DNA of 64,000 nt, from assembly GCF_017356245.1 (NCBI RefSeq), contig NZ_JAFMZZ010000001.1:3595201-3659200 (forward strand), in the 5' to 3' direction. The notes beneath the pieces are model-generated. The model saw nothing but the letters and a program-made list of their open reading frames with translations, was not told where the DNA came from and did no database searches. Source of the stretch: Bordetella petrii. GTDB taxonomy: Bacteria; Pseudomonadota; Gammaproteobacteria; Burkholderiales; Burkholderiaceae_B. The position numbers and the translations under genes are program-made. Every line of letters starts with the position of its first letter. Positions within the stretch are counted from its first letter, which is position 1. Of this stretch, positions 1 through 64,000 are shown piece by piece.

Positions 1-250
1 CGGGGCGCGCCCGCGCGGTGGCGTCCAGCGCCAGGTTGCCGCCGGCGCCGGGCTTGTTCTCGACCACGATATTCCAGCCCGTGTCCTGGCCGATGGCGGT
101 GGCCATCATGCGGGTCAGCGTGTCGGTGCCTCCGCCCGGCGGGAACGGCGAGATGAACGTGACGGGCGCGCCGTCCAGGCCGGCCGCCACGGCGGCCGCC
201 GAGCACGACACCAGCACCGCGGCGGCCATGATTCTTTTCAGGACTTGCAT
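1..250 (-). CDS. Bug-family (TctC-like) periplasmic solute-binding protein, 3' part outside the window
   Basis: Read on the minus strand, the gene starts at 250 and runs off the left edge. The first residues form a signal peptide (MQVLKRIMAAAVLV...), followed by PVTFISPFPPGGGTDTLTRM and an ENKPGAGGN segment. Both are hallmarks of the Bug/TctC family, whose members bind small carboxylates in the periplasm, often without a recognisable cognate transporter. About 83 of the usual 320 or so residues are visible. The DUF1932 oxidoreductase gene lies just upstream on the same strand (gap about 50 bp), so the two may be co-transcribed. The family call is secure; the ligand cannot be told. Confidence 0.85.
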   Translation of the reverse strand, partial: MQVLKRIMAAAVLVSCSAAAVAAGLDGAPVTFISPFPPGGGTDTLTRMMATAIGQDTGWNIVVENKPGAGGNLALDATARARP

Positions 251-300
251 TGTCTTCCTCGCATAGGGGGGTGGGAATGCCGCGGCGCCGCGGCGGAAAT

Positions 301-1185
301 CTAGTGTTGCCGCGCCAGCGGCGTCAGCCAGGCCAGCCGCGCCGGCACCGTGTCGGGCACATCGAGCGGCGCCCCGCCGCGCGCCGCGCGCGCCGTCTCG
401 ATGCCTTGCGCCGTGCGCGCGAACAGGCGTTCCACGCCGTCCAGCACCAGCGGCTGCAGGCCCGCCAGCGCCAGCTGCTCGCGCGCCTCGCGCACTTCGG
501 CCAGGCGGCGCGGCGCATGCAGCACATGCGAACGCACGAAAGAATCCAGGAAGGCCGTCAACGGCGTGCGGTCCATGTCGCCCAGCACGCCATACAGCGC
601 CTCGCGCAGGCCCAGCTGCTCGGCCGCCACCAGGCATTCCACCGCCAGGCTTTCCATGCCCTTGGTAAGAATGCTGCGCAGCAGCTTGAGCTGCACCGCG
701 TCGCCGGCCTGCCCGGCGATGGCCTGGGCGGGAATGCCGCAGCCCTGCGCGAATTCCACGATGGCGGGCGCCGCGGTGCCGGCGCACAGCAGCGGGGTGC
801 GCGCGCCCAGCAGGGCAATGGCCCCCATGATGGCCACATCGGCGAACGGCACGCCATGGCCGGCCGCCACCGCTGCCGCGGCGCGCATGTCGGCCGCGCT
901 GGCGGTCGTGAAATCGGCATACAACGCATCGCCGCGCATATGCGGAAGGGCCTGCTCGGCCACGGCCCGCGCGGCATGCCCGTACACCGCCGACACCACC
1001 AGATCGGCTTCGGCCAGCCAGGGGCCGGGGGCCGCGTGTAGCGCCGCGCCATGGGCCTGCGCCCGCGCCTGCATGTCCGGATCCTGGCGCAGCTCGCAAA
1101 TGGCGGGCAAGGCATAGCCGGCGGCGCGCCAGGCCTGAGCGTAGCAATGGCCGACCTCGCCGCAGCCGAGTAGAGCAATTCTCAT
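301..1185 (-). CDS. NAD(P)-dependent oxidoreductase, 6-phosphogluconate dehydrogenase-like with DUF1932 C-terminus
   Basis: A 294-residue protein starting MRIALLGCGEVGHCYAQAW, a Rossmann GxGxxG nucleotide-binding turn typical of the 3-hydroxyisobutyrate/6-phosphogluconate dehydrogenase superfamily. The segment around ILTKGMESLAVECLVAAEQLG carries the conserved Lys-bearing helix and opens the helical DUF1932 half. The substrate is unknown; relatives reduce or oxidise short hydroxyacids. It precedes the truncated Bug binding-protein gene on the same strand, a pairing that suggests catabolism of the acid the Bug protein captures (inference). The start overlaps a DnaA-box-like sequence at 1185-1193. 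Confidence 0.8.
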   Translation of the reverse strand: MRIALLGCGEVGHCYAQAWRAAGYALPAICELRQDPDMQARAQAHGAALHAAPGPWLAEADLVVSAVYGHAARAVAEQALPHMRGDALYADFTTASAADMRAAAAVAAGHGVPFADVAIMGAIALLGARTPLLCAGTAAPAIVEFAQGCGIPAQAIAGQAGDAVQLKLLRSILTKGMESLAVECLVAAEQLGLREALYGVLGDMDRTPLTAFLDSFVRSHVLHAPRRLAEVREAREQLALAGLQPLVLDGVERLFARTAQGIETARAARGGAPLDVPDTVPARLAWLTPLARQH

Positions 1186-1258
1186 GTGGATAAGTACATT
1201 GAAAATACAAAACGGTATATAACCATGCCTAACACACCCAAATCATGCGGGTTATCCC
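1185..1258. promoter_or_regulatory. DnaA-box-like site plus GGGTTATCCC palindrome in the upstream region of the DUF1932 gene
   Basis: TGTGGATAA (1185-1193), the reverse complement of the DnaA box TTATCCACA, touches the start codon of the minus-strand gene. The palindrome GGGTTATCCC lies at 1249-1258. The region between them is AT-rich for this genome and is presumably the divergent promoter region for the flanking genes. The same pair of motifs recurs near 16060 and 32614. Protein binding here is inference. Confidence 0.35.
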
Positions 1259-1382
1259 TTAATTTTTAAAACAACTAAAGTACATTCAACCCGGCACGCG
1301 GCCCGCCCGGGCGCCCCGGTCCGGCAGACGCCGCCGCCGGGCCTAGAATGCGGTTTTCGCACGCACGACACACCCTCTTCTC

Positions 1383-2360
1383 ATGCATGACATCCAGACC
1401 CTGCTGGCGCTCTATGGCGGGTGGCTCGTTTTCCTGAATGTGCTGGTCGAACAGGCCGGCCTGCCGGTGCCCGCCTATCCGATGCTGATCGCCGCGGGCG
1501 CGCTGGCAGGCGGCGCCGGCGGCTGGCTGGCGGCCTGGCTGCTGGCGTCGCTGGCCTGCCTGCTGGCCGACAGCGCCTGGTACATGGCCGGCCGGCACTA
1601 CGGCGGGCAGCTGCTGGAACTGGTGTGCAAGGTTTCGCTGTCGCAGGATTCCTGCATCCGCCAGACCCAGAAGCTGTACCTGCGCGTGGGCGTGCGCTCG
1701 CTGCTGGTGTGCAAATTCATGCCGGGCGCGGGCGCGCTGTCCACCGCCATGGCCGGGCTGACCGGCACGCCATACCGGCGCTTCGTGGTCTACGACCTGG
1801 CCGGCTCGCTGATCTGGGCCGGCTCGGCGCTGCTGCTGGGCGCGCTGTTCAGCGACGTGGTGGGCGACGTGCTGGCGCTGCTGGCCACGTACGGGCCGCC
1901 GGGCCTGGCGCTGCTGGCCTTCCTGCTGCTGGCGTATGTGCTGATGCGCGGCCTGCGGCGCTGGGTGCTGGTACGCCGCCTGCGCCGCATTCCGCGCCTG
2001 CAGCCCGAAGAACTGCTGCGCTGGCAGGCCGCGGGCCGCGCCCCGGTCGTGCTCGATGTGCGGCCCGGCACCGACGCCGCCCTGCCGCGCATTCCCGGCG
2101 CCATCGCGGTGGACCTGGCCGCGCCGCTGGCCGAGCTGCCGCTGGCCGAACAGCCCGCCGGGATCGTGGTCTATTGCGCCTGCCCCAACGAAATCTCGGC
2201 CGCCCGCCTGGCCGCGCGCCTGCGCGCGGCGGGCTACACCGACATCTGGGCGCTGCAGGGCGGCTACGACGCGTGGGCGCGGCTAGCCGGAAACGGCCAG
2301 GCCGCAGATGGCGCCCGGGCCGGCGCCAGCCTTGAGGCGGCAAAAGGCCAGGCGGCCTGA
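1383..2360 (+). CDS. DedA-family membrane protein fused to a rhodanese domain
   Basis: 325 residues. The N-terminal two thirds is a DedA/SNARE-associated membrane domain: several hydrophobic helices, with the re-entrant-type segments VEQAGLPVPAYPML and CKFMPGAGALSTAMAGL. After a basic linker (LRRWVLVRRLRRIPR), the last 120 or so residues form a rhodanese fold, VVLDVRPGTDAALPRIPGAI, with the active-loop cysteine at about residue 265 in YCACPNEISAA. DedA proteins act in the inner membrane in lipid-carrier recycling and envelope homeostasis. Rhodaneses handle sulfane sulfur or act as phosphatase-like scaffolds. The fusion is a recurring architecture and its function is not established. ATG start. 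Confidence 0.88.
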   Translation: MHDIQTLLALYGGWLVFLNVLVEQAGLPVPAYPMLIAAGALAGGAGGWLAAWLLASLACLLADSAWYMAGRHYGGQLLELVCKVSLSQDSCIRQTQKLYLRVGVRSLLVCKFMPGAGALSTAMAGLTGTPYRRFVVYDLAGSLIWAGSALLLGALFSDVVGDVLALLATYGPPGLALLAFLLLAYVLMRGLRRWVLVRRLRRIPRLQPEELLRWQAAGRAPVVLDVRPGTDAALPRIPGAIAVDLAAPLAELPLAEQPAGIVVYCACPNEISAARLAARLRAAGYTDIWALQGGYDAWARLAGNGQAADGARAGASLEAAKGQAA

Positions 2361-2426
2361 TCAGCGCGCGGCGGCCACACTGCCGTTCGCTGAGGCTGCC
2401 TTGTATTCAACCCCGGGGAGACGGCC

Positions 2427-3137
2427 ATGGGCGATTTTTCCTTCGGTACCGATTGGCCATGGGTCGGCGCAATCGCCGGCCTGATTCTTCTATATCTACT
2501 CTTTTTTTCGACCAGGCTGCAGGCAGACCCATCGCAGTCACGATGGCATGACCGGACGTGGCTGGCATGGATGGCGTCCTTTAGCTACTTTGCCCACAAC
2601 ATCGAGGAATATGGCGTCGACTTGTCGGGGCGCGCTTATGCATTCCCGGCCAGCATGATGCGCGTGCTTGCAGGCATGGGCCAGGCGCCTTCCAATGAGT
2701 TTTATCTTGCCGTCAACTTGAGCCTGGTCTGGGTTGGCTTGCCCATTGCAGCCATGTTGAGCAGGCGGCATCCACTGATCGGACTGGCCGGATACGCGGT
2801 CATGGCCATCAATTTTCTGACACATGCCGGAGCGTATATCGCTGGCGGCTACAACCCGGGCCTTTTTACGGCGGCCGTCCTGTTCCTGCCCCTGACCTTA
2901 TGGGCCACCTACGCGCTTTTTGGCCCGGGCAAGCTGTCTTACAAGGGATTCGGCGTCGTAATCCTTGCCGGCGTTGTTGCGCATGCCGTTTTAATGGGCT
3001 CGGTTCAGCTTCTGGTTCGTGGACTGATCTCCGGCAACGTTGCGGCCATTATTCAGGTCATGAATACGATTTTGTTGATGCTTGTACTTTGGGCTGGCGA
3101 GCGCATATTGGAAGCGCGGCTTTATCGGCGCGATTGA
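2427..3137 (+). CDS. HXXEE-family integral membrane protein of unknown function
   Basis: 236 residues with about six hydrophobic segments. His57-x-x-Glu60-Glu61 (FAHNIEEY) gives the HXXEE family its name. A second conserved His (about 133, in FLTHAGAYIAGGYNPG) follows, as in that family. The charged residues inside membrane helices suggest a metal site or an intramembrane enzyme, but no function is known. The gene is preceded by GGGGAGACGGCC, a good ribosome-binding site. Its base composition is visibly less GC-rich than its neighbours, with AT-ending codons, consistent with recent acquisition. Confidence 0.7.
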   Translation: MGDFSFGTDWPWVGAIAGLILLYLLFFSTRLQADPSQSRWHDRTWLAWMASFSYFAHNIEEYGVDLSGRAYAFPASMMRVLAGMGQAPSNEFYLAVNLSLVWVGLPIAAMLSRRHPLIGLAGYAVMAINFLTHAGAYIAGGYNPGLFTAAVLFLPLTLWATYALFGPGKLSYKGFGVVILAGVVAHAVLMGSVQLLVRGLISGNVAAIIQVMNTILLMLVLWAGERILEARLYRRD

Positions 3138-3236
3138 CACCTGGCCGCGCCGCTTGTTGCGCCAAACAGAACATATTCCACCGTACGAAACCCTGTTGTA
3201 CAGGAAGGAACAAGCCCGTAGAGTGCCCGTCCAGCA

Positions 3237-3259
3237 CTATCACCTTGGACCGGTGATAG
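3237..3259. promoter_or_regulatory. Perfect 8-bp inverted repeat upstream of the Bug gene
   Basis: CTATCACC (3237-3244) and GGTGATAG (3252-3259) are separated by 7 nt and end about 24 nt before the ATG at 3284. The location fits an operator or a 5' UTR hairpin. There is no U-tract after it, so a terminator for the gene upstream is less likely. Confidence 0.35.
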
Positions 3260-3283
3260 ACGACAACAGCGACAGGAGACAAC

Positions 3284-4276
3284 ATGCCCCACTCTCGGCT
3301 CAATCGGCGTCAATTCATCTCGCGTTCCGCGGGCGCGCTGGCACTGGCACTTTCCCTATCCGCCGCGGGCGCGGCGCAGGCCGCCTATCCCGAGCGCGCC
3401 ATCACGCTGGTGGTGCCTTATGCACCGGGTGGAGCCGCGGACGCCCTGGCCCGGGTGCTGGCCCAGCACATGGGCGACAAGCTCGACGCCAGCATCGTGG
3501 TGGAAAACCGCCCCGGCGCCAGCGGCACCATCGGCGCGGCCTACGTGGCCAAAGCCGCGCCCGACGGCTACACCATGCTTTACGACGCCACGCCCTATTC
3601 CATCAACCCGCATCTGTTTCCCAAGATGCCCTTTCCCGCCGGCGCGCTGCAGCCGCTGGCGCTGGTATCGCTGGCGCCCAACATCCTGATCGTCAAGGCC
3701 GATTCGCCCTACAAGAACCTGCAGGGGCTGATCGCCGAAGCCAAGGCACACCCGGGCAAGCTGAATTTCGCGTCGGGCGGCAGCGGCACGGTGCAGCGCC
3801 TGGCCAGCGAACTGTTCCGGCAGGACCTGAAGCTGGACATGGTGCACGTGCCCTACAAAAGCGGCGGCCCGGCGATCACCGACGTGATGGGCGGCCAGGT
3901 GGATTTCATGTTCAGCACCATCGCGGCGTCGTCGCCGCTGGTGGATGCCGGGAAGCTGCGCGCGCTGGCCATCTCATCACCCAAGCGCGCGCCGCAGCTG
4001 CCTGATGTTCCGACCGTGAACGAAACCGTCATACCCGGGTATGAAGTGTACGAATGGAACGGCGTGTTCCTGCCGTCCGGCGTGCCCGGGCCGATCGCGG
4101 CGAAGCTGCACCAGGCCCTGGTGGACGCGCTGCACGACAGCGACGTGCAGAAGCGCTTCAACGATGTGGGCGCCAGGCCCGTGGGCTCCACGCAGGCCGA
4201 ATTCGCGGATTATCTGAAGAAGGAAGACGCGAAGTGGGCGGCGGTGATCCGCCAGGGCAATATCCGGCCCGATTGA
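3284..4276 (+). CDS. Bug-family (TctC-like) periplasmic solute-binding protein, Tat-type signal
   Basis: 330 residues. The N-terminus LNRRQFISRSAGALALAL has the twin-arginine pattern R-R-x-F-I followed by a hydrophobic stretch and AQAAYP, so export by Tat and cleavage after AQA is likely. The mature protein shows the family signatures ITLVVPYAPGGAADALAR, ENRPGASGTIGAAYVAKAAPDGYT and PGYEVYEWNGVFLPSGVP. Members bind carboxylic acids or amides in the periplasm. No tctA/tctB permease genes are adjacent, so it is an orphan binding protein. A GACAGGAG ribosome-binding site precedes the start. Confidence 0.92.
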   Translation: MPHSRLNRRQFISRSAGALALALSLSAAGAAQAAYPERAITLVVPYAPGGAADALARVLAQHMGDKLDASIVVENRPGASGTIGAAYVAKAAPDGYTMLYDATPYSINPHLFPKMPFPAGALQPLALVSLAPNILIVKADSPYKNLQGLIAEAKAHPGKLNFASGGSGTVQRLASELFRQDLKLDMVHVPYKSGGPAITDVMGGQVDFMFSTIAASSPLVDAGKLRALAISSPKRAPQLPDVPTVNETVIPGYEVYEWNGVFLPSGVPGPIAAKLHQALVDALHDSDVQKRFNDVGARPVGSTQAEFADYLKKEDAKWAAVIRQGNIRPD

Positions 4277-4291
4277 GGCTGGCGCCTGCGG

Positions 4292-4317
4292 AGCCGGCAG
4301 AGGGGCGCCGGCTTCCT
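4292..4317 (+). terminator. Possible weak terminator after the Bug gene
   Basis: AGCCGGC (4292-4298) pairs with GCCGGCT (4307-4313) and is followed by a pyrimidine-rich stretch, TCCTCATT, rather than a clean T-run. It sits between the Bug stop codon and the acetyltransferase start. Confidence 0.35.
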
Positions 4318-4335
4318 CATTATTAAAATAGGCGC

Positions 4336-4836
4336 ATGACGCACCCGCTCTCCCCTGTTTTCAGACAAGCCACCCCCGCGGACACCGATCGCTGCTACCA
4401 GATCGAAATCGCCGCCTACGAAGGCGACGAGGCCGCAACGCGCGAGAAAATCGCCACCCGCATCGCCCAGTACCCCGAAGGGTTCCTGGTCATGGAACTG
4501 GGCGGGCAGGTGGCGGGCTTCATCAACAGCGGCTGCGCGCACCAGGTCGTGATGTCTGACGAAGCCTTCAAAGAACTGGTGGGCCACGACGCCGGCGCGC
4601 CGAATGTCGTCATCATGTCGGTGGTGCTGGACCCGGCCTTCCAGGGCCAGGGCTGGTCCACCCCGTTGATGCGCGAATTCATCGGGCGCATGCGCGCCAT
4701 GCGCAAGCAGTCCATCCACCTGATGTGCAAAGAGCGCCATGTCGAGCTGTACAAGCGCTTTGGCTATCGCTATGTGCGGCCGTCCGCCTCCGATCACGGC
4801 GGGATGTCATGGCATGAAATGGTCATAGAGGTGTAA
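4336..4836 (+). CDS. GNAT-family N-acetyltransferase
   Basis: 166 residues with the GNAT fold: FRQATPADTDRCYQIE at the N-terminus, then the acetyl-CoA pyrophosphate-binding motif A, VVLDPAFQGQGWSTPLM (Q-G-Q-G-W), and the motif B region HVELYKRFGYRYV. The arrangement resembles the arylalkylamine-acetyltransferase-like branch, which acetylates primary amines, but the substrate cannot be told from sequence. It lies 60 bp after the Bug gene and 60 bp before the MFS gene, on the same strand. Confidence 0.88.
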   Translation: MTHPLSPVFRQATPADTDRCYQIEIAAYEGDEAATREKIATRIAQYPEGFLVMELGGQVAGFINSGCAHQVVMSDEAFKELVGHDAGAPNVVIMSVVLDPAFQGQGWSTPLMREFIGRMRAMRKQSIHLMCKERHVELYKRFGYRYVRPSASDHGGMSWHEMVIEV

Positions 4837-4898
4837 CCTCGCGGGCATGCTCTGGGCGCAGTACTGCCAGCGCCACGATTCTTCTGCCGAGGTATCTC

Positions 4899-6134
4899 TT
4901 GTCCAACGCCGCAACCGCGTCTTTAAGTGATTCCGCCCTTGAACTATCGCCGCGCGAACAGCGCGGCAACATCGCCAGGCTGACCATCGCCCAGGCGCTG
5001 GCCGGCGCGAACTCGGTGGTGGTCTACGCCACCGGGGCCATCGTCGGCGACATGCTCGCCCCGAACAAGGCCCTGGCCACCCTGCCCATTTCCATTTTCG
5101 TGGTCGGCATGGCCGCCTGCATCCTGCCCATGGGCGCCATCGCCCGCCGCCACGGCAGGCGCGCGGCATTCCTTGCCGGCACCGCATGCGGCGTGCTGGT
5201 CGGGCTGCTGGCGGCCGCGGCGGTCGTCATCGGCTCGTTCTGGCTGTTCTGCCTGGCCACCTTCTTTGGCGGCGCCTATGCGGCCGTCGTGCTGTCGTTC
5301 CGCTTCGCCGCGGCCGACGGCGTGTCCGCCCCGCTGCGCGCCCGCGCCCTGTCATTCGTGATGGGCGGCGGCGTGGTCGCGGGAATTGTCGGGCCCACGC
5401 TGGTCACCTACACCATGTATCTCTGGTCGCCGCACATGTTCGCCGCCACCTTCCTGGTGCAGGCCGTGGTCGCGGCGATATCCGCGGCGGTGCTGCTGGG
5501 GGTGCGGCTGCCCACGCCCACCGCCGCGCAGGTTGCCAGCGGACGGCCGATGTCCGTCATTGCCCGGCAGCCGCTGTTCGTCACGGCGGTGATCTGCGGG
5601 GCGGTGTCGTACATGCTGATGAACTTCCTGATGACCGCGGCCCCGCTGGCCATGCACCTGTGCGGGCATTCCCAGGAAAACGCCAACCTGGGCCTGCAGT
5701 GGCACGTCATCGCCATGTATGCGCCCAGCTTCTTCACCGGGCGGATCATCACCCGCTACGGCGCCGGCAAAATCGTCACGGCCGGCCTGCTGCTGACCGG
5801 CATATCGGCCGCGGTCGGCCTGACCGGCATCGACGTGGCCCATTTCTGGGTAACCCTGATCCTGCTGGGCCTGGGCTGGAACTTCGGCTTCGTGGGCGCC
5901 TCGGCCCTGGTGCTGGAATGCCACCGCCCGGAAGAAAAAACCCGCGTGCAATCGCTGAACGACTTTATCGTGTTCGGCACCATGGCCATCGGGTCTTTCG
6001 CTTCCGGGGGCCTGCTGGCGGCCTACGACTGGGACACCGTGCTGTGGGTATCGTTCGCGCCACTATTCATTGCCGGCGTTGCTCTCGCGGCAACAGCATG
6101 GCCCGACAAGAGAAAGGCAAGATGCAGCGACTAG
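4899..6134 (+). CDS. MFS-family transporter, 12 membrane segments
   Basis: 411 residues with a typical major facilitator layout: TM1-6, a hydrophilic loop near residue 205, then TM7-12. After TM2 the cytoplasmic loop GAIARRHGRRAAF matches the MFS A-motif G-x-x-x-(D/R)-x-x-G-(R/K)-R. The same loop in the C-half is FFTGRIITRYGAGKIV. The only credible start is TTG at 4899 (SNAATASLSDSALELS...), because the next ATG lies beyond the first helix. The substrate is unknown; the nearest family pattern is the YfcJ/NarK-like 'MFS_1' group. It probably exports or imports a small metabolite. Confidence 0.85.
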   Translation: MSNAATASLSDSALELSPREQRGNIARLTIAQALAGANSVVVYATGAIVGDMLAPNKALATLPISIFVVGMAACILPMGAIARRHGRRAAFLAGTACGVLVGLLAAAAVVIGSFWLFCLATFFGGAYAAVVLSFRFAAADGVSAPLRARALSFVMGGGVVAGIVGPTLVTYTMYLWSPHMFAATFLVQAVVAAISAAVLLGVRLPTPTAAQVASGRPMSVIARQPLFVTAVICGAVSYMLMNFLMTAAPLAMHLCGHSQENANLGLQWHVIAMYAPSFFTGRIITRYGAGKIVTAGLLLTGISAAVGLTGIDVAHFWVTLILLGLGWNFGFVGASALVLECHRPEEKTRVQSLNDFIVFGTMAIGSFASGGLLAAYDWDTVLWVSFAPLFIAGVALAATAWPDKRKARCSD

Positions 6135-6239
6135 TTGCTCAACACGACTTTGTGAAGGTCACCACAAGTCAAAAGCCGTGCCTGGATTAGGCGACTTGGC
6201 CCACTGTGGACCCAAGCCGCCTCTAAACCATTGGTATTC

Positions 6240-6314
6240 TGGCGCGCCCGACAGGAATCGAACCTGTATCAAGAGCTTCGGAAACTCTCATTCTATCCAT
6301 TGAACTACGGGCGC
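6240..6314 (-). tRNA. tRNA-Arg (anticodon CCG)
   Basis: A cloverleaf reads on the minus strand from 6314 to 6240, with the 3' CCA encoded. The acceptor stem GCGCCCG pairs with CGGGCGC, the discriminator is G, and the T-loop is GGTTCGATTCC. The anticodon loop TTCCGAA gives CCG at positions 34-36, decoding CGG. A TACAAT hexamer at 6326-6331 (minus) sits at the right distance to be its -10 box. Confidence 0.96.
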
Positions 6315-6522
6315 AAAGAGGCAGTATTGTACCCAAGTTTTGGCGTGATGCGGCGGCGCGGCATGCAATTCGGACCACCGCCCTCGTCCCCGTCCTACAG
6401 GCCGTTATATAATCCAGCGTTTGCATGCGGGGCGGGGCTGCTTTTCGGCCGAGCCTTGCGCTGTAGTTATTCGTCTGTTGCCGCCGCCAGGCGCCCCGGT
6501 ACCCGATTTGCAGGATTTGGTT

Positions 6523-7416
6523 ATGAGCAACGAGCAGGAACACAACGAAGAACACGCCTCGCCCATCAAGACCCCCAAACAGCTGATCGTCACGGTCGTG
6601 CTGTCCTTCCTGATCCCGATCATCGTCATCATCATGCTGGTGAACATGGTTACCTCGGGCACGAAGGTCGGCGCGGGATCCGACACGCTGACCGAAGAAG
6701 CCGTGGCCCATCGCATCGCGCCGGTGGCCGGCTTCGAACTGGTCGACGCCAACGCGCCCAAGGTCTTCAAGACCGGCGAACAAGTCTTCCAGGCCGTCTG
6801 TACGGCCTGCCATACCGCGGGTGTGGCAGGCGCGCCCAAGGTCGGCGACAAGGCCGCCTGGGCTCCGTTCATCAAGACCGGCTTCGAATCCATGCTGAAC
6901 GTGGCGCTGCACGGCAAGGGCGCGATGCCCGCCAAGGGCGGCAACCCGGCCCTGAGCGACTACGAAGTGGCGCGCGCGGTGGTCTACATGGCCAACCAAT
7001 CGGGCGCGTCTTTCGAAGAGCCCGCCGCGCCCGCCCCGGAAGGCGAAGCCGCCAAGGCCGAGGCGCCCAAGCAGGCCGCCGCGCCGGCTCCGGCTCCCGC
7101 GGCGGCGCCGGCTGCCGCCCCCAAGGCCGAGGCCGCCGCTCCGGCCGAAGCTCCCAAGGCTGAAGCCGCCGTCAACCCGGCCGGCGAAAAACTGTACAAA
7201 TCCACCTGCTTCGCCTGCCACGGCACCGGCGTTGCCGGCGCCCCGAAGTTCGGCGACAAGGCTTCGTGGGCCCCCTACATCGCGACCGGCATCGACGCCA
7301 TGGTGAAAGTCGCCATGACGGGCAAGGGCGCCATGCCGCCCAAGGGCGGCGCCGCCAACGCGTCTGAAGAAGACATCCGCGCCGCGGTCGAATACATGGT
7401 GAACGCGGCCAAGTAA
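6523..7416 (+). CDS. Membrane-anchored di-haem cytochrome c (two cytochrome c5-type domains)
   Basis: 297 residues from the ATG at 6523 (MSNEQEHNEEH); the open frame extends upstream, but that part has no family-like sequence. A single helix (VVLSFLIPIIVIIMLVNMV) anchors the protein. Two homologous haem domains follow: C93-T-A-C96-H97 with the Met ligand in GKGAMPAKGG, and C229-F-A-C232-H233 with GKGAMPPKGG. They are joined by an Ala/Pro/Lys/Glu linker of about 60 residues. The domains are near copies of each other, so an internal duplication is clear. It presumably carries electrons in the periplasm between quinol oxidation and a terminal oxidase. A TATAAT at 6408-6413 may be its -10 box. 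Confidence 0.92.
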   Translation: MSNEQEHNEEHASPIKTPKQLIVTVVLSFLIPIIVIIMLVNMVTSGTKVGAGSDTLTEEAVAHRIAPVAGFELVDANAPKVFKTGEQVFQAVCTACHTAGVAGAPKVGDKAAWAPFIKTGFESMLNVALHGKGAMPAKGGNPALSDYEVARAVVYMANQSGASFEEPAAPAPEGEAAKAEAPKQAAAPAPAPAAAPAAAPKAEAAAPAEAPKAEAAVNPAGEKLYKSTCFACHGTGVAGAPKFGDKASWAPYIATGIDAMVKVAMTGKGAMPPKGGAANASEEDIRAAVEYMVNAAK

Positions 7417-7434
7417 GCCGCCCCGCCCGGCCCA

Positions 7435-7475
7435 TAAAAAAACCCGTGCAGAAATGCTGCACGGGTTTTTTCTTG
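7435..7475. terminator. Strong bidirectional rho-independent terminator
   Basis: CCCGTGCAG (7443-7451), a 5-nt loop, then CTGCACGGG (7457-7465), with TTTTTT after and an eight-A run before. It serves the cytochrome gene on the plus strand and the 3-hydroxyacyl-CoA dehydrogenase gene converging from the minus strand. Confidence 0.95.
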
Positions 7476-7500
7476 GGCCGCGCCGGCCGCCGATACCTGC

Positions 7501-9024
7501 CTATGCCGCCGGTTCGGCCAGCAGCGACAGCCCCAGCTGCACGCGGCGCTGCAGCCACAGGCTGGGGCGATAGCGCATGTCGCCCGTCACGCGGTGCAGA
7601 TTGCGCAGGATTTCCAGGATGCGGGCGCCGCCCAGCGCATCGCCCATGGCCAGCGGACCGGCGGGATAGCCCAGGCCCAGCGTGACCGCGCGGTCGATGT
7701 CCGACGGCGTGGCGATGCCCTGCTGGGCGATCTCGCTGGCCACGTTCACAATGGCGGCCACGATGCGCTGAGCAACAAAGCCCGGCGAGTCCTGGATGAT
7801 GCTGACCGCCGTGCCGTCTGCCGCCAGCAGCGCATGGGCGGCATCGCGCCAGGGCGCCTGGGTGGCGGGCGACAGCATCAGCGTGCGCCGCTTGCCGGCT
7901 TCCAGGCGGTGCAGCGTATCCAGGCCGACGGTGCGGGCGGCGTCCAGCCCCTGCTGGTAGGCGCAGGTGGACACGTCTTCGCCGTACGGCGTCACCACGA
8001 TCAGCGCCTGTTCGGGCGGCTCGGCGGTGTCGGCAATGCTGGCATCCAGCGATTCCAGCAAGGCCTGGGCGCGCGCATGGCCGTCTTCGTGCGCGGGGCT
8101 GATCCAGACCCGCAGGCCGGCCTGCGCCGCGGGCACGGCCGGTTCGGCCGGCACCTGCTTCTGGTTGTCGGGATAGGCATAGAAGCCTTCGCCCGCCTTG
8201 CGGCCGATCAGGCCGCCGGCCAGGCGCACCGTGGTGATGGGCGACGGGCGAAAGCGCGGCTCATCGAAGAACTGGCGGTAGATCGATTCCATGACCGGGT
8301 GCGAGACGTCGAGCGCGGTCAGGTCCATGAGCTCGAACGGCCCCATGCGAAAACCCGCCTGTTCGCGCATGATGGCGTCGATCTGGGCGAACGAGGCCAC
8401 CGACTCCTGCGCCACGCGCAGGCCTTCGATGTTCATGCCGCGGCCGGCGTGGTTGACGATGAAGCCGGGCATGTCCTTGGCGCGCACGGGCGTGTGCCCC
8501 ATGCGGCGCGCCAGCGCGGCCAGCGCGTCGCCGGCGGCCGGGTCGCTGCGCAGCCCGTCGATGACCTCCACGACTTTCATCAGGGCCACCGGGTTGAAGA
8601 AATGGAAGCCGGCCACGCGCTGCGGGCGCTGGCAGGCCGCGGCGATGGCGGTAATGGACAGCGACGAGGTGTTCGACGCCAGAATGCAGTCGGGGCCGAC
8701 AATGGCCTCGAGCTTGGCGAACAGGTCGCGCTTGATGTCCAGGCGTTCGACGATGGCTTCGATGACCAGCTGGCAGCCCGCCAGCTCTTCCAGTGTGGCG
8801 GCGGGCTGCACGCGTTCCAGGGCCGCCTGCGCGTCGGCCGCGCTCAGCTTGCCTTTCTGGGACAGCTTGTCCCACAGCTGCCGCAGCGATTCGCGCGCCG
8901 AGGCGACGGCGTCGGCGCTGGTGTCGTAAAGCCGCACCTGCACGCCGGCCTGGGCGGCGATCTGCGCAATGCCGCGCCCCATGGCGCCCGCGCCCACCAC
9001 GGCGATGGTCTGGATGTCAGTCAT
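7501..9024 (-). CDS. 3-hydroxyacyl-CoA dehydrogenase (PaaH/PaaC-like, long form)
   Basis: 507 residues. The NAD-binding Rossmann domain is VVGAGAMGRGIAQIAAQAG, followed by SNTSSLSITAIA and the catalytic-His region GFHFFNPVALMKVVEVI. A first C-terminal domain (GFIVNHAGRGMNIEGLRV...MGPFELMDLTALDV) is followed by a second, related helical domain near the end (GFVAQRIVAAIVNVASEIAQQGIA). This is the duplicated C-terminal arrangement of the PaaC-type enzymes, about 500 residues. It oxidises 3-hydroxyacyl-CoA to 3-ketoacyl-CoA with NAD in the cytoplasm. It is followed upstream in the same operon direction by the CoA-transferase and acyl-CoA dehydrogenase genes. Confidence 0.92.
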   Translation of the reverse strand: MTDIQTIAVVGAGAMGRGIAQIAAQAGVQVRLYDTSADAVASARESLRQLWDKLSQKGKLSAADAQAALERVQPAATLEELAGCQLVIEAIVERLDIKRDLFAKLEAIVGPDCILASNTSSLSITAIAAACQRPQRVAGFHFFNPVALMKVVEVIDGLRSDPAAGDALAALARRMGHTPVRAKDMPGFIVNHAGRGMNIEGLRVAQESVASFAQIDAIMREQAGFRMGPFELMDLTALDVSHPVMESIYRQFFDEPRFRPSPITTVRLAGGLIGRKAGEGFYAYPDNQKQVPAEPAVPAAQAGLRVWISPAHEDGHARAQALLESLDASIADTAEPPEQALIVVTPYGEDVSTCAYQQGLDAARTVGLDTLHRLEAGKRRTLMLSPATQAPWRDAAHALLAADGTAVSIIQDSPGFVAQRIVAAIVNVASEIAQQGIATPSDIDRAVTLGLGYPAGPLAMGDALGGARILEILRNLHRVTGDMRYRPSLWLQRRVQLGLSLLAEPAA

Positions 9025-9063
9025 CGAATGTGCTCCTTGTTCATGTCTGTCTGGCCACGCAGG

Positions 9064-10293
9064 CTACGCGCGCGGCTGCGCCAGCGCCTGGATTTCCTCG
9101 TCCGACAGGCCCAGCCGTTCGGCCAGCACCTGGCGGGTGTGTTCGCCCAGCAGGGGCGCCGGACGGCGATACTGCACCGGGCTGCCCGACAGCTTCAGCG
9201 GGCTGGCCGCGATCGGCACCGTGCCCGCCGTGGGGTGCGGCAATTCGCGCCGCATTTCGCGCGCCTGCACCTGCGGATCCTGGTAGACCTGGTCCAGCGT
9301 ATTGATGGGGCCCGCCGGCACGCCGGCCGATTCGAGCTCGGCCAGCCAATGGTCGCGTTCGCCGGCGGCCATGCGCTCGGCCAGCAGCGGCACCAGGGCG
9401 TCGCGGTTCTGCACGCGCTGCGGGTTGGTGGCAAAGCGCGGGTCGCCGGACAGCTCGGGCAGGCCGATGACGCGGCAATAGTTGCGGAACTGGCTGTCGT
9501 TGCCCACCGCCACGATCAAATGGCCGTCACTGGCGGCGAACACCTGGTACGGCACCAGGTTCTGGTGCGCGTTGCCGGCGCGCCGCGGCGCCTGGCCCGA
9601 GGTCATGTAGTTCAGGTTCTGATTGGCCATCATGGCCACCTGGCAGTCGAGCAGCGCCATGTCGATGTGCTGGCCCAGCCCGCTGCGGCCGCGTTCGTGC
9701 AGGGCCGCCAGGATGCCCACCGTGGAATACATGCCGGTCATCAGGTCGGCCACCGCCACGCCGGCTTTCTGCGGACCGCCGCCGGGCAGGTCGTCGCGTT
9801 CGCCGGTGATGCTCATCAGCCCGCCCATGCCCTGGATCATGAAGTCGTAGCCCGGCCGGCTGGCATAGGGGCCGGTCTGGCCGAAGCCGGTGATCGAGCA
9901 GTAGATCAGGCCGGGGTTGTCGGCCTTCAGGCTGTCGTAGTCCAGGCCGTACTTGAGCAGGCCGCCGACCTTGAAGTTCTCGACCAGGATGTCGCTCTGG
10001 CGCGCCAGTTCACGCACCAGTTCGGCGCCGCGCGGCGAGGCGATGTCCAGCGCCACCGAATACTTGTTGCGGTTGGCGCTCAGGTAGTAGGCGGCTTCGG
10101 TGGTGTCGGCGCCGGCGGCGTCTTTCAGATAGGGCGGGCCCCAGGCGCGCGTGTCATCGCCGGCGCCGGGACGTTCGATCTTGATGACTTCGGCGCCCAG
10201 GTCGGCCAGGTTCTGGGTGCACCAGGGGCCGGCCAGCACGCGGGTCAGGTCCAGCACGCGGATGCCGGTCAGGGGAGCGGGTCGTTGCGACAT
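9064..10293 (-). CDS. CaiB/BaiF-type (class III) CoA transferase
   Basis: 409 residues starting MSQRPAPLTGIRVLDLTRVLAGP, the standard N-terminus of class III CoA transferases, with GAEVIKIERPGAGDDTR, a catalytic-Asp region around GVAVADLMTGMYST, and the C-terminal PLLGEHTRQVLAERLGLS. It moves CoA between acyl donors and carboxylic acids and so activates the substrate of the pathway. I chose the start at 10293 because upstream sequence in the same frame has no family match. It lies between the acyl-CoA dehydrogenase and hydroxyacyl-CoA dehydrogenase genes on the minus strand, consistent with one operon. Confidence 0.93.
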   Translation of the reverse strand: MSQRPAPLTGIRVLDLTRVLAGPWCTQNLADLGAEVIKIERPGAGDDTRAWGPPYLKDAAGADTTEAAYYLSANRNKYSVALDIASPRGAELVRELARQSDILVENFKVGGLLKYGLDYDSLKADNPGLIYCSITGFGQTGPYASRPGYDFMIQGMGGLMSITGERDDLPGGGPQKAGVAVADLMTGMYSTVGILAALHERGRSGLGQHIDMALLDCQVAMMANQNLNYMTSGQAPRRAGNAHQNLVPYQVFAASDGHLIVAVGNDSQFRNYCRVIGLPELSGDPRFATNPQRVQNRDALVPLLAERMAAGERDHWLAELESAGVPAGPINTLDQVYQDPQVQAREMRRELPHPTAGTVPIAASPLKLSGSPVQYRRPAPLLGEHTRQVLAERLGLSDEEIQALAQPRA

Positions 10294-10427
10294 AGTGGGC
10301 AGTGAATGAATGCGGTGGCGACAGGGAACTCTGGATATTAGCCCCAGGCGCGGCGATGGCGTATTCCGTTTTCCGAACGTTCTTGTGCGCGCCGCGCACA
10401 ACGCGGCGCGCGGCGCGCGGCGCGGCC

Positions 10428-11576
10428 CTACGAATACGCCTTGATGGTTTCGCGCGCGATCACCAGCTGCTGGATCTGCGAAGTGCCTTCGTAAATGCGG
10501 AACAGGCGCACGTCGCGGTAGAAGCGCTCGACCGCGTATTCGGATATGTATCCGGCGCCGCCGTGGATCTGCACCGCGCGGTCGGCCACGCGCCCCACCA
10601 TTTCGGTGGCGTACAGCTTGCAGCAGGCCGCCTCGAGGGTGGTGTTCTCGCCGCGGTCGCGCTTGCGGGCGGCGTCCAGCACCATCGAGCGCGCGGCATA
10701 CAGTTCGGCCTGGCTGTCGGCGATCATGGCCTGCACCAGCTGGAATTCGGCGATGGGCTGGCCGAACTGTCTGCGCTCGGTGGCGTACTTGACGGCATCG
10801 CGCACCAGCCGCTCGGCGATGCCCACGCACAATGCCGAGATATGCAGCCGGCCCTTGTCCAGCACGCGCATGGCGGTGCGAAAGCCGTTGCCCTCTTCGC
10901 CGCCCAGCAGCGCCGTCGCCGGCACGCGGCAGTTGTCGAACACCACGTCGCAGGTCAGCGCGCCGGCCTGGCCCATTTTCTTGTCGGGCTTGCCCAGCGT
11001 CAGGCCCGGCGTGCCGGCGTCGACCAGAAAGCACGAGATCGAACTCGCCTTGCGTTCGGGCGCGGTGCGCGCCATGACCGAGAACAGGCCGGCCACCGGC
11101 GCATTGGTGATGAAACGCTTGGTGCCGTTGAGCACGTAGTGGTCGCCGTCGCGCACGGCGCTGGTGCGCAGCGACATGGCGTCCGAACCGGCATCGGGCT
11201 CGGTCAGGGCGAACGAGCCGATCAGCTCGCCGCTGGCCAGTTTGGGCAGATAGTGGCTGCGCTGCGGGTCGGTGCCGGCCAGCACGATGGACTGCGAGCC
11301 GATGCCGATATTGGTGCCCGCCAGCGAACGGAAGGCCGGCGAGGTCTGGCCCAGCTCGAACACCACCCGCACTTCTTCTTCCATGGTCAGGCCCAGGCCG
11401 CCGTAGTCGGGCGAGATCGACAGGCCGAACAGCCCCAGTTCGCGCATCTCGGCCACGATGTCCGGCGGGATTTCGCCGGTGTGGGCCAGCGCCTCTTCGG
11501 CCGGCACCAGCCGGTCGGTAACGAAGCGGCGCACCGCATCCAGCAGCAGGGTCAGGGTTTCGGTATCAAGAGCCAT
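10428..11576 (-). CDS. Acyl-CoA dehydrogenase
   Basis: 382 residues with the usual three-domain layout. SFALTEPDAGSDAMSLRTSAVRDGDHYVLNGTKRFITNAP is the flavin/substrate middle domain signature (split here across two conserved stretches). The C-terminal helical domain holds QIHGGAGYISEYAVERFYRDVR and the catalytic Glu in IYEGTSQIQ. It introduces the alpha-beta double bond in an acyl-CoA and passes electrons to ETF. Chain specificity is unclear; the sequence resembles short/branched-chain enzymes. It is the first structural gene after the TetR regulator, 48 bp away and on the same strand. Confidence 0.94.
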   Translation of the reverse strand: MALDTETLTLLLDAVRRFVTDRLVPAEEALAHTGEIPPDIVAEMRELGLFGLSISPDYGGLGLTMEEEVRVVFELGQTSPAFRSLAGTNIGIGSQSIVLAGTDPQRSHYLPKLASGELIGSFALTEPDAGSDAMSLRTSAVRDGDHYVLNGTKRFITNAPVAGLFSVMARTAPERKASSISCFLVDAGTPGLTLGKPDKKMGQAGALTCDVVFDNCRVPATALLGGEEGNGFRTAMRVLDKGRLHISALCVGIAERLVRDAVKYATERRQFGQPIAEFQLVQAMIADSQAELYAARSMVLDAARKRDRGENTTLEAACCKLYATEMVGRVADRAVQIHGGAGYISEYAVERFYRDVRLFRIYEGTSQIQQLVIARETIKAYS

Positions 11577-11624
11577 GATGGGAACCTGTAGAACGAAATG
11601 AAAATGAAGAGGCGGCGCCGGGCG

Positions 11625-12245
11625 CTAGACGGCCAGGCCGCCTGCCAGCAGGTCGAAATAGCCGGCCGCGATGGCTTCGGCCGTCTGGGCGCCGCCGGGC
11701 TGGTACCAGCGCGCCATCCAGTTCAGCATCGACAGCACCGCGCGCCCGGTGGCCGACACATCCAGCGCGCGGAACTCGCCGCTGGCGATGCCGTCGGCAA
11801 GAATGCCGCGCAGCATGCGCTCGTAGCCGTCGCGCAGGCGGGCGGCGTCGTCGCGTTCGGGGATGGCCATGCCGGAATAGCCCACCAGCATGGTGACGAA
11901 CTGCGGGTGATGCACTTCGAAGTAGCGGGCATGGGCCAGCATGAACTGGCGCAGCCGCCCGGATGCCGTGTCGGCCTGCGCCACCGCCTGCGAAACGGCC
12001 GCGGTCAGGCCGCCCACCACTTCCAGAATGATGGCGTCGTAGATGTCCTGCTTGGTGGTGTAGTAGTGGTAGATGGCGGCCTTGGATACGCCCAGCGCCG
12101 CGGCCAGGTCGGCCACCGAGCTGTTTTCGTAGCCGCTGCGGGCAAACAGGCGCGCCGCTTCTTCCAGGATGCGTTCGCGCGGCGCCTGCAGCGTGGGCGG
12201 GCGGCCGGCGCGGGGCCGCTTGGCGGGAACGGGGCTATCGGGCAT
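11625..12245 (-). CDS. TetR-family transcriptional regulator of the acyl-CoA cluster
   Basis: 206 residues from the ATG at 12245 (MPDSPVPAKRPRAGRPP); an in-frame ATG at 12308 is also possible but adds nothing recognisable. The DNA-binding domain reads RERILEEAARLFARSGYENSSVADLAAALGVSKAAIYHYYTTKQDIYDAI, a textbook TetR helix-turn-helix. The C-terminal half is the ligand-binding domain. It sits upstream of the acyl-CoA dehydrogenase gene and divergent from the nitronate monooxygenase gene, so it likely represses both directions until an acyl-CoA intermediate accumulates (inference from TetR relatives in fatty-acid and phenylacetate pathways). Confidence 0.9.
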   Translation of the reverse strand: MPDSPVPAKRPRAGRPPTLQAPRERILEEAARLFARSGYENSSVADLAAALGVSKAAIYHYYTTKQDIYDAIILEVVGGLTAAVSQAVAQADTASGRLRQFMLAHARYFEVHHPQFVTMLVGYSGMAIPERDDAARLRDGYERMLRGILADGIASGEFRALDVSATGRAVLSMLNWMARWYQPGGAQTAEAIAAGYFDLLAGGLAV

Positions 12246-12332
12246 GGCGGGGCTCGGGGCCTGGTGGGCATGTGCGGCGCGCCCTGCATTGACAGGCCGG
12301 CGGCGCATGCCGTTAAATGGTAGACAATTAAT

Positions 12333-12348
12333 TACCGGACATCCGGTA
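12333..12348. promoter_or_regulatory. Putative TetR operator in the divergent promoter region
   Basis: TACCGGA-CA-TCCGGTA is a 7-bp perfect inverted repeat with a 2-nt centre, embedded in AT-rich flanks (AATTAAT before, GTTAATTA after). It lies about 87 bp upstream of the TetR start (12245) and 48 bp upstream of the nitronate monooxygenase start (12397), a position where one dimer could cover both promoters. Confidence 0.6.
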
Positions 12349-12396
12349 GTTAATTATACGCACGCCTTTCGCCCACTTTCAACTTCCCGCCTCTTC

Positions 12397-13389
12397 ATGA
12401 ACGCACGCGACGCTACCCAGCCCCAAGCCCTGGTCAACCAGCTCTATGCGCAAATGACACTGCCGGTCATTTGTTCGCCCATGTTCATCGTGTCCAACCC
12501 CAAGCTGGTGGTGGCGCAGTGCGCCAGCGGCGTCATGGGCTCGTTTCCCGCCCTGAACGCCCGCCCCCAGACCCTGCTGGACGACTGGCTGTCCGAAGTG
12601 GCAGAAGGCCTGGCCGCCCGCCGGCAGGCCGACCCGGCCGCCGTGGTGGCTCCGTTCGCGGTCAATCAGATCATCCACCAGTCGAACGATCGCCTCGAGC
12701 ACGACCTGAGCCTGTGCGGCAAGCACCGCGTGCCGTTCATCATTACCAGCCTGCGCGCGCCCGGCGACCTGGTCGCCGGCATCCACGCCTGGGGCGGCAA
12801 GGTGTTCCACGACGTGACCACCGTGCGCCATGCCGAAAAAGCCCTGGAAGCGGGGGTCGACGGCCTGATCCTGGTGTGCGCGGGGGCCGGCGGCCACGCG
12901 GGCACGCTCAGCCCGTTCGCCCTGCTGTCCGAAGTGCGGCGCTTCTACGACGGCCCGCTCATCCTGTCGGGCGCCATCACCTCGGGCTCGGGCATCCTGG
13001 CGGCGCTGGCCATGGGCGCCGATTTCGCCTACATGGGCACGCGCTTCATCGCCAGCGCCGAGGCCAACGCCTCCGAGGGCTACAAACAGGCCATCGTCGA
13101 TGCCAGCGCGTCCGATATTCTGTACACCCCGTTCTTCACCGGCATTCCGGGCAACTACCTGAAAGCCAGCATCGCCGCGGCCGGGCTCGATCCGGCCAAC
13201 CTGCCCGCCCCCGATGCCGGCGCGTCGAATTTCGGCTCGACGCGCGTCAAGCCCTGGAAAGACATCTGGGGCGCCGGGCAGGGCGTGGGCGGCATCGACA
13301 GCGTGCGCCCGGCCGCCGATATCGTCGCCACCCTGCGCCAGGAATACGCCCAGGCGCAGGCGCGGCTGGCCGGCAAGGCCTGCGCATGA
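12397..13389 (+). CDS. Nitronate monooxygenase (2-nitropropane dioxygenase family)
   Basis: 330 residues from the ATG at 12397. FMN-dependent TIM-barrel family signatures: PVICSPMFIVSNPKLVVAQ near the N-terminus, GVDGLILVCAGAGGHAG (phosphate-binding and the catalytic-His region), and LSGAITSGSGILAALAMGADFAYMGTRFIASAEANAS. The enzyme oxidises alkyl nitronates to carbonyl compounds and nitrite, but many bacterial relatives beside acyl-CoA genes have no proven nitro substrate. Its stop codon overlaps the start of the crotonase gene (ATGA), so the two are translationally coupled. Confidence 0.9.
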   Translation: MNARDATQPQALVNQLYAQMTLPVICSPMFIVSNPKLVVAQCASGVMGSFPALNARPQTLLDDWLSEVAEGLAARRQADPAAVVAPFAVNQIIHQSNDRLEHDLSLCGKHRVPFIITSLRAPGDLVAGIHAWGGKVFHDVTTVRHAEKALEAGVDGLILVCAGAGGHAGTLSPFALLSEVRRFYDGPLILSGAITSGSGILAALAMGADFAYMGTRFIASAEANASEGYKQAIVDASASDILYTPFFTGIPGNYLKASIAAAGLDPANLPAPDAGASNFGSTRVKPWKDIWGAGQGVGGIDSVRPAADIVATLRQEYAQAQARLAGKACA

Positions 13390-14147
13390 GCACGCCGGCC
13401 ACCCTGCCCGACAGCCTGCGGGCCGAGCGCGACGGCGCGATCCTGACCCTGACCATCAACCGCCCGCAGCGGCGCAACGCGCTGGACGTCGCCACCTACC
13501 TGGCGCTGGCGCAGCAGCTGCGCCAGGCCACCGAAGACGCCACCCTGTCGGCGGTGATCCTGACCGGCGCCGGCGAACACTTCACCGCGGGCAACGACCT
13601 GCGCGATTTCCAGGCCGACCGCCCCGAGGGCGACAGCGCCGGCATGACCTTCCTGCGCGCCCTGATCGCCACCGACCTGCCGGTGATTGCCGCGGTGGAA
13701 GGCTATGCCGTGGGCATCGGCGTCACGCTGCTGCAGCACTGCGATTTCGTCTACGCGGCGCGCACGGCCACGCTGCGCATTCCGTTCGTGGCGCTGGGCC
13801 TGTGCCCCGAAGGAGCGTCCAGCCTGGTCCTGCCGCGCCTGGCCGGCGCGCGCAAGGCGGCCCAATGGCTGCTGCAGGGCAAGGCGTTCGGGGCCGAAGA
13901 AGCCGTGCAGGCCGGCCTGGCCACCGCGGTGGCCGAGCCGGGCCAGGCGCTGGCCGCCGCCCGCGCCACGGCGGCCGAGCTGGCGGCCCAGCCCCGCAGC
14001 GCGCTGCGCCTGACCAAAACCATGCTGAAGCGGGCCGATCGCGAAGCCGTCAACGAAACCCTGGACTTCGAGGCCGCGCAATTCCGCGCGCGCCTGAAAA
14101 CCCAGGAAGCGCAGGATGCCTTCGCGCGCTTCCTGAACAAGAAGTGA
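13386..14147 (+). CDS. Enoyl-CoA hydratase/isomerase (crotonase family)
   Basis: 253 residues. The oxyanion-hole sequences are GAGEHFTAGNDLRDF and EGYAVGIGVTLLQHCD. The second active-site loop reads LGLCPEGASSLVLPRLAG, with Glu in the PEGASS position but a hydrophobic residue where hydratases carry the first catalytic Glu (VGIGVTLLQ). This one-Glu pattern is common in enoyl-CoA isomerases and PaaG-like enzymes, so isomerase activity is as likely as hydration. It overlaps the nitronate monooxygenase gene by four bases, and a twin-hairpin repeat follows 15 bp after its stop. Confidence 0.9.
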   Translation: MSTPATLPDSLRAERDGAILTLTINRPQRRNALDVATYLALAQQLRQATEDATLSAVILTGAGEHFTAGNDLRDFQADRPEGDSAGMTFLRALIATDLPVIAAVEGYAVGIGVTLLQHCDFVYAARTATLRIPFVALGLCPEGASSLVLPRLAGARKAAQWLLQGKAFGAEEAVQAGLATAVAEPGQALAAARATAAELAAQPRSALRLTKTMLKRADREAVNETLDFEAAQFRARLKTQEAQDAFARFLNKK

Positions 14148-14162
14148 AGGCAATTGCCTCCC

Positions 14163-14249
14163 GGTGTCAGGCTCCGCAGGTGCCTGACACCATTGCGTGC
14201 CAAGACTGTCTCAGCCGCAGGATGTCAGGCACCTGCGGAGCCTGACACC
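14163..14249. repeat. Twin-hairpin dispersed repeat, copy 1
   Basis: Left hairpin 14163-14191 (stem GGTGTCAGGC / GCCTGACACC, 9-nt loop), a 29-nt core 14192-14220, and right hairpin 14221-14249. The right arm is the exact reverse complement of the left except for one base at its second position. The core contains GCGTGC, GACTGT and CTCAGC, which align with the cores of the other copies. It lies between two convergent genes and probably serves both as a terminator. TGG follows the right arm, as in most copies. Confidence 0.93.
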
Positions 14250-14273
14250 TGGCAGCAAGCCTGCCCGCCGCGC

Positions 14274-15107
14274 TCAAAAAGGCGAGTCCGGCTTGAAATC
14301 GGGCGGCCGCCGCTCACGCAGCGACTGGATGCCCTCGCGCACGTCGGGTCCGGCGAAGCCCATGAATTCCAGCGCCAGCGAAGCGTCGAAGCTGGGGCCG
14401 GCCAGCCGCAGCCAGTTGTTCAGCGCGTACTTGGTCCAGCGGATGGCCGTCTGCGATCCGTTGGCCAGCTTGCCCGCCACCTCGAATGCCTTGGCGATCA
14501 GTTCGGCTTCGTCCACGCACAGCGATACCAGGCCGATGCGCTCGGCTTCTTCGCCGCTGACGGCTTCGCACAGCAGCAGGTAATACTTGGCCTTGGCCAT
14601 GCCGCACAGCAGCGGCCACACGATGGCCGCATGGTCGCCCGCCGCCACGCCCAGGCGGGTGTGGCCGTCGATGATGCGGGCATCGCGCGCGGCGATCGAC
14701 ACGTCGGCCAGCAGGCCGGCCACCAGCCCCGCCCCCACGGCGGCGCCGTGCATGGCCGACACGATCGGCTTATTGCAGTTGATCACGTTGTAGACCAGGT
14801 CGCGCGCTTCGCGCCATACCCGCGCGCGCACCTGGAAGTCGTCGGCCATCTGCTGCACCAGTTCCAGGTCGCCGCCGCCGGAAAACCCCTTGCCTTCGCC
14901 GCGGATCACCACCACGCGCGTGTCCGGGTCGGTGTCCACGTCGCGCCAGATATCGGCCAGCTCGCGGTGCAACCGCTCGTCGGCGGTGGACAGCTTGCCC
15001 GGCACTCCGCCCCTGGCGCCCATGATGAGCTCCAGGATGCCCTGCGGATGGCGGCGCAGCTTCAGGGCTTGATAGTGCGCATAATGGTCGAGCGATGGTT
15101 CGGACAT
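14274..15107 (-). CDS. Crotonase-family protein with atypical active-site residues
   Basis: 277 residues from the ATG at 15107 ([19 protein letters not shown]). The crotonase fold is clear: [23 protein letters not shown] and [28 protein letters not shown]. Yet the loop that usually holds the first Glu reads [12 protein letters not shown], and the second loop reads [17 protein letters not shown] rather than PEIKLG...GGTQ. Standard water-adding Glu residues are therefore absent, and a different reaction (isomerisation, ring cleavage, decarboxylation or thioester hydrolysis) is plausible. It is a single gene between the repeat on its 3' side and the divergent hydrate-dehydratase gene. Confidence 0.82.
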
Positions 15108-15188
15108 GGTCTGCTCCCGGAAGTGATGCTCAGGCTTTCCGGGCACTATAGTGGATAGCCTTGCCAGCCCGCAGCCCGGAAACCCGCC

Positions 15189-16043
15189 ATGTCCGCCGCC
15201 CCCGCGCCCGCCCCCATTCTCCGCCAGGATCTGCCGGCCCTGTTCGCGCCGCGCCCGGCCGATGCCCACAAGGGCACCTTCGGCACCGTGGCGGTGGTGG
15301 GCGGCGGCGCCGGGATGGCCGGAGCCGCCCTGCTGGCCGCGCGCGCGGCCCTGAAAACCGGCGCCGGCAAGGTGCTGGTGGGCTTTGCCCAGGCCTCATG
15401 CCCGCTGGCGTGCGATCTTCTGCAGCCTGAATTGATGTTGCGCGATGCCGCCAGCCTGTACCAGGCCGGCCTGCCGGTCGATGCCTGGGTGGCCGGTTGC
15501 GGGCTGGGCACCGGCGGCCAGGCGCGGGCCGCGCTGGACGCGCTGTTCGCCCGCCGCGGCGGCGCGCCGCTGGTGCTGGACGCCGACGGCCTGAATCTGC
15601 TGGCCGCCGGCGCGCTGCCCGCCTGGGGCCCGGGGCCCGTGATCCTGACGCCGCATCCGGCCGAGGCCGCGCGGCTGCTGGGCACGGACGCCCAGGCCGT
15701 GCAGGCCGACCGCCCGGCGGCGGCCCGCGCGCTGGCCAGCCGCCATGGCGCCTGGGTGGTGCTCAAGGGTGCCGGCACCCTGGTGTGCCGGCCCGACGGC
15801 CTGTGCCGCCGCAATATCACCGGCAATGCCGGGCTGGCAACGGCCGGCACCGGCGATGTCCTGGCCGGGATGCTGGGCAGCCTGCTCGCCCAGGGCATGG
15901 CGCTGGACCAGGCGGTGGCGGGCGCCGTCTGGCTGCATGGGGCGGCCGCCGACGCCCGGGTGGCGGCGGGCATCGGCCCCATCGGTTTGACGGCCGGCGA
16001 GCTGGCCGACGCCGCCCGACAGTTGCGAAATGGCCACGGATAA
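15189..16043 (+). CDS. nnrD: ADP-dependent (S)-NAD(P)H-hydrate dehydratase
   Basis: 284 residues matching the YjeF C-terminal kinase-like domain as a stand-alone protein. N-terminal [35 protein letters not shown] is followed by [15 protein letters not shown] and the ATP/ADP-site loop [28 protein letters not shown], which carries the catalytic Asp of the N-A-G-T-G-D motif. It dehydrates damaged NADHX/NADPHX back to NAD(P)H using ADP. The epimerase partner (YjeF N-terminal domain) is not in the window. Confidence 0.92.
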
Positions 16044-16056
16044 CCGCCGTTACAAC

Positions 16057-16103
16057 TTATCCACAGATTCATGTTGCATTGCACTTAGGGTTATCCCTAT
16101 AAT
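16057..16103 (+). promoter_or_regulatory. Promoter of the small-protein gene with DnaA box and GGGTTATCCC
   Basis: TTGCAT (16074-16079) and a consensus TATAAT (16098-16103) are 18 nt apart, a strong sigma-70-type promoter for the gene at 16140. A perfect TTATCCACA lies just upstream (16057-16065). GGGTTATCCC (16088-16097) fills the spacer and abuts the -10 box, so a factor bound there would block RNA polymerase. Confidence 0.6.
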
Positions 16104-16139
16104 GGTTTACCCCATGACGAAACGGACTGGAGAGAAACC

Positions 16140-16373
16140 ATGAGCGAACTGACCCTGAACACCAATGCCCGCCTGACCGATGCGCTGGAACGCGACCTGC
16201 TTCGCGGCGCGATGGAAAGCCAACCGAATGCCCAACCCCTGGTGCTGCTGAAGCAGGCCGGTGCCGCGATCGCCCGCGCTGTCGGCGCCTTCGCCGACTA
16301 CGTCGCCGAAGTGCACGAAGCCATGAATCGCGCCCGCGCCGCCAGCGCCCGCTACGCCGGTTCGCAGTGGTAA
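16140..16373 (+). CDS. Small helical protein of unknown function
   Basis: 77 residues (MSELTLNTNARLTD...ARYAGSQW), predicted mostly helical, with an Ala-rich, amphipathic second half (AAIARAVGAFADYVAEVHEAMNRARAA) and no signal peptide or cysteines. A GGAGAG ribosome-binding site precedes the ATG, a strong promoter lies upstream and a strong terminator downstream, so it is a monocistronic, probably well expressed gene. I do not recognise the family. The helical, Ala-rich character would fit a small structural or DNA/protein-binding factor. Confidence 0.75.
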   Translation: MSELTLNTNARLTDALERDLLRGAMESQPNAQPLVLLKQAGAAIARAVGAFADYVAEVHEAMNRARAASARYAGSQW

Positions 16374-16442
16374 TTGCCCTCCGGCTTGCCGCCCTACCCT
16401 GAAAAGGGCCGGGCGGCAAAGCTATACGCGTCTTGCGCGTGC

Positions 16443-16487
16443 CCAAGGCGCCGCACCCCGAAGCGGGGCGCGGCGCCTTGTTGTTTC
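16443..16487 (+). terminator. Rho-independent terminator of the small-protein gene
   Basis: CAAGGCGCCGC and GCGGCGCCTTG form the outer stem, with CCCCG/CGGGG nested inside. TTGTTTC follows. The rest of 16374-16533 holds no open frame that I can support. Confidence 0.8.
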
Positions 16488-16533
16488 TGGCCGCCAGGCC
16501 ATCTTGCTGCGGCGCAATACCTAACTGTGCGCA

Positions 16534-16563
16534 TTGACAACGCACGAAGCGGCTTCCGATAAT
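16534..16563 (+). promoter_or_regulatory. Sigma-70-type promoter of the first peptide-binding-protein gene
   Basis: TTGACA (16534-16539), an 18-nt spacer and GATAAT (16558-16563). The start codon at 16644 gives a leader of about 75 nt. Confidence 0.6.
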
Positions 16564-16643
16564 CGCCCCCTTGTCACGATTGATTGCATCTGACGGCACC
16601 CTGCCGGCAGCCACGCAATCCATCCCGTCGACCCGGAGCCTTC

Positions 16644-18263
16644 ATGAAATTGCGTACTTCCCTGGCCCTGCTGGCGGCCAGCGCCGGCCTGGCCGCCGCC
16701 CCCGCCGTCCTGGCCCAGTCCCTGACCATCGCCCTGTCGTCCGAACCGACCTCTGCCGACCCGCACTATCACAAGCAGACGCAGAACGACGCGTTCGCCG
16801 CCCATGTCTACGACTCGCTGATCTACCGCGGCCCCGACATGAAGCTCAAGCCGGGCCTGGCCACGTCATGGAAGAACCTGGACGACCTGACCTGGGAGCT
16901 GAAGCTGCGCGAAGGCGTGAAGTTCTCGAACGGCGAGCCCTTCACCTCGCAGGACGTGCTGTTCTCGGTGTGCCGCACCCTGAACAACAAGACCAACATC
17001 TCGCAGTCGTACATGACGGTGACCAAGCTGCTGACCGACGTGCAGACGCCCGACGCGCACACGGTCATCCTGAAAACCGCCGAGCCCTTCCCGCTGATGC
17101 CGGCCGAACTGGCGCGGCAGCTGCCCATCATCTGGAACGGCATCGTCGAGCACGGCCCGCTGAAGTTCGCCCCCAAGGAAGGCTGCGGCGTGACCGGCCC
17201 GTGGCCCACGGTGGCCGATTTCAACAACGGCAAAGACGCCATCGGCACCGGCCCGTACAAGCTGAAATCGTACGTGAAGGGCACCGGCATCGAGCTCGAG
17301 CGCAACGAAGGCTACTGGGGCGACAAGCCGCAATGGAAAACGGTGAAATTCGTGCCCGTGCCCAACGCCGGCCCGCGCCTGACCGGCCTGCTGTCGGGCG
17401 ACTTCGACGTCATCGAGAACCCGGCCGCGCGCGACTTGCCGCGCCTGAAGGAAAACGGCAATTTCGGCTACGTGGCCACGCCCTCGACCCGCCTGGTCTT
17501 CTTCCAGCCCGACGTGGGCCGCAACCCCAGCCCGTTCGTCAAGAGCCCCGACGGCAAGAACCCGCTGCAGGACCTGCGCGTGCGCCGTGCCATCAACATG
17601 GCCATCGACCGCAAGACCATCAATGCGCGCATCATGGACGGCCTGGCGACCCCGGCCTACCAGTACATGCCCGACGGCATGTTCGGCGCGCTGCCCAAGG
17701 CGCCCGAGATCAAGTACGACCCGGAAGGTGCCAAGAAGCTGCTGGCCGAGGCCGGCTACCCCGATGGCTTCGAACTGACCCTGTCGTCCACCAACAACCG
17801 CTACGTGAACGACGGCCAGGTGACGCAGGCCGTGGCCCAGTACCTGTCGCGCATCGGCATCAAGACCCACGTCGACGCAATGACCGCCTCGATCTACTTC
17901 CCCAAGCGCGCCAAGCGCGAGTTCAGCTTCGCCATGGGCGGCTGGCCGGCCGAAACCGGCGAAGCGTCGGCGCTGTTCCAGCTGTGGGTCGCCTCGACCG
18001 ACTCGGCCCGCAGCCTGGGCACCAGCAACTACGGCGGCTTCTCGAACGCCGAGTTCGACAAGGTGTACGAGCAGGCCATCGTGACGGTCGACCCGGAAAA
18101 GCGCGAGAAGCTGCTGCAGCAGTCCACGCAGATCGCCCTGGACAACCTGCCGCTGATTCCGCTGCACTTCGAAAGCAGCATCTGGGCGTTCCGCAAGGGC
18201 CTCACCTACGAAGGCCGGCGCGACCAGTACACGCTGGCCATGTCGGTGCATTCGGCGAAGTAA
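16644..18263 (+). CDS. Peptide-type ABC transporter substrate-binding protein, copy A (SBP family 5)
   Basis: 539 residues from the ATG at 16644 (MKLRTSLALLAASAGLAAAPAVLAQS), a Sec signal peptide cleaved after VLA. Family-5 signatures follow: EPTSADPHYH, PGLATSWKNLDDLTWELKLREGVKFSNGEPF and GTGPYKLKSYVKGTGIELERNEGYWG. Two cysteines, 110 and 181 (FSVCRTLNN and EGCGVTGPWP), are conserved in the second copy at 20653 and may form a disulfide. It delivers a peptide or a peptide-like solute to a Dpp-type permease. It stands apart from that permease operon, behind its own promoter and ending at a twin-hairpin repeat, yet by eye about two thirds of its residues match copy B. Confidence 0.94.
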   Translation: MKLRTSLALLAASAGLAAAPAVLAQSLTIALSSEPTSADPHYHKQTQNDAFAAHVYDSLIYRGPDMKLKPGLATSWKNLDDLTWELKLREGVKFSNGEPFTSQDVLFSVCRTLNNKTNISQSYMTVTKLLTDVQTPDAHTVILKTAEPFPLMPAELARQLPIIWNGIVEHGPLKFAPKEGCGVTGPWPTVADFNNGKDAIGTGPYKLKSYVKGTGIELERNEGYWGDKPQWKTVKFVPVPNAGPRLTGLLSGDFDVIENPAARDLPRLKENGNFGYVATPSTRLVFFQPDVGRNPSPFVKSPDGKNPLQDLRVRRAINMAIDRKTINARIMDGLATPAYQYMPDGMFGALPKAPEIKYDPEGAKKLLAEAGYPDGFELTLSSTNNRYVNDGQVTQAVAQYLSRIGIKTHVDAMTASIYFPKRAKREFSFAMGGWPAETGEASALFQLWVASTDSARSLGTSNYGGFSNAEFDKVYEQAIVTVDPEKREKLLQQSTQIALDNLPLIPLHFESSIWAFRKGLTYEGRRDQYTLAMSVHSAK

Positions 18264-18287
18264 GCGCCGCCGGGCAGATCGGGGCAA

Positions 18288-18379
18288 GGTGTCCGACTCC
18301 CGGCAGGGTGTCGGACACCGAAGTGTGCGCAGGCCGCCTCAACAGAACGGTGTCTGACACCCTGCGGGAGTCAGACACC
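18288..18379. repeat. Twin-hairpin dispersed repeat, copy 2
   Basis: Left hairpin 18288-18319 (stem GGTGTCCGAC / GTCGGACACC, 12-nt loop), a 29-nt core 18320-18348, and right hairpin 18349-18379 (stem GGTGTCTGAC / GTCAGACACC, 11-nt loop). The core begins GAAGTGTGC and ends TCAACAGAAC, matching the reverse complement of the core in copy 5. A CTTTTCTTTTTC run follows the right arm. The element lies between the binding-protein gene and the convergent LysR gene. Confidence 0.93.
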
Positions 18380-18393
18380 TTTTCTTTTTCCGT

Positions 18394-19302
18394 CTACGGC
18401 AAAGTCGCCTCGACTTCGTCGATGCGCGCCTTCAGGTGTTCGATGAAGCGCGCCACGCCGGGCGGCAGCAGCCGCCCTTCCATGGTCTGGATCTGCAGAT
18501 TGCGCGATTGCAGTTCGGCACTGACCACGGGCCGCGCCACCAGGCCGTCCTGCGCCAGGCGCCAGGCCACCGAAATATAGCCGGCGAACATCACGGCGTT
18601 GGAATGGCGCACGAAGCCATGCAGCGCCGGTGAATAATTCGAGATCAGCGCCGCCTGCAGCTGCATGTCTTCCAGCGCGCAGGTGCGGTTGAGCAGGCGC
18701 CGCGCCGTGCTTTTGTCGTCGGTCAGCGCCAGCGGATAGGCCAGCACGTCTTCCAGGCACAGGCGGCTGCGTCCGGCCAGCGGGTGGGTGGCCGCCATCA
18801 CCGCATAGACCGGCGCGCGCCAGGAGTGCAGCACCGCCACGCCCTGGGCCGGCTCGACGTTGAACGACACCGACACGTCGATATCGCCGCTGGCGATCTG
18901 CCGCATGGACTCGGGAGGCGTCAGCACGTGCAGCGAGAACCGCGTGCGCGGGTGCTGCTGCCGGAAATCCACCATGGCCACCGGCAGGAAGCCCTGCGCG
19001 GGCCCTTCCGACGCCCCCACCCGGATCTCGTCATGCGGCGTGCCTTGCAGGCCGGCGATCTGCCTCAGCACTTCATCCGATTCCAGCAGGGTGCGCCGCG
19101 CATGCGCCAGCAGCAGCCGCCCGGCCTGGCTCAGGGCCATGCCGCGCGGCGCCCGCTCGAACAGCGGCGCGCCCACCTCTTCCTCCAGGCGGGCGATCTG
19201 GCGGCTGATGGCCGATACCGCCACGTGCAACTGCTTCGAGGCGCCGCTCAGACTGCCGGCCTGGGCCACCGCCACGAAGTACTTCAGCGAAATTCCATGC
19301 AT
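18394..19302 (-). CDS. LysR-family transcriptional regulator
   Basis: 302 residues from the ATG at 19302. The N-terminal winged helix-turn-helix reads LKYFVAVAQAGSLSGASKQLHVAVSAISRQIARLEEEVGAPLFERAPRGMALSQAGR (given here only as the recognisable stretch), and the rest is the periplasmic-binding-protein-like effector domain. It is placed between the two binding-protein genes and transcribed away from the aspartoacylase-like gene, so it most likely controls the peptide/hydrolase operon starting at 19610 and perhaps copy A. An inverted repeat at 19355-19371 lies in the divergent gap. Confidence 0.92.
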   Translation of the reverse strand: MHGISLKYFVAVAQAGSLSGASKQLHVAVSAISRQIARLEEEVGAPLFERAPRGMALSQAGRLLLAHARRTLLESDEVLRQIAGLQGTPHDEIRVGASEGPAQGFLPVAMVDFRQQHPRTRFSLHVLTPPESMRQIASGDIDVSVSFNVEPAQGVAVLHSWRAPVYAVMAATHPLAGRSRLCLEDVLAYPLALTDDKSTARRLLNRTCALEDMQLQAALISNYSPALHGFVRHSNAVMFAGYISVAWRLAQDGLVARPVVSAELQSRNLQIQTMEGRLLPPGVARFIEHLKARIDEVEATLP

Positions 19303-19354
19303 GGTGTCGTACCCATCCCGTGGGGCCGGCCGGGGGCATGGCCCATTGCGTTGC

Positions 19355-19371
19355 TTTGCCAAAAAGGCAAA
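19355..19371. promoter_or_regulatory. Candidate LysR binding site
   Basis: TTTGCC-AAAAA-GGCAAA is a perfect 6-bp inverted repeat with a 5-nt centre and contains the T-N11-A spacing typical of LysR-type sites. It lies 53 bp upstream of the LysR start. The remaining 240 bp to the next gene (19610) hold a short AT-rich patch near 19375-19400, likely the promoter zone, and no supported gene. Confidence 0.5.
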
Positions 19372-19609
19372 TAGTGTCTCAAATATTCTAATTGCCGAGA
19401 AAGCTGACCCGCTCCTAGAATCTGCCTCAAGATAAGAATCGGCATCGCGCCAGCCTCGCAGCTGGCGGCTCGCCCAGGGGGAAATGTGTTCCTGGCTGCC
19501 AAACGGCCCGCCGTCGCCCGGCGGCCCCGCCTCCTGCGCGCGCTGCGCTGCGTGCCGCCGCGCCCTGCGCCGCCGGCGTGCCGATGTGTCCCTTGTTTGT
19601 GGAGCGCCC

Positions 19610-20593
19610 ATGTCTACGCCTGATGCCGCAGCCCCGCTGCGCCCGTTTGAACTCGCCTGTCCGGATTTGTCGGCCGAGCGCCTGGGCAACACCGACACGC
19701 CGGGCGTGTGGCACTTCGATTCGGGCGCGCCGGGCAGGCACGTGATGCTGACGGCGCTGATCCACGGCAACGAACTGTGCGGCGCCTGGGCCCTGAAAAC
19801 ACTGCTGGCCAGCGGACTGCGGCCGCGCCATGGCGCGCTGACACTGGCGTTCTGCAACCTGGCGGCCTTCGACCGCTTCGACCCCGCCAACTACCTGCCG
19901 GCGCGCTTTGTCGACGAAGACATGAACCGGGTCTGGAGCGACGACAAGCTGGCCGACCCGTCCTCCCAGGAACGCCGGCGCGCCGCCGCGCTGCGGCCCT
20001 GGGTGGCCCGGGCCGACTGGCTGATGGACTTCCATTCGATGAGCAATTCCGACGTGCCGCTGCAGCTCACCGGCCTGCAGCCACGCAACATCGAACTGGC
20101 GCTGCAGCTGGGCACGCCGGCCAACATCATCGCCGACGCCGGCCATGCCGCCGGCGTGCGCATGCGCGACTACGGCCGCTTCGGCGCCGGCGGCGGCGAC
20201 GGCACGCGCTCGCTGCTGATCGAATGCGGCTTTCACGGCGCGCCGCAGGCGCGCGACGTGGCGATAGACCAGATGGCCCGCTTCCTGGTGGCTGCCGGCA
20301 CGTTCGCGCGCGACGACCTGCCCGCCGATTGGTTCGCGCCCGATGCGCCGCGCCAGCAGGCGCTGCGCGTCACGCATGCCATTGCCGCCCAGAGCGCCGA
20401 CGTGCGCTTCGCGCAACGCTGGCGCGGGCTGGAACAGCTGCCGCGGGCCGGCACGCTGCTGGGCTGGAATGCCGGCGAACCCTTCGTCACCCCGTACGAC
20501 GACTGCGTGCTGATCATGCCGTCGCTGGCCAATGTGCGCCCGGGCGTGACCGTGCTGCGCCTGGCCCAGCCCATCGCCCAGGCCGGCGGCTGA
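19610..20593 (+). CDS. Succinylglutamate desuccinylase/aspartoacylase-family zinc hydrolase
   Basis: 327 residues from the ATG at 19610, preceded by GGAG. The zinc-binding H-x-x-E is in TALIHGNELCGAWAL. The third ligand His lies in WLMDFHSMSNSD, and the catalytic Glu in LLIECGFHGAPQ. These are the motifs of the M14-related AstE/ASPA family, which removes acyl groups from N-acyl amino acids such as N-succinylglutamate or N-acetylaspartate. The C-terminal beta domain follows (AGTLLGWNAGEPFVTPYDDCVLIMPS). It is the first gene of the run that continues with binding protein B and the permease, suggesting that the imported solute is an N-acylated amino acid or peptide (inference). Confidence 0.88.
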   Translation: MSTPDAAAPLRPFELACPDLSAERLGNTDTPGVWHFDSGAPGRHVMLTALIHGNELCGAWALKTLLASGLRPRHGALTLAFCNLAAFDRFDPANYLPARFVDEDMNRVWSDDKLADPSSQERRRAAALRPWVARADWLMDFHSMSNSDVPLQLTGLQPRNIELALQLGTPANIIADAGHAAGVRMRDYGRFGAGGGDGTRSLLIECGFHGAPQARDVAIDQMARFLVAAGTFARDDLPADWFAPDAPRQQALRVTHAIAAQSADVRFAQRWRGLEQLPRAGTLLGWNAGEPFVTPYDDCVLIMPSLANVRPGVTVLRLAQPIAQAGG

Positions 20594-20652
20594 GCCTCCC
20601 TGATTTCGCGGTACCGACAACGAAAGCCCTACGCTCCCAGGAGAAAACATCC

Positions 20653-22275
20653 ATGCACGCTTCCTGCATCCGCGCGGCGGCCCTGGCCGCGCTGTTCGGC
20701 CTGGCCGCCGGCGCGCACGCCCAGTCGCTGAAAATCGCGCTGGCATCCGAGCCCACGGCCATGGACCCGCACTACCACCAGGCCACGCCCAACAACGCGA
20801 TGGCTTCGCAGATCTTCGAGACCCTGGTGGCGCAGGACGCCAAGATGAGCCTGATCCCCGGACTGGCCACGTCGTGGAAAGCGCTGGACGACACCACCTG
20901 GGAATTCAAGCTGCGCGAAGGCGTGAAGTTCTCGAACGGCCAGCCCCTGACCCCGCAGGACGTGATCTTCACCTTCTGCCGCGTGATGAACAATGAAGAA
21001 TCCATCGCCGGTTCGTATGCCGCGGTGGTGCAGAAATTCGCCAGCGTCGAAGCCACCGATGCCCACACGCTGCGCATCAAGACACTCAAGCCCTACCCGC
21101 TGCTGGCCAACGACCTGACCCGCACCGGCATTCTGTGGAGCGGCATCGTCGAGCACGGCCCCATCAGCTTCGACCTGGACAAGAAGTGCGGCGTAACCGG
21201 CCCCTGGCCCAGGGTGGCCGACTTCAATAGCGGCAAGAACACCATCGGCACCGGCCCCTACAAGTTCAAATCGTATGTGAAAGGCACCGGCATCGAGCTG
21301 GAACGCAACGACGGCTACTGGGGCAGCAAGCCCGAATGGCGCGACGTCGCCTTCGTGCCGGTGCCCAATGCCGGCCCGCGTCTGACCGGCCTGCTGGCCG
21401 GCGACTTCGACGTGATCGAAAGCCCCGCCGCCCGCGACGTGCAGCGCATCAAGAGCACGCCGGGCTTCGGCTATGTGGTCACGCCCTCGGTGCGCGTGGT
21501 GTACTTCCAGTTCGACGTAGGCCGCGACGCCACCCCGCTGGTCAAGGCGCCCAACGGCAAGAACCCGCTGCAGGACGTGCGCGTGCGGCGCGCCATCAGC
21601 ATGGCCATCGACCGCAAGACCATCGTGGCGCGCATCATGGACGGCATGGCCACGCCGGCCAACCAGTTCCTGCCCGACGGCATGTTCGGCACCCTGCCGC
21701 ATCCGCCGGAACTGAAATACGACCCCGCCGGCGCCAAAAAACTGCTGGCCGAGGCCGGCTACCCCGATGGCTTCGAAATGACGCTGTCGTCCACCAACGA
21801 CCGCTACATCAATGACGGCCAGATCACCCAGGCCGTGGCGCAGTACCTGTCGCGCGTGGGCATCAAGGCGCATGTCGACGCCATGACCCGCTCGGTGTAC
21901 TTCCCCAAGCGCGCCAAGCGCGAATTCAGCTTCGCCATGGGCGGCTGGTCGTCGGAAACCGGCGAGGCCTCGTCGTTCCTGCAGTACTGGGTAACCTCGT
22001 ACGCTCCCGAACTGGGCATGGGCACCAGCAACTACGGCCGCTACTCCAACCCCGAGCTGGACAAGATCTTCCGCCAGGCCGTCACCACGGTGGACGACGC
22101 CAAGCGGGAAAAACTGCTGCAGCAGGCCCTGACCATCGCCCTGGCCGACCTGCCCAGCATCCCGCTGCATTTCGAAAGCAGCATCTGGGCGTTCCGCAAG
22201 GGGCTGACCTACGAAGGCCGCGCGGACCAGTACACTCTCGCCTCGTCAGTCAAATCGGTCAAATCGGCCCCATAG
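20653..22275 (+). CDS. Peptide-type ABC transporter substrate-binding protein, copy B (SBP family 5)
   Basis: 540 residues from the ATG at 20653, with a CCAGGAGAAAA ribosome-binding site. The signal peptide is MHASCIRAAALAALFGLAAGAHA, then QSLKIALASEPTAMDPHYH. It is closely related to copy A along its whole length, including the paired cysteines (109 in FTFCRVMNN, 179 in KKCGVTGPWP) and the identical block HFESSIWAFRKGLTYEGR near the C-terminus. This copy lies in the operon with the permease and ATPase genes, so it is the presumed main receptor. The differences between the two copies probably tune ligand range. Confidence 0.95.
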   Translation: MHASCIRAAALAALFGLAAGAHAQSLKIALASEPTAMDPHYHQATPNNAMASQIFETLVAQDAKMSLIPGLATSWKALDDTTWEFKLREGVKFSNGQPLTPQDVIFTFCRVMNNEESIAGSYAAVVQKFASVEATDAHTLRIKTLKPYPLLANDLTRTGILWSGIVEHGPISFDLDKKCGVTGPWPRVADFNSGKNTIGTGPYKFKSYVKGTGIELERNDGYWGSKPEWRDVAFVPVPNAGPRLTGLLAGDFDVIESPAARDVQRIKSTPGFGYVVTPSVRVVYFQFDVGRDATPLVKAPNGKNPLQDVRVRRAISMAIDRKTIVARIMDGMATPANQFLPDGMFGTLPHPPELKYDPAGAKKLLAEAGYPDGFEMTLSSTNDRYINDGQITQAVAQYLSRVGIKAHVDAMTRSVYFPKRAKREFSFAMGGWSSETGEASSFLQYWVTSYAPELGMGTSNYGRYSNPELDKIFRQAVTTVDDAKREKLLQQALTIALADLPSIPLHFESSIWAFRKGLTYEGRADQYTLASSVKSVKSAP

Positions 22276-22317
22276 GGCCGGCCGGTTGTTTTCGCAAGAC
22301 CCCAAGGAACGCACAAC

Positions 22318-23295
22318 GTGGTTTTGTTTACCCTGCGCAGGCTGATCCAGAGCCTGTTCGTGATGCTGGCCGTATCGGTCGTGGTGTTTTTCGCGGTATA
22401 TGCCGTGGGCGACCCGATCGAGCTGCTGGTCAGCCCCGAGGCAACGGTGGAGGCCCGCGCGGCCACCATCGCCCGCCTGGGGCTCGACCAGCCCATCTGG
22501 CAGCAGTATTTCACCTTCCTGTGGCGCGCCCTGCACGGCGACCTCGGCACGTCTTTCGTGCACGGCATCCCGGCCATCGAGCTGATCGTGCAGCGCATTC
22601 CCGCCACGTTCGAACTGGTGGTGGTGGCCATCACCCTGACCTGTCTGATCGGCATTCCGCTCGGGCTGGTGGCCGGCCTGTACCGCGACCGCGTGCTGGG
22701 CCGGGGCATCATGGCGACCTCGGTGCTGGGCTTCTCGCTGCCCAATTTCTGGCAGGGCATGATGCTGATCCTGCTGTTCGCCGTGTGGCTGGGCTGGCTG
22801 CCCGCCTCGGGGCGCGGCGACACGGTCAGCGTGCTGGGCGTGCCGCTATCGATCCTGACCGCCGATGGCTGGTCGCACGTGATCATGCCGGCGGTCAATC
22901 TGGCGCTGGCCAACATCGCCCTGGTGCTGCGCCTGACCGCCACCGGCGTGGCCGAGGCCCAGTCGCAGGAATACGTGAAATTCGCGCGCGCCAAGGGCGT
23001 GCGTCCCGGGCGCATCGTGCGCCGGCACATCCTGCGCAATATCCTGATTCCGGTCGTCACGGTGGTGGGCATGGAATTCGGCAGCCTGATCGCCTATTCC
23101 ACCATCACCGAAACCGTGTTCGCCTGGCCCGGCATGGGCAAGCTGCTGATCGACAGCGTCTACCAGCTGGACCGTCCGGTGGTGGTGGCCTACGTGATGC
23201 TGGTGACGCTGATCTTCGTGATCGTCAATTTCATCGTCGATATTCTCTATGCCGCGCTCGACCCGCGCGTGCAGCTTGTCGCTCCCGCCCAGTAA
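22318..23295 (+). CDS. Peptide-type ABC transporter permease, DppB-like
   Basis: 325 residues from a GTG start at 22318, 42 bp after binding protein B. Six hydrophobic segments. The N-terminal helix ends in a DPIELLVSPEATVEARAATIARLGLDQPIW loop typical of DppB/OppB proteins. The EAA cytoplasmic loop EYVKFARAKGVRPGRIVRRHILRN contacts the ATPase. It forms the inner-membrane channel with the following DppC-like subunit. Confidence 0.95.
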   Translation: MVLFTLRRLIQSLFVMLAVSVVVFFAVYAVGDPIELLVSPEATVEARAATIARLGLDQPIWQQYFTFLWRALHGDLGTSFVHGIPAIELIVQRIPATFELVVVAITLTCLIGIPLGLVAGLYRDRVLGRGIMATSVLGFSLPNFWQGMMLILLFAVWLGWLPASGRGDTVSVLGVPLSILTADGWSHVIMPAVNLALANIALVLRLTATGVAEAQSQEYVKFARAKGVRPGRIVRRHILRNILIPVVTVVGMEFGSLIAYSTITETVFAWPGMGKLLIDSVYQLDRPVVVAYVMLVTLIFVIVNFIVDILYAALDPRVQLVAPAQ

Positions 23296-23299
23296 CGCC

Positions 23300-24220
23300 A
23301 TGGCTCATTCTTCCTCCAACGGCCGCACGCGCACCATCCAGCCACTGGCTGAAACCCCGCGCCGCGCCGCCATCCTGAAAAAACTGCGCAGCCGCCCCAC
23401 CGTGACGGGTTCGGCCATCGCGCTGGCCATCCTGATCGTGGTGGTGCTGGCCGCCCCGTTCTTCGCGCCGCAGAACCCCTACGACCTCGCCAACCTCAAT
23501 CTGCTCGACGGCCGCCTGCCGCCGGGAGCCGCCTCGATGGACGGCAAGGTGTACCTGCTGGGCACCGACGACCAGGGCCGCGACATGTTCAGCGCCATTC
23601 TGTATGGCCTGCGCATCAGCCTGATGGTGGGCCTGTCGGCCGTGGGGCTGGCCACCGCCATCGGCAGCATGGCCGGGCTGGTGGCCGCCTATGTCGGCGG
23701 TTTTGTCGACACCGTGCTGATGCGCATTGTCGATTTCATCCTGGGGTTCCCCACCATCCTGGTGGCGCTGGTGCTGCTGGCCATGATGGGCCGCGGCGTC
23801 GACAAGGTGATCCTGGCGCTGGTGGTGGTGCAATGGGCGCACTACGCGCGCATCATGCGCGGCCGCGCGCTGCAGGAACGCCGCAAAGAATACGTCGAGG
23901 CGGCCGCCAACCTGGGCTTTCCCGCCTGGCGCATCATGCTGTTCCACCTGCTGCCCAACTGCCTGGGGCCGGTGATGGTGTTCGCCACCATCCAGATCGC
24001 CACCGCCATCGCGCTGGAAGCCACGCTGTCGTTCCTGGGAGTGGGCGTGCCCATTACCGAGCCGTCGCTGGGCCTGCTGATCGCCAACGGCTTCCAGTAC
24101 CTGCTGTCGGGCGACTACTGGATCAGCATGTTCCCGGGCGTGGCCCTGCTGCTGCTGATCCTTACCATCAACATCGTGGGCGACCGCCTGCGCGAAGCCC
24201 TGGACCCGCGACGAGCATGA
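23300..24220 (+). CDS. Peptide-type ABC transporter permease, DppC-like
   Basis: 306 residues starting at 23300, four bases after the previous stop. The N-terminal cytoplasmic stretch and first helix ([19 protein letters not shown]) precede the periplasmic DppC signature [26 protein letters not shown]. The EAA loop is [24 protein letters not shown]. Its stop overlaps the start of the next gene (ATGA). It pairs with the DppB-like subunit. Confidence 0.95.
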
Positions 24221-25196
24221 GCGACGTAATCCTGCAGGTGCGCGGGCTGCGCACCGCCTTCCACACCGAAGCCGGCGCCTGGCCGGCGGTCGACGGCGTC
24301 GACCTCACTGTGCGCCGCGGCGAGATCCTGGGCCTGGTCGGCGAATCCGGTTCGGGCAAATCGGTTACCGGCTTTTCGCTGCTGGGCCTGATCGACCCGC
24401 CGGGCGAAGTCGTGTCCGGCGAGATCCTGTTCAAGGGACAAGACCTGCGCAAGCTCGACGAAGAAGGCATGCGCCGCCTGCGCGGCAACCGCATCGCCAT
24501 GATCTTCCAGGACCCGCTGATGACGCTGAACCCGGTGCTGCGCATCGGCGAACAGATGATGGAAGCCATCCTCACGCACGAAAACGTGCCGGCCGCCCAG
24601 GCGCGCGAGCGCTGCCGCGAGGCCCTGGCCATGGTGGGCATTCCCGCCCCCGAAAAGCGCCTGGACAGCTATCCGCACGAATTCTCGGGCGGCATGCGCC
24701 AGCGGGTGGCGATCGCCATCGCCATGCTGAACAATCCCGACCTGATCATCTGCGACGAGCCCACCACGGCGCTGGACGTGACCATCCAGGGGCAGATCCT
24801 GTACCGCATGCAGGAAATCTGCCGCAAGCACGATACCGCCCTCATCTGGATCACCCACGACCTGGGCGTGGTGGCCGAGCTGGCCGACCACGTGGCCGTG
24901 ATGTATGCCGGGCGCATCGTCGAGGCCGGCCCGGTCGAGCAGGTGCTCGACGCGCCGCGCCATCCGTATACCCGCGGCCTGCTCGACTCGATGCCCGGCA
25001 ATACCGCGCCCGGCGCGCGCCTGCACCAGATCGAGGGCATGGCCCCCAGCCTGGCGGGGCGGCCCGCCGGCTGTGCGTTCCGCCCGCGCTGCCCCAGCGC
25101 CATCACACGCTGCGCCGAACAGGCTCCTGCCGCCGTGCAGGAAGGCCCGCGCAGTTTCCGCTGCTACGTACCGATCGCCCGCGAGACCGCTACCGC

Positions 25197-25200
<4 letters not shown>
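24217..25200 (+). CDS. Peptide-type ABC transporter ATP-binding subunit, DppD-like
   Basis: 327 residues. Walker A is [11 protein letters not shown], the signature motif [15 protein letters not shown], and Walker [15 protein letters not shown], with the switch His in WITHDLG. The C-terminal oligopeptide-transporter extension carries cysteines in [19 protein letters not shown], the family's iron-sulfur/zinc-type motif. Overlaps of four bases on both sides tie it tightly into the operon. Confidence 0.95.
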
Positions 25201-26198
<998 letters not shown>

Positions 26199-26210
26199 AT
26201 CCGCCCCGCC

Positions 26211-27113
26211 ATGAAAGCAGAGATGTCCAATGCCGACCGCATCGCCCAGGAACTGGGCCATGCCGGCCGCAACGCCATTGCCTATGTCGACGACGACCGC
26301 AATGCCGACCGCCCGTTCACGCTGCAGACCTACCGCCCCTACGGCTACACGCCCGACCGCCCGGTGGTGATGGTGCAGCACGGCGTGCTGCGCAACGGCG
26401 ACGACTACCGCGACTTCTGGATCCCGGCCGCCGACAGGCACAACGTGCTGATCGTGGCGCCCACGTTCTCGAACGACATCTGGCCCGGCGTCGAAAGCTA
26501 CAACAACGGCCGCGTCTTCAGCGCCGGCGGCAACCCGCGCCACATCGACGGCTGGACCTACGCGCTGGTGGCCAAGGTGTTCGCCGACCTGCGCGCCGCG
26601 GGCGTCACCGAGGCCGCGCAGGCCCACCTGTTCGGCCATTCGGCCGGCGGCCAGTTCGTGCACCGCCTGATGAGCAGCCAGCCGCACGCGCCGTTCTGCG
26701 CGGTGGCCGCCGCCAACCCGGGCTGGTACACCCTGCCCACCTTCGAACACCGCTACCCCGAAGGCCTGGACGGCGTGGGCCTGACCGAAGACCACCTGGT
26801 GCGCCTGCTGGCCTACCCCATGACCATCCTGGCCGGCGATCAGGACATCGCCACCGACGACCCCAACCTGCCGTCCGACGCCGCCGCGCTGCGCCAGGGG
26901 CCGCACCGCTATGCGCGCGCCCACAACTATTTCGAGGCCGGCCAGCGCGAAGCGCAGCGCCGCGGCGTGCCGTTCGGCTGGACGCTGCAGACCGTGCCCG
27001 GCATCGGCCACGACGGGCGCGCCATGTCGGCGGCTTGCGCCAGCCTGTGGTTCGAAGGCAAACTGCCCAGCGACGCCGAACTGGCCCGGCTGGCAGGCCA
27101 GCAGGTCGCCTGA
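26211..27113 (+). CDS. Alpha/beta hydrolase
   Basis: 300 residues (an alternative ATG lies four codons in). The fold signatures are VVMVQHGVLRNGDDY, an oxyanion-loop region, the nucleophile elbow HLFGHSAGGQFVHRL (G-x-S-x-G) and the catalytic-His region VPGIGHDGRAMS, with an acidic residue near LAGDQDIATDD. It resembles the poly(3-hydroxybutyrate)-depolymerase/esterase-like group but lacks an obvious signal peptide, so it acts in the cytoplasm. It follows the transporter genes by 12 bp and probably hydrolyses an ester or amide in the imported compound. Confidence 0.82.
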   Translation: MKAEMSNADRIAQELGHAGRNAIAYVDDDRNADRPFTLQTYRPYGYTPDRPVVMVQHGVLRNGDDYRDFWIPAADRHNVLIVAPTFSNDIWPGVESYNNGRVFSAGGNPRHIDGWTYALVAKVFADLRAAGVTEAAQAHLFGHSAGGQFVHRLMSSQPHAPFCAVAAANPGWYTLPTFEHRYPEGLDGVGLTEDHLVRLLAYPMTILAGDQDIATDDPNLPSDAAALRQGPHRYARAHNYFEAGQREAQRRGVPFGWTLQTVPGIGHDGRAMSAACASLWFEGKLPSDAELARLAGQQVA

Positions 27114-27148
27114 TCCCCATCGTCCACCGCCCACCTGGAACGCGAAGC

Positions 27149-28279
27149 ATGTCATCCCTGCCCTCCACCGAAGCACTCGTCGCCGGCATCCAATCGTGGG
27201 TGCGCTGCGAATCGCCATCCAACTCGCCGCAAGGCGTGGCCGCCATGGCCGCCCTGGTCGAGACGCAGGCGCGCGCCGCCGGCCTGACGGTCGAAGTCAC
27301 GCCGCTGGGGCCGGACACGGGCCCGCTGCTGTACGCCACCAACCGCGCGGCCGGCGACACGCGTCCCGGCATTCTGGTGCTGGCGCACCTGGATACGGTG
27401 CATCCCATCGGCACGCTGCAGGACAACCCCTGCCGCATCGAAGGCGACCGCCTGTACGGCCCCGGCAGCTACGACATGAAGGGCGGCATCTATCTGGCGC
27501 TGGCCGCCCTGTCCACGCTGGCGCAGCCCGGCAGCACGCGCCTGCCGGTGGATTTCCTGATGGTGCCCGACGAAGAGATCGGCAGCCATGCCTCGCGCGC
27601 CTCGATCGAACGCTACGCGGCCAACGCCAAGTACGGCCTGGTGTGCGAGCCGGCCCGCCCCAACGGCGGCAAGTGCGTCACCGCCCGCAAGGGCACCGGC
27701 ATGCTGCGCCTGAACGTCAAGGGCCGTCCGGCCCACGCCGGCATGCAGCACGAAAAAGGCCGCAGCGCCATTCGAGAAATGGCCCATCAGGTGCTGGCGC
27801 TGGAAGCCATGACCGACTACGAGCGCGGCGTAACCGTCAGCGTGGGCACCATCGCCGGCGGCACGGTCACCAACACGGTGCCGGCGCAATGCCGCTGCGT
27901 GGTCGATTTCCGCGTGCCCGACATGGGCGCGGCCGAAGACGTGCTGCGCCGCATGCGCAACCTGTGCGCGGTGGGGCCGGATGTGGAACTGGACATCGAC
28001 GTCGAACTCAACCGGCCGCCCATGGTGCGCAGCGACGCGGCCGCCGCGCTGCTGGCGCTGGCGCAGGAATACGCGCGGGAAGCCGGCTTCGCACTGGAAG
28101 AAGCCCCCATGACGGGCGGCGGCAGCGACGCCAACTTCACCTCGGCCATGGGCGTGCCCACGCTGGACGGCCTGGGCGCCGACGGCGACGGCGCGCACAC
28201 CCTGCACGAGTACATCCTGGTGTCCACCCTGCAAACCCGCGCGAAGTTCTGGGAACTGCTGCTGCGCGAACTGGCATAA
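27149..28279 (+). CDS. M20-family metallopeptidase (glutamate carboxypeptidase/CPG2-like)
   Basis: 376 residues. Metal ligands appear in VLAHLDTVHP (His, Asp) and GPGSYDMKGGIYLA (bridging Asp), with MVPDEEIGSHASR supplying the catalytic and binding Glu pair. The dimerisation domain follows KGTGMLRLNVKGRPAHAGMQHEKGRSAI. The last ligand His is in GADGDGAHTLHEYI. The closest known activity is removal of C-terminal glutamate from N-acyl-Glu or folate-type compounds, but the family also includes dipeptidases and acylases. It closes the operon; a solo hairpin repeat lies about 38 bp beyond its stop. Confidence 0.9.
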   Translation: MSSLPSTEALVAGIQSWVRCESPSNSPQGVAAMAALVETQARAAGLTVEVTPLGPDTGPLLYATNRAAGDTRPGILVLAHLDTVHPIGTLQDNPCRIEGDRLYGPGSYDMKGGIYLALAALSTLAQPGSTRLPVDFLMVPDEEIGSHASRASIERYAANAKYGLVCEPARPNGGKCVTARKGTGMLRLNVKGRPAHAGMQHEKGRSAIREMAHQVLALEAMTDYERGVTVSVGTIAGGTVTNTVPAQCRCVVDFRVPDMGAAEDVLRRMRNLCAVGPDVELDIDVELNRPPMVRSDAAAALLALAQEYAREAGFALEEAPMTGGGSDANFTSAMGVPTLDGLGADGDGAHTLHEYILVSTLQTRAKFWELLLRELA

Positions 28280-28316
28280 GGCGGGCCCGCCGCGCGCGGC
28301 CGCCCAGGAACATCAC

Positions 28317-28345
28317 GGTGTCAGGCACCTGCGGAGCCTGACACC
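28317..28345. repeat. Solo hairpin of the dispersed-repeat family, copy 3
   Basis: One arm only: GGTGTCAGGC, a 9-nt loop, GCCTGACACC. It differs from the right arm of copy 1 at one base and is followed by TGGC. It lies between the M20 peptidase and the convergent rep gene, with no core or partner arm. Confidence 0.9.
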
Positions 28346-28358
28346 TGGCGCGCGGGCA

Positions 28359-30416
28359 TTATTTCTTCAGCAGCGCCTTCAGCATGCCCAGGCGCTCTTT
28401 GGGGCTCATGGCGCGGGTGGCCTCGTCTTCCTGCACGGGGATGTCGCCCAGCCCCATCTCTTCGATGAAGCGCGAAGGCTCGCGCACCATGTCTTCGCGG
28501 GCGCGGCGCCGCTTCTTGCACCAGCTCAGGTTCAGGCTGCGCTGCGCGCGCGTGATGCCCACGTACATCAGCCGCCGCTCTTCCTGGATGCGGGTGGCCA
28601 GGTTCTCGGCCGCGCGCGCCGGGTCGCCGTCTTCGTCATCCTTGCCCAGGTGCGGCAGCAGGCCCTCTTCCACGCCGGCCAGGTACACGTGCGGATACTC
28701 CAGCCCCTTGGACGCGTGCAGCGTCGACAGCTTGACCGCGTCGGGCTCTTCTTCTTCGCCGCGTTCCAGCATGGTGATCAGCGCCACGTGCTGCACCAGG
28801 TCGAACAATGACATGCCGTCTTCCTCGGCCTTGCGCTTGAGCCAGCCGGTGAGCTCCAGCACGTTTTCCCAGCGCGTCTGGGCCGGCTTTTCTTCCAGTG
28901 TGTCGTACAGGTAGCGCTCGTACTGGATGGCCCCCAGCATGTCGTCCAGGATGGCGCCGGCCGGCTCGGCCGAGCCCTGGCCGTCGGTGCGGCCACGCCC
29001 CGCGCGCCACTGGATGCGGCGGATGAACTCGGCAAAGGTGCGCAGCGAATCCAGCTGGCGCGGCTGCAGCAGGCTTTCCAGGCCGGTTTCGGCCACTGCG
29101 GCCAGCAGCGACACCTCGCGCTGCGCGGCATACTGCCCCAGCACCTGCAGCGTGGCCTGGCCGATGCCGCGCTTGGGCGTGGTGGCGGCGCGGATGAAGG
29201 CCGGGTCGTCGTCGTCATTGGCGATCAGGCGCAGGTACGACAGAATATCGCGCACCTCGGCCTTGTCAAAGAAACTTTGTCCGCCGGCGATGGTGTACGG
29301 AATCTTCAGGTTGCGCAGCGCCTGTTCCAGAATGCGCGACTGATGATTGCCGCGATACAGAATGGCGAAGTCTTTCCATTGCGCCTGCCGCTCGAACCGG
29401 GCCGCCGAGATTTTCATGGCGATCGACTGGGCTTCGTGCTCGTCGTTTTCCATCGGCGACACCAGAATGGGTTCGCCCACGCCCAGGTCCGACCACAGTT
29501 TCTTTTCGAACAGCTTGGGGTTTTTTTCGATGACCGTGTTGGCCGCCGCCAGGATGCGCTGCACCGAGCGGTAATTCTGTTCCAGCTTGATCAGCTTGAG
29601 CTGCGGATAATCGGTGGTGAGCTTGGCCAGGTTCTCGATGGTGGCGCCGCGCCAGGCGTAGATAGCCTGGTCGTCGTCGCCCACCGCGGTGAACATCGCG
29701 CGGTCGCCGCACAGCAGCTGCACCAGCCGGTACTGGCACACGTTGGTATCCTGGTATTCATCCACCAGCAGGTAGCGCACACGGTTCTGCCAGCGGGTGC
29801 GCACCGCTTCGTTGCTTTCCAGCAGCTGCGCCGGTATGCGGATCAGGTCGTCGAAGTCCACGGCCTGGTAGGCCGCCAGGGTGGCGCTGTAGCTGCGGTA
29901 CACATTGGCCGCCTCGACCTCGCCGGGCGTGGCGGCGGTGCGCGCCGCGTCGTCGGGGCCAAGCAGCGCGTTCTTCCACAGCGAAATAATCGACTGCACC
30001 GCGCGCAGCCGGCCGCGGTCGGTGGTGGCCAGAAGCTCCTGGATGATCGCCATGGCGTCGTCCGCATCCAGGATGGAAAACTGCGGCTTCAGCCCCGCCT
30101 GGCGCGCTTCTTCGCGCAGCAGCCTGACGCCCAGCGAATGGAAGGTGCTGATGGTCAGGCCCTTGGCCAGCTTGCGGTCGACCAGCGTCTTGACGCGCTC
30201 GTCCATCTCGCGCGCCGCCTTGTTGGTGAAAGTCAGCGCCACGATATTGCGGCCCATGTAGCCGCATTCGCGCAGCAGGTAGGCGATTTTCTGCGTAATG
30301 ACGCGCGTCTTGCCGCTGCCCGCGCCGGCCAGCACCAGGCACGGGCCGTCCAGGTACAGCACGGCTTCTTTCTGGGCGGGGTTCAGGCCGTGGCCTATGG
30401 GTGCGCTGTCGGACAT
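28359..30416 (-). CDS. rep: ATP-dependent DNA helicase Rep (UvrD/Rep superfamily 1)
   Basis: 685 residues; E. coli Rep is 673. The Q-motif and Walker A read LNPAQKEAVLYLDGPCLVLAGAGSGKTRVITQKIAYLLRECGY (Rep-specific spacing), with TFTNKAAREM (Ia), VDEYQDTN (Walker B/II), DDDQAIYAWRGA (III), and the C-terminal KLSTLHASKGLEYPHVYLAG and EERRLMYVGITRAQ (V-VI). It is a 3'-5' helicase that helps forks pass protein roadblocks and works with PriA-dependent restart. It lies directly downstream of priA with only three bases between the two. Confidence 0.96.
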   Translation of the reverse strand: MSDSAPIGHGLNPAQKEAVLYLDGPCLVLAGAGSGKTRVITQKIAYLLRECGYMGRNIVALTFTNKAAREMDERVKTLVDRKLAKGLTISTFHSLGVRLLREEARQAGLKPQFSILDADDAMAIIQELLATTDRGRLRAVQSIISLWKNALLGPDDAARTAATPGEVEAANVYRSYSATLAAYQAVDFDDLIRIPAQLLESNEAVRTRWQNRVRYLLVDEYQDTNVCQYRLVQLLCGDRAMFTAVGDDDQAIYAWRGATIENLAKLTTDYPQLKLIKLEQNYRSVQRILAAANTVIEKNPKLFEKKLWSDLGVGEPILVSPMENDEHEAQSIAMKISAARFERQAQWKDFAILYRGNHQSRILEQALRNLKIPYTIAGGQSFFDKAEVRDILSYLRLIANDDDDPAFIRAATTPKRGIGQATLQVLGQYAAQREVSLLAAVAETGLESLLQPRQLDSLRTFAEFIRRIQWRAGRGRTDGQGSAEPAGAILDDMLGAIQYERYLYDTLEEKPAQTRWENVLELTGWLKRKAEEDGMSLFDLVQHVALITMLERGEEEEPDAVKLSTLHASKGLEYPHVYLAGVEEGLLPHLGKDDEDGDPARAAENLATRIQEERRLMYVGITRAQRSLNLSWCKKRRRAREDMVREPSRFIEEMGLGDIPVQEDEATRAMSPKERLGMLKALLKK

Positions 30417-30419
30417 GGG

Positions 30420-32501
30420 TCAGATTTCAAGGGGGTCCACTTCCAGCTGCCAGCGCACGCGCGCCTCGGCCGCCATGGCGGGCAGGTACACCGACCACGC
30501 GGCCAGGAACGCCTGCAGGGCGGGCCGGCTGGTGCTTTCCAGCAGCAGTTGCGCGCGCTCGATATTGGCCACGCGCACCACGCGCAGCGGCACCGGATCG
30601 TACAGGGTCAGCGCGGCAATGCCGGGAAAATCGCTGTCGGCGGCCAGCGCACGCGCCTGCTGCAGAAACGCCAGCGCCTGGGCCAGCTCGCGCGCTTCGG
30701 AAGTCAGCAGCGCCTGATAGGCAAACGGCGGCAGGCCGGTGGTCTCGCGTTCTTCGAGCGCGTGGCGCGCAAAGCCGGCGTAATCGTGGCGCAGCAAGGC
30801 CTGGTACACAGGCTGCTCGGGGTAGCCCGTCTGGATCAGCACTTCGCCGCCGCCGCTGTGGCGGCCGGCCCGCCCCGCCACCTGCATCAGCTGGGCGAAC
30901 AGGCGCTCGGGCGCGCGAAAGTCATGCGCGAACAGCATCGAATCGGCATTGAGCACGCCCACCAGGCCCAGGCGCGCGAAATCGTGCCCCTTGGCCACCA
31001 TCTGGGTGCCGACCAGGATATCGACCTCGCCCGCATGCACGGCCGCGAACAGGGTTTGCGCGCTGCCCTTCAGGCGCGTGCTGTCGGCATCGATGCGCGA
31101 GATGCGCGCCTGGGGAAACAGCTCGGCCAGGTGCTCTTCGACCCGCTGCGTGCCGCGGCCCATGGGCTCCAGGTCCTGGTCGCCGCATTCGGGGCAGGCG
31201 CGCGGCACCGGCGCCTGGTAGCCGCAGTGGTGACAGTGCAGCCGATGGCCGCGGCCGCTGGTTCGATGCAGCACCGTAAAGGCCGAGCAGCGCGGGCAGT
31301 GGCTGACCCAGGCGCACGACGCGCAGTGCAGCACCGGCGCGTAGCCGCGGCGGTTCAGAAACACCAGCGACTGCTCGCCGCGTTCCAGCCGCTGGCCGAT
31401 GGCGTCGGTCAGTTGCGGCGACATGCCCTGGCGCATGGCCAGGCGCCGCGTGTCGATCAGCCGCACCGCCGGCAGGCTGCTGGCCCGCGCGCGGCCCGGC
31501 AGCGCCAGCCGCAGGTAATGGCCGCGCGATGCGTGGTGCCAGCTTTCCAGCGAGGGCGTGGCCGAGCCCAGCACCACCGGAATGTCCAGGTCGCGCGCGC
31601 GCCACACGGCCAGGTCGCGCGCCGAATAGCGCAGACCGTCCTGCTGCTTGTACGAGGCATCGTGCTCTTCGTCGATCACGATCAGGCCCAGCTCGGCCAG
31701 CGGCGCGAAAATCGCCATGCGCGTGCCCAGCAGCATGCGCGCCTGGCCCCGCTGCGCGCGCACCCACGCCTGCAGGCGCTCGCCGTCGGACAGGCCGCTG
31801 TGCATGACGGCCAGGCCATCCGCGCCCAGCACCGATTCCAGGCGGGCGCGCAGCGCGCCTTCGAGCTGCGGCGTCAGGTTGATTTCGGGCACCAGCAACA
31901 GCACCTGCCGCCCCGCCGCCAGCACGCGCTGCGCGGCGCGCAGGTAGACCTCGGTCTTGCCGCTGCCGGTAACGCCGTGCAGCAGCACCGGCTTGAAACC
32001 GGCCAGGCCGGCAACGGCCTCGACGGCCGCCTGCTGGTCGGCGTTGAGTTCGGGCGCCTGGTCGGGCGGCGTGGGCGCGGCCGCCGCCTTGGGCTTGCGC
32101 GCCTCCAGCCGCGCCACCGGCCCCTGCCCCGAACGCTTGCCCTGGTAGGCCGACGGTTTGCGCAGCGGCGGCGGCATGGCCGGCAGCATCACCTCGCCCA
32201 GCGGCCGCTGGTAGTAGTCGGCCGCAAAGCGCGCCAGCCGCAGCCAGTCGGCCGGCAAAGGCGGCAAATCCTGCAGTACCTGCTCGACATCGCGCACCTG
32301 GGCGGCATCGACCGACGGCTGCCCTGGATTGTCGACCACCACGCCCACCAGCTTGCGCCGGCCGAACGGCACGATGACGCGCGTGCCCACGGGCACGACG
32401 GCCTGGGCGCGGTAGTCGAACAGGCCGGCCAGCGGAACGTCCAGCGCCACACGCACCCAGATGTCCGCATGCAAGCCGCTGCCGCCGGGCGCGTCAGGCA
32501 T
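30420..32501 (-). CDS. priA: Primosomal protein N' (replication restart helicase PriA)
   Basis: 693 residues from the ATG at 32501. The 3'-end-binding N-terminal domain includes LFDYRAQAVVPVGTRVIVPFGRRKLVGVV. The helicase core has Walker A GVTGSGKTEVYLRA and Walker B VIDEEHDASYKQQDG. The zinc-binding insert holds eight Cys in pairs (CASCAWVSHCPRCSAF...CHHCGYQAPVPRACPECG). It reloads DnaB at stalled forks. The rep gene follows immediately, so fork-restart functions are co-transcribed. Confidence 0.96.
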   Translation of the reverse strand: MPDAPGGSGLHADIWVRVALDVPLAGLFDYRAQAVVPVGTRVIVPFGRRKLVGVVVDNPGQPSVDAAQVRDVEQVLQDLPPLPADWLRLARFAADYYQRPLGEVMLPAMPPPLRKPSAYQGKRSGQGPVARLEARKPKAAAAPTPPDQAPELNADQQAAVEAVAGLAGFKPVLLHGVTGSGKTEVYLRAAQRVLAAGRQVLLLVPEINLTPQLEGALRARLESVLGADGLAVMHSGLSDGERLQAWVRAQRGQARMLLGTRMAIFAPLAELGLIVIDEEHDASYKQQDGLRYSARDLAVWRARDLDIPVVLGSATPSLESWHHASRGHYLRLALPGRARASSLPAVRLIDTRRLAMRQGMSPQLTDAIGQRLERGEQSLVFLNRRGYAPVLHCASCAWVSHCPRCSAFTVLHRTSGRGHRLHCHHCGYQAPVPRACPECGDQDLEPMGRGTQRVEEHLAELFPQARISRIDADSTRLKGSAQTLFAAVHAGEVDILVGTQMVAKGHDFARLGLVGVLNADSMLFAHDFRAPERLFAQLMQVAGRAGRHSGGGEVLIQTGYPEQPVYQALLRHDYAGFARHALEERETTGLPPFAYQALLTSEARELAQALAFLQQARALAADSDFPGIAALTLYDPVPLRVVRVANIERAQLLLESTSRPALQAFLAAWSVYLPAMAAEARVRWQLEVDPLEI

Positions 32502-32852
32502 GGGAAACGAAAACGGAAAGCATGGCGAAAGACTTTTGCAAGTTAAAGTGAATTCTTGGTTTTGCAGCTAACAGATTGTCAGGCCGGAGTGAAACGCTGA
32601 ATTCACAGCAGCCTGTGGATAACTTTGGGGAAAAACATGCAACAACCTTGGCACATGTCAATATGAATAGCGCAGCAGCATATGCCGGCATGCCACCACA
32701 CGATTATTTCCTTTTTATATTCATATACTTATAAACGCTTTCCAGAACCGCTGCCAGCTAATTCGGGTTATCCCGAGTTGTCTCGCTGCTGTGCACAAGT
32801 GTGGTCAAGGAACACGCTGGCAGAGCCTTCCAGCGCGCTAGCGGCCACTTAC
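32502..32852. other. 351-bp intergenic region, AT-rich, with DnaA-box-like site and GGGTTATCCC
   Basis: This gap between hemE and priA (both minus strand) is the most AT-rich stretch of the central window. It carries TGTGGATAA (32614-32622), the reverse complement of the DnaA box, and GGGTTATCCC (32765-32774). It must also hold the priA promoter. I see no convincing open frame or RNA gene. It is not an obvious chromosomal origin: only one consensus DnaA box is visible. Confidence 0.5.
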
Positions 32853-33926
32853 TCAGGCGTGCATGGCGCGGCTGTACGTGTGCACTTCGTCGACCAGCTC
32901 CGCCACGACTTCGGGCGGTGTGTACTGCGAAATGCCGTGTCCCAGGTTGAACACATGGCCGCCCTTGCCCACCGGGCCGAACGCATCCAGGGTACGCCGG
33001 GCCTCGGCGCGGATGGCCGCGCCGCCGCCGAACAGGGTCATCGGGTCCAGGTTACCCTGCAGCGCCACGGCGTCGCCGGTGCGCTGGCGCGCCTGGCCCA
33101 GGTTCACCGTCCAGTCCAGCCCCACGGCGTCGCAGCCGCAGCCGGCGATGGATTCGAGCCACTGCCCGCCTCCCTTGGTGAACACGATGACGGGCACGCG
33201 CCGGCCCTGGTGTTCGCGGACAAGCCCGTCCACCACCTTGCGCGTGTAGGCCAGCGAAAACTGCTGGAACAGGCCATCGGCCAGTACGCCGCCCCAGCTG
33301 TCGAACAGCATGACCGCCTGGGCGCCGGCCTGGATCTGCGCGTTCAGGTAGCGCAGCGTGGCCTGCGCGTTGATATCGAGAATACGGTGCAGCAGATCGG
33401 GCCGGGCGTACAGCATGGTCTTGATGAGCCGATAGTCGTCGCTGCCGCGGCCTTCGACCATGTAGCAGGCAATGGTCCAGGGGCTGCCGGCGAAGCCGAT
33501 CAGCGGCACCTTGCCGTCGAGTTCGCGGCGAATGACGGCCACGGCGTCGAAGACATAGCGCAGCGATTCCATGTCGGGCACCGCCAGGCGGGCCACGTCG
33601 TCTTCAGTGCGCAATGGCCGCGCAAAGCGCGGGCCCTCGCCGGGAGCGAAATCGAGCCCCAGGCCCATGGCATGCGGCACGGTAAGAATGTCGGAAAACA
33701 GGATGGCCGCATCCAGGTCGTAGCGCGCCAGGGGCTGCAGCGTGACTTCGGCGGCATAGTCGGGGTTTTGCGCCAACCCCATGAACGAGCCGGCGCGCGC
33801 GCGCGTGGCGTTGTATTCGGGCAGATAGCGTCCGGCCTGGCGCATCAGCCAGATGGGGGTATAAGGGACGGGCTCGCGCAGCAACGCGCGCAAGAACACG
33901 TCGTTCTTCAGGGGAGCAGCGGACAC
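32853..33926 (-). CDS. hemE: Uroporphyrinogen decarboxylase
   Basis: 357 residues from a GTG start at 33926, five bases after AAAGGA. Family signatures: [20 protein letters not shown] (the Arg-rich substrate-binding signature), [16 protein letters not shown], and [17 protein letters not shown]. It decarboxylates uroporphyrinogen III to coproporphyrinogen III in haem biosynthesis. Length is as expected (E. coli 354). The regulator-like gene at 34023-34844 lies upstream on the same strand, 96 bp away. Confidence 0.97.
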
Positions 33927-34022
33927 GACTATCCTTTAAAATCGGAAGCCGTGATTTTACCCTTCGCTGAAGGCGCCGGCCGCGATGCGGGACAAGCCGC
34001 GCGCGGGCCAGGAACGGCGCGG

Positions 34023-34844
34023 CTAGCCCGGTGCGCCGGGACGGCCGTCGGCGCCCTGGCGATAGGGCGCGGCGTCGATGCGGTGCTTGCGCATCAGCGC
34101 CCAGAATGCGCGCCGGTGCTTGCTGGATGCCCGCGCCGCCCGGGCCACGTTGCCGGCGTGGCGCGACAGCGCGCGGCGCAGGTATTCGCGTTCGAAGCCG
34201 GCCACCACGCGCGCCTTGGCCTGGCGGAAGGGCTCGTCGTCCTGGATGGCTTCCTGGGCGTGCAGCGCGGCCAGGGCGGATTCGAGGCGGGCCCGCGTGG
34301 CGGCCCGGCGCGAGGCGGTGCGGGCGCCGTAAAGCGGCGCCGGTTCGCGGACGGCGTAAGTGGCACTGGGAACGCGGGGGGCTCCGGCAGCGCTGCCCGG
34401 GGTGCCGGGCGGCACGGGCATGGCGGCGGGCTGCACGGCGCGGCGCAGGCGTATCAGGCGAGCCCGTAGTTCGTCGGTGCAGGCCGGAGCCCGGATGAAA
34501 TCGGCGGCGCCCAGCGCCAGCAGGTCGAGGATGGCGGGCGCGGTGATGTCGAACACCAGCGCCACCAGGGGCGTGCGCGGCCCGCCGCCGGCATTGGCTA
34601 GCACCGTGCGCACCCATGACAGCGACGCCGGCGCCACGGGCACCAGGCAGCCGTCGAAGCGCCGCAGCGCCAGGCGCGCCCGCGCCAGCAGGCGGGTATC
34701 GGGCGCGCCCGGCGCCAGCGCGGACAGTTCCTGGGCATGCAGCCGCAGGCGGCCCTGCTGGCCCTGCTGGCGGCCAACCCAGTCTTGGACCCAGGCCTCA
34801 TGGCCGGGTGTCATCAGTACGGCGCAATCGAGTGTTTCACGCAA
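34023..34844 (-). CDS. Receiver-like protein with NtrC-type Fis DNA-binding domain but no sigma-54 ATPase
   Basis: 273 residues. The best start is TTG at 34844, six bases after AAGGAG. The C-terminus FEREYLRRALSRHAGNVARAARASSKHRRAFWALMRKHRID is a Fis-type helix-turn-helix of the kind found at the end of NtrC-family activators. The N-terminal 150 residues resemble a response-regulator fold (PLVALVFDITAPAILDLLALGAADFIRAP matches its beta5-alpha5 end). However, the loop where the phosphoacceptor Asp should sit reads CLVPVAPAS, without Asp. There is no central AAA+ domain. It may bind DNA constitutively or through another signal. It sits between the ATP synthase operon and hemE. Confidence 0.7.
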   Translation of the reverse strand: MRETLDCAVLMTPGHEAWVQDWVGRQQGQQGRLRLHAQELSALAPGAPDTRLLARARLALRRFDGCLVPVAPASLSWVRTVLANAGGGPRTPLVALVFDITAPAILDLLALGAADFIRAPACTDELRARLIRLRRAVQPAAMPVPPGTPGSAAGAPRVPSATYAVREPAPLYGARTASRRAATRARLESALAALHAQEAIQDDEPFRQAKARVVAGFEREYLRRALSRHAGNVARAARASSKHRRAFWALMRKHRIDAAPYRQGADGRPGAPG

Positions 34845-34945
34845 GACAGGCTCCTTGAAACATACGCAAAAAAAGCAAGCGTACGCGCCAGGTCTGCAGG
34901 GCGATATTCGCAGTTGCCACACTGCGGGTTATACGTAAAACGGGT

Positions 34946-34959
34946 ATCAACAGGTTGAT
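34946..34959. promoter_or_regulatory. Candidate operator upstream of the receiver/Fis gene
   Basis: ATCAAC-AG-GTTGAT, a perfect 6-bp inverted repeat about 100 bp upstream of the TTG start. Binding by the gene's own product is only a guess. Confidence 0.3.
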
Positions 34960-35010
34960 GCGACGCGCGCCATGCGCTACTTCAGGCTAGGTAGCCGCGC
35001 GCAAAAACGG

Positions 35011-35040
35011 AAAAGGGCGGCCGTAATGGCCGCCCTTTTT
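35011..35040 (-). terminator. Terminator of the ATP synthase operon
   Basis: GGGCGGCC (35015-35022), a 5-nt loop, GGCCGCCC (35028-35035), flanked by AAAA and TTTTT so that it works on either strand. It lies 43 bp beyond the atpC stop. Confidence 0.93.
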
Positions 35041-35082
35041 CGCCCTGGCGGCGCCGCGCATGGCGCGGCGCCCGGTGGCGCC

Positions 35083-35508
35083 TTAGTGCGTGTTGCGCGT
35101 CTGGCGCAGCTTGCGGGCTGCGATGGCCTGTGCGGCCAACATGGCGAGCTCGGCTTCGACAACCGCGATGTCGGCCTTGTCCTTGGCGTTGCGCAAGGCC
35201 TCTTCGGCTTTCTCGCGCGCCTCCACGGCGCGGGCTTCGTCCAGGTCGGCGGCACGGATGGCCGTATCGGCCAGCACGGTGACCATGCCCGGCTGCACTT
35301 CCAGGATGCCCCCGGCGACGAAGATGTTTTCCTCGCCTCCATCGGTACGGACGATCTTGACCGTCCCGGGGCGTATGCGCGAAATCAGCGGGGTGTGCCC
35401 GGGCAGGATGCCCAGCTCGCCCGCTTCGCCAGGCAGCGTCACGAACTTCGCCTCACCGGCGAAGATCGCTTCTTCAGCGCTGACGACATCCACTTGCAGG
35501 GTAGCCAT
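35083..35508 (-). CDS. atpC: ATP synthase F1 subunit epsilon
   Basis: 141 residues (E. coli 139). The N-terminal beta-sandwich begins [48 protein letters not shown], and the C-terminal helical hairpin ([17 protein letters not shown]...) follows. It inhibits ATP hydrolysis and links the rotor stalk. It is the last gene of the operon, nine bases after atpD, and is followed by the terminator at 35011. Confidence 0.97.
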
Positions 35509-35517
35509 GTGAGCTCC

Positions 35518-37867
<2,350 letters not shown>

Positions 37868-37905
37868 TGCGCTTTCCTGTTGTAACGGCTTGGCGGGATG
37901 CGGCC

Positions 37906-37945
37906 GGGGCTCGCCCCGCCCTACCGTAGGGCAGGCCCGAGGCCC
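37906..37945. repeat. REP-like hairpin between atpG and atpA
   Basis: GCCCTA (37918-37923) pairs with TAGGGC (37927-37932) around CCG. Outer imperfect arms, GGGGCTCG and CGAGGCCC, extend the stem. The GCCCTACCGTAGGGC core resembles REP-type palindromes common in proteobacteria. It may act as an mRNA-stability or partial-termination site inside the operon. Confidence 0.55.
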
Positions 37946-37966
37946 GCCGCTACGCCAGACATTGCC

Positions 37967-39508
37967 TTAAAAAGCACCGTGCTTCTTGAAATCCTGGATG
38001 GCGGCAGCCAGTTCGGCTTCGTCGTCCTTGGACAGTTCCTTGGTGTCTTCGACACGCTGGATCAGGCCGGCATGCTTGGCCTTGAGTTGATCCTTCAGCG
38101 ATTTTTCGAAGGCCAGGACCTGCGCCACGTCCACGTCATCCAGGTAACCGTTGTTGACCGTGTACAGCGTGACGGCCAGTTCCCACACTTGCAGCGGCTG
38201 GTATTGCGGCTGCTTGAGCAGTTCGACCACGCGCTTGCCGCGTTCGAGCTGGCGACGGGTGGCGTCGTCGAGGTCGGAGGCGAACTGCGCGAAGGCGGCC
38301 AGTTCACGGTACTGGGCCAGGTCGGTACGGATACCGCCCGACAGCTTCTTGATGACCTTGGTCTGGGCCGCACCGCCCACCCGCGACACCGAGATACCGG
38401 CGTTGATGGCGGGGCGCACGCCGGCGTTGAACAGGTCGGTTTCCAGGAAGATCTGGCCGTCGGTGATCGAGATCACGTTGGTGGGCACGAAGGCCGACAC
38501 GTCGCCTGCCTGGGTTTCGATGATCGGCAGCGCGGTCAGCGAGCCGGTCTTGCCCTTGACGGCGCCGTTGGTGAACTTCTCGACGTATTCTTCGTTGACG
38601 CGCGCGGCGCGCTCGAGCAGGCGCGAGTGCAGGTAGAACACGTCGCCGGGGTAGGCTTCGCGGCCGGGCGGACGGCGCAGCAGCAGCGAGACCTGGCGGT
38701 AGGCCCAGGCTTGCTTGGTCAGGTCGTCATAGATGATCAGGGCGTCTTCGCCGCGGTCGCGGAAGTATTCGCCCATGGTGCAGCCGGCGTAGGCGGCCAG
38801 GTACTGCATGGCGGCCGAATCGGAAGCCGAGGCGGCCACGACGATGGTGTATTCCATGGCGCCGTGCTCTTCGAGCTTGCGCACCACGTTGTTGATGGTC
38901 GACGCCTTCTGGCCGATGGCGACGTACACGCAGGTGACGCCCTTGCCCTTCTGGCTGATGATGGTGTCGACGGCAACGGCGGTTTTACCGGTTTGGCGGT
39001 CGCCGATGATCAGTTCGCGCTGGCCGCGGCCGATCGGCACCATGGAGTCGATGGCCTTGATGCCGGTTTGCAGCGGCTGCGACACCGAGCGGCGGGCGAT
39101 CACGCCAGGCGCCACTTTTTCGATGATGTCGGTTTCTTTGGTGTCGATGGGGCCCTTGCCGTCGATGGGCACGCCCAGCGTGTTGACCACGCGGCCCTTC
39201 AGTTCGGGGCCGACCGGCACTTCGAGGATGCGGCCGGTGGTCTTGACCTGGTCGCCTTCCGACACGCCGGTGTAGTCGCCCAGAATCACGGCGCCGACGG
39301 AGTCGCGCTCGAGGTTCAGCGCCACGCCGAAGACGTTGTTGGGAAATTCGAGCATTTCGCCCTGCATCACGTCGGACAGGCCGTGGATGCGGGTGATGCC
39401 GTCGGTTACGGACACGACGGCGCCCTGGGTGCGAATGTCAGCCGAAGCGCCCAGGCCCTCGATGCGGCTCTTGAGCAGTTCGCTGATCTCGGAGGGATTG
39501 AGTTGCAT
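37967..39508 (-). CDS. atpA: ATP synthase F1 subunit alpha
   Basis: 513 residues, exactly the length of the E. coli subunit. The noncatalytic nucleotide site has [16 protein letters not shown], and [19 protein letters not shown] is the alpha/beta family signature containing the arginine finger. The N-terminal [18 protein letters not shown] binds the delta subunit. It forms the hexamer with beta. Confidence 0.98.
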
Positions 39509-39538
39509 ATTGACTCCTGGAATCCTGTTTGTCTGGCG

Positions 39539-40078
39539 TCAGGCGGCCAGCGTATCCCGCAAGCGGGCCAATTGAGCTTGTACGGAAGTATCGAGCACCT
39601 GGTCGCCAACCGCCACGCGCACGCCGCCGATGAGCGACTTATCGACCGTGACGCTGGGCTTGAGCTTGAGGCCTAACTTGGTTTCGAGCGCCTCGATCAG
39701 TTCCTTGACCTGGGCGTCGCTGAGTTCGAACGCGCTGGTGATTTCCGCCTGCGCCGTGCCTTCGTGGCGATTCTTCAGCGCGACGAATTGCTCGGCGATG
39801 ACGGGCAGCAACAGCAGCCGGTCGTTGGCCACCAGCAGTTCGATGAAATTGCGAACGGCCTGGGGCAGCTGGGCCTTGACCAGGCCGGTAAACAGCCCGG
39901 TGCGCTGGGCATCGTCCAGGCGCGGATCGTTCATCGCTTCGCGCACGTCGGGATGGGCGGCCAACTGGGCCAGCTCGCCGATCAGGTCGGACCAGGCCGG
40001 CAAGCCGGCCTTGTCGTCACGCGCCACGCTGAAAATCGCTTCAGCGTAGGGCCGGGCAACAGTGGAAAGTTCAGCCAT
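39539..40078 (-). CDS. atpH: ATP synthase F1 subunit delta
   Basis: 179 residues (E. coli 177). [19 protein letters not shown] is the typical N-terminal helix that binds alpha, and [31 protein letters not shown] is the C-terminal signature. It joins the peripheral stalk to F1. It sits 12 bases after atpF. Confidence 0.96.
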
Positions 40079-40090
40079 GGCGTTCCTGGA

Positions 40091-40561
40091 TTAAAGCTGC
40101 GCCTTGAGCTGGTTGAGCAGCTCGGCGTGGGCGCGGGCGTCGACCTCGCGCTTGAGGATCTGTTCAGCACCCTTGACGGCCAGCGCGGCGACGTCGTCGC
40201 GCAGCGTATCGCGGGCACGCTGAACTTCCTGCGCGGCATCCTGTGCCGCCTGGGCGACGATGCGGGCGCGTTCAGCTTCGGCTTCACGGCGAGCCTGCTC
40301 GATCAGCGAGGCGGCCTGCTTCTCGGCCTCGATGATGCGGGCGTGGTTCTCGGATTTTGCAGAAGCCTCGATCAGACTGACGCGCGCCTGGGCCTGGGCC
40401 AGATCGGCCTTGCCCTTCTCGGCGGCGGCCAGGCCGTCGGCGATTTTTTGGCGGCGCTCGTCCATCGCCTTCGTCAGGGGCGGCCACACGAATTTCATCG
40501 TGAACCAGCCCAGAACGAAGAACACGAGCATCTGGAAAAAGATCGTCGCGTTCAGATTCAC
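40091..40561 (-). CDS. atpF: ATP synthase F0 subunit b
   Basis: 156 residues from a GTG start at 40561, behind AAAGGAAC. This gives exactly the length of E. coli subunit b and the conserved N-terminus (M)[19 protein letters not shown] as membrane anchor. A start further upstream (40609) would add a poorly conserved tail. The rest is a long charged helix ([28 protein letters not shown]...) that dimerises as the peripheral stalk. A hairpin at 40627-40662 separates it from atpE. Confidence 0.95.
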
Positions 40562-40626
40562 GGTCGTTCCTTTAACACCTTGCGGCTCCGGACGCGTCAA
40601 GGGCGCCACGGAGCACTCGATACTTT

Positions 40627-40662
40627 GCCGGCATGCGGCGAAAAATTTTCGCCGCCGCCGGC
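40627..40662 (-). promoter_or_regulatory. Long intercistronic hairpin between atpE and atpF
   Basis: GCGGCGAAAA (40635-40644) and TTTTCGCCGC (40646-40655) form a perfect 10-bp stem around one base. Outer GCCGGC arms (40627-40632 and 40657-40662) extend it. In the transcript it lies directly 3' of the atpE coding region. It could stabilise the atpE message or cause partial termination, giving the high c-subunit output needed (inference). Confidence 0.6.
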
Positions 40663-40709
40663 GTCAAACCCGCCATTGCGCCGGCGGGCGTTGCCATGGA
40701 CCGTCGGGC

Positions 40710-40979
<270 letters not shown>

Positions 40980-41065
40980 TCAAATTGTAAGAAAACGGTA
41001 CTGCTAGGAATGCAAGAAAACCTTGCGCCCCGGGCGCGGGCGGCCTGCCCGCGCCAGGAATAGGG

Positions 41066-41947
41066 TCAATGCCCTTCGTGTGCCTGGCCGATGTACACCA
41101 GCGTCAGCATCATGAAGATGAAAGCCTGCAACAGCACGATCAGGATGTGGAAGATGGCCCACACCGAACCGGCCAGCACATGCCCGATGCCCAGGCTGAT
41201 GCTGGAGGCGTTCAGGCCCGTCCAGGCGCCGCCCAGCAGGGCGATCAGCATGAAGATGAGTTCGCCGGCGAACATGTTGCCGAACAACCGCATGCCCAGC
41301 GACACCGACTTGGCGGCGTATTCGATCAGGTTGAGCAGCAGGTTGGCGGGAGCCAGCAGCAGCGCGCCGATGCCATGGCCATGGAAAGGCGCCGTGAAGA
41401 GTTCTTTGACGAAGCCGCCCGGGTGCTTGATCTTGATGCCGTAGTAGAGCATCAGCAGCAGCACGCCCATGGACATGCCCATGGGCACGTTCAGGTCGGC
41501 GGTGGGCAGGATGCGGTGGTAGTAGAGCGGGTCGCCGTGGTGGGCACCCAGGCCGGTCCAGCGCCAGATGGTGGGCATGAGGTCGACCGGGATCAGGTCG
41601 AGCGCGTTCATCAGGATGATCCAGAGGAACACGGTAAGGGCCAGCGGCGCCACGAACTGGCGGCTCTTGGCGTTGTTGACGATGCCCTTGGCCTGGTCGT
41701 CGACCATGTCGACGATCATTTCGACGAAGACCTGGAAGCGGCCCGGCACATTGGAAGAGGCGCGGCGCGCGGCCAGCCAGAGAAACAGCACCACGACCAG
41801 GCCGGTGAGAGCGGACCAGAACACCGAGTCGTAGTTGATGACGTTGAACTGGGCGATGACGGACTGCTTTTCGCCAATATTGTTCAAGTGCACCAAGTGG
41901 TGCTGTATGTACGCGGCCTGAGGTGTTACGTCGCTGGCAGCAGCCAT
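41066..41947 (-). CDS. atpB: ATP synthase F0 subunit a
   Basis: 293 residues with several membrane segments. The essential Arg is in [26 protein letters not shown], matching E. coli Arg210, and the final helix is [26 protein letters not shown]. It forms the two proton half-channels against the c-ring. It is followed by atpE after 113 bp. Confidence 0.97.
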
Positions 41948-42017
41948 TTGAACCCTACCCTGTTTGCTATGTGGCCGGATCTTGCGAGCCGGCCGTTTAC
42001 ATGATCTTTTTAAGCAG

Positions 42018-42446
42018 CTACGACAACTTGCGGAACAGCAACAGCACGAGATAGCCCTTCAGCGTGAGGATCAGCCCGAGCAGCACCGCCGGCCACACCA
42101 GCCAGCCTTGCGCCACACGCGACAGCAGCCACAACAGCAGTGCCGTCATGAGCAGCTTGACCATCTCGCCGAGGAAAAAAGTAACGGGGCTGGTTCGGCC
42201 CGACTTGAGGACGTTGATGAGCAGGCGCAATGCAAACAACGCATTGGGTATGAAATACGCCCCCGCCCCCGCCAACGCCGACAACCCTGCCGCCGCACCC
42301 GCAATGATCCCTGCAATTGCTGCCGCTGCGAGCCCCATGGCGCCCTGCGCCGCCAATACCCACAAGAGCCCCCGGCAAGCCTGGGCATCGAGTGCCGCGC
42401 GATCGGCATCGGTAAGCACCGGATTCTGTTCCACCAGGCTTTGCAT
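42018..42446 (-). CDS. atpI: ATP synthase subunit I
   Basis: 142 residues from the ATG at 42446, behind GGGGAAG; an in-frame TTG at 42470 is the alternative. Four hydrophobic segments, with the conserved basic loop [31 protein letters not shown] of AtpI proteins. The family assists assembly of the c-ring. It is the promoter-proximal gene of the operon. Confidence 0.88.
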
Positions 42447-42526
42447 CAGGCTTCCCCGCTCTTGCGGCAAAGACAGGCGCGGCAGGCTTACCGCGTGTTT
42501 TTATCCCGCAAGCGTCAAACTCGTAG

Positions 42527-42556
42527 AGTATAGCGTGATTCGTTTTGGTCGGGCAA
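42527..42556 (-). promoter_or_regulatory. Promoter of the ATP synthase operon
   Basis: On the minus strand, TTGCCC (42556-42551) and TATACT (42532-42527) are separated by 18 nt, about 80 bp upstream of the atpI start. Confidence 0.6.
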
Positions 42557-42562
42557 ATGAAG

Positions 42563-42594
42563 AAACCGACGCCGGATCAGTCCGGCGCCGGTTT
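42563..42594. terminator. Bidirectional hairpin after the DUF1254 gene
   Basis: AAACCG-A-CGCCGGA, a 4-nt loop TCAG, then TCCGGCG-C-CGGTTT: a long stem with one mismatch and short U-tracts on both sides. It lies 34 bp beyond the DUF1254 stop and just upstream of the atp promoter, insulating the two. Confidence 0.65.
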
Positions 42595-42627
42595 TGCAAC
42601 ACGGCCGCAAGGCCGCCCCGGGCGGGG

Positions 42628-44190
42628 TCAGTCTTCTTTGACTGGCGGCGGCGCCCAATGGCCATCGAGGGCGATGTCTTTGGGCCAGTACAGCCGCATG
42701 TTGAGCATGAAGTTGCCCTGGTGCGGCGCGGGCAGCCAGTTGGCCGCCTTGCGCGGGCCCGGGTCATCGCGCTGGATGTAGATGTCCAGCGAGCCGTCGG
42801 CGTTGTATCGCAGGGGATCGGTGCTGCGCAGCGCGTAACGGCCGATGGAGTTGGCGGCCAGGCCCTGATCGGCGTTGTACAGGATCAGGGACCACGACGC
42901 ATTGACCGGCGGCAATTGCCCCTTGTCGAAATGCAGCACGTACTCTTCGTCGCTGCGCAGCAGCTCGCCGTCGTCATCGATGGTGGTGACCGGGTACAGC
43001 GCGTCCTGCGGCGTGTTGGCGCCCAGCCCGGCATAGGCGATGGCGGCGCGGCGGGTGTAATCGGTGCCGTAGGTGCCGATGCCATGCAGCACCGTGCTCC
43101 AGCCGTTCATGGGCTTGCCCAACTGGGCAACCGCATCGGCGATGCGGCGCCCCGCCACGGGACGCGCGTCGGCCAGCGCCTGCTGCACCACCGGGTCGAG
43201 GCGGCTGTACGAAAAGGGCTGCGGGCCCGCCAGGCCGATGCGGCGCATGCGCGACAGGATCGCATTGTCGTTGGCGTGCGGCGGATTGGCGGCCAGCAGT
43301 TCCGAGAACACCGTGAAGAACGTGGCCGGGTCCATGGCGGCCACCTGCTGGCCGGGCGAGCCCTGGGCGTTCCAGGTAACCGACGAGACCGGGGGCGGCA
43401 GCATCGGGGCCGCGCCCACCGGCACGTAGCCGGGGCTGGCCGGGCTTTGCGGCCAGGTGGCCGGCTTGGCCGCGCCGCGGCGCGGCGGGGTGACCAGCGC
43501 GGGCGGCGGCGCCGCCATCGGCGAGGCAGTCATGCCGGCCTGAAACTGGTTGACGGCGCCATATTCGTTGGGCCCGCCAGTCTGGATGCGGGCGATCAGC
43601 CATCCCATGCCGGTGGGGCTGCGCACGACATCCGCGCCGATCGGCGCGGTGCCCTGCCAGTGCGGGCCGACGATGGCGAAGGTTTGCTCGCCATTGCCGG
43701 TGGTGCGGGTGCCGCGCGAGGCGAACTCGTCGGTCCACATGTCGAGCAGCGACAGCGCGTAGTAGCGGCCGCCCGAGGCGGGCACGCGCACGATCAGCGG
43801 CTGGCGCGAAACGTCGAACCAGAGGCTGGAATACAGCATGTCGGTGCTGGGCCAGGCCACGTCGGTGGCGCCGGGATCCGGAAACACCGTGCGGTGGCCG
43901 AACTGATTCATGGGCGCCTTGCCCGCCAGCGGTGTCTGCACCTGGGTCGAGGCCCGCCGCGTCGCCTCCATCAGCACCATCGGATAAGCGTAGAGGTAGG
44001 CGTCGACCGCGATGTCGCGCAATTCTTCGGCGGTAACGGCGGGGCTGGACGCGGCCGTCGGGGTTTCGGACACCAGCCGCATCGAGGGCCGCGGCTGGGC
44101 CAGGGCGGCGCAGGCAAAGCCGGCGGCCAGCGCGCCGGCCAGCAGGGCCCGGGGCCAGCGGCGTGTGAGGGGAAATGGACGGTTATGCAT
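42628..44190 (-). CDS. Exported DUF1254/DUF1214 domain protein
   Basis: 520 residues from the ATG at 44190. The signal peptide is MHNRPFPLTRRWPRALLAGALAAGFACAALA. DUF1254 follows (ELRDIAVDAYLYAYPMVLMEATRR, WPSTDMLYSSLWFDVSRQPLIVRVPASGGRYYALSLLDMWTDEFA, split motifs). A Pro/Ala-rich insert around residues 240-290 precedes the C-terminal DUF1214 part (SWSLILYNADQGLAANSIGRYALRS, QRDDPGPRKAANWLPAP). The family is widespread, periplasmic and functionally uncharacterised. The gene stands alone between the atp operon and a crotonase gene. Confidence 0.85.
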   Translation of the reverse strand: MHNRPFPLTRRWPRALLAGALAAGFACAALAQPRPSMRLVSETPTAASSPAVTAEELRDIAVDAYLYAYPMVLMEATRRASTQVQTPLAGKAPMNQFGHRTVFPDPGATDVAWPSTDMLYSSLWFDVSRQPLIVRVPASGGRYYALSLLDMWTDEFASRGTRTTGNGEQTFAIVGPHWQGTAPIGADVVRSPTGMGWLIARIQTGGPNEYGAVNQFQAGMTASPMAAPPPALVTPPRRGAAKPATWPQSPASPGYVPVGAAPMLPPPVSSVTWNAQGSPGQQVAAMDPATFFTVFSELLAANPPHANDNAILSRMRRIGLAGPQPFSYSRLDPVVQQALADARPVAGRRIADAVAQLGKPMNGWSTVLHGIGTYGTDYTRRAAIAYAGLGANTPQDALYPVTTIDDDGELLRSDEEYVLHFDKGQLPPVNASWSLILYNADQGLAANSIGRYALRSTDPLRYNADGSLDIYIQRDDPGPRKAANWLPAPHQGNFMLNMRLYWPKDIALDGHWAPPPVKED

Positions 44191-44387
44191 GGGGGGCTCC
44201 TTGTTCGTTGTTGGCAAACGAGCCAGCCATCCCGCCCGGAAGGGGATGGCCTTTTTCGGCATGACGCTGCTTCAGGATAGGCGCGGAAGCTGCAACAAGG
44301 TGAGATTTAAAGGTTACAGCCCGAAACCAACCGTCCATATTCCCCGCGCAATCCGTTTTTGTTCGCCGGGAGCCCGCGTAACAAGCG

Positions 44388-45164
44388 TTACTTGTGCCGG
44401 AAAGCCGGCGGGCGCTTTTCCATGAAGGCGGCCATGCCTTCTTTCTGGTCTTCGGTGCCGAACAGCGAATGGAACACGCGGCGCTCGAACAGCAGCCCTT
44501 CGTTCAGCGACGACTCGAAGGCGCGGTTGACGCATTCCTTGGCCATCATGACCGAGGGCAGCGACATCGAGGCAATGACAGTGGCGGCCTCGAGGGCTTC
44601 GTCCATCAGCTTGTCGGCCGGGACCACGCGCGATACCAGCCCGGCCCGCTCGGCTTCTTCGGCGCCCATCATGCGGGCGGTGAGGGCCAGGTCCATGGCC
44701 TTGGCCTTGCCCACCGCGCGGGGCAGGCGCTGCGTGCCGCCGGCGCCGGGAATGACGCCCAGCTTGATTTCCGGCTGGCCGAACCGGGCGGTGTCGGCGG
44801 CGATGATGATGTCGCACATCATGGCGAGCTCGCAGCCGCCGCCCAGGGCGTAGCCGGACACGGCCGCGATGACGGGCTTGCGGATGCGCTTGAGGGTTTC
44901 CCAGTTGCGGGTGATGTATTCGCTGCCATAGACGTCCATATAAGACCAATCTTTCATGGCGCCGATGTCTGCGCCGGCGGCGAACGCCTTCTCGCTGCCC
45001 GTGATGACCACCGCGCCGATGCCGTCGTCGGCTTCGAAAGCCAGCAGCGCGGCGCCCAGCTCATTCATGAGCTGGTCATTGAGCGCATTGAGCGCCTTGG
45101 GGCGGTTCAGCGTCAGCAGCCCGACGCGTCCACGGGTTTCGACCAGCACAAACGATTCGCTCAT
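44388..45164 (-). CDS. Enoyl-CoA hydratase (crotonase family)
   Basis: 258 residues with both catalytic Glu positions intact: [22 protein letters not shown] and [27 protein letters not shown]. The oxyanion-hole segment is [14 protein letters not shown]. It therefore looks like a true hydratase, adding water to trans-2-enoyl-CoA, of the short-chain FadB/EchA type. It is a single gene, divergent from the M61 peptidase with a 46-bp gap. Confidence 0.94.
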
Positions 45165-45210
45165 GGGGATGTCTCCTGGAAAAATAAATGTAGGTCAGTA
45201 AGATAGCGCA

Positions 45211-46974
45211 ATGGACACCCCCGTAATTTACCGCCTAGAGCCCAGCGACCCCGCCGGCCATCGCTACCGCATCACCCTGACCGTGCCGCAGCCGGACCCC
45301 GACGGCCAGCGGCTGGCATTGCCGGCCTGGATTCCCGGCAGCTACCTGATCCGCGATTTCTCGCGCCAGGTCGAGACCTTGCAGGCACGGTCGGCCGGCC
45401 GCCCGGTCGCCGTCACCAAGCTCGACAACCACACCTGGCAAGCCGCGCCCTGCGCCGGCCCGCTGCAGATCGACTACACCGTCTACGCCTGGGACCTGTC
45501 CGTGCGCGGTGCGCACCTGGACGAGGCTCACGGCTTTTTCAACGGCACCAGTGTGTTCCTGCGGGTAGAGGGCCGCGAAAACGCGCCCTGCCTGCTGGAC
45601 CTGGCCCCGCCGCGCGGCATTGCCGGCTGGAAGGTCTACACCAGCCTGCCCGAGGCGCGCGGCCACGCCGGCGCGGCCCGCCGGCACGGCTTCGGCCTGT
45701 ACCGGGCCCCCGACTACGACGCGCTGATCGACCACCCCGTGGAAATGGGCACGCCCCAGGTGGCCCGCTTTACCGCGCACGGCGCCGAGCACGAACTGGT
45801 CTTCACCGGCGTGGCGCCCCGCCTCGACCTGAGCCGCATCGCCGCCGACGCGCGCCGCATCTGCGAAGCCCAGATCGCCTTCTTCGAGCCGCGCAGCAAG
45901 CGTGCGCCCTTCCTGGACAGCAGCGACCGCTATGTATTCATGACCATGGTGGTGGGCGACGGGCACGGTGGCCTGGAACACCGCGCCAGCACCGCGCTGA
46001 TGGCGTCGCGCAAAGACCTGCCGGTGCTGGGCCAGCAAGGCCAGGGCGAGGGCTATCGCGGCTTTCTGGGGCTGGTCAGCCATGAATACTTCCATACCTG
46101 GAACGTCAAGCGCATCAAGCCGGCCGCCTTCGCGCCCTACCATCTGCAGCAGCCCGACCTGACGCGGCTGCTGTGGGTGTTCGAGGGCTTCACGTCGTAC
46201 TACGACGACCTGATGCTGCTGCGCGCGGGCGCCATCGGCCTGACCGACTACCTGCGCCTGCTGGCCAAAACGATTACCAGCGTGGCGCGTTCGCCGGGGC
46301 GCCGCAAGCAGTCGGTGGCCGAAAGCTCGTTCGATGCCTGGACCCGCTACTACAAGCAGGACGAGAACTCGCCCAACGCGCTGGTCAGCTACTACACCAA
46401 GGGCGCGCTGGTGGCGCTGGGGCTGGACCTGACCATCCGGCGCGAGTCCGGCGGCGCGCGCTCGCTGGACGATGTCATGCGGCTGCTGTGGCAGCGCTAC
46501 GGCCGCGATTTCTATCGCGGCAAGGCGCAGGGCCTGCCCGAAGACGCCCTGCCCGCGCTGGTCCGCGAAGCCACCGGCGTGGATGTGCGGCGCTTCGTGG
46601 CGCGCCACGCCTACGGCACGGCCGACGTGCCGCTGGCCGAATTGCTGGCGCCGCACGGCGTCGGCCTGCACTGGAAGCCCACGGTCAACATCCCGTCGCT
46701 GGATGTGCGCACGCGCAAACAGGGCGATGCCCTGGCGCTGGCCACGGTGCTCGAGGGCGGCGCGGCCCACAAAGGCGGCCTGTCGGCCGGCGATGTGCTG
46801 GTGGCGGTCGACGGGCTGCGCGTGGATGCGCCGGCCGGGCTGGAGCTGCTGCTGGCGCAATACCGCGCCGGCGACCGCGTGACGGTGCACGTGTTCCGCC
46901 GCGACGAACTGCGCGCCTTCACTGTGCGGCTGGCCGCGCCGGCGGCGCTGGACTGCGTGCTGTCGGTAAAGTAG
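45211..46974 (+). CDS. M61-family glycyl aminopeptidase-like metallopeptidase with PDZ domain
   Basis: 587 residues. An N-terminal beta domain (DPAGHRYRITLTVPQP, LPAWIPGSYLIRDFSRQVE) precedes the zinc site SHEYFHTWNVKRIKP (H-E-x-x-H, with the downstream Glu in WVFEGFTSYYDD). A C-terminal PDZ domain starts around GDALALATVLEGGAAHKGGLSAGDVLVAVDG. There is no signal peptide, so cytoplasmic. The family includes Sphingomonas glycyl aminopeptidase, which prefers N-terminal Gly/Ala. A twin-hairpin repeat follows 10 bp after its stop. Confidence 0.93.
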   Translation: MDTPVIYRLEPSDPAGHRYRITLTVPQPDPDGQRLALPAWIPGSYLIRDFSRQVETLQARSAGRPVAVTKLDNHTWQAAPCAGPLQIDYTVYAWDLSVRGAHLDEAHGFFNGTSVFLRVEGRENAPCLLDLAPPRGIAGWKVYTSLPEARGHAGAARRHGFGLYRAPDYDALIDHPVEMGTPQVARFTAHGAEHELVFTGVAPRLDLSRIAADARRICEAQIAFFEPRSKRAPFLDSSDRYVFMTMVVGDGHGGLEHRASTALMASRKDLPVLGQQGQGEGYRGFLGLVSHEYFHTWNVKRIKPAAFAPYHLQQPDLTRLLWVFEGFTSYYDDLMLLRAGAIGLTDYLRLLAKTITSVARSPGRRKQSVAESSFDAWTRYYKQDENSPNALVSYYTKGALVALGLDLTIRRESGGARSLDDVMRLLWQRYGRDFYRGKAQGLPEDALPALVREATGVDVRRFVARHAYGTADVPLAELLAPHGVGLHWKPTVNIPSLDVRTRKQGDALALATVLEGGAAHKGGLSAGDVLVAVDGLRVDAPAGLELLLAQYRAGDRVTVHVFRRDELRAFTVRLAAPAALDCVLSVK

Positions 46975-46984
46975 CGGCCGCCCA

Positions 46985-47075
46985 GGTGTCAGGCTCCGCC
47001 AGGTGCCTGACACCGCAGTACGCCGCGGCCGTCTCAGTCCCTACGGTGTCCGATACCCTGCGGGAGTCGGACACC
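46985..47075. repeat. Twin-hairpin dispersed repeat, copy 4 (mixed-arm form)
   Basis: Left hairpin 46985-47014 (GGTGTCAGGC / GCCTGACACC, 10-nt loop), a 30-nt core 47015-47044 containing GTCTCAG, and right hairpin 47045-47075 (GGTGTCCGAT / GTCGGACACC, one G-T wobble). The two arms belong to the two different stem sequence types seen separately in copies 1 and 2. CCAGG before and CCTGG after extend the terminal inverted repeat. It lies between the M61 gene and the convergent oxidoreductase gene. Confidence 0.93.
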
Positions 47076-47104
47076 TGGCAACAGCCCGGGATGGTTCGCC
47101 ATCT

Positions 47105-48001
47105 TCAGCCGGCGCCGCGCTCCCAGTGGCGCTGGATGGCCTTGGCGGCCACCACGCCATCGGCCAGCGAAGTCACCACGCAGGGGTGCATGCGGTGGGC
47201 GACCTCGCCGATGCCGTAGACGCCGGACACGCTGGCCTCGGCCGTGGCGGCATCGGTGCGTATATACCCGCGCGGGTCGCGCTGCAGGCCCAGGCCGTCG
47301 GCAAACGCGGCCTGCGGCTCCCAGCCGTAGAACACCAGAATCACGTCATAGGCCTGCCCATCCACCGTGCGCGCCGCGGGATCGACCCGGTAGGGGCCGA
47401 CCCGCACGCCGTCGCGGCCGGCCCGCGACACCCATTGCTGCTGGGCGCGCACGCTGCGGGCGTACAGATGCACGCTGCGCGCGCCCCGGTTGCGCACATA
47501 GACGAAGTTTTCATAGGCGTTGTCGCCGCCGCCCAGCACGGCCACCGACAGGCCGGTGTAGTCGTGCGCCATGATGGACGAGCCCGGCCCCACGAACACG
47601 CCGGGCCAGGCGGCGTCGGCGGGGTGGTCCGGCAGGCCGCGCGCGCGCACGCCCGAGGCGATTACCAGGGCCCGCCCCCGGACAGTGGCGCCGGCCCCGC
47701 CGGCGTCCAGATCGACTTCGAAACCGCCCTCGGCGCGCCGCGCCTGCCGCGCGGCCGTGCCCAGGCGCGCCGGTACACCGGCGGCCCGCACGCTGCTGGC
47801 GATATTGGCGGCCACCTGCTGGCCGGTAACGCCGGGCAGCACGGCGATCCAATCGTCGGCGAACGGATTGTCGTTGCCCAGCCCGCCCAGGCGCGGCCCG
47901 GCCTCGACCAGCAGCGGCGCCAGGCCCAGCCGGGCCAGCCAGATGGCGCACGAGGCCCCGGCCGGGCCGCCGCCCACGATCACTGCGTCGTATTGCTGCA
48001 T
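47105..48001 (-). CDS. FAD-dependent NAD(P) oxidoreductase, thioredoxin-reductase-like fold without the CxxC
   Basis: 298 residues from the ATG at 48001. The FAD site is DAVIVGGGPAGASCAIWLARLG, the NAD site VAVLGGGDNAYENFVYVRNRG, and the C-terminal FAD-contact segment SGVYGIGEVAHRMHPCVVTSLADGVVAA. The overall pattern is a low-molecular-weight thioredoxin reductase, yet the redox C-x-x-C between the two halves is missing, as in ferredoxin-NADP reductases of this fold. The electron acceptor is unknown. It is divergent from folB with about 110 bp between. Confidence 0.82.
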   Translation of the reverse strand: MQQYDAVIVGGGPAGASCAIWLARLGLAPLLVEAGPRLGGLGNDNPFADDWIAVLPGVTGQQVAANIASSVRAAGVPARLGTAARQARRAEGGFEVDLDAGGAGATVRGRALVIASGVRARGLPDHPADAAWPGVFVGPGSSIMAHDYTGLSVAVLGGGDNAYENFVYVRNRGARSVHLYARSVRAQQQWVSRAGRDGVRVGPYRVDPAARTVDGQAYDVILVFYGWEPQAAFADGLGLQRDPRGYIRTDAATAEASVSGVYGIGEVAHRMHPCVVTSLADGVVAAKAIQRHWERGAG

Positions 48002-48114
48002 AGTCTGTCGTATTCCGTGTGGCAATGCCGTGCGCCGCGCGGGCGCATCAGGCGGATTGTAGCCAGGGGCCCCACCCGCCTTACAATTCCGGTTCTCTCT
48101 TCCAGGTATTCATC

Positions 48115-48483
48115 ATGCCTACACGCCGCATCATCCTTTCCGGACTGGCGCTGGATGCCCGCATCGGCATTCTCGAACACGAGCGCAGGGCCACCCAGCC
48201 GCTGCACATCGATGCCGAGTTCGACGTGGACATCACCCGCAGCGTCGATGACCACGACATCCACAGCGTGCTCGACTACCGGCGGCTGCGCGAGGCCATT
48301 GTCGAAGAATGCACCCAGGCGCACGTGAACCTGATCGAAACGCTGACCGAACGGGTCGCGGCCCGCCTGCTGCGCGATTTCGACGAGGTACGCGCGCTGC
48401 GGCTGCGCATCAGCAAGCCCATGGCGTTCTCGGACTGCGCCGCAGTGGGCGTGGAAATCCAGCTCAATCGCCAGGCCGGCTGA
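48115..48483 (+). CDS. folB: Dihydroneopterin aldolase
   Basis: 122 residues from the ATG at 48115. The sequence [35 protein letters not shown] matches FolB (G-I-x-x-x-E near the N-terminus), as does [35 protein letters not shown], carrying the pterin-anchoring Glu. The C-terminal [10 protein letters not shown] supplies the catalytic Lys. It cleaves dihydroneopterin to the hydroxymethyl-pterin in folate synthesis. ttcA follows after eight bases. Confidence 0.93.
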
Positions 48484-48491
48484 CTCTGACC

Positions 48492-49466
48492 ATGCAAGAC
48501 CTTATCGACACCCCCATCGCCGCGCGCACGCCGGCCGAAGAAAAAATCCGCCACGAAGGCAACAAGCTGTCCAAGCGGCTGGCGCGCGAAACCACCCGCG
48601 CCATCGCCGACTACAACATGATCGAAGCGGGCGACCGGGTCATGGTGTGCCTGTCGGGCGGCAAGGATTCCTACGCGCTGCTGGACATCCTGCTCAGCCT
48701 GCGCAAGCGCGCGCCGTTCTCGTTCGACATCGTGGCGGTCAACCTGGACCAGAAGCAGCCCGGCTTTCCGCCCGATGTGCTGCCCGCCTACCTGACGTCG
48801 CTGGGCGTGCCTTTCCATATCGAGACGCAGGACACGTATTCGATCGTGACCCGCGTGATACCCGAAGGCAAGACCATGTGCTCGCTGTGCTCGCGGCTGC
48901 GGCGCGGCATTCTGTACCGCGTGGCGGGCGAACTGGGCGCCACCAAGATCGCCCTGGGCCACCACCGCGACGACATCCTGGCCACGTTCTTCCTGAACCT
49001 GTTCTACGGCGGCAAGGCCAAGGCCATGCCGCCCAAGCTGGTCTCGGACGACGGCCGCCACACCGTGATCCGGCCGCTGGCCTACGTGCCCGAACACGAC
49101 CTGGTGGCGTATGCCCGGTTCAAGCAGTTTCCGATCATTCCGTGCAATCTGTGCGGCTCGCAGGAAAACCTGAAGCGCCAGGAAGTGGCGCGCATGATCC
49201 GCGACTGGGACCGCCAGCACCCGGGCCGTTCCTGGAACGTATTCAATGCCCTGTCGCGCGTCGTGCCATCGCACCTGATGGACCGCGACCTGTTCGACTT
49301 CGCGGGGCTGAAGCCGTCGGGCGTGCCGGACGCCAACGGCGACACGGCGTTCGATCCGGTCGATCCGGAAGATCCGCAAGCCGAAGCGGGCGGCGCCTGT
49401 GCCGACGGCCCTGCCGGCGGCGACTCGGCCATGACGGAACAGAAAGTGGTGTTTGCCAGACTGTAG
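48492..49466 (+). CDS. ttcA: tRNA 2-thiocytidine(32) synthetase TtcA
   Basis: 324 residues. The PP-loop is [18 protein letters not shown]. The cysteine pairs are [12 protein letters not shown] and [12 protein letters not shown], which ligate the 4Fe-4S cluster, and [19 protein letters not shown] is also a family signature. It installs the 2-thio group on cytidine 32 of certain tRNAs. The last 40 residues or so are a low-complexity Asp/Glu/Pro/Gly-rich tail beyond the usual end. A twin-hairpin repeat lies about 32 bp downstream. Confidence 0.95.
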
Positions 49467-49498
49467 GCCCGCGGCCGCCAGCTGCCTGGCCGGGGCCA

Positions 49499-49585
49499 GG
49501 TGCCTGACTCCGAAGGTGTCAGACACCGTGCTGTTGAAACAGTCGTTGCACACTTCGGTGTCTGACACCTTCGGGGTCAGACACC
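49499..49585. repeat. Twin-hairpin dispersed repeat, copy 5
   Basis: Left hairpin 49499-49527 (GGTGCCTGAC / GTCAGACACC, one mismatch), a 29-nt core 49528-49556, and right hairpin 49557-49585 (GGTGTCTGAC / GTCAGACACC). The core's reverse complement begins GAAGTGTGC and contains GACTGT and TCAACAGC, matching copy 2 in the opposite orientation. CCA precedes and TGGCAA follows. It lies between ttcA and the convergent dehydrogenase gene. Confidence 0.93.
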
Positions 49586-49597
49586 TGGCAATACCGC

Positions 49598-50569
49598 CTA
49601 CGCGTTCAGCACGCGCACTGGCTGGCCTGCCATCCAGGCTTTTACGGCCTCGAGCGCGCTGCGGTAGAACGCGGTGAAGTTCTCGGGGCTGACATAGCCC
49701 AGGTGCGGCGTCAGCACCACGTTGTCGAGCGCCCGCAGCGTGTCGGTGGGCGGCAGCGGCTCTTCGGCGTAGACATCCAGGCCGGCGCCGGCGATGCGCC
49801 CCTTGCGCAGGGCGTCCAGCAGCGCGGGCTGGTCCACCAGCCCGGCGCGCGAGGTGTTCACCAGGAAGGCCGTGGGCTTCATGGCGGCCAGCGCGGCGGC
49901 GTCCACCACATTGCGCGTACGGTCGCTGAGGATCAGGTGCACGCTGATGACATCGGCATTGGCGAACAGTTCGTGCTTGGGCACGAATTCCACGCCCGCG
50001 GCCTCGGCCCGCTCGGCCGTCAGGTTGGGGCTCCAGGCCTGCACCTGCATGCCGAAGGCCTTGCCCACCTGGGCCACCGCCGTGCCCAGCTTGCCCAACC
50101 CCAGCACGCCCAGGCACTTGCCGGCCAGCGGCTGCGGCATGCCGGTTTGCCACAGCCCGCGGCGCATGTTGGCGTCTTCGGTGACCAGGTTCTTGAACAA
50201 CGCCAGGATGTGCGCCCAGGCCAGTTCGGCCGTGGCGGTGTTGGCATCGGCGCTGCCCGGCGCTCCGCACACCACGATGCCCTGGCGCGTGCAGGCGTCC
50301 ATGTCGATGGCCAGGTTGCGCAGGCCGGTGGTGACCAGCAGGCGCAGCCTGGGCAAGGCCTCGACCAGCTGCGCCGGAAACGGCGTGCGCTCGCGCATGG
50401 CCACGATGACATCAAACGGTTGCAGGGCGCCGGCGCGCTCGCCTTCGGGCAGGTAATCGCGAAACGACTGCACCTGGACCCGCGGGCCCAGCGCGGCCCA
50501 GTCGGCGTAGCGCTCGGCCACGCCGTGGTAGTCGTCGAGCAGGGCAACCTTGATGACATCGGTGTTCAT
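49598..50569 (-). CDS. D-2-hydroxyacid dehydrogenase family protein
   Basis: 323 residues. The NAD-binding fold reads LGVLGLGKLGTAVAQVGKAFGMQVQAWSPNLTAERA, and the catalytic triad region includes FLVNTSRAGLVDQPALLDAL (Arg), an Asp-Glu pair in GLDVYAEEPLP, and the catalytic His in NVVLTPHLGYVSPEN. It is related to phosphoglycerate and glycerate dehydrogenases; the substrate is uncertain. Its start is 13 bp from the dsbC stop, so the two are likely co-transcribed. Confidence 0.92.
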   Translation of the reverse strand: MNTDVIKVALLDDYHGVAERYADWAALGPRVQVQSFRDYLPEGERAGALQPFDVIVAMRERTPFPAQLVEALPRLRLLVTTGLRNLAIDMDACTRQGIVVCGAPGSADANTATAELAWAHILALFKNLVTEDANMRRGLWQTGMPQPLAGKCLGVLGLGKLGTAVAQVGKAFGMQVQAWSPNLTAERAEAAGVEFVPKHELFANADVISVHLILSDRTRNVVDAAALAAMKPTAFLVNTSRAGLVDQPALLDALRKGRIAGAGLDVYAEEPLPPTDTLRALDNVVLTPHLGYVSPENFTAFYRSALEAVKAWMAGQPVRVLNA

Positions 50570-50582
50570 GAAGAGGCTCCGG

Positions 50583-51389
50583 TCATTGGCCCAGGCGGGC
50601 CTGGATCATTTCGAGCGGGGCGGCGCCATTCAGGCGGGTGCCGTCCTGGAAGAAGATCGCGGGGGTGCCGCGCACCATCAGCTTCTGGCCCAGCGCCAGC
50701 ACCTGCTGGATGGGCGCGTCGCACTCGGCGGTGGCCGGCGCCTTGCCGCGCTGCATCCAGTCTTCCCAGGCCTGGGCGGGATCTTTGGCGCACCAGACAT
50801 CGCGCGACTTGGTTTTCGAATCGGGCGCCAGGATGGGATACAGGAAGGTGTAGATGGTGAGATTGCTCTCGTTCTGCAGCGTCTTGTGCAATTGCTTGCA
50901 GTAGCCGCAGTTGGGGTCTTCGAAGATGGCCATCTTGCGCGAGCCATCGCCGCGCACCTGCTTGACGGCCAGGTCGAGCGGCAGCTGGTCGAAGGAGACC
51001 GAGCCGAGTTTTTCCTGGCGTTCGCGGGTGACGTCGCGGCGCGTCATGGCGTCGATGAGCGGGCCCTCCATGACCCAGGTGACCTTTTCATCGGTATAGA
51101 CCAGGTCGCCGCCCAGCTGGACTTCGAAAATGCCATAGGGCGTGCGGCGCACGGCGGTCACGCTGAGTTCGGTGAAGCGCTGCGCGAAGCGTTCCTTGAC
51201 GGCCTGGGCAGCCGGATCGGACACCGATTCGGTGGAATACGACTTGCCGGCCGGCGCCTTCGAGCCTGGCACCGTGGAATAGACCTGGTCTTGCCTGGCG
51301 GGCGCCTGCTGGGCCCAGGCGCCCCATGCCAGGGCAAGCCCCGCCACGCACAGCGCGCGGGCCAACAGGGCGGAAAAGCGGAAATTCAT
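50583..51389 (-). CDS. dsbC: Thiol:disulfide isomerase DsbC/DsbG family
   Basis: 268 residues. The signal peptide is MNFRFSALLARALCVAGLALAWGAWAQQ. The N-terminal dimerisation domain (FTELSVTAVRRTPYGIFEVQLGGDLVYTDEKVTWVMEG) precedes the thioredoxin fold with C161-G-Y-C164 in FEDPNCGYCKQLHK and the cis-Pro in VRGTPAIFFQDG. CGYC is the DsbC motif. It isomerises wrong disulfides in the periplasm. Length is somewhat above E. coli DsbC (236). It follows the UbiH-type gene by 19 bp. Confidence 0.92.
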   Translation of the reverse strand: MNFRFSALLARALCVAGLALAWGAWAQQAPARQDQVYSTVPGSKAPAGKSYSTESVSDPAAQAVKERFAQRFTELSVTAVRRTPYGIFEVQLGGDLVYTDEKVTWVMEGPLIDAMTRRDVTRERQEKLGSVSFDQLPLDLAVKQVRGDGSRKMAIFEDPNCGYCKQLHKTLQNESNLTIYTFLYPILAPDSKTKSRDVWCAKDPAQAWEDWMQRGKAPATAECDAPIQQVLALGQKLMVRGTPAIFFQDGTRLNGAAPLEMIQARLGQ

Positions 51390-51408
51390 CAGTGCTCCTT
51401 GGGGCGGG

Positions 51409-52578
51409 CTAGTTGCGCGAGGCCCCGTCGATCAAGTGGCGTTTCAGGAAAGGGGAAGCGTCGACCCATTGCATGCCGGCATTGCGCAGCCAGGCCAGCG
51501 GCGCGGCACGTGTGCCGAACAGACGATACAGGCCATCGGTGGCCAGGCGCATGGCGAATACCGATTCGGCGCGGGCCCGTTGATAGCGGCGCAGCACGCG
51601 GGCATCGCCGGCCGTGCGGTAGGGTTCGCGGCCGGCCACCGCGCGGGCCAGGGCTTCGACATCGCCCAGGCCCAGATTGAGCCCCTGCCCGGCCAGCGGG
51701 TGCACGCGATGCGCCGCATCGCCCGCCAGCGCGATGCCGGGGGCCGTCATGCGGGCCTGGTCGAGGGTAAGCGGAAAGCCGTGCAGCTTGCTGCGCATGC
51801 GCAACCGGCCCAGGCGCCCCTGGGCGGCATGCGCCAGCAGCTGCTCGAGCTGCGCCGCCTGGGCCTCGGGGGCCAGGGCCTGCAAGGACTGGGCCTGCGC
51901 GTTGCGCATGGACCAGACCATCGACACCTGCGGCCCGGCCGAAGTATCGGGCAGGGGCAGCAGGGCCAGCACGCCGTCGTCGCGGAACCACTGGAAGGCG
52001 GTGCCATGATGCGCGAGCTCGGCGTCCAGGTGCGCCACCAGGCCGGTGTCCTGGTAGGGCACCGAGGTATGCGGGATGCCGGCGGCCGTGCGCAGCGGCG
52101 AGGCCGCGCCATCGGCGCCGACGAACAGTTCGGCCCGCAACCATTCGCCCGAGCTGGTTTCCACCGCGCCATCGCGATAGCCCACGCAGCGTTCGGGCAG
52201 CCAGGGAATGCCGAACATGCGCACGGCCTGCATCAGCACGCGTTCGATTTCGCCGGACTCGACGATCCAGGCCAGCTGCGGCTGGGCGGCCTGCCAGGCG
52301 GTCAGGTCGACCCGGCCATCGGCGTCGCCGTGGATTTCCATGGCCTGCACGGGCATGATGCGCGCCGCGGGCATGGCATCCCAGACACCCAGCTCGGCCA
52401 GAAAGCGCTGGCTGGCCGGCGAAATGGCGTAGACCCTCGGGTGGTAGGCGTCGGGATCGGCGGCGGGCACGGTGGCGGCGGGCGCCAGCAGGGCCACCCG
52501 CTGCCCGCGCCGCGCCAGGGCCAGCGCGCTGGCCAGGCCGACGATGCCGGCTCCGCAGACGACGATCTGGTGAGTCAT
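51409..52578 (-). CDS. FAD-dependent monooxygenase, UbiH/UbiF family
   Basis: 389 residues from the ATG at 52578. The FAD dinucleotide site is IVVCGAGIVGLASALALARRG; ELFVGADGAASPLRTAAG is the D-G motif; and IALAGDAAHRVHPLAGQGLNLGLGDVEAL is the G-D-A-A-H-x-x-x-P motif. It hydroxylates an aromatic ring, most likely in ubiquinone biosynthesis. Its start overlaps the mltA stop by four bases. The exact position hydroxylated is not deducible. Confidence 0.9.
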   Translation of the reverse strand: MTHQIVVCGAGIVGLASALALARRGQRVALLAPAATVPAADPDAYHPRVYAISPASQRFLAELGVWDAMPAARIMPVQAMEIHGDADGRVDLTAWQAAQPQLAWIVESGEIERVLMQAVRMFGIPWLPERCVGYRDGAVETSSGEWLRAELFVGADGAASPLRTAAGIPHTSVPYQDTGLVAHLDAELAHHGTAFQWFRDDGVLALLPLPDTSAGPQVSMVWSMRNAQAQSLQALAPEAQAAQLEQLLAHAAQGRLGRLRMRSKLHGFPLTLDQARMTAPGIALAGDAAHRVHPLAGQGLNLGLGDVEALARAVAGREPYRTAGDARVLRRYQRARAESVFAMRLATDGLYRLFGTRAAPLAWLRNAGMQWVDASPFLKRHLIDGASRN

Positions 52579-53867
52579 CGCGCGCTGGGCTCCCCGGCCT
52601 GCTTGGGCCACAGCACCCACATCTGGCCGCGCTGCTTCATGCGGCCGGCCAGGGCGCCGGCCTCTTCGCCATAGCCCCAGTAGAAGTCGGCACGCGCCGC
52701 GCCGCGGATGGCCGTGCCCGTGTCCTGGGCGAACACCAGGCGCTGCAGCGGCCGGTCGGATGCCGGCCAGGTGGTGGCCAGGTACACGGGCGTGCCCAGC
52801 GGCACGAAACCGGTATCCACGGCAATGGCGCGGCGCGGCGCCAGCGGAATGCCGTAGGCGCCCTTGGGCCCCAGTTCGGGATCGACCACGGCCTCTTCGC
52901 GGAAGAACACCACGGCCGGATTGGCGTTGAGCATTTCGGGCACCCGGCCCGGGTTGCGCTGCGCCCAGGCGCGGATGTTCTGCATCGAGGCCTGGTCGGC
53001 GCGCAGCTCGCCCTGCGCGATCAGCCAGCGGCCGATCGATGCATACGGCTGGCCGTTGTGGTCGGCGTAGGCCAACCGGATGGTGGTGCCGGCGTCGGGG
53101 CCGTCGGTCAAGAGCACGCGGCCCGAGCCCTGCACCTGCAGGAAGAAGTTGTCGACCGGGTTGTCGATCCAGACGATGGCCGGCGGCCGCTGGCCCGAGG
53201 ATTCGATGGCGGCGCGGGTGTCGTACGGCACTACGCGCTTGCCCACCAGCTTGCCGCGCACCCGCTTGCCCGCCAGTTCGGGATACACCGCCCCCAGGTC
53301 GATGGTGAGCAGGTCGTCGGGCACGGCATACAGCGGCCATTGGTAGGCCCCGCCCTGCCGGCGCGAGCCGCGCACCAGCGGTTCGTAATAGCCGGTGACC
53401 GTATTGGCGGCCGGACGGTTGTCGGCGCCGTTCAGGCGCCACGGCTGCAGGTATGTTTGCAGGAACTGGCGCACGGCGGCGGCGTCGGCGGGCGCGCGGG
53501 CGGGGTCGGCCGCCGCCGCGCAGACCGGCTGCCAGGCGCGCGGCGTGGCGCGCGCCGGCGCCGCCAGGTTGCCGCTGGTGGGCCGCATCAGGCCCTTGCA
53601 ATTGCGGATGAACAGCGGCCAGAACTGCGACAGGTCGTCGCCCGACCAGCCCGGCAGGTCGGCCCAATTGGCCCGCTGGAAGCGGCCGCCCAGCGTGCGC
53701 GCGGGGGTGTCGCGCAGGGCCGACAGCGGCGGCACCACCAGCGGCCCCGTGACGGAGGGCGCGGCGGCGCCGGGCTGGCCCGGCTGCCCGGACTCGGGCG
53801 GGACTTCGGACAGGCTGCATGCCGCCAGCAGCGGCGGCAGGCACAACAGGCTAAGGAAACGCTTCAT
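52575..53867 (-). CDS. mltA: Membrane-bound lytic murein transglycosylase A
   Basis: 430 residues. The lipoprotein signal peptide MKRFLSLLCLPPLLAACSLSE has the lipobox L-A-A-C. The MltA domain includes VTGYYEPLVRGSRRQGGAYQWPLYAVP, the QVQGSGRVLL segment, and the C-terminal 3D domain with AVDTGFVPLGTPVYLATTW and FAQDTGTAIRGAARADFYWGYG, which carries its three conserved Asp. It cleaves peptidoglycan to 1,6-anhydromuropeptides from the outer-membrane inner leaflet. The stop overlaps the UbiH-type gene. Confidence 0.95.
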   Translation of the reverse strand: MKRFLSLLCLPPLLAACSLSEVPPESGQPGQPGAAAPSVTGPLVVPPLSALRDTPARTLGGRFQRANWADLPGWSGDDLSQFWPLFIRNCKGLMRPTSGNLAAPARATPRAWQPVCAAAADPARAPADAAAVRQFLQTYLQPWRLNGADNRPAANTVTGYYEPLVRGSRRQGGAYQWPLYAVPDDLLTIDLGAVYPELAGKRVRGKLVGKRVVPYDTRAAIESSGQRPPAIVWIDNPVDNFFLQVQGSGRVLLTDGPDAGTTIRLAYADHNGQPYASIGRWLIAQGELRADQASMQNIRAWAQRNPGRVPEMLNANPAVVFFREEAVVDPELGPKGAYGIPLAPRRAIAVDTGFVPLGTPVYLATTWPASDRPLQRLVFAQDTGTAIRGAARADFYWGYGEEAGALAGRMKQRGQMWVLWPKQAGEPSAR

Positions 53868-53901
53868 AAACCGTGACAGGGAAAAAGCGGCATGCCGGGC
53901 A

Positions 53902-54276
53902 TCAGTGCAGGGTGCGCGGCATGGCCAGCAGGAATTCGGTAATGGGCACCTCGAACGGGATGCCGTTCTCGCCCACGCAATGGTAAGTGCCGCGCATGGT
54001 GCCCACAGGCGTGTTCAGCGGACAGCCGCTGGTGTATTCGAAGGTTTCGCCGGGCGCCAGCAGCGGCTGCTGGCCCACCACGCCCAGGCCGCGCACTTCC
54101 TGGACGCGCTGGTTGCCGTCGGTGATGATCCAGTGGCGGCTGATGACCTGCGCGGGATGCTCGCCCGTATTGGTGATGCGCACGGTATAGGCGAACACAT
54201 ACTGCTGTTCGGCGGGATCGGACTGCTCGGGCACGAAGCGCGGAGCGACGGTGACGGTCAGGTCGTACGGTTTCAA
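53902..54276 (-). CDS. apaG: ApaG domain protein
   Basis: 124 residues from TTG at 54276 ((M)KPYDLTVTVAPRFVPEQSDP), which reproduces the usual family N-terminus and length (E. coli 125). An ATG at 54348 would add 24 low-complexity residues. The fibronectin-like fold holds YVFAYTVRITNTGEHPAQVISRHWIITDG, the GVVGQQPLLAPGETFEYTSGCPL signature and MRGTYHCVGENGIPFEVPI. The biochemical role is not settled; mutants are affected in cobalt/magnesium handling. Divergent from rpe. Confidence 0.88.
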   Translation of the reverse strand: MKPYDLTVTVAPRFVPEQSDPAEQQYVFAYTVRITNTGEHPAQVISRHWIITDGNQRVQEVRGLGVVGQQPLLAPGETFEYTSGCPLNTPVGTMRGTYHCVGENGIPFEVPITEFLLAMPRTLH

Positions 54277-54404
54277 GGGCCTTTCCCGGTGGGCACTGGG
54301 CGGTTGAGCGGCGTGCCGCGCGGCCGGCGGGGCCGGGCCAGGCGGCATTCAGGTGCGGCAAACTACAATAATGGCACATTATGCCCGCGGAAACCCCGAT
54401 CATC

Positions 54405-55112
54405 ATGCCCACTGCAGCCCCGGCCGCCACCCGCATCGCCCCCAGCATCCTGTCCGCGGACTTCGCCCGCCTGGGCGAAGAGGTGCGCAACGTCGTCGCC
54501 GCCGGCGCCGACTGGATCCATTTCGACGTCATGGACAACCATTACGTGCCCAATCTGACCATCGGGCCGATGGTATGCGCCGCGATCCGGCCGCACGTGC
54601 AGGTGCCCATCGACGTGCACCTGATGGTCGAGCCGGTGGACGAACTGGTGCCGCAATTCGCCAAGGCGGGCGCCAACATCATTACCTTCCACCCCGAGGC
54701 CTCGCGCCACGTGCATCGCACCCTGTCGCTGATCCGCGACCACGGCTGCAAGGCCGGGCTGGCATTCAACCCGGCCAGCCCGCTCGACGCCATGGATCAC
54801 GTCATGGACCTGCTGGACGTGGTGCTGCTGATGTCGGTGAACCCGGGCTTCGGCGGCCAGAGCTTCATTCCGGCCACGCTGCACAAGCTGCGCGACGCCC
54901 GCGCGCGCATCGACCGCTGGATGCAGGCGGGCGGCCAGCCCATCCTGCTCGAGGTCGACGGCGGCGTCAAAGTCGACAATATCGCGCAGATCCGTGCGGC
55001 GGGCGCCGACACGTTCGTGGCCGGCTCGGCCATTTTCGGCCAGCCCGACTACGCGGCGGTCATCCAGTCCTTGCGCGGCGAGATCGCCAAGGCCGGAACC
55101 CTGTCCGCCTGA
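54405..55112 (+). CDS. rpe: Ribulose-phosphate 3-epimerase
   Basis: 235 residues from the ATG at 54405 ([27 protein letters not shown]); an ATG at 54381 is possible but lies against a TACAAT (54363-54368) that may be the -10 box. Signatures are [19 protein letters not shown] (metal His and Asp), [15 protein letters not shown], and [14 protein letters not shown] with EVDGGV. It interconverts ribulose 5-phosphate and xylulose 5-phosphate in the pentose phosphate pathway. gph follows after seven bases. Confidence 0.95.
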
Positions 55113-55119
55113 GGCCCCC

Positions 55120-55836
55120 ATGACCGCTTTCCACGCCGTGCTGCTCGACCTGGACGGAACCCTGCTCGACTCCATTCCCGACCTGGCCCACGCGGCCAAC
55201 GCCATGCGCATCGAACTCGGCATGACGGCCCTGCGCGAAGAAGTGGTGGCCACGTTCGTAGGCAAGGGGGTCGACAACCTGGTGCGCCGCGCCCTGGCCG
55301 GCTCGCTGCACGACGCCGACCCCGATCCGGCCCTGTTCGCCCGGGGGCGCGAATCGTTCTACCGGCACTACCACCTGGTCAACGGCGACAAGGCCACTGT
55401 GTTCGACGGCGTGATCGACGGGCTGAAAGCCATGCGCGACCAGGGCCTGAAGCTGGCCGTGGTTACCAACAAGCCCACGGAATTCACCCTGCCCCTGCTG
55501 CAGCGCACCGGCCTGGCCGGCTTTTTCCAGGAAGTGGTGTGCGGCGACACCTGCGCGCGCCGCAAGCCCGACCCCGACCAGATGCTGTACGTGTGCGAGC
55601 GCCTGGGCGTGTCTCCGGCCCAGGCGGTGGCCATCGGCGACTCCATCAACGACGCCCAGGCGGGCCGCGCCGCGGGCGTGCATGTGCTGGCCGTCCCGTA
55701 CGGTTACAACGAAGGCCAGGACGTGCACGGACTGGATGTCGATGGTATAGTTGGCAACATTGCCGAAGCGGCCCGGTGGATTGCCCTCTGGAACGCCGAC
55801 CGGCAATTTTCTTCATTGCACAAACCCGTCAAATGA
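55120..55836 (+). CDS. gph: Phosphoglycolate phosphatase
   Basis: 238 residues. The HAD motifs are LLDLDGTLLDSIPDL (nucleophile Asp), AVVTNKPTEFT (motif II), KPDPDQMLYVCERLG with the conserved Lys (III) and AIGDSINDAQAGRAAG (IV). It clears 2-phosphoglycolate, for example from oxidative DNA damage. Its TGA stop shares bases with the ATG of the trp leader peptide (ATGA), so terminating ribosomes may restart on the leader. Confidence 0.95.
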   Translation: MTAFHAVLLDLDGTLLDSIPDLAHAANAMRIELGMTALREEVVATFVGKGVDNLVRRALAGSLHDADPDPALFARGRESFYRHYHLVNGDKATVFDGVIDGLKAMRDQGLKLAVVTNKPTEFTLPLLQRTGLAGFFQEVVCGDTCARRKPDPDQMLYVCERLGVSPAQAVAIGDSINDAQAGRAAGVHVLAVPYGYNEGQDVHGLDVDGIVGNIAEAARWIALWNADRQFSSLHKPVK

Positions 55837-55907
55837 ACGCTCGCCCCTTGAACCAAATGCGCAACGCCTCGTGGCGTTGGTGGCGTTTGTCTTCCGGGTG
55901 GCGATGA
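55833..55907 (+). CDS. trpL: trp operon leader peptide
   Basis: A 24-codon open frame beginning ATGAACGCT at 55833, whose ATG overlaps the gph stop. Codons 14, 16, 17 and 23 are TGG, giving the run S-W-R-W-W-R and a last G-W-R. Four Trp in 24 residues directly before a terminator hairpin is the signature of attenuation control. No Shine-Dalgarno is visible, so translation probably depends on ribosomes finishing gph. Confidence 0.88.
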   Translation: MNARPLNQMRNASWRWWRLSSGWR

Positions 55908-56003
55908 TTCCCTTCCCGGCCCTGGACGCATCTGCCGCCTAGTGCCGAAGCTGTATGAAAAACAGCGCCAAAGCCCGGAACCGCAACTGGACCGGGCTTT
56001 TTT
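55892..56003 (+). terminator. trp attenuator (terminator and antiterminator elements)
   Basis: The terminator stem is AAGCCCGG (55971-55978) with CCGGGCTT (55992-55999) and a TTTTTT run ending at 56003. TTCCGGG (55892-55898), next to the last Trp codon, is complementary to CCCGGAA (55974-55980), the 5' arm of the terminator, and is the likely antiterminator partner. CCCGG at 55915-55919 can compete for the same bases. Ribosome stalling at codons 14-17 would favour read-through into trpE. Confidence 0.8.
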
Positions 56004-56047
56004 GTTGTGTGCCTGGTCCGTAGACCCAAAAAACCCACGAGACCCAC

Positions 56048-57568
56048 ATGACCGAAATCGAATTCAACGCACTGGCCGCCCAGGGGTACAACCGCATTCC
56101 GCTGGTAGCCGAGACCTACGCCGACCTGGACACGCCGCTGGCCATCTACCTGAAGCTGGCCCACAGCGGCCCGCAGGGCGGCCGCATGAGCTGCCTGATG
56201 GAGTCGGTGGTGGGCGGCGAACGCTTCGGCCGCTATTCGTTCATCGGCCTGCCGGCCCGCGTGGTGATCCGCGCCAGCGGCACCACCACCGAAGTGCTGC
56301 GCGATGGGCAGGTTGTCGAAACGCACGCCGGCGACCCCCTGGCATTCATCGAGCAGTACCAGGCCCGTTTCAAGGTGGCCCTGCGGCCCGGCATGCCGCG
56401 CTTCTGCGGCGGCCTGGCCGGCTACTTCGGCTACGACACCGTGCGGCACATCGAACCGCGCCTGGGGCCGGCGGTCAAGCCCTTTCCGGCGGGCATGGAC
56501 GGCGGCACGCCCGACATCATGCTGATGCACGTCGATGAACTGGTCATCGTCGACAACCTGGCCGGCCGCACCTACCTGATGGTGTATGCCGACCCCACCC
56601 AGCCCGAAGCGTACAGCCGCGCCCAGCGCCGCCTGCTGGAGCTGCGCGGCCGCCTGCGCCGCCCGGTGGACATTCCGTACAGCCACGCCAGCATGCAGAC
56701 CGACGAGCAGCGTGACTTCAAGAAAGAAGACTACCTGGCCGCCGTGCGCCGGGCCAAGGAATACATCGCCGCCGGCGACCTGATGCAGGTGCAGGTGGGC
56801 CAGGTGATTTCCAAGCCGTTCCGCGACGCCCCGCTGTCGCTGTACCGCGCGCTGCGCTCGCTGAACCCGTCGCCCTACATGTACTTCTGGAATTTCGGCG
56901 ACTTCCAGGTGGTGGGCTCGTCGCCCGAGATCCTGGTGCGCCAGGAACAGGTCAACGACAACGGCGCGGCCAAGTCGCAGGTCACCATCCGCCCCCTGGC
57001 CGGCACGCGCAAGCGCGGCTCGACGCCCGAGCAGGACCTGGCCCTGGCCGAAGAACTGCGCGCCGACCCCAAGGAAATCGCCGAGCACGTGATGCTGATC
57101 GACCTGGCGCGCAACGACGTGGGCCGGGTGGCCGAGGTGGGCTCGGTGAAGGTTACCGACACCATGACCATCGAGCGCTATTCCCATGTCATGCACCTGG
57201 TGTCGAACGTGGCCGGCAACCTGAATCCCGGCATGAGCAGCATGGACGTGCTGCGCGCGGCGTTCCCGGCCGGCACGCTGACCGGCGCCCCCAAGGTGCG
57301 GGCCATGGAAATCATCGACGAGCTCGAACCCGTGCGCCGCGGCATCTACGGCGGCGCGGCCGGCTACCTGAGCTACGGCGGCGAAATGGACGTGGCCATC
57401 GCCATCCGCACCGGCGTCATCAAGAACGGCATGCTGTATGTGCAGGCCGCCGCCGGCATCGTGGCCGACTCGAACCCCGAGCTCGAATGGGCCGAGACCG
57501 AGGCCAAGGCGCGCGCCGTGCTGCGCGCGGCCGAACAGGTGCAGCACGGCCTGGACGAGCCCATCTGA
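56048..57568 (+). CDS. trpE: Anthranilate synthase component I
   Basis: 506 residues. The N-terminal domain holds the Trp-binding feedback site ([20 protein letters not shown]). The chorismate-binding domain includes [45 protein letters not shown] and [26 protein letters not shown]. With TrpG it makes anthranilate from chorismate and glutamine. It is the first structural gene after the attenuator. Confidence 0.97.
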
Positions 57569-57632
57569 ACCCGCCGTCCCGTACCGCCACCCCGAACCCA
57601 GCGACCGCGCAACCCATTTACGCAGGTGCCCC

Positions 57633-58199
57633 ATGCTCTTGATGCTAGATAACTACGATTCTTTTACCTACAACCTGGTGCAGTACTTCGGCGAATTGGG
57701 CGAAGACGTGCGGGTGGCCCGCAACGACCAGATAACGCTGGATGAAATCGCCGCCCTGAAGCCCGACCGCATCTGCGTGTCGCCCGGCCCGTGCTCGCCG
57801 GCCGAGGCCGGCGTGTCGGTGGCGCTGATCCAGCGCTTTGCCGGCCAGGTGCCGATCCTGGGCGTGTGCCTGGGCCACCAGGCCATCGGCGCGGCCTATG
57901 GCGGCGATATCGTGCGCGCGCAGCAGATCATGCACGGCAAGACGGTGCGGATCACGCACCAGGGCACCGACGTCTTCGCCGGCCTGCCCTCGCCCTACAC
58001 GGCGATCCGCTACAACTCGCTGACCATCGCGCCCGACACGCTGCCCGACTGCCTGGAAGTGACCGCCACGGCGCCCGACGGCGACATCATGGGCGTGCGC
58101 CACAAGACGCTGCCCCTGTACGGAGTACAGTTCCATCCCGAGTCCATGCTGAGCGAACACGGGCATGACCTGCTGCGCAATTTCCTGAATATCCGATAA
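57633..58199 (+). CDS. trpG: Anthranilate synthase component II (glutamine amidotransferase)
   Basis: 188 residues from the ATG at 57633. The class I amidotransferase has [18 protein letters not shown], the nucleophile in [12 protein letters not shown], and the His/Glu pair in [15 protein letters not shown]. It supplies ammonia to TrpE and may also serve p-aminobenzoate synthesis. It is separate from trpD, unlike the enteric fusion. Confidence 0.96.
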
Positions 58200-58214
58200 A
58201 AAGGGGACAACACC

Positions 58215-59246
58215 ATGACCATCGCGCCCGCCGAAGCCCTGACGCGCTGCATTGAGCACCGCGAGATTTTCCACGACGAAATGCTGCACCTGATGCGCAT
58301 GCTGATGCGCGGCGAAATGTCGCCGCAGATTGCCAGCGCGCTGCTGATGGGGCTGCGCGTCAAGAAGGAAACCGTTGGCGAGATCACCGCGGCGGCGCAG
58401 GTCATGCGCGAGTTCGCCACCCCGGTCGTCACGCCCAATCCGCAAGACCTGCTGGACATGTGCGGCACCGGCGGCGACGGCAGCCACACGTTCAACATAT
58501 CGACCACCGCCATGTTCGTGGCGGCCGCCGCCGGCGTGCCGATCGCCAAGCACGGCGGGCGCAGCGCGTCGTCGTCGTCGGGCAGCGCCGACGTGCTGGA
58601 AGCCCTGGGCGCCAACCTGGTGCTCAGCCCCGAACAGGTGGCCGAATGCATCCAGGCCACCGGCATCGGTTTCATGTTCGCCCCGGCCCACCACAGCGCC
58701 ATGAAAAACGTCGCGCCGGTGCGCAAGGAACTGGGCGTGCGCACGATTTTCAACATCCTGGGGCCGCTGACCAATCCGGCCAATGCCGCCAACCAGCTGA
58801 TGGGCGTGTTCCACCCCGACCTGGTCGGCATCCAGGTGCGCGTGCTGCAGCGACTGGGCTCGCGCCACGTGCTGATCGTGCACGGCAAAGACGGCATGGA
58901 CGAGGCTTCGCTGGGCAGCGCCACCCTGGTGGGCGAACTGAAGGACGGCGAAATCCGCGAATACGAGATCCACCCTGAAGACTACGGCCTCTCGATGGTG
59001 TCTAATCGAGGCATCAAGGTGGCCAACCGCGAGGAATCGCGTGAACTTGTCATCCAGGCGCTGGACAATGTCGAAGGCGTCGCCCGCGACATCGTCGCCC
59101 TGAACGCGGGGCTGGCCATCTATGCTGGCAACAAGGCCGACACCATCGGCCAGGCCCTGTCGCTGGCCTTTGAAACGATTTCTAACGGCTCGGCCCGCGC
59201 CAAGCTGGAAGAGTTCTGCGCATATACCCGGAAATTCCAGAAATGA
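58215..59246 (+). CDS. trpD: Anthranilate phosphoribosyltransferase
   Basis: 343 residues. The glycine-rich PRPP site is [39 protein letters not shown]. The anthranilate-binding residues lie in [36 protein letters not shown]. It joins anthranilate and PRPP. The stop overlaps the start of trpC (ATGA). Confidence 0.97.
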
Positions 59247-60031
59247 ACGATATTCTTGCGAAGATCCTCGCCGTCAAGGCCGAGGAAGTCGCTACTGCCC
59301 GCCAGATGCGCAGCGAAGCCGAGCTGCTGCGCGAGGCGCAGGCCCGGCAGGACGTGCGCGGCTTCGCCCAGGCCATCGAAGACAGGATCGCCCAGGGCAA
59401 GGCCGGCGTCATCGCCGAAATCAAGAAAGCTTCGCCCTCGAAGGGCGTGCTGCGCGAAAACTTCGACCCCGCCGCCATCGCCGCCACCTACGCGGTGCAT
59501 GGCGCGGCCTGCCTGTCGGTGCTGACCGACGTGCAGTTCTTCCAGGGCTCGCACGACAACCTGCGGCGCGCCCGCGCGGCCTGCCCGCTGCCGGTGCTGC
59601 GCAAGGACTTCGTCATCGATCCCTACCAGGTGATTTCGGCGCGGGCCATGGGGGCCGACTGCGTGCTGCTGATCGTGGCAGCCCTGGCGCCGGCCCAGCT
59701 GCGCGAACTGGAAACCCTGGCCATGGAGCTGGGCATGGACGTGCTGGTCGAGGTGCACGACGCCAAGGAACTGGACGTGGCTCTCAGCCTGAAGACGCCC
59801 CTGCTGGGCATCAACAACCGCAACCTGCGCACCTTCGAGACCAGCCTGCAGAACACGCTGGACCTGCTGCCGCAGATTCCGGCCGGCAAGCGCGTCGTCA
59901 CCGAAAGCGGCATTCTGTCGTCCGACGACGTCAAGCTCATGCGCGGCCACCAGGTCGATGCCTTCCTGGTGGGCGAAGCCTTCATGCGCGCCGAAGACCC
60001 GGGGGTCGAACTGGCCCGCCTGATGGGCTGA
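59243..60031 (+). CDS. trpC: Indole-3-glycerol-phosphate synthase
   Basis: 262 residues. TIM barrel with [26 protein letters not shown] (catalytic Lys and the S-P-S-x-G motif), [24 protein letters not shown] (catalytic Lys) and [13 protein letters not shown]. It ring-closes the carboxyphenylamino-deoxyribulose phosphate. It is monofunctional, without the TrpF domain of E. coli. trpF, trpB and trpA are not in the window. Confidence 0.96.
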
Positions 60032-60087
60032 AATGATGGTCCCGCCGCCGAAGCGCTGCGCGGTAAAACACTGACAGGAGAGCCGCC

Positions 60088-60255
60088 ATGAAACCGCTAC
60101 TGTCCCTGCTGTCGCTGATCGCCGCCGCGCTGCTGGTGGCCGGCTGCGCCAACGGCAACCATCAGCCCGGCCCGCCGCACCCGGGCGCGGTCAACCCGTA
60201 CAGCAATGGCGGGTTCCATGACGCGGGGCCGAACTACCCCGACACCGGGCGCTAG
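60088..60255 (+). CDS. Small lipoprotein
   Basis: 55 residues from the ATG at 60088, behind ACAGGAG. The N-terminus MKPLLSLLSLIAAALLVAGC is a lipoprotein signal with lipobox L-V-A-G-C (Cys20). The 35-residue mature part is rich in Pro, Gly, Asn and His (NGNHQPGPPHPGAVNPYSNGG in two pieces). I do not recognise a family. The +2 residue is Ala, so outer-membrane sorting by Lol is expected. Confidence 0.75.
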   Translation: MKPLLSLLSLIAAALLVAGCANGNHQPGPPHPGAVNPYSNGGFHDAGPNYPDTGR

Positions 60256-60264
60256 GCGCGGCGC

Positions 60265-61017
60265 CTACCTGCCGCCCGACACGTCGATGAACGAGCCGGT
60301 GGTGTAGCTGGCTTCGTCCGAGGCGAACCACATCACGGCGGCGGCCACCTCCTGGGCGGTGCCGCCGCGCTGCATCGGAATGGAACCGGCCACCCGGTCG
60401 ACGCGGCCCGGCTCGCCGCCGCTGGCATGCATCTCGGTGTAGATGGCGCCCGGCCGCACCGCGTTGACGCGGATGCCGTCGCCCGCCACTTCTTTCGACA
60501 GGCCGATGGTCAGGGTGTCCAGCGCGCCCTTGGAGGCGGCGTAATCCACATATTCGCCCGGCGACCCCAGCCGCGCCGCCATCGACGACACGTTGACGAT
60601 GGCGCCGCCGCGTCCGCCATGGCGCGGCGCCATGCGGCGCACCGCCTCGCGGCAGCAGACCAGCGCGCCCACCACGTTGGTGGCCAGGATGCGCGACACC
60701 CGCGCGGCATCCATGTCTTCGACGCGCATCTGAGTGTCCAGCACGCCGGCATTGTTCACCAGCGCATCGACGCGGCCCAGCTCGCGATCGACAGTCTGGA
60801 ACAGCTGCACGATCTGGGCCTCGTCGGCCACGTCGGCGGCAACGGCGATGGCCCGGCCGCCTTCGCCGTGGATGGCGCGCACGACTTCGTCGGCGGCATC
60901 GCGGCGCTGGCGATAGTTGACGCAGACCGCATAGCCGCGCTGCGCGGCCAGCCGGGCCACGGCCGCGCCTATGCCGCGGCTGGCGCCGGTGACGATCATG
61001 ACTTTATCCGAGGACAT
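60265..61017 (-). CDS. Short-chain dehydrogenase/reductase (glucose dehydrogenase-like)
   Basis: 250 residues from the ATG at 61017. The cofactor site is VTGASRGIGAAVARLAAQRG (T-G-x-x-x-G-x-G), followed by NNAGV, the catalytic Ser in IVNVSSMAARLGS, and Y-x-x-x-K in EYVDYAASKGAL. The segment YRQRRDAADEVV after beta2 is basic, favouring NADP. The substrate is unknown. It is the last gene of a three-gene operon with the isomerase and DUF2917 genes. Confidence 0.92.
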   Translation of the reverse strand: MSSDKVMIVTGASRGIGAAVARLAAQRGYAVCVNYRQRRDAADEVVRAIHGEGGRAIAVAADVADEAQIVQLFQTVDRELGRVDALVNNAGVLDTQMRVEDMDAARVSRILATNVVGALVCCREAVRRMAPRHGGRGGAIVNVSSMAARLGSPGEYVDYAASKGALDTLTIGLSKEVAGDGIRVNAVRPGAIYTEMHASGGEPGRVDRVAGSIPMQRGGTAQEVAAAVMWFASDEASYTTGSFIDVSGGR

Positions 61018-61051
61018 GGCATGGTTCCTGAGAGTGGTTAGGGGGACGGCG

Positions 61052-61672
61052 CTACGCCTGCGCGGCGGGGCCGCGCGCCGCCCATTGCAGCGCATCTTCG
61101 AGGCGGTCGTTGCCCCAGAACATTTCACGCCCCACGATCAGGCTGGGCGCGCCGAAAATACCCAGTTCGCGCGCGCGGTCGACCTGCCGGCGCAGGGCTT
61201 CCTTGGTGCTTTCCTGGCGCGCCTGCGCGATCAGCGCCGGGCCGTCCAGCGCCAGGCGGTCCAGGATACCGCCCACCACGGCTTCATCCTGGATATCCAG
61301 GTCGTCGACGAAATTGGCGCGGAACACCGCCAGGCAGAAATCGCGCCCCCACGGCTGGTCTTGCCCCAGCAGGGCCACCCGCGCCGACAGCACGCTCATG
61401 CGCGGGAACTGGCTGGGCCGGCGGTAGCCCAGGCCGTACTTGTCGGCCAGGCGCGCGATGTCGCGCATCATGTAGGCGCCCTTGCCGGGAAACAGGCGGA
61501 ACGGCGAGTCGTTCCAGCCCTGCGCCTGGAAAATCGGGCCCAGCAGGAACGGCCGCAGCGCCACGCCGACGCCGGCCTGGCGCGCCAGCGGTTCGACCCG
61601 TTCAATGGCCAGGTAGCTGTAGGGGCTGGCGAAGTCGAACCACATTTCGCAGGGCAAGGCAGAGGCATTCAT
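61052..61672 (-). CDS. 2-Hydroxychromene-2-carboxylate isomerase / DsbA-family GST kappa-like protein
   Basis: 206 residues from the ATG at 61672. The N-terminus EMWFDFASPYSYLAIERVEPLA is the HCCA isomerase/GST-kappa signature, with Ser in place of the DsbA cysteines to bind glutathione. FLLGPIFQAQGWNDSP and FGAPSLIVGREMFWGNDRLEDAL are also diagnostic. Relatives isomerise naphthalene-degradation intermediates or work as glutathione transferases. Its start overlaps the DUF2917 stop (ATGA). Confidence 0.9.
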   Translation of the reverse strand: MNASALPCEMWFDFASPYSYLAIERVEPLARQAGVGVALRPFLLGPIFQAQGWNDSPFRLFPGKGAYMMRDIARLADKYGLGYRRPSQFPRMSVLSARVALLGQDQPWGRDFCLAVFRANFVDDLDIQDEAVVGGILDRLALDGPALIAQARQESTKEALRRQVDRARELGIFGAPSLIVGREMFWGNDRLEDALQWAARGPAAQA

Positions 61673-61929
61673 GCAGGGGGCTCCAGGATGAAAGCGACCC
61701 GCGCGTCGGGCAGGCCGCTCAGGACAATATCGCGATTGCCGCGCAGTTGCACGGCGTCGCCCGCGCCGAGCACGTGGTCTTCGCGGCAGCGGTCTTCGGA
61801 TATCCACACCGCGCCGGACTCGCACAGGATACGCAGGCCGCGGGCCCGCCTCAAGCGCACGGCGGCCCGGGCCGACAAGGCCAATGACATTCCCGTGATG
61901 CAATACAGGCGGATCGGGGCGCTGGCCAT
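61669..61929 (-). CDS. DUF2917 small protein
   Basis: 86 residues from the ATG at 61929. The pattern ARGLRILCESGAVWISEDRCREDHVLGAGDAVQLRGNRDIVLSGLPDARVAFILEPP (recognised by the W-I-S-x-D...D-H-V-L-x-x-G-D core) matches DUF2917, a cupin-like beta fold found mainly in Burkholderiales beside LysR genes. The function is unknown. It is the first gene of the minus-strand operon, divergent from the LysR gene. Confidence 0.75.
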   Translation of the reverse strand: MASAPIRLYCITGMSLALSARAAVRLRRARGLRILCESGAVWISEDRCREDHVLGAGDAVQLRGNRDIVLSGLPDARVAFILEPPA

Positions 61930-61993
61930 GCCGGCTCCTGGCTGCCGCGCGGCCGTCGGGCCACGCGTGAAGAAAACGTTTCGTGCAGCCCCA

Positions 61994-62022
61994 TTGAACG
62001 CTGGAAGCGTATGATTGTTCAA
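61994..62022. promoter_or_regulatory. Candidate LysR site in the divergent gap
   Basis: TTGAAC (61994-61999) and GTTCAA (62017-62022) form an inverted repeat with a 17-nt centre, midway between the DUF2917 and LysR genes. Confidence 0.4.
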
Positions 62023-62057
62023 CCGATTTTCACGCCGCATTCGCATGCGCTGACAGA

Positions 62058-62972
62058 ATGCCATACCCTTTATCGAAGCTGCCGCCGCTGGACCTCGTGC
62101 GCGGGTTCGTGGCCGTGGGGCGGCGCATGAGCATCACCGCCGCGGCGCAAGACCTGCACCTGACGCAATCCGCGGTCAGCCGCCAGATCCGCGCGCTTGA
62201 AGCGCACCTGGGCGTCGCGCTGTTGTCGCGCGGTTTCCGTTCAGTGTCGTTCACCTCTGAAGGCGCGCATCTGTTCCGCATGGCCGACCCCTGGCTGACG
62301 CAGCTGGGCGAACTGGCCGCGCAATGGCGGGCGCCCGAGCGCCGCACACCGGTGACGGTTACCACCACCATCGGCGTGGCCTCGCTGTGGCTGCTGCCGC
62401 GGCTGGGCGAGTTCCAGGCGGCGCATCCTGCCGTGGACGTGCGCGTGGCGGCCGACAACCGGGTGCTGGACATCGATCGCGACGGGGTCGACATCGCCAT
62501 CCGCTACAGCCCGCGCGAAGCCGCGCCCGAGGGGGCGCTGTGGTTATTCGGCGAAGCCGTGGTGCCCGTGGCGCACCCCTCGCTGGGCGTTGCCCGGCTG
62601 GATGCCGGGGCGCTGGCCGGCCTGGTGCTGCTGGAATTCGACGACCCCACCCGCCCCTGGCTGCAATGGGCCGAATGGCTGCAGGCGCATGAGCTGGGCG
62701 GCGCCCGGCCCAAGGGCATGCTGCGCTTCAATCAATACGACCAGATTGTGCACGCGGCGCTGGCCGGCCACGGGGTGGCGCTGGGCCGGCGCGCGCTGAT
62801 CGAGCCGCTGCTGGCGCAGCAGCGCCTGGTGGCCGTGGGTGATGTCCAGCAAAGCGCGGCGCGCCATGCGTACTGGATGATATGCAGTCCGCAGCCGCGT
62901 TCGCCCGAAGTACGCATCGTGGCCGCCTGGCTGGCAAGCCAGGCGCGCGCCACGGCGCACGTGCTGGGTTGA
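62058..62972 (+). CDS. LysR-family transcriptional regulator (GcvA-like)
   Basis: 304 residues. The N-terminal DNA-binding domain has LDLVRGFVAVGRRMSITAAAQDLHLTQSAVSRQIRALEAHLGVALLSR (core T-Q-S-A-V-S-R-Q-I), and the effector domain starts VTVTTTIGVASLWLLPRLGEF. Its place divergent from the DUF2917-isomerase-SDR operon makes that operon the likely target. The start at 62058 fits the family N-terminus. Confidence 0.93.
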   Translation: MPYPLSKLPPLDLVRGFVAVGRRMSITAAAQDLHLTQSAVSRQIRALEAHLGVALLSRGFRSVSFTSEGAHLFRMADPWLTQLGELAAQWRAPERRTPVTVTTTIGVASLWLLPRLGEFQAAHPAVDVRVAADNRVLDIDRDGVDIAIRYSPREAAPEGALWLFGEAVVPVAHPSLGVARLDAGALAGLVLLEFDDPTRPWLQWAEWLQAHELGGARPKGMLRFNQYDQIVHAALAGHGVALGRRALIEPLLAQQRLVAVGDVQQSAARHAYWMICSPQPRSPEVRIVAAWLASQARATAHVLG

Positions 62973-63019
62973 TTCGCGCTATCCTCGACGCACTCTCGCT
63001 TGCCATGGAGCACCGACTC

Positions 63020-64000
63020 ATGCGCTTTCCGGCCTGTTTCCCCTCGCGCGCACTGGGCGCGCTCAGCCTGTCCGCCGCGGCCCTGCTGGCCGGCGGCGCA
63101 TCCCCCGCGCTGGCCACCGCGCCGGCCCAGACCGCGCAGGCCCCCGGGTTCCATCGCATGGCGCTGGGCGACTTCATCGTCACCGCGCTGTACGACGGCT
63201 ACGTCGACCTGGACCCGGCCATTCTCAGCGGCGCCAGCGCCCAAGACATACAGGCATTGCTGGCCAGCATGTTCGTGCCCGTCGAACCCGGCATGCAGAC
63301 CGCGGTCAACGGCTATGTGGTGCAGAACGGCAAGCAAGTCGTGCTGGTCGATACGGGCGCCGGGCCCTGCATGGGCCCCACGGCCGGCGGCCTGGCCGAC
63401 AACCTGCGCGCCGCCGGCTTCCAGCCCGAACAAGTCGACGCCGTGCTGCTCACTCATTTGCACCCCGACCATGCCTGCGGACTGCTGACGCCCGAAGGCG
63501 CGGCGCTGTTTCCCAACGCCGATGTCTATGCCGCCCGCGCCGAGACCGATTTCTGGCTGAGCGCCGCCGTGGCGGCGCAGGCCCCTGCCGACGTCCAGCC
63601 CTTTTTCAAGATGTCGCGCGACGCGGCCGCGCCCTACCAGGCAACCGGCAAATTCCTGACCTACCAGCCCGGCGAAGCCCTGCTGCCGGGCGTGCGGGCC
63701 GTGCCCACGCCCGGCCACACGCCGGGCCATACCTCGTACCTGTTCACCTCGGGCCGGCGAAGCCTGCTGGTGTGGGGCGACATCGTGCACAGCCACGCCG
63801 TACAGTTTGCGCGGCCGGAAGTCGCCATCGAGTTCGACGTGGACAGCGCCCAGGCCGTCGCCAGCCGCAAGAAGATCTTCGCCGAGGCCGTGCGCGGCCA
63901 GCTATGGGTGGCCGGGGCGCACCTGCCTTTCCCGGGCCTGGGCCACGTGCGCGCCGATGGCCAGGGCTATGCCTGGGTACCGGCGGCATACGCGCCGTTG
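63020..64000 (+). CDS. Exported metallo-beta-lactamase-fold hydrolase, 3' end outside the window
   Basis: About 327 residues visible, running off the right edge. The start at 63020 has GGAG nine bases upstream; an ATG at 63005 is the alternative. A signal peptide (ALGALSLSAAALLAGGASPALA) precedes the fold, with the metal motif T-H-L-H-P-D-H-A-C-G, the downstream His in TPGHTPGHTSYLF, and GDIVHSHAVQF. This is the family of quorum-quenching lactonases and periplasmic MBL esterases; the substrate is unknown. It is adjacent to, but not clearly controlled by, the LysR gene. Confidence 0.88.
   Translation, partial: MRFPACFPSRALGALSLSAAALLAGGASPALATAPAQTAQAPGFHRMALGDFIVTALYDGYVDLDPAILSGASAQDIQALLASMFVPVEPGMQTAVNGYVVQNGKQVVLVDTGAGPCMGPTAGGLADNLRAAGFQPEQVDAVLLTHLHPDHACGLLTPEGAALFPNADVYAARAETDFWLSAAVAAQAPADVQPFFKMSRDAAAPYQATGKFLTYQPGEALLPGVRAVPTPGHTPGHTSYLFTSGRRSLLVWGDIVHSHAVQFARPEVAIEFDVDSAQAVASRKKIFAEAVRGQLWVAGAHLPFPGLGHVRADGQGYAWVPAAYAPL

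Follow-up and report, generated by a model that had tools for sequence, protein, structure and literature searches.

Introduction

The closest described counterparts of the element analysed here are the REPINs, reportedly described by Bertels and Rainey in 2011, together with the REP-associated tyrosine transposases (RAYTs), which are HUH, single-tyrosine transposases related to the IS200/IS605 transposases. Sections of the REPIN and BIME literature describe two inverted REPs with a short spacer, high copy number and intergenic placement, along with a RAYT flanked by matching REPs (PMC8049555, PMC6006769). In Bordetella itself, Petrillo (2006) reported the Bor repeats, 26–30 bp stem-loops near coding regions that were likened to E. 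coli REPs (PMC1590033), and in 2008 the intergenic Bor-1 family followed, with models of 93 bp (128 (78) copies) and 117 bp (196 (92) copies) (PMC2267715). Compared by description only, the Bor and Bor-1 repeats may be identical to our elements; they differ in that the excerpts of these two reports link no RAYT to them (PMC1590033, PMC2267715). The BRE of Hot (2011) is a repeat of ~90 bp in Bordetella and other betaproteobacteria, mostly intergenic with tandem copies; again compared by description, it occurs in 1–29 copies per genome (8–22 in Bordetella) and is not presented as paired hairpins in the excerpts of that report (PMC3110155). Searching the literature with 10- to 13-base strings of the element yielded nothing relevant among the titles listed, and among the listed papers on RAYTs or REPINs in Bordetella and Achromobacter none named such an element together with a RAYT.

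Architecture of the element

The window, meaning the whole 64,000-nt stretch of DNA analysed, spans positions 3,595,201–3,659,200 of the + strand of contig NZ_JAFMZZ010000001.1 of Bordetella petrii (GCF_017356245.1, genome label G000). An earlier note on this DNA had claimed four copies of a two-hairpin architecture, and all four were found where it had placed them, each consisting of two inverted, self-palindromic REP units of 29–32 nt flanking a core of 29–30 nt. Copy 1 (14163–14249; REP, core and REP of 29+29+29 nt) has a first REP on the + strand (14163–14191) with a T.T mismatch at stem position 11, a + strand core (14192–14220) and an inverted second REP on the − strand (14221–14249), which carries an A.A mismatch and has one of its ten stem pairs broken (GATG). 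Copy 2 (18288–18379; 32+29+31 nt) is composed of a first REP (18288–18319, +), a core (18320–18348, +) and an inverted second REP (18349–18379, −). The first REP of copy 3 (46985–47075; 30+30+31 nt) has a GGTGTCAGGC arm (46985–47014, +) and is followed by the core (47015–47044, +) and by a second REP whose stem (GGTGTCCGAT/GTCGGACACC) is different and has one of its ten pairs broken (47045–47075, −). Copy 4 (49499–49585; 29+29+29 nt) lies in the opposite orientation, with its core on the − strand (49528–49556) between a low-coordinate REP that is second along the core direction (49499–49527, +) and a high-coordinate REP that is first (49557–49585, −); in one of these REPs a single pair of the ten is broken.

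The cores align with each other, and GGTGTCNGNC is found at 20 places in the window, compared with 3.3 on average after shuffling. Beyond what the earlier note described, since both hairpins of a copy are inverted copies of a single asymmetric unit, the copies are also long inverted repeats, with arms that are 92% complementary in copy 1 and 94% in copy 4 by inverted-repeat analysis. A fifth place in the window, missing from the earlier note, is a single hairpin in the A.A orientation (28317–28345, −).

Family size and covariation

A covariance model (R1) built from five copies gave at least 150 matches in the window's genome, the weakest among the matches listed having an E value of 1.1e-4 and at least four being the second strand of a place already listed, which bears out the large dispersed family proposed in the earlier note. 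A systematic sample of 800 kb of the same genome contained 30 places (two overlapping), or ~37 per Mb. With the best 150 candidates scored per genome, and with either strand of one place possibly counting twice, R1 gave at least 150 matches in both G000 and G171, at least 148 in G123, at least 146 in G141, 130 in G053, 90 in G156 and 63 in G081, so that the high counts are lower bounds; the same model gave none in G103 or G015, which belong to the same genus. Sample and window together provided a set of 31 elements, three of 34 own-genome places having been dropped as fragments or overlaps (four of 33 in the G123 set). Core length is near-constant in this set, as the earlier note had held, at 29 nt in 23 of the 31 elements and 28–30 nt in 27.

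The stems covary at positions 7 and 9, in a test that covered the REPs with eight or more pairs (104 of 120). The earlier note had named two outcomes that would speak against its reading, an absence of further host copies and stems that do not covary, and neither was found. Stem covariation would also suit hairpins that arose by chance, or a regulatory RNA that is conserved and not mobile, a reading that we consider extremely improbable given the aligned cores, the strong similarity within the genome (own-genome copies of copy 3 are 94–95% identical) and the presence or absence of elements between sister species; against it, too, Rfam at gathering scores left the element unmatched in the window, where only a tRNA matched.

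Folding of single-stranded DNA favoured one long hairpin for copies 1, 2 and 4 and two hairpins for copy 3, and RNAalifold likewise preferred one long hairpin. Despite these predictions, one long hairpin is disfavoured as the selected structure, as the local pairs hold better where the arms differ. With element ends set without use of pairing and no element dropped, positions 7–10 of the stem paired in 89.9% of cases within hairpins versus 75.0% between hairpins across the 31 elements, and in 85.1% versus 63.1% for the 21 elements whose arms differ there. This unfiltered repeat agrees with an earlier test restricted to elements in which each REP has eight or more of its ten local pairs (26 of 31; 19 of 29 in G123), a filter that favours local pairing.

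The element also has a polarity, with T.T in the first REP and A.A in the second in 17 of the 26 elements in which both REPs are well paired. At the outer foot (n = 31), C is conserved in 26 elements, A in 28, T in 26 and G in 26; the outer flanks are thus CA/TG, the inner flanks are mostly G and C, and an unpaired GT[AG]G is absent from the hairpin foot.

RAYT genes in related genomes

Matches to Y1_Tnp were found in six of eight same-genus relatives, and in all six the locus has REPs on both sides, as in REPIN and BIME systems; the two RAYT-less relatives, G103 and G015, are also without a model match. The RAYT protein of G123 passes the NCBIfam model REP_Tyr_transpos (NF047646) with 86 bits against a cut-off of 80, and the relatives' RAYT carries the HUH and Tyr motifs NHVH and RYIELNPVR. 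One RAYT locus is common to G123, G171 and G053, while G156, G141 and G081 have the gene at other loci. In a tree of the flanks of the RAYT locus, the split of G103 and G015 from the other seven genomes is the one that is strongly supported; a RAYT tree, which has two rows with very long branches and a partial row for G053, was left unused for placement. A degenerate gene beside gltB was rejected as a REP partner, since it is also present in G103 and G015; when 13 of its loci were read for linked REPs, pattern matches in other genera resembled chance coding matches.

Outside the genus, where the best 22 candidates per genome were scored under stricter filters, the link between RAYT and repeat is loose: G181, G187 and G132, whose RAYTs are 49–53% identical, gave no R1 match, and R1 matched six times in G092 and once in G137, two genomes without a Y1_Tnp match or a strong RAYT match.

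Identity of the element

The element is very probably a REPIN, a non-autonomous, inverted pair of REPs around a short core that is mobilised in trans by a RAYT. The earlier note knew of no named family with this layout; this did not hold, as the layout is that of REPINs and BIMEs, and relatives carry the accompanying RAYT. Points against the REPIN reading are the missing GT[AG]G foot and published data on stem mismatches: in contrast to the E. coli bulge, introducing a mismatch reduced cutting in two group 3 systems, in the data consulted from PMC8266576. The mismatch polarity and the near-constant, partly conserved core also set the Bordetella element apart from REPINs, whose spacers are characterised in parts of PMC8049555 as highly diverse.

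A RAYT of the kind found in the relatives is the likely mobiliser. When the region becomes single-stranded, each REP would fold into a 10-bp stem with the T.T mismatch (A.A in the inverted REP) above it and two to three further pairs. The RAYT would recognise the folded hairpin and its polarity and would cut at the conserved CA on the outer foot of each REP; the freed doublet would then be joined into another site, with copies persisting mostly just 3' of genes. We infer that this RAYT moves these elements and that CA is the cut site.

Nearly as probable as not is a different origin, in which the repeats come from TIRYT-type transposases (RAYT group 1, subclass 2.1), as terminal inverted repeats that turned palindromic, and do not belong with the REPs of groups 2 and 3, the classical RAYT groups. 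RAYT relatives that are 51–53% identical (G181, G187) have GGTGTCAGACT-bearing inverted repeats at either end, resembling TIRtrons in having plain inverted repeats around the gene, and the palindromes GGGGTCAGACCCC that flank a 39% identical relative (G024) fit the TIR consensus GGGGWSAS given in part of PMC3733652, a source that also reports moderately abundant, partly self-complementary TIR families. The repeat arm of our element may resemble GGGGWSAS, the usual arm GGTGTCAG being one position off and GGGGTCAG variants existing; the GTAG-contact residues are changed in the cognate RAYT. Against a TIRYT origin, the cognate RAYT (P0001) shows Y1_Tnp only, with no HTH domain found, whereas all subclass 2.1 examples in the excerpts of PMC6006769 have one; the same excerpts associate no REP-like sequences with this subclass, in contrast to the high-copy palindromic doublets seen here.

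We tentatively propose, at somewhat less than even chance, that these elements form a separate REPIN class, GTAG-less and with mismatch polarity, a CA foot and a short RAYT derived from TIR-type (group 1) transposases. Plain terminal inverted repeats would have become palindromes and then a high-copy doublet, bridging TIRtrons and REPtrons, with the window's species representing a recent natural RAYT loss beside a RAYT-bearing sister. As worked-out REP recognition is based on GTAG-tagged systems in the parts of PMC8266576 consulted, a tagless REPIN whose RAYT has altered contact residues offers an independent test of how RAYTs read their targets.

Orthologous sites

The earlier note had further suggested that the unit moves as a block. 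Sites both with and without the element were directly observed at orthologous positions in relatives, and at copy 1 the unit is clearly inverted between the window's species and G156, with matching flanks; a second, weaker inversion case is copy 4 versus G123. These comparisons support movement as a block in part, as far as presence, absence and one inversion go; none of the orthologous sites compared had a junction clean enough for a target duplication to be read.

State of the RAYT locus in the window's genome

Unlike a typical REPIN host, the window's genome gave no Y1_Tnp match, and a cognate-RAYT query found only the degenerate gltB-side relative; mobilisation is therefore deduced from the relatives. 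REPs without a RAYT are known in genomes of other species, as noted in portions of PMC6006769 and PMC3733652. The flanks of the RAYT locus are 183 nt apart in the window's genome, an interval that contains three REPs, the third of them truncated and one of the other two having a broken stem pair; in G123, where the RAYT lies between the flanks, the distance is 1449 nt. REP density is 67.5 per Mb against 70 in the sister G123, and 9.24 of 10 stem pairs per REP are kept against 8.88. The REPs of this RAYT-less genome thus give no indication of decay relative to the sister, which points to recent loss, upkeep by selection or by another enzyme, or a RAYT in an assembly gap.

We infer that the window's genome once had a RAYT and then lost it, leaving an immobile population. 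It is rather unlikely that the gene is still present, hidden in a gap of the assembly or sitting at a different locus, and the population not orphaned: the assembly has 14 contigs, REP arrays beside RAYT genes may hamper assembly, and the RAYT sits elsewhere in three relatives, but the assembly is 99.84% complete, both searches failed to find the gene, and the locus that G123, G171 and G053 have in common is unbroken here and lacks a RAYT. The pair G000 and G123, with RAYT lost and present at equal repeat density, lets REPIN populations with and without the enzyme be compared; RAYT loss and gain are treated in the consulted part of PMC8049555 as an issue outside the main study of the published REPIN model.

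Genomic context

Of the 30 elements whose gene context could be classified, 18 have convergent neighbouring genes, 12 co-directional ones and none divergent ones, versus 69, 322 and 104 of 495 spacers, with gene calls from a codon-usage script (p values of 6e-9 and 8e-4, treating elements as independent). By hand count, 26 of the 30 overlap or lie within 40 nt of a predicted gene 3' end. This placement, together with the empty divergent spacers, the predicted stability of the hairpins and a lone REP elsewhere (L002) that is followed by seven T, would fit elements that act at the RNA level and are kept by selection, either to terminate transcription in both directions or to stabilise the 3' ends of mRNAs, their mobility being incidental or a thing of the past. 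We regard that reading as unlikely, since it leaves the conserved core, the inverted pair and the REPs around RAYT genes unexplained, a terminator scan of 46800–49800 called neither copy 3 nor copy 4 inside it, and four or more consecutive T within 10 nt of either outer side occur in just one of 31 elements, outside the second REP of copy 2. An intrinsic terminator was rejected as the main identity given this single T run; a terminator role could hold in addition to the REPIN identity. All four copies in the window, and the single REP by the ORF table, sit between convergent genes, which the earlier note had not remarked on.

The element has the layout of a REPIN, with a single hairpin as its conserved unit

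The four copies reported in the earlier note, at 14163–14249, 18288–18379, 46985–47075 and 49499–49585 of the window (sites 1–4), are all present as described. Each consists of a REP (a single palindromic hairpin unit), a core and an inverted REP, making the element a REPIN by layout. REPs in the window are 29–32 nt long and contain a 10-bp stem (GGTGTCnGnC/GnCnGACACC), followed by one mismatch, two to three further pairs and a small loop; a lone REP lies at 28317–28345. The first REP carries a T.T mismatch and the second an A.A, since the two are inverted copies of one unit; exactly this arrangement occurs in 17 of the 26 elements whose REPs both retain eight or more of the ten stem pairs. 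The doublets are bordered by CA before and TG after (C in 26, A in 28, T in 26 and G in 26 of 31 elements).

Among the 104 of 120 REPs from the window's genome and its sister genome G123 that retain at least 8 of 10 pairs, both partners changed at stem position 7 (T-A 50, A-T 38, C-G 6) and at position 9 (G-C 57, A-T 43). We also compared pairing at stem positions 7–10 unfiltered: all elements were kept, and their ends were set solely by the terminal hexamers. In the window's genome, pairing was 89.9% within versus 75.0% between hairpins (31 elements), and 85.1% versus 63.1% in the 21 elements whose arms differ; the corresponding values in G123 were 83.6% versus 67.2% (29 elements) and 78.3% versus 53.3% (19 elements). 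A filtered version, using elements with well-paired REPs, gave 93.9% and 83.6%. Hence, although one long hairpin is the best fold for three of the four window copies, the higher pairing within hairpins shows that the single hairpin is the conserved unit.

Copy number and genomic position

A covariance model of the doublet (R1), built on five copies (the four of the window and another from the same genome), returned at least 150 rows in that genome, bearing out the earlier note's expectation of a dispersed family. A sample of forty 20-kb stretches, spread across the two largest of the contigs examined (800 kb in all), yielded 30 model places, two of them overlapping, corresponding to ~37 per Mb and some 185 per genome, while R1 found no match in two same-genus genomes used as a negative control (G103 and G015). 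A simple hairpin finder run on this sample detected 54 REPs, compared with 5 after the sequence was reversed; for 800 kb of G123 the counts were 56 and 2. In a more strictly filtered scan of 200 family genomes, which scored 22 candidates in each, R1 matched ten: seven of the window's genus, G024, G092 and G137.

Gene calls came from a codon-usage script, and one of 31 elements sat at a stretch edge; the 30 classifiable elements occupied 18 convergent, 12 co-directional and no divergent spacers, versus 69, 322 and 104 of 495 background spacers. Of these 30, 26 (counted by hand) were within 40 nt of a gene's 3' end or overlapped one. Separately, a 33-nt inverted repeat with a 5-nt spacer and A/T runs at 7419–7489 is possibly a bidirectional terminator.

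Element content varies between orthologous sites

Comparison of orthologous junctions, proposed in the earlier note as a route to target-site changes, showed that element content varies among species, but no junction was clean enough for a target rule. The element is absent at site 1 from G053 and G103, at site 2 from G156, G103 and G015, at site 3 from G123, and at site 4 from G053 and G156 (all same-genus genomes). At site 1, G156 carries a doublet with an inverted core inside matching outer flanks. At site 4, a local duplication in G123 holds two copies of a doublet whose core runs the opposite way; its flanks match near the feet only, and separate insertions are therefore possible. Between the window's genome and G123, 14 aligned blocks span ~126 kb on the window's side, and in 8 of 11 gaps examined (of 13) one or both genomes had REP material.

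A RAYT accompanies the element in six relatives and appears to be missing from the window's genome

Genes with the Y1_Tnp domain of REP-associated tyrosine transposases (RAYTs) occur in six of eight same-genus relatives, and all six RAYT loci (L063–L068) have REPs of the window's type on both sides; R1 found no match in either relative lacking the gene. A midpoint-rooted tree of one 2.6-kb locus fully supports the separation of these two relatives from the remaining seven genomes. The G123 protein scores above the cut-off of the REP-associated tyrosine transposase model, and of 28 named loci matching the RAYT, the eight nearest belong to Bordetella petrii, Bordetella sp. BOR01, Bordetella genomosp. 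2 and 7, and Achromobacter. The G053 RAYT (G053:C4, L068) has one internal stop, yet G053 carries large REP arrays, including one of about a dozen units at site 3 (L168). Such tandem arrays are frequent in RAYT-bearing relatives (also G123 L299, L301, L304 and L306), whereas the window copies are single doublets.

In the window's genome, a Y1_Tnp search gave no match, and a query with the cognate RAYT matched only a degenerate relative adjoining gltB. The flanks of the locus bearing RAYT in G123, G171 and G053 lie 183 nt apart there. Between them are two complete REPs, of which one has lost a stem pair, and a third that is truncated; their cores are recognisable. The same interval holds no REP in G156 (73 nt), G081 (31 nt) and G015 (93 nt), and a doublet in G141 (199 nt). 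Loss of the RAYT in the lineage of the window's genome is the simplest reading, though not proof. The absence of decay speaks against a long-standing loss: G123 has a similar REP density and similarly intact stems.

Relation to known elements and mechanism

According to PMC8266576, published RAYTs cut single-stranded DNA near the REP at CT (CT or CA in one system) and recognise unpaired features (loop, bulge or mismatch); in the two group 3 systems, an introduced stem mismatch reduced cutting. The conserved CA foot and T.T/A.A mismatch are compatible with this general scheme without a GTAG tag; the RAYT would presumably cut window-type REPs at CA. In an alignment of the G123 RAYT to E. coli TnpAREP (4er8), read by eye, E, S and D occupy the positions of Q95, E100 and R104 (numbering from PMC6006769).

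The element lies outside the GTAG-tagged superfamily and appears to lean towards the TIR-type group, because related sister-genus transposases carry TIR-like flanking repeats. These are plain GGTGTCAGAC-bearing inverted repeats or GGGGTCAGACCCC palindromes, close to the TIR consensus published in PMC3733652. The RAYT relative at L069 has GGTGTCAGACT-bearing inverted repeats at 2754–2840 and 3734–3864, several copies per side, and that at L070 has them at 2806 and 3632; such repeats may represent an ancestor state of the palindromic REP.

As described in PMC1590033 and PMC2267715, the Bordetella stem-loop repeats Bor and Bor-1 resemble the window elements in length, number and place, and are likely identical with them, judging by description rather than sequence. 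BRE, going by its description in PMC3110155, is probably a different element.

A RAYT-derived 231-aa protein is encoded on the minus strand at G000:C4:918810–919502 of the window's genome (L107, L077). It lacks the catalytic residues, with both HUH His replaced and Tyr changed to Trp (among the 120 listed of 2828 homologues). Matches occur in 153 of 200 family genomes (37 of 43 genera), although ten of these genomes have only a candidate match at 26–34% identity, and gltB accompanied the gene in every one of the 30 loci checked. With dN/dS of 0.009–0.056 in five comparisons, the protein has the appearance of a domesticated transposase held under strong purifying selection.
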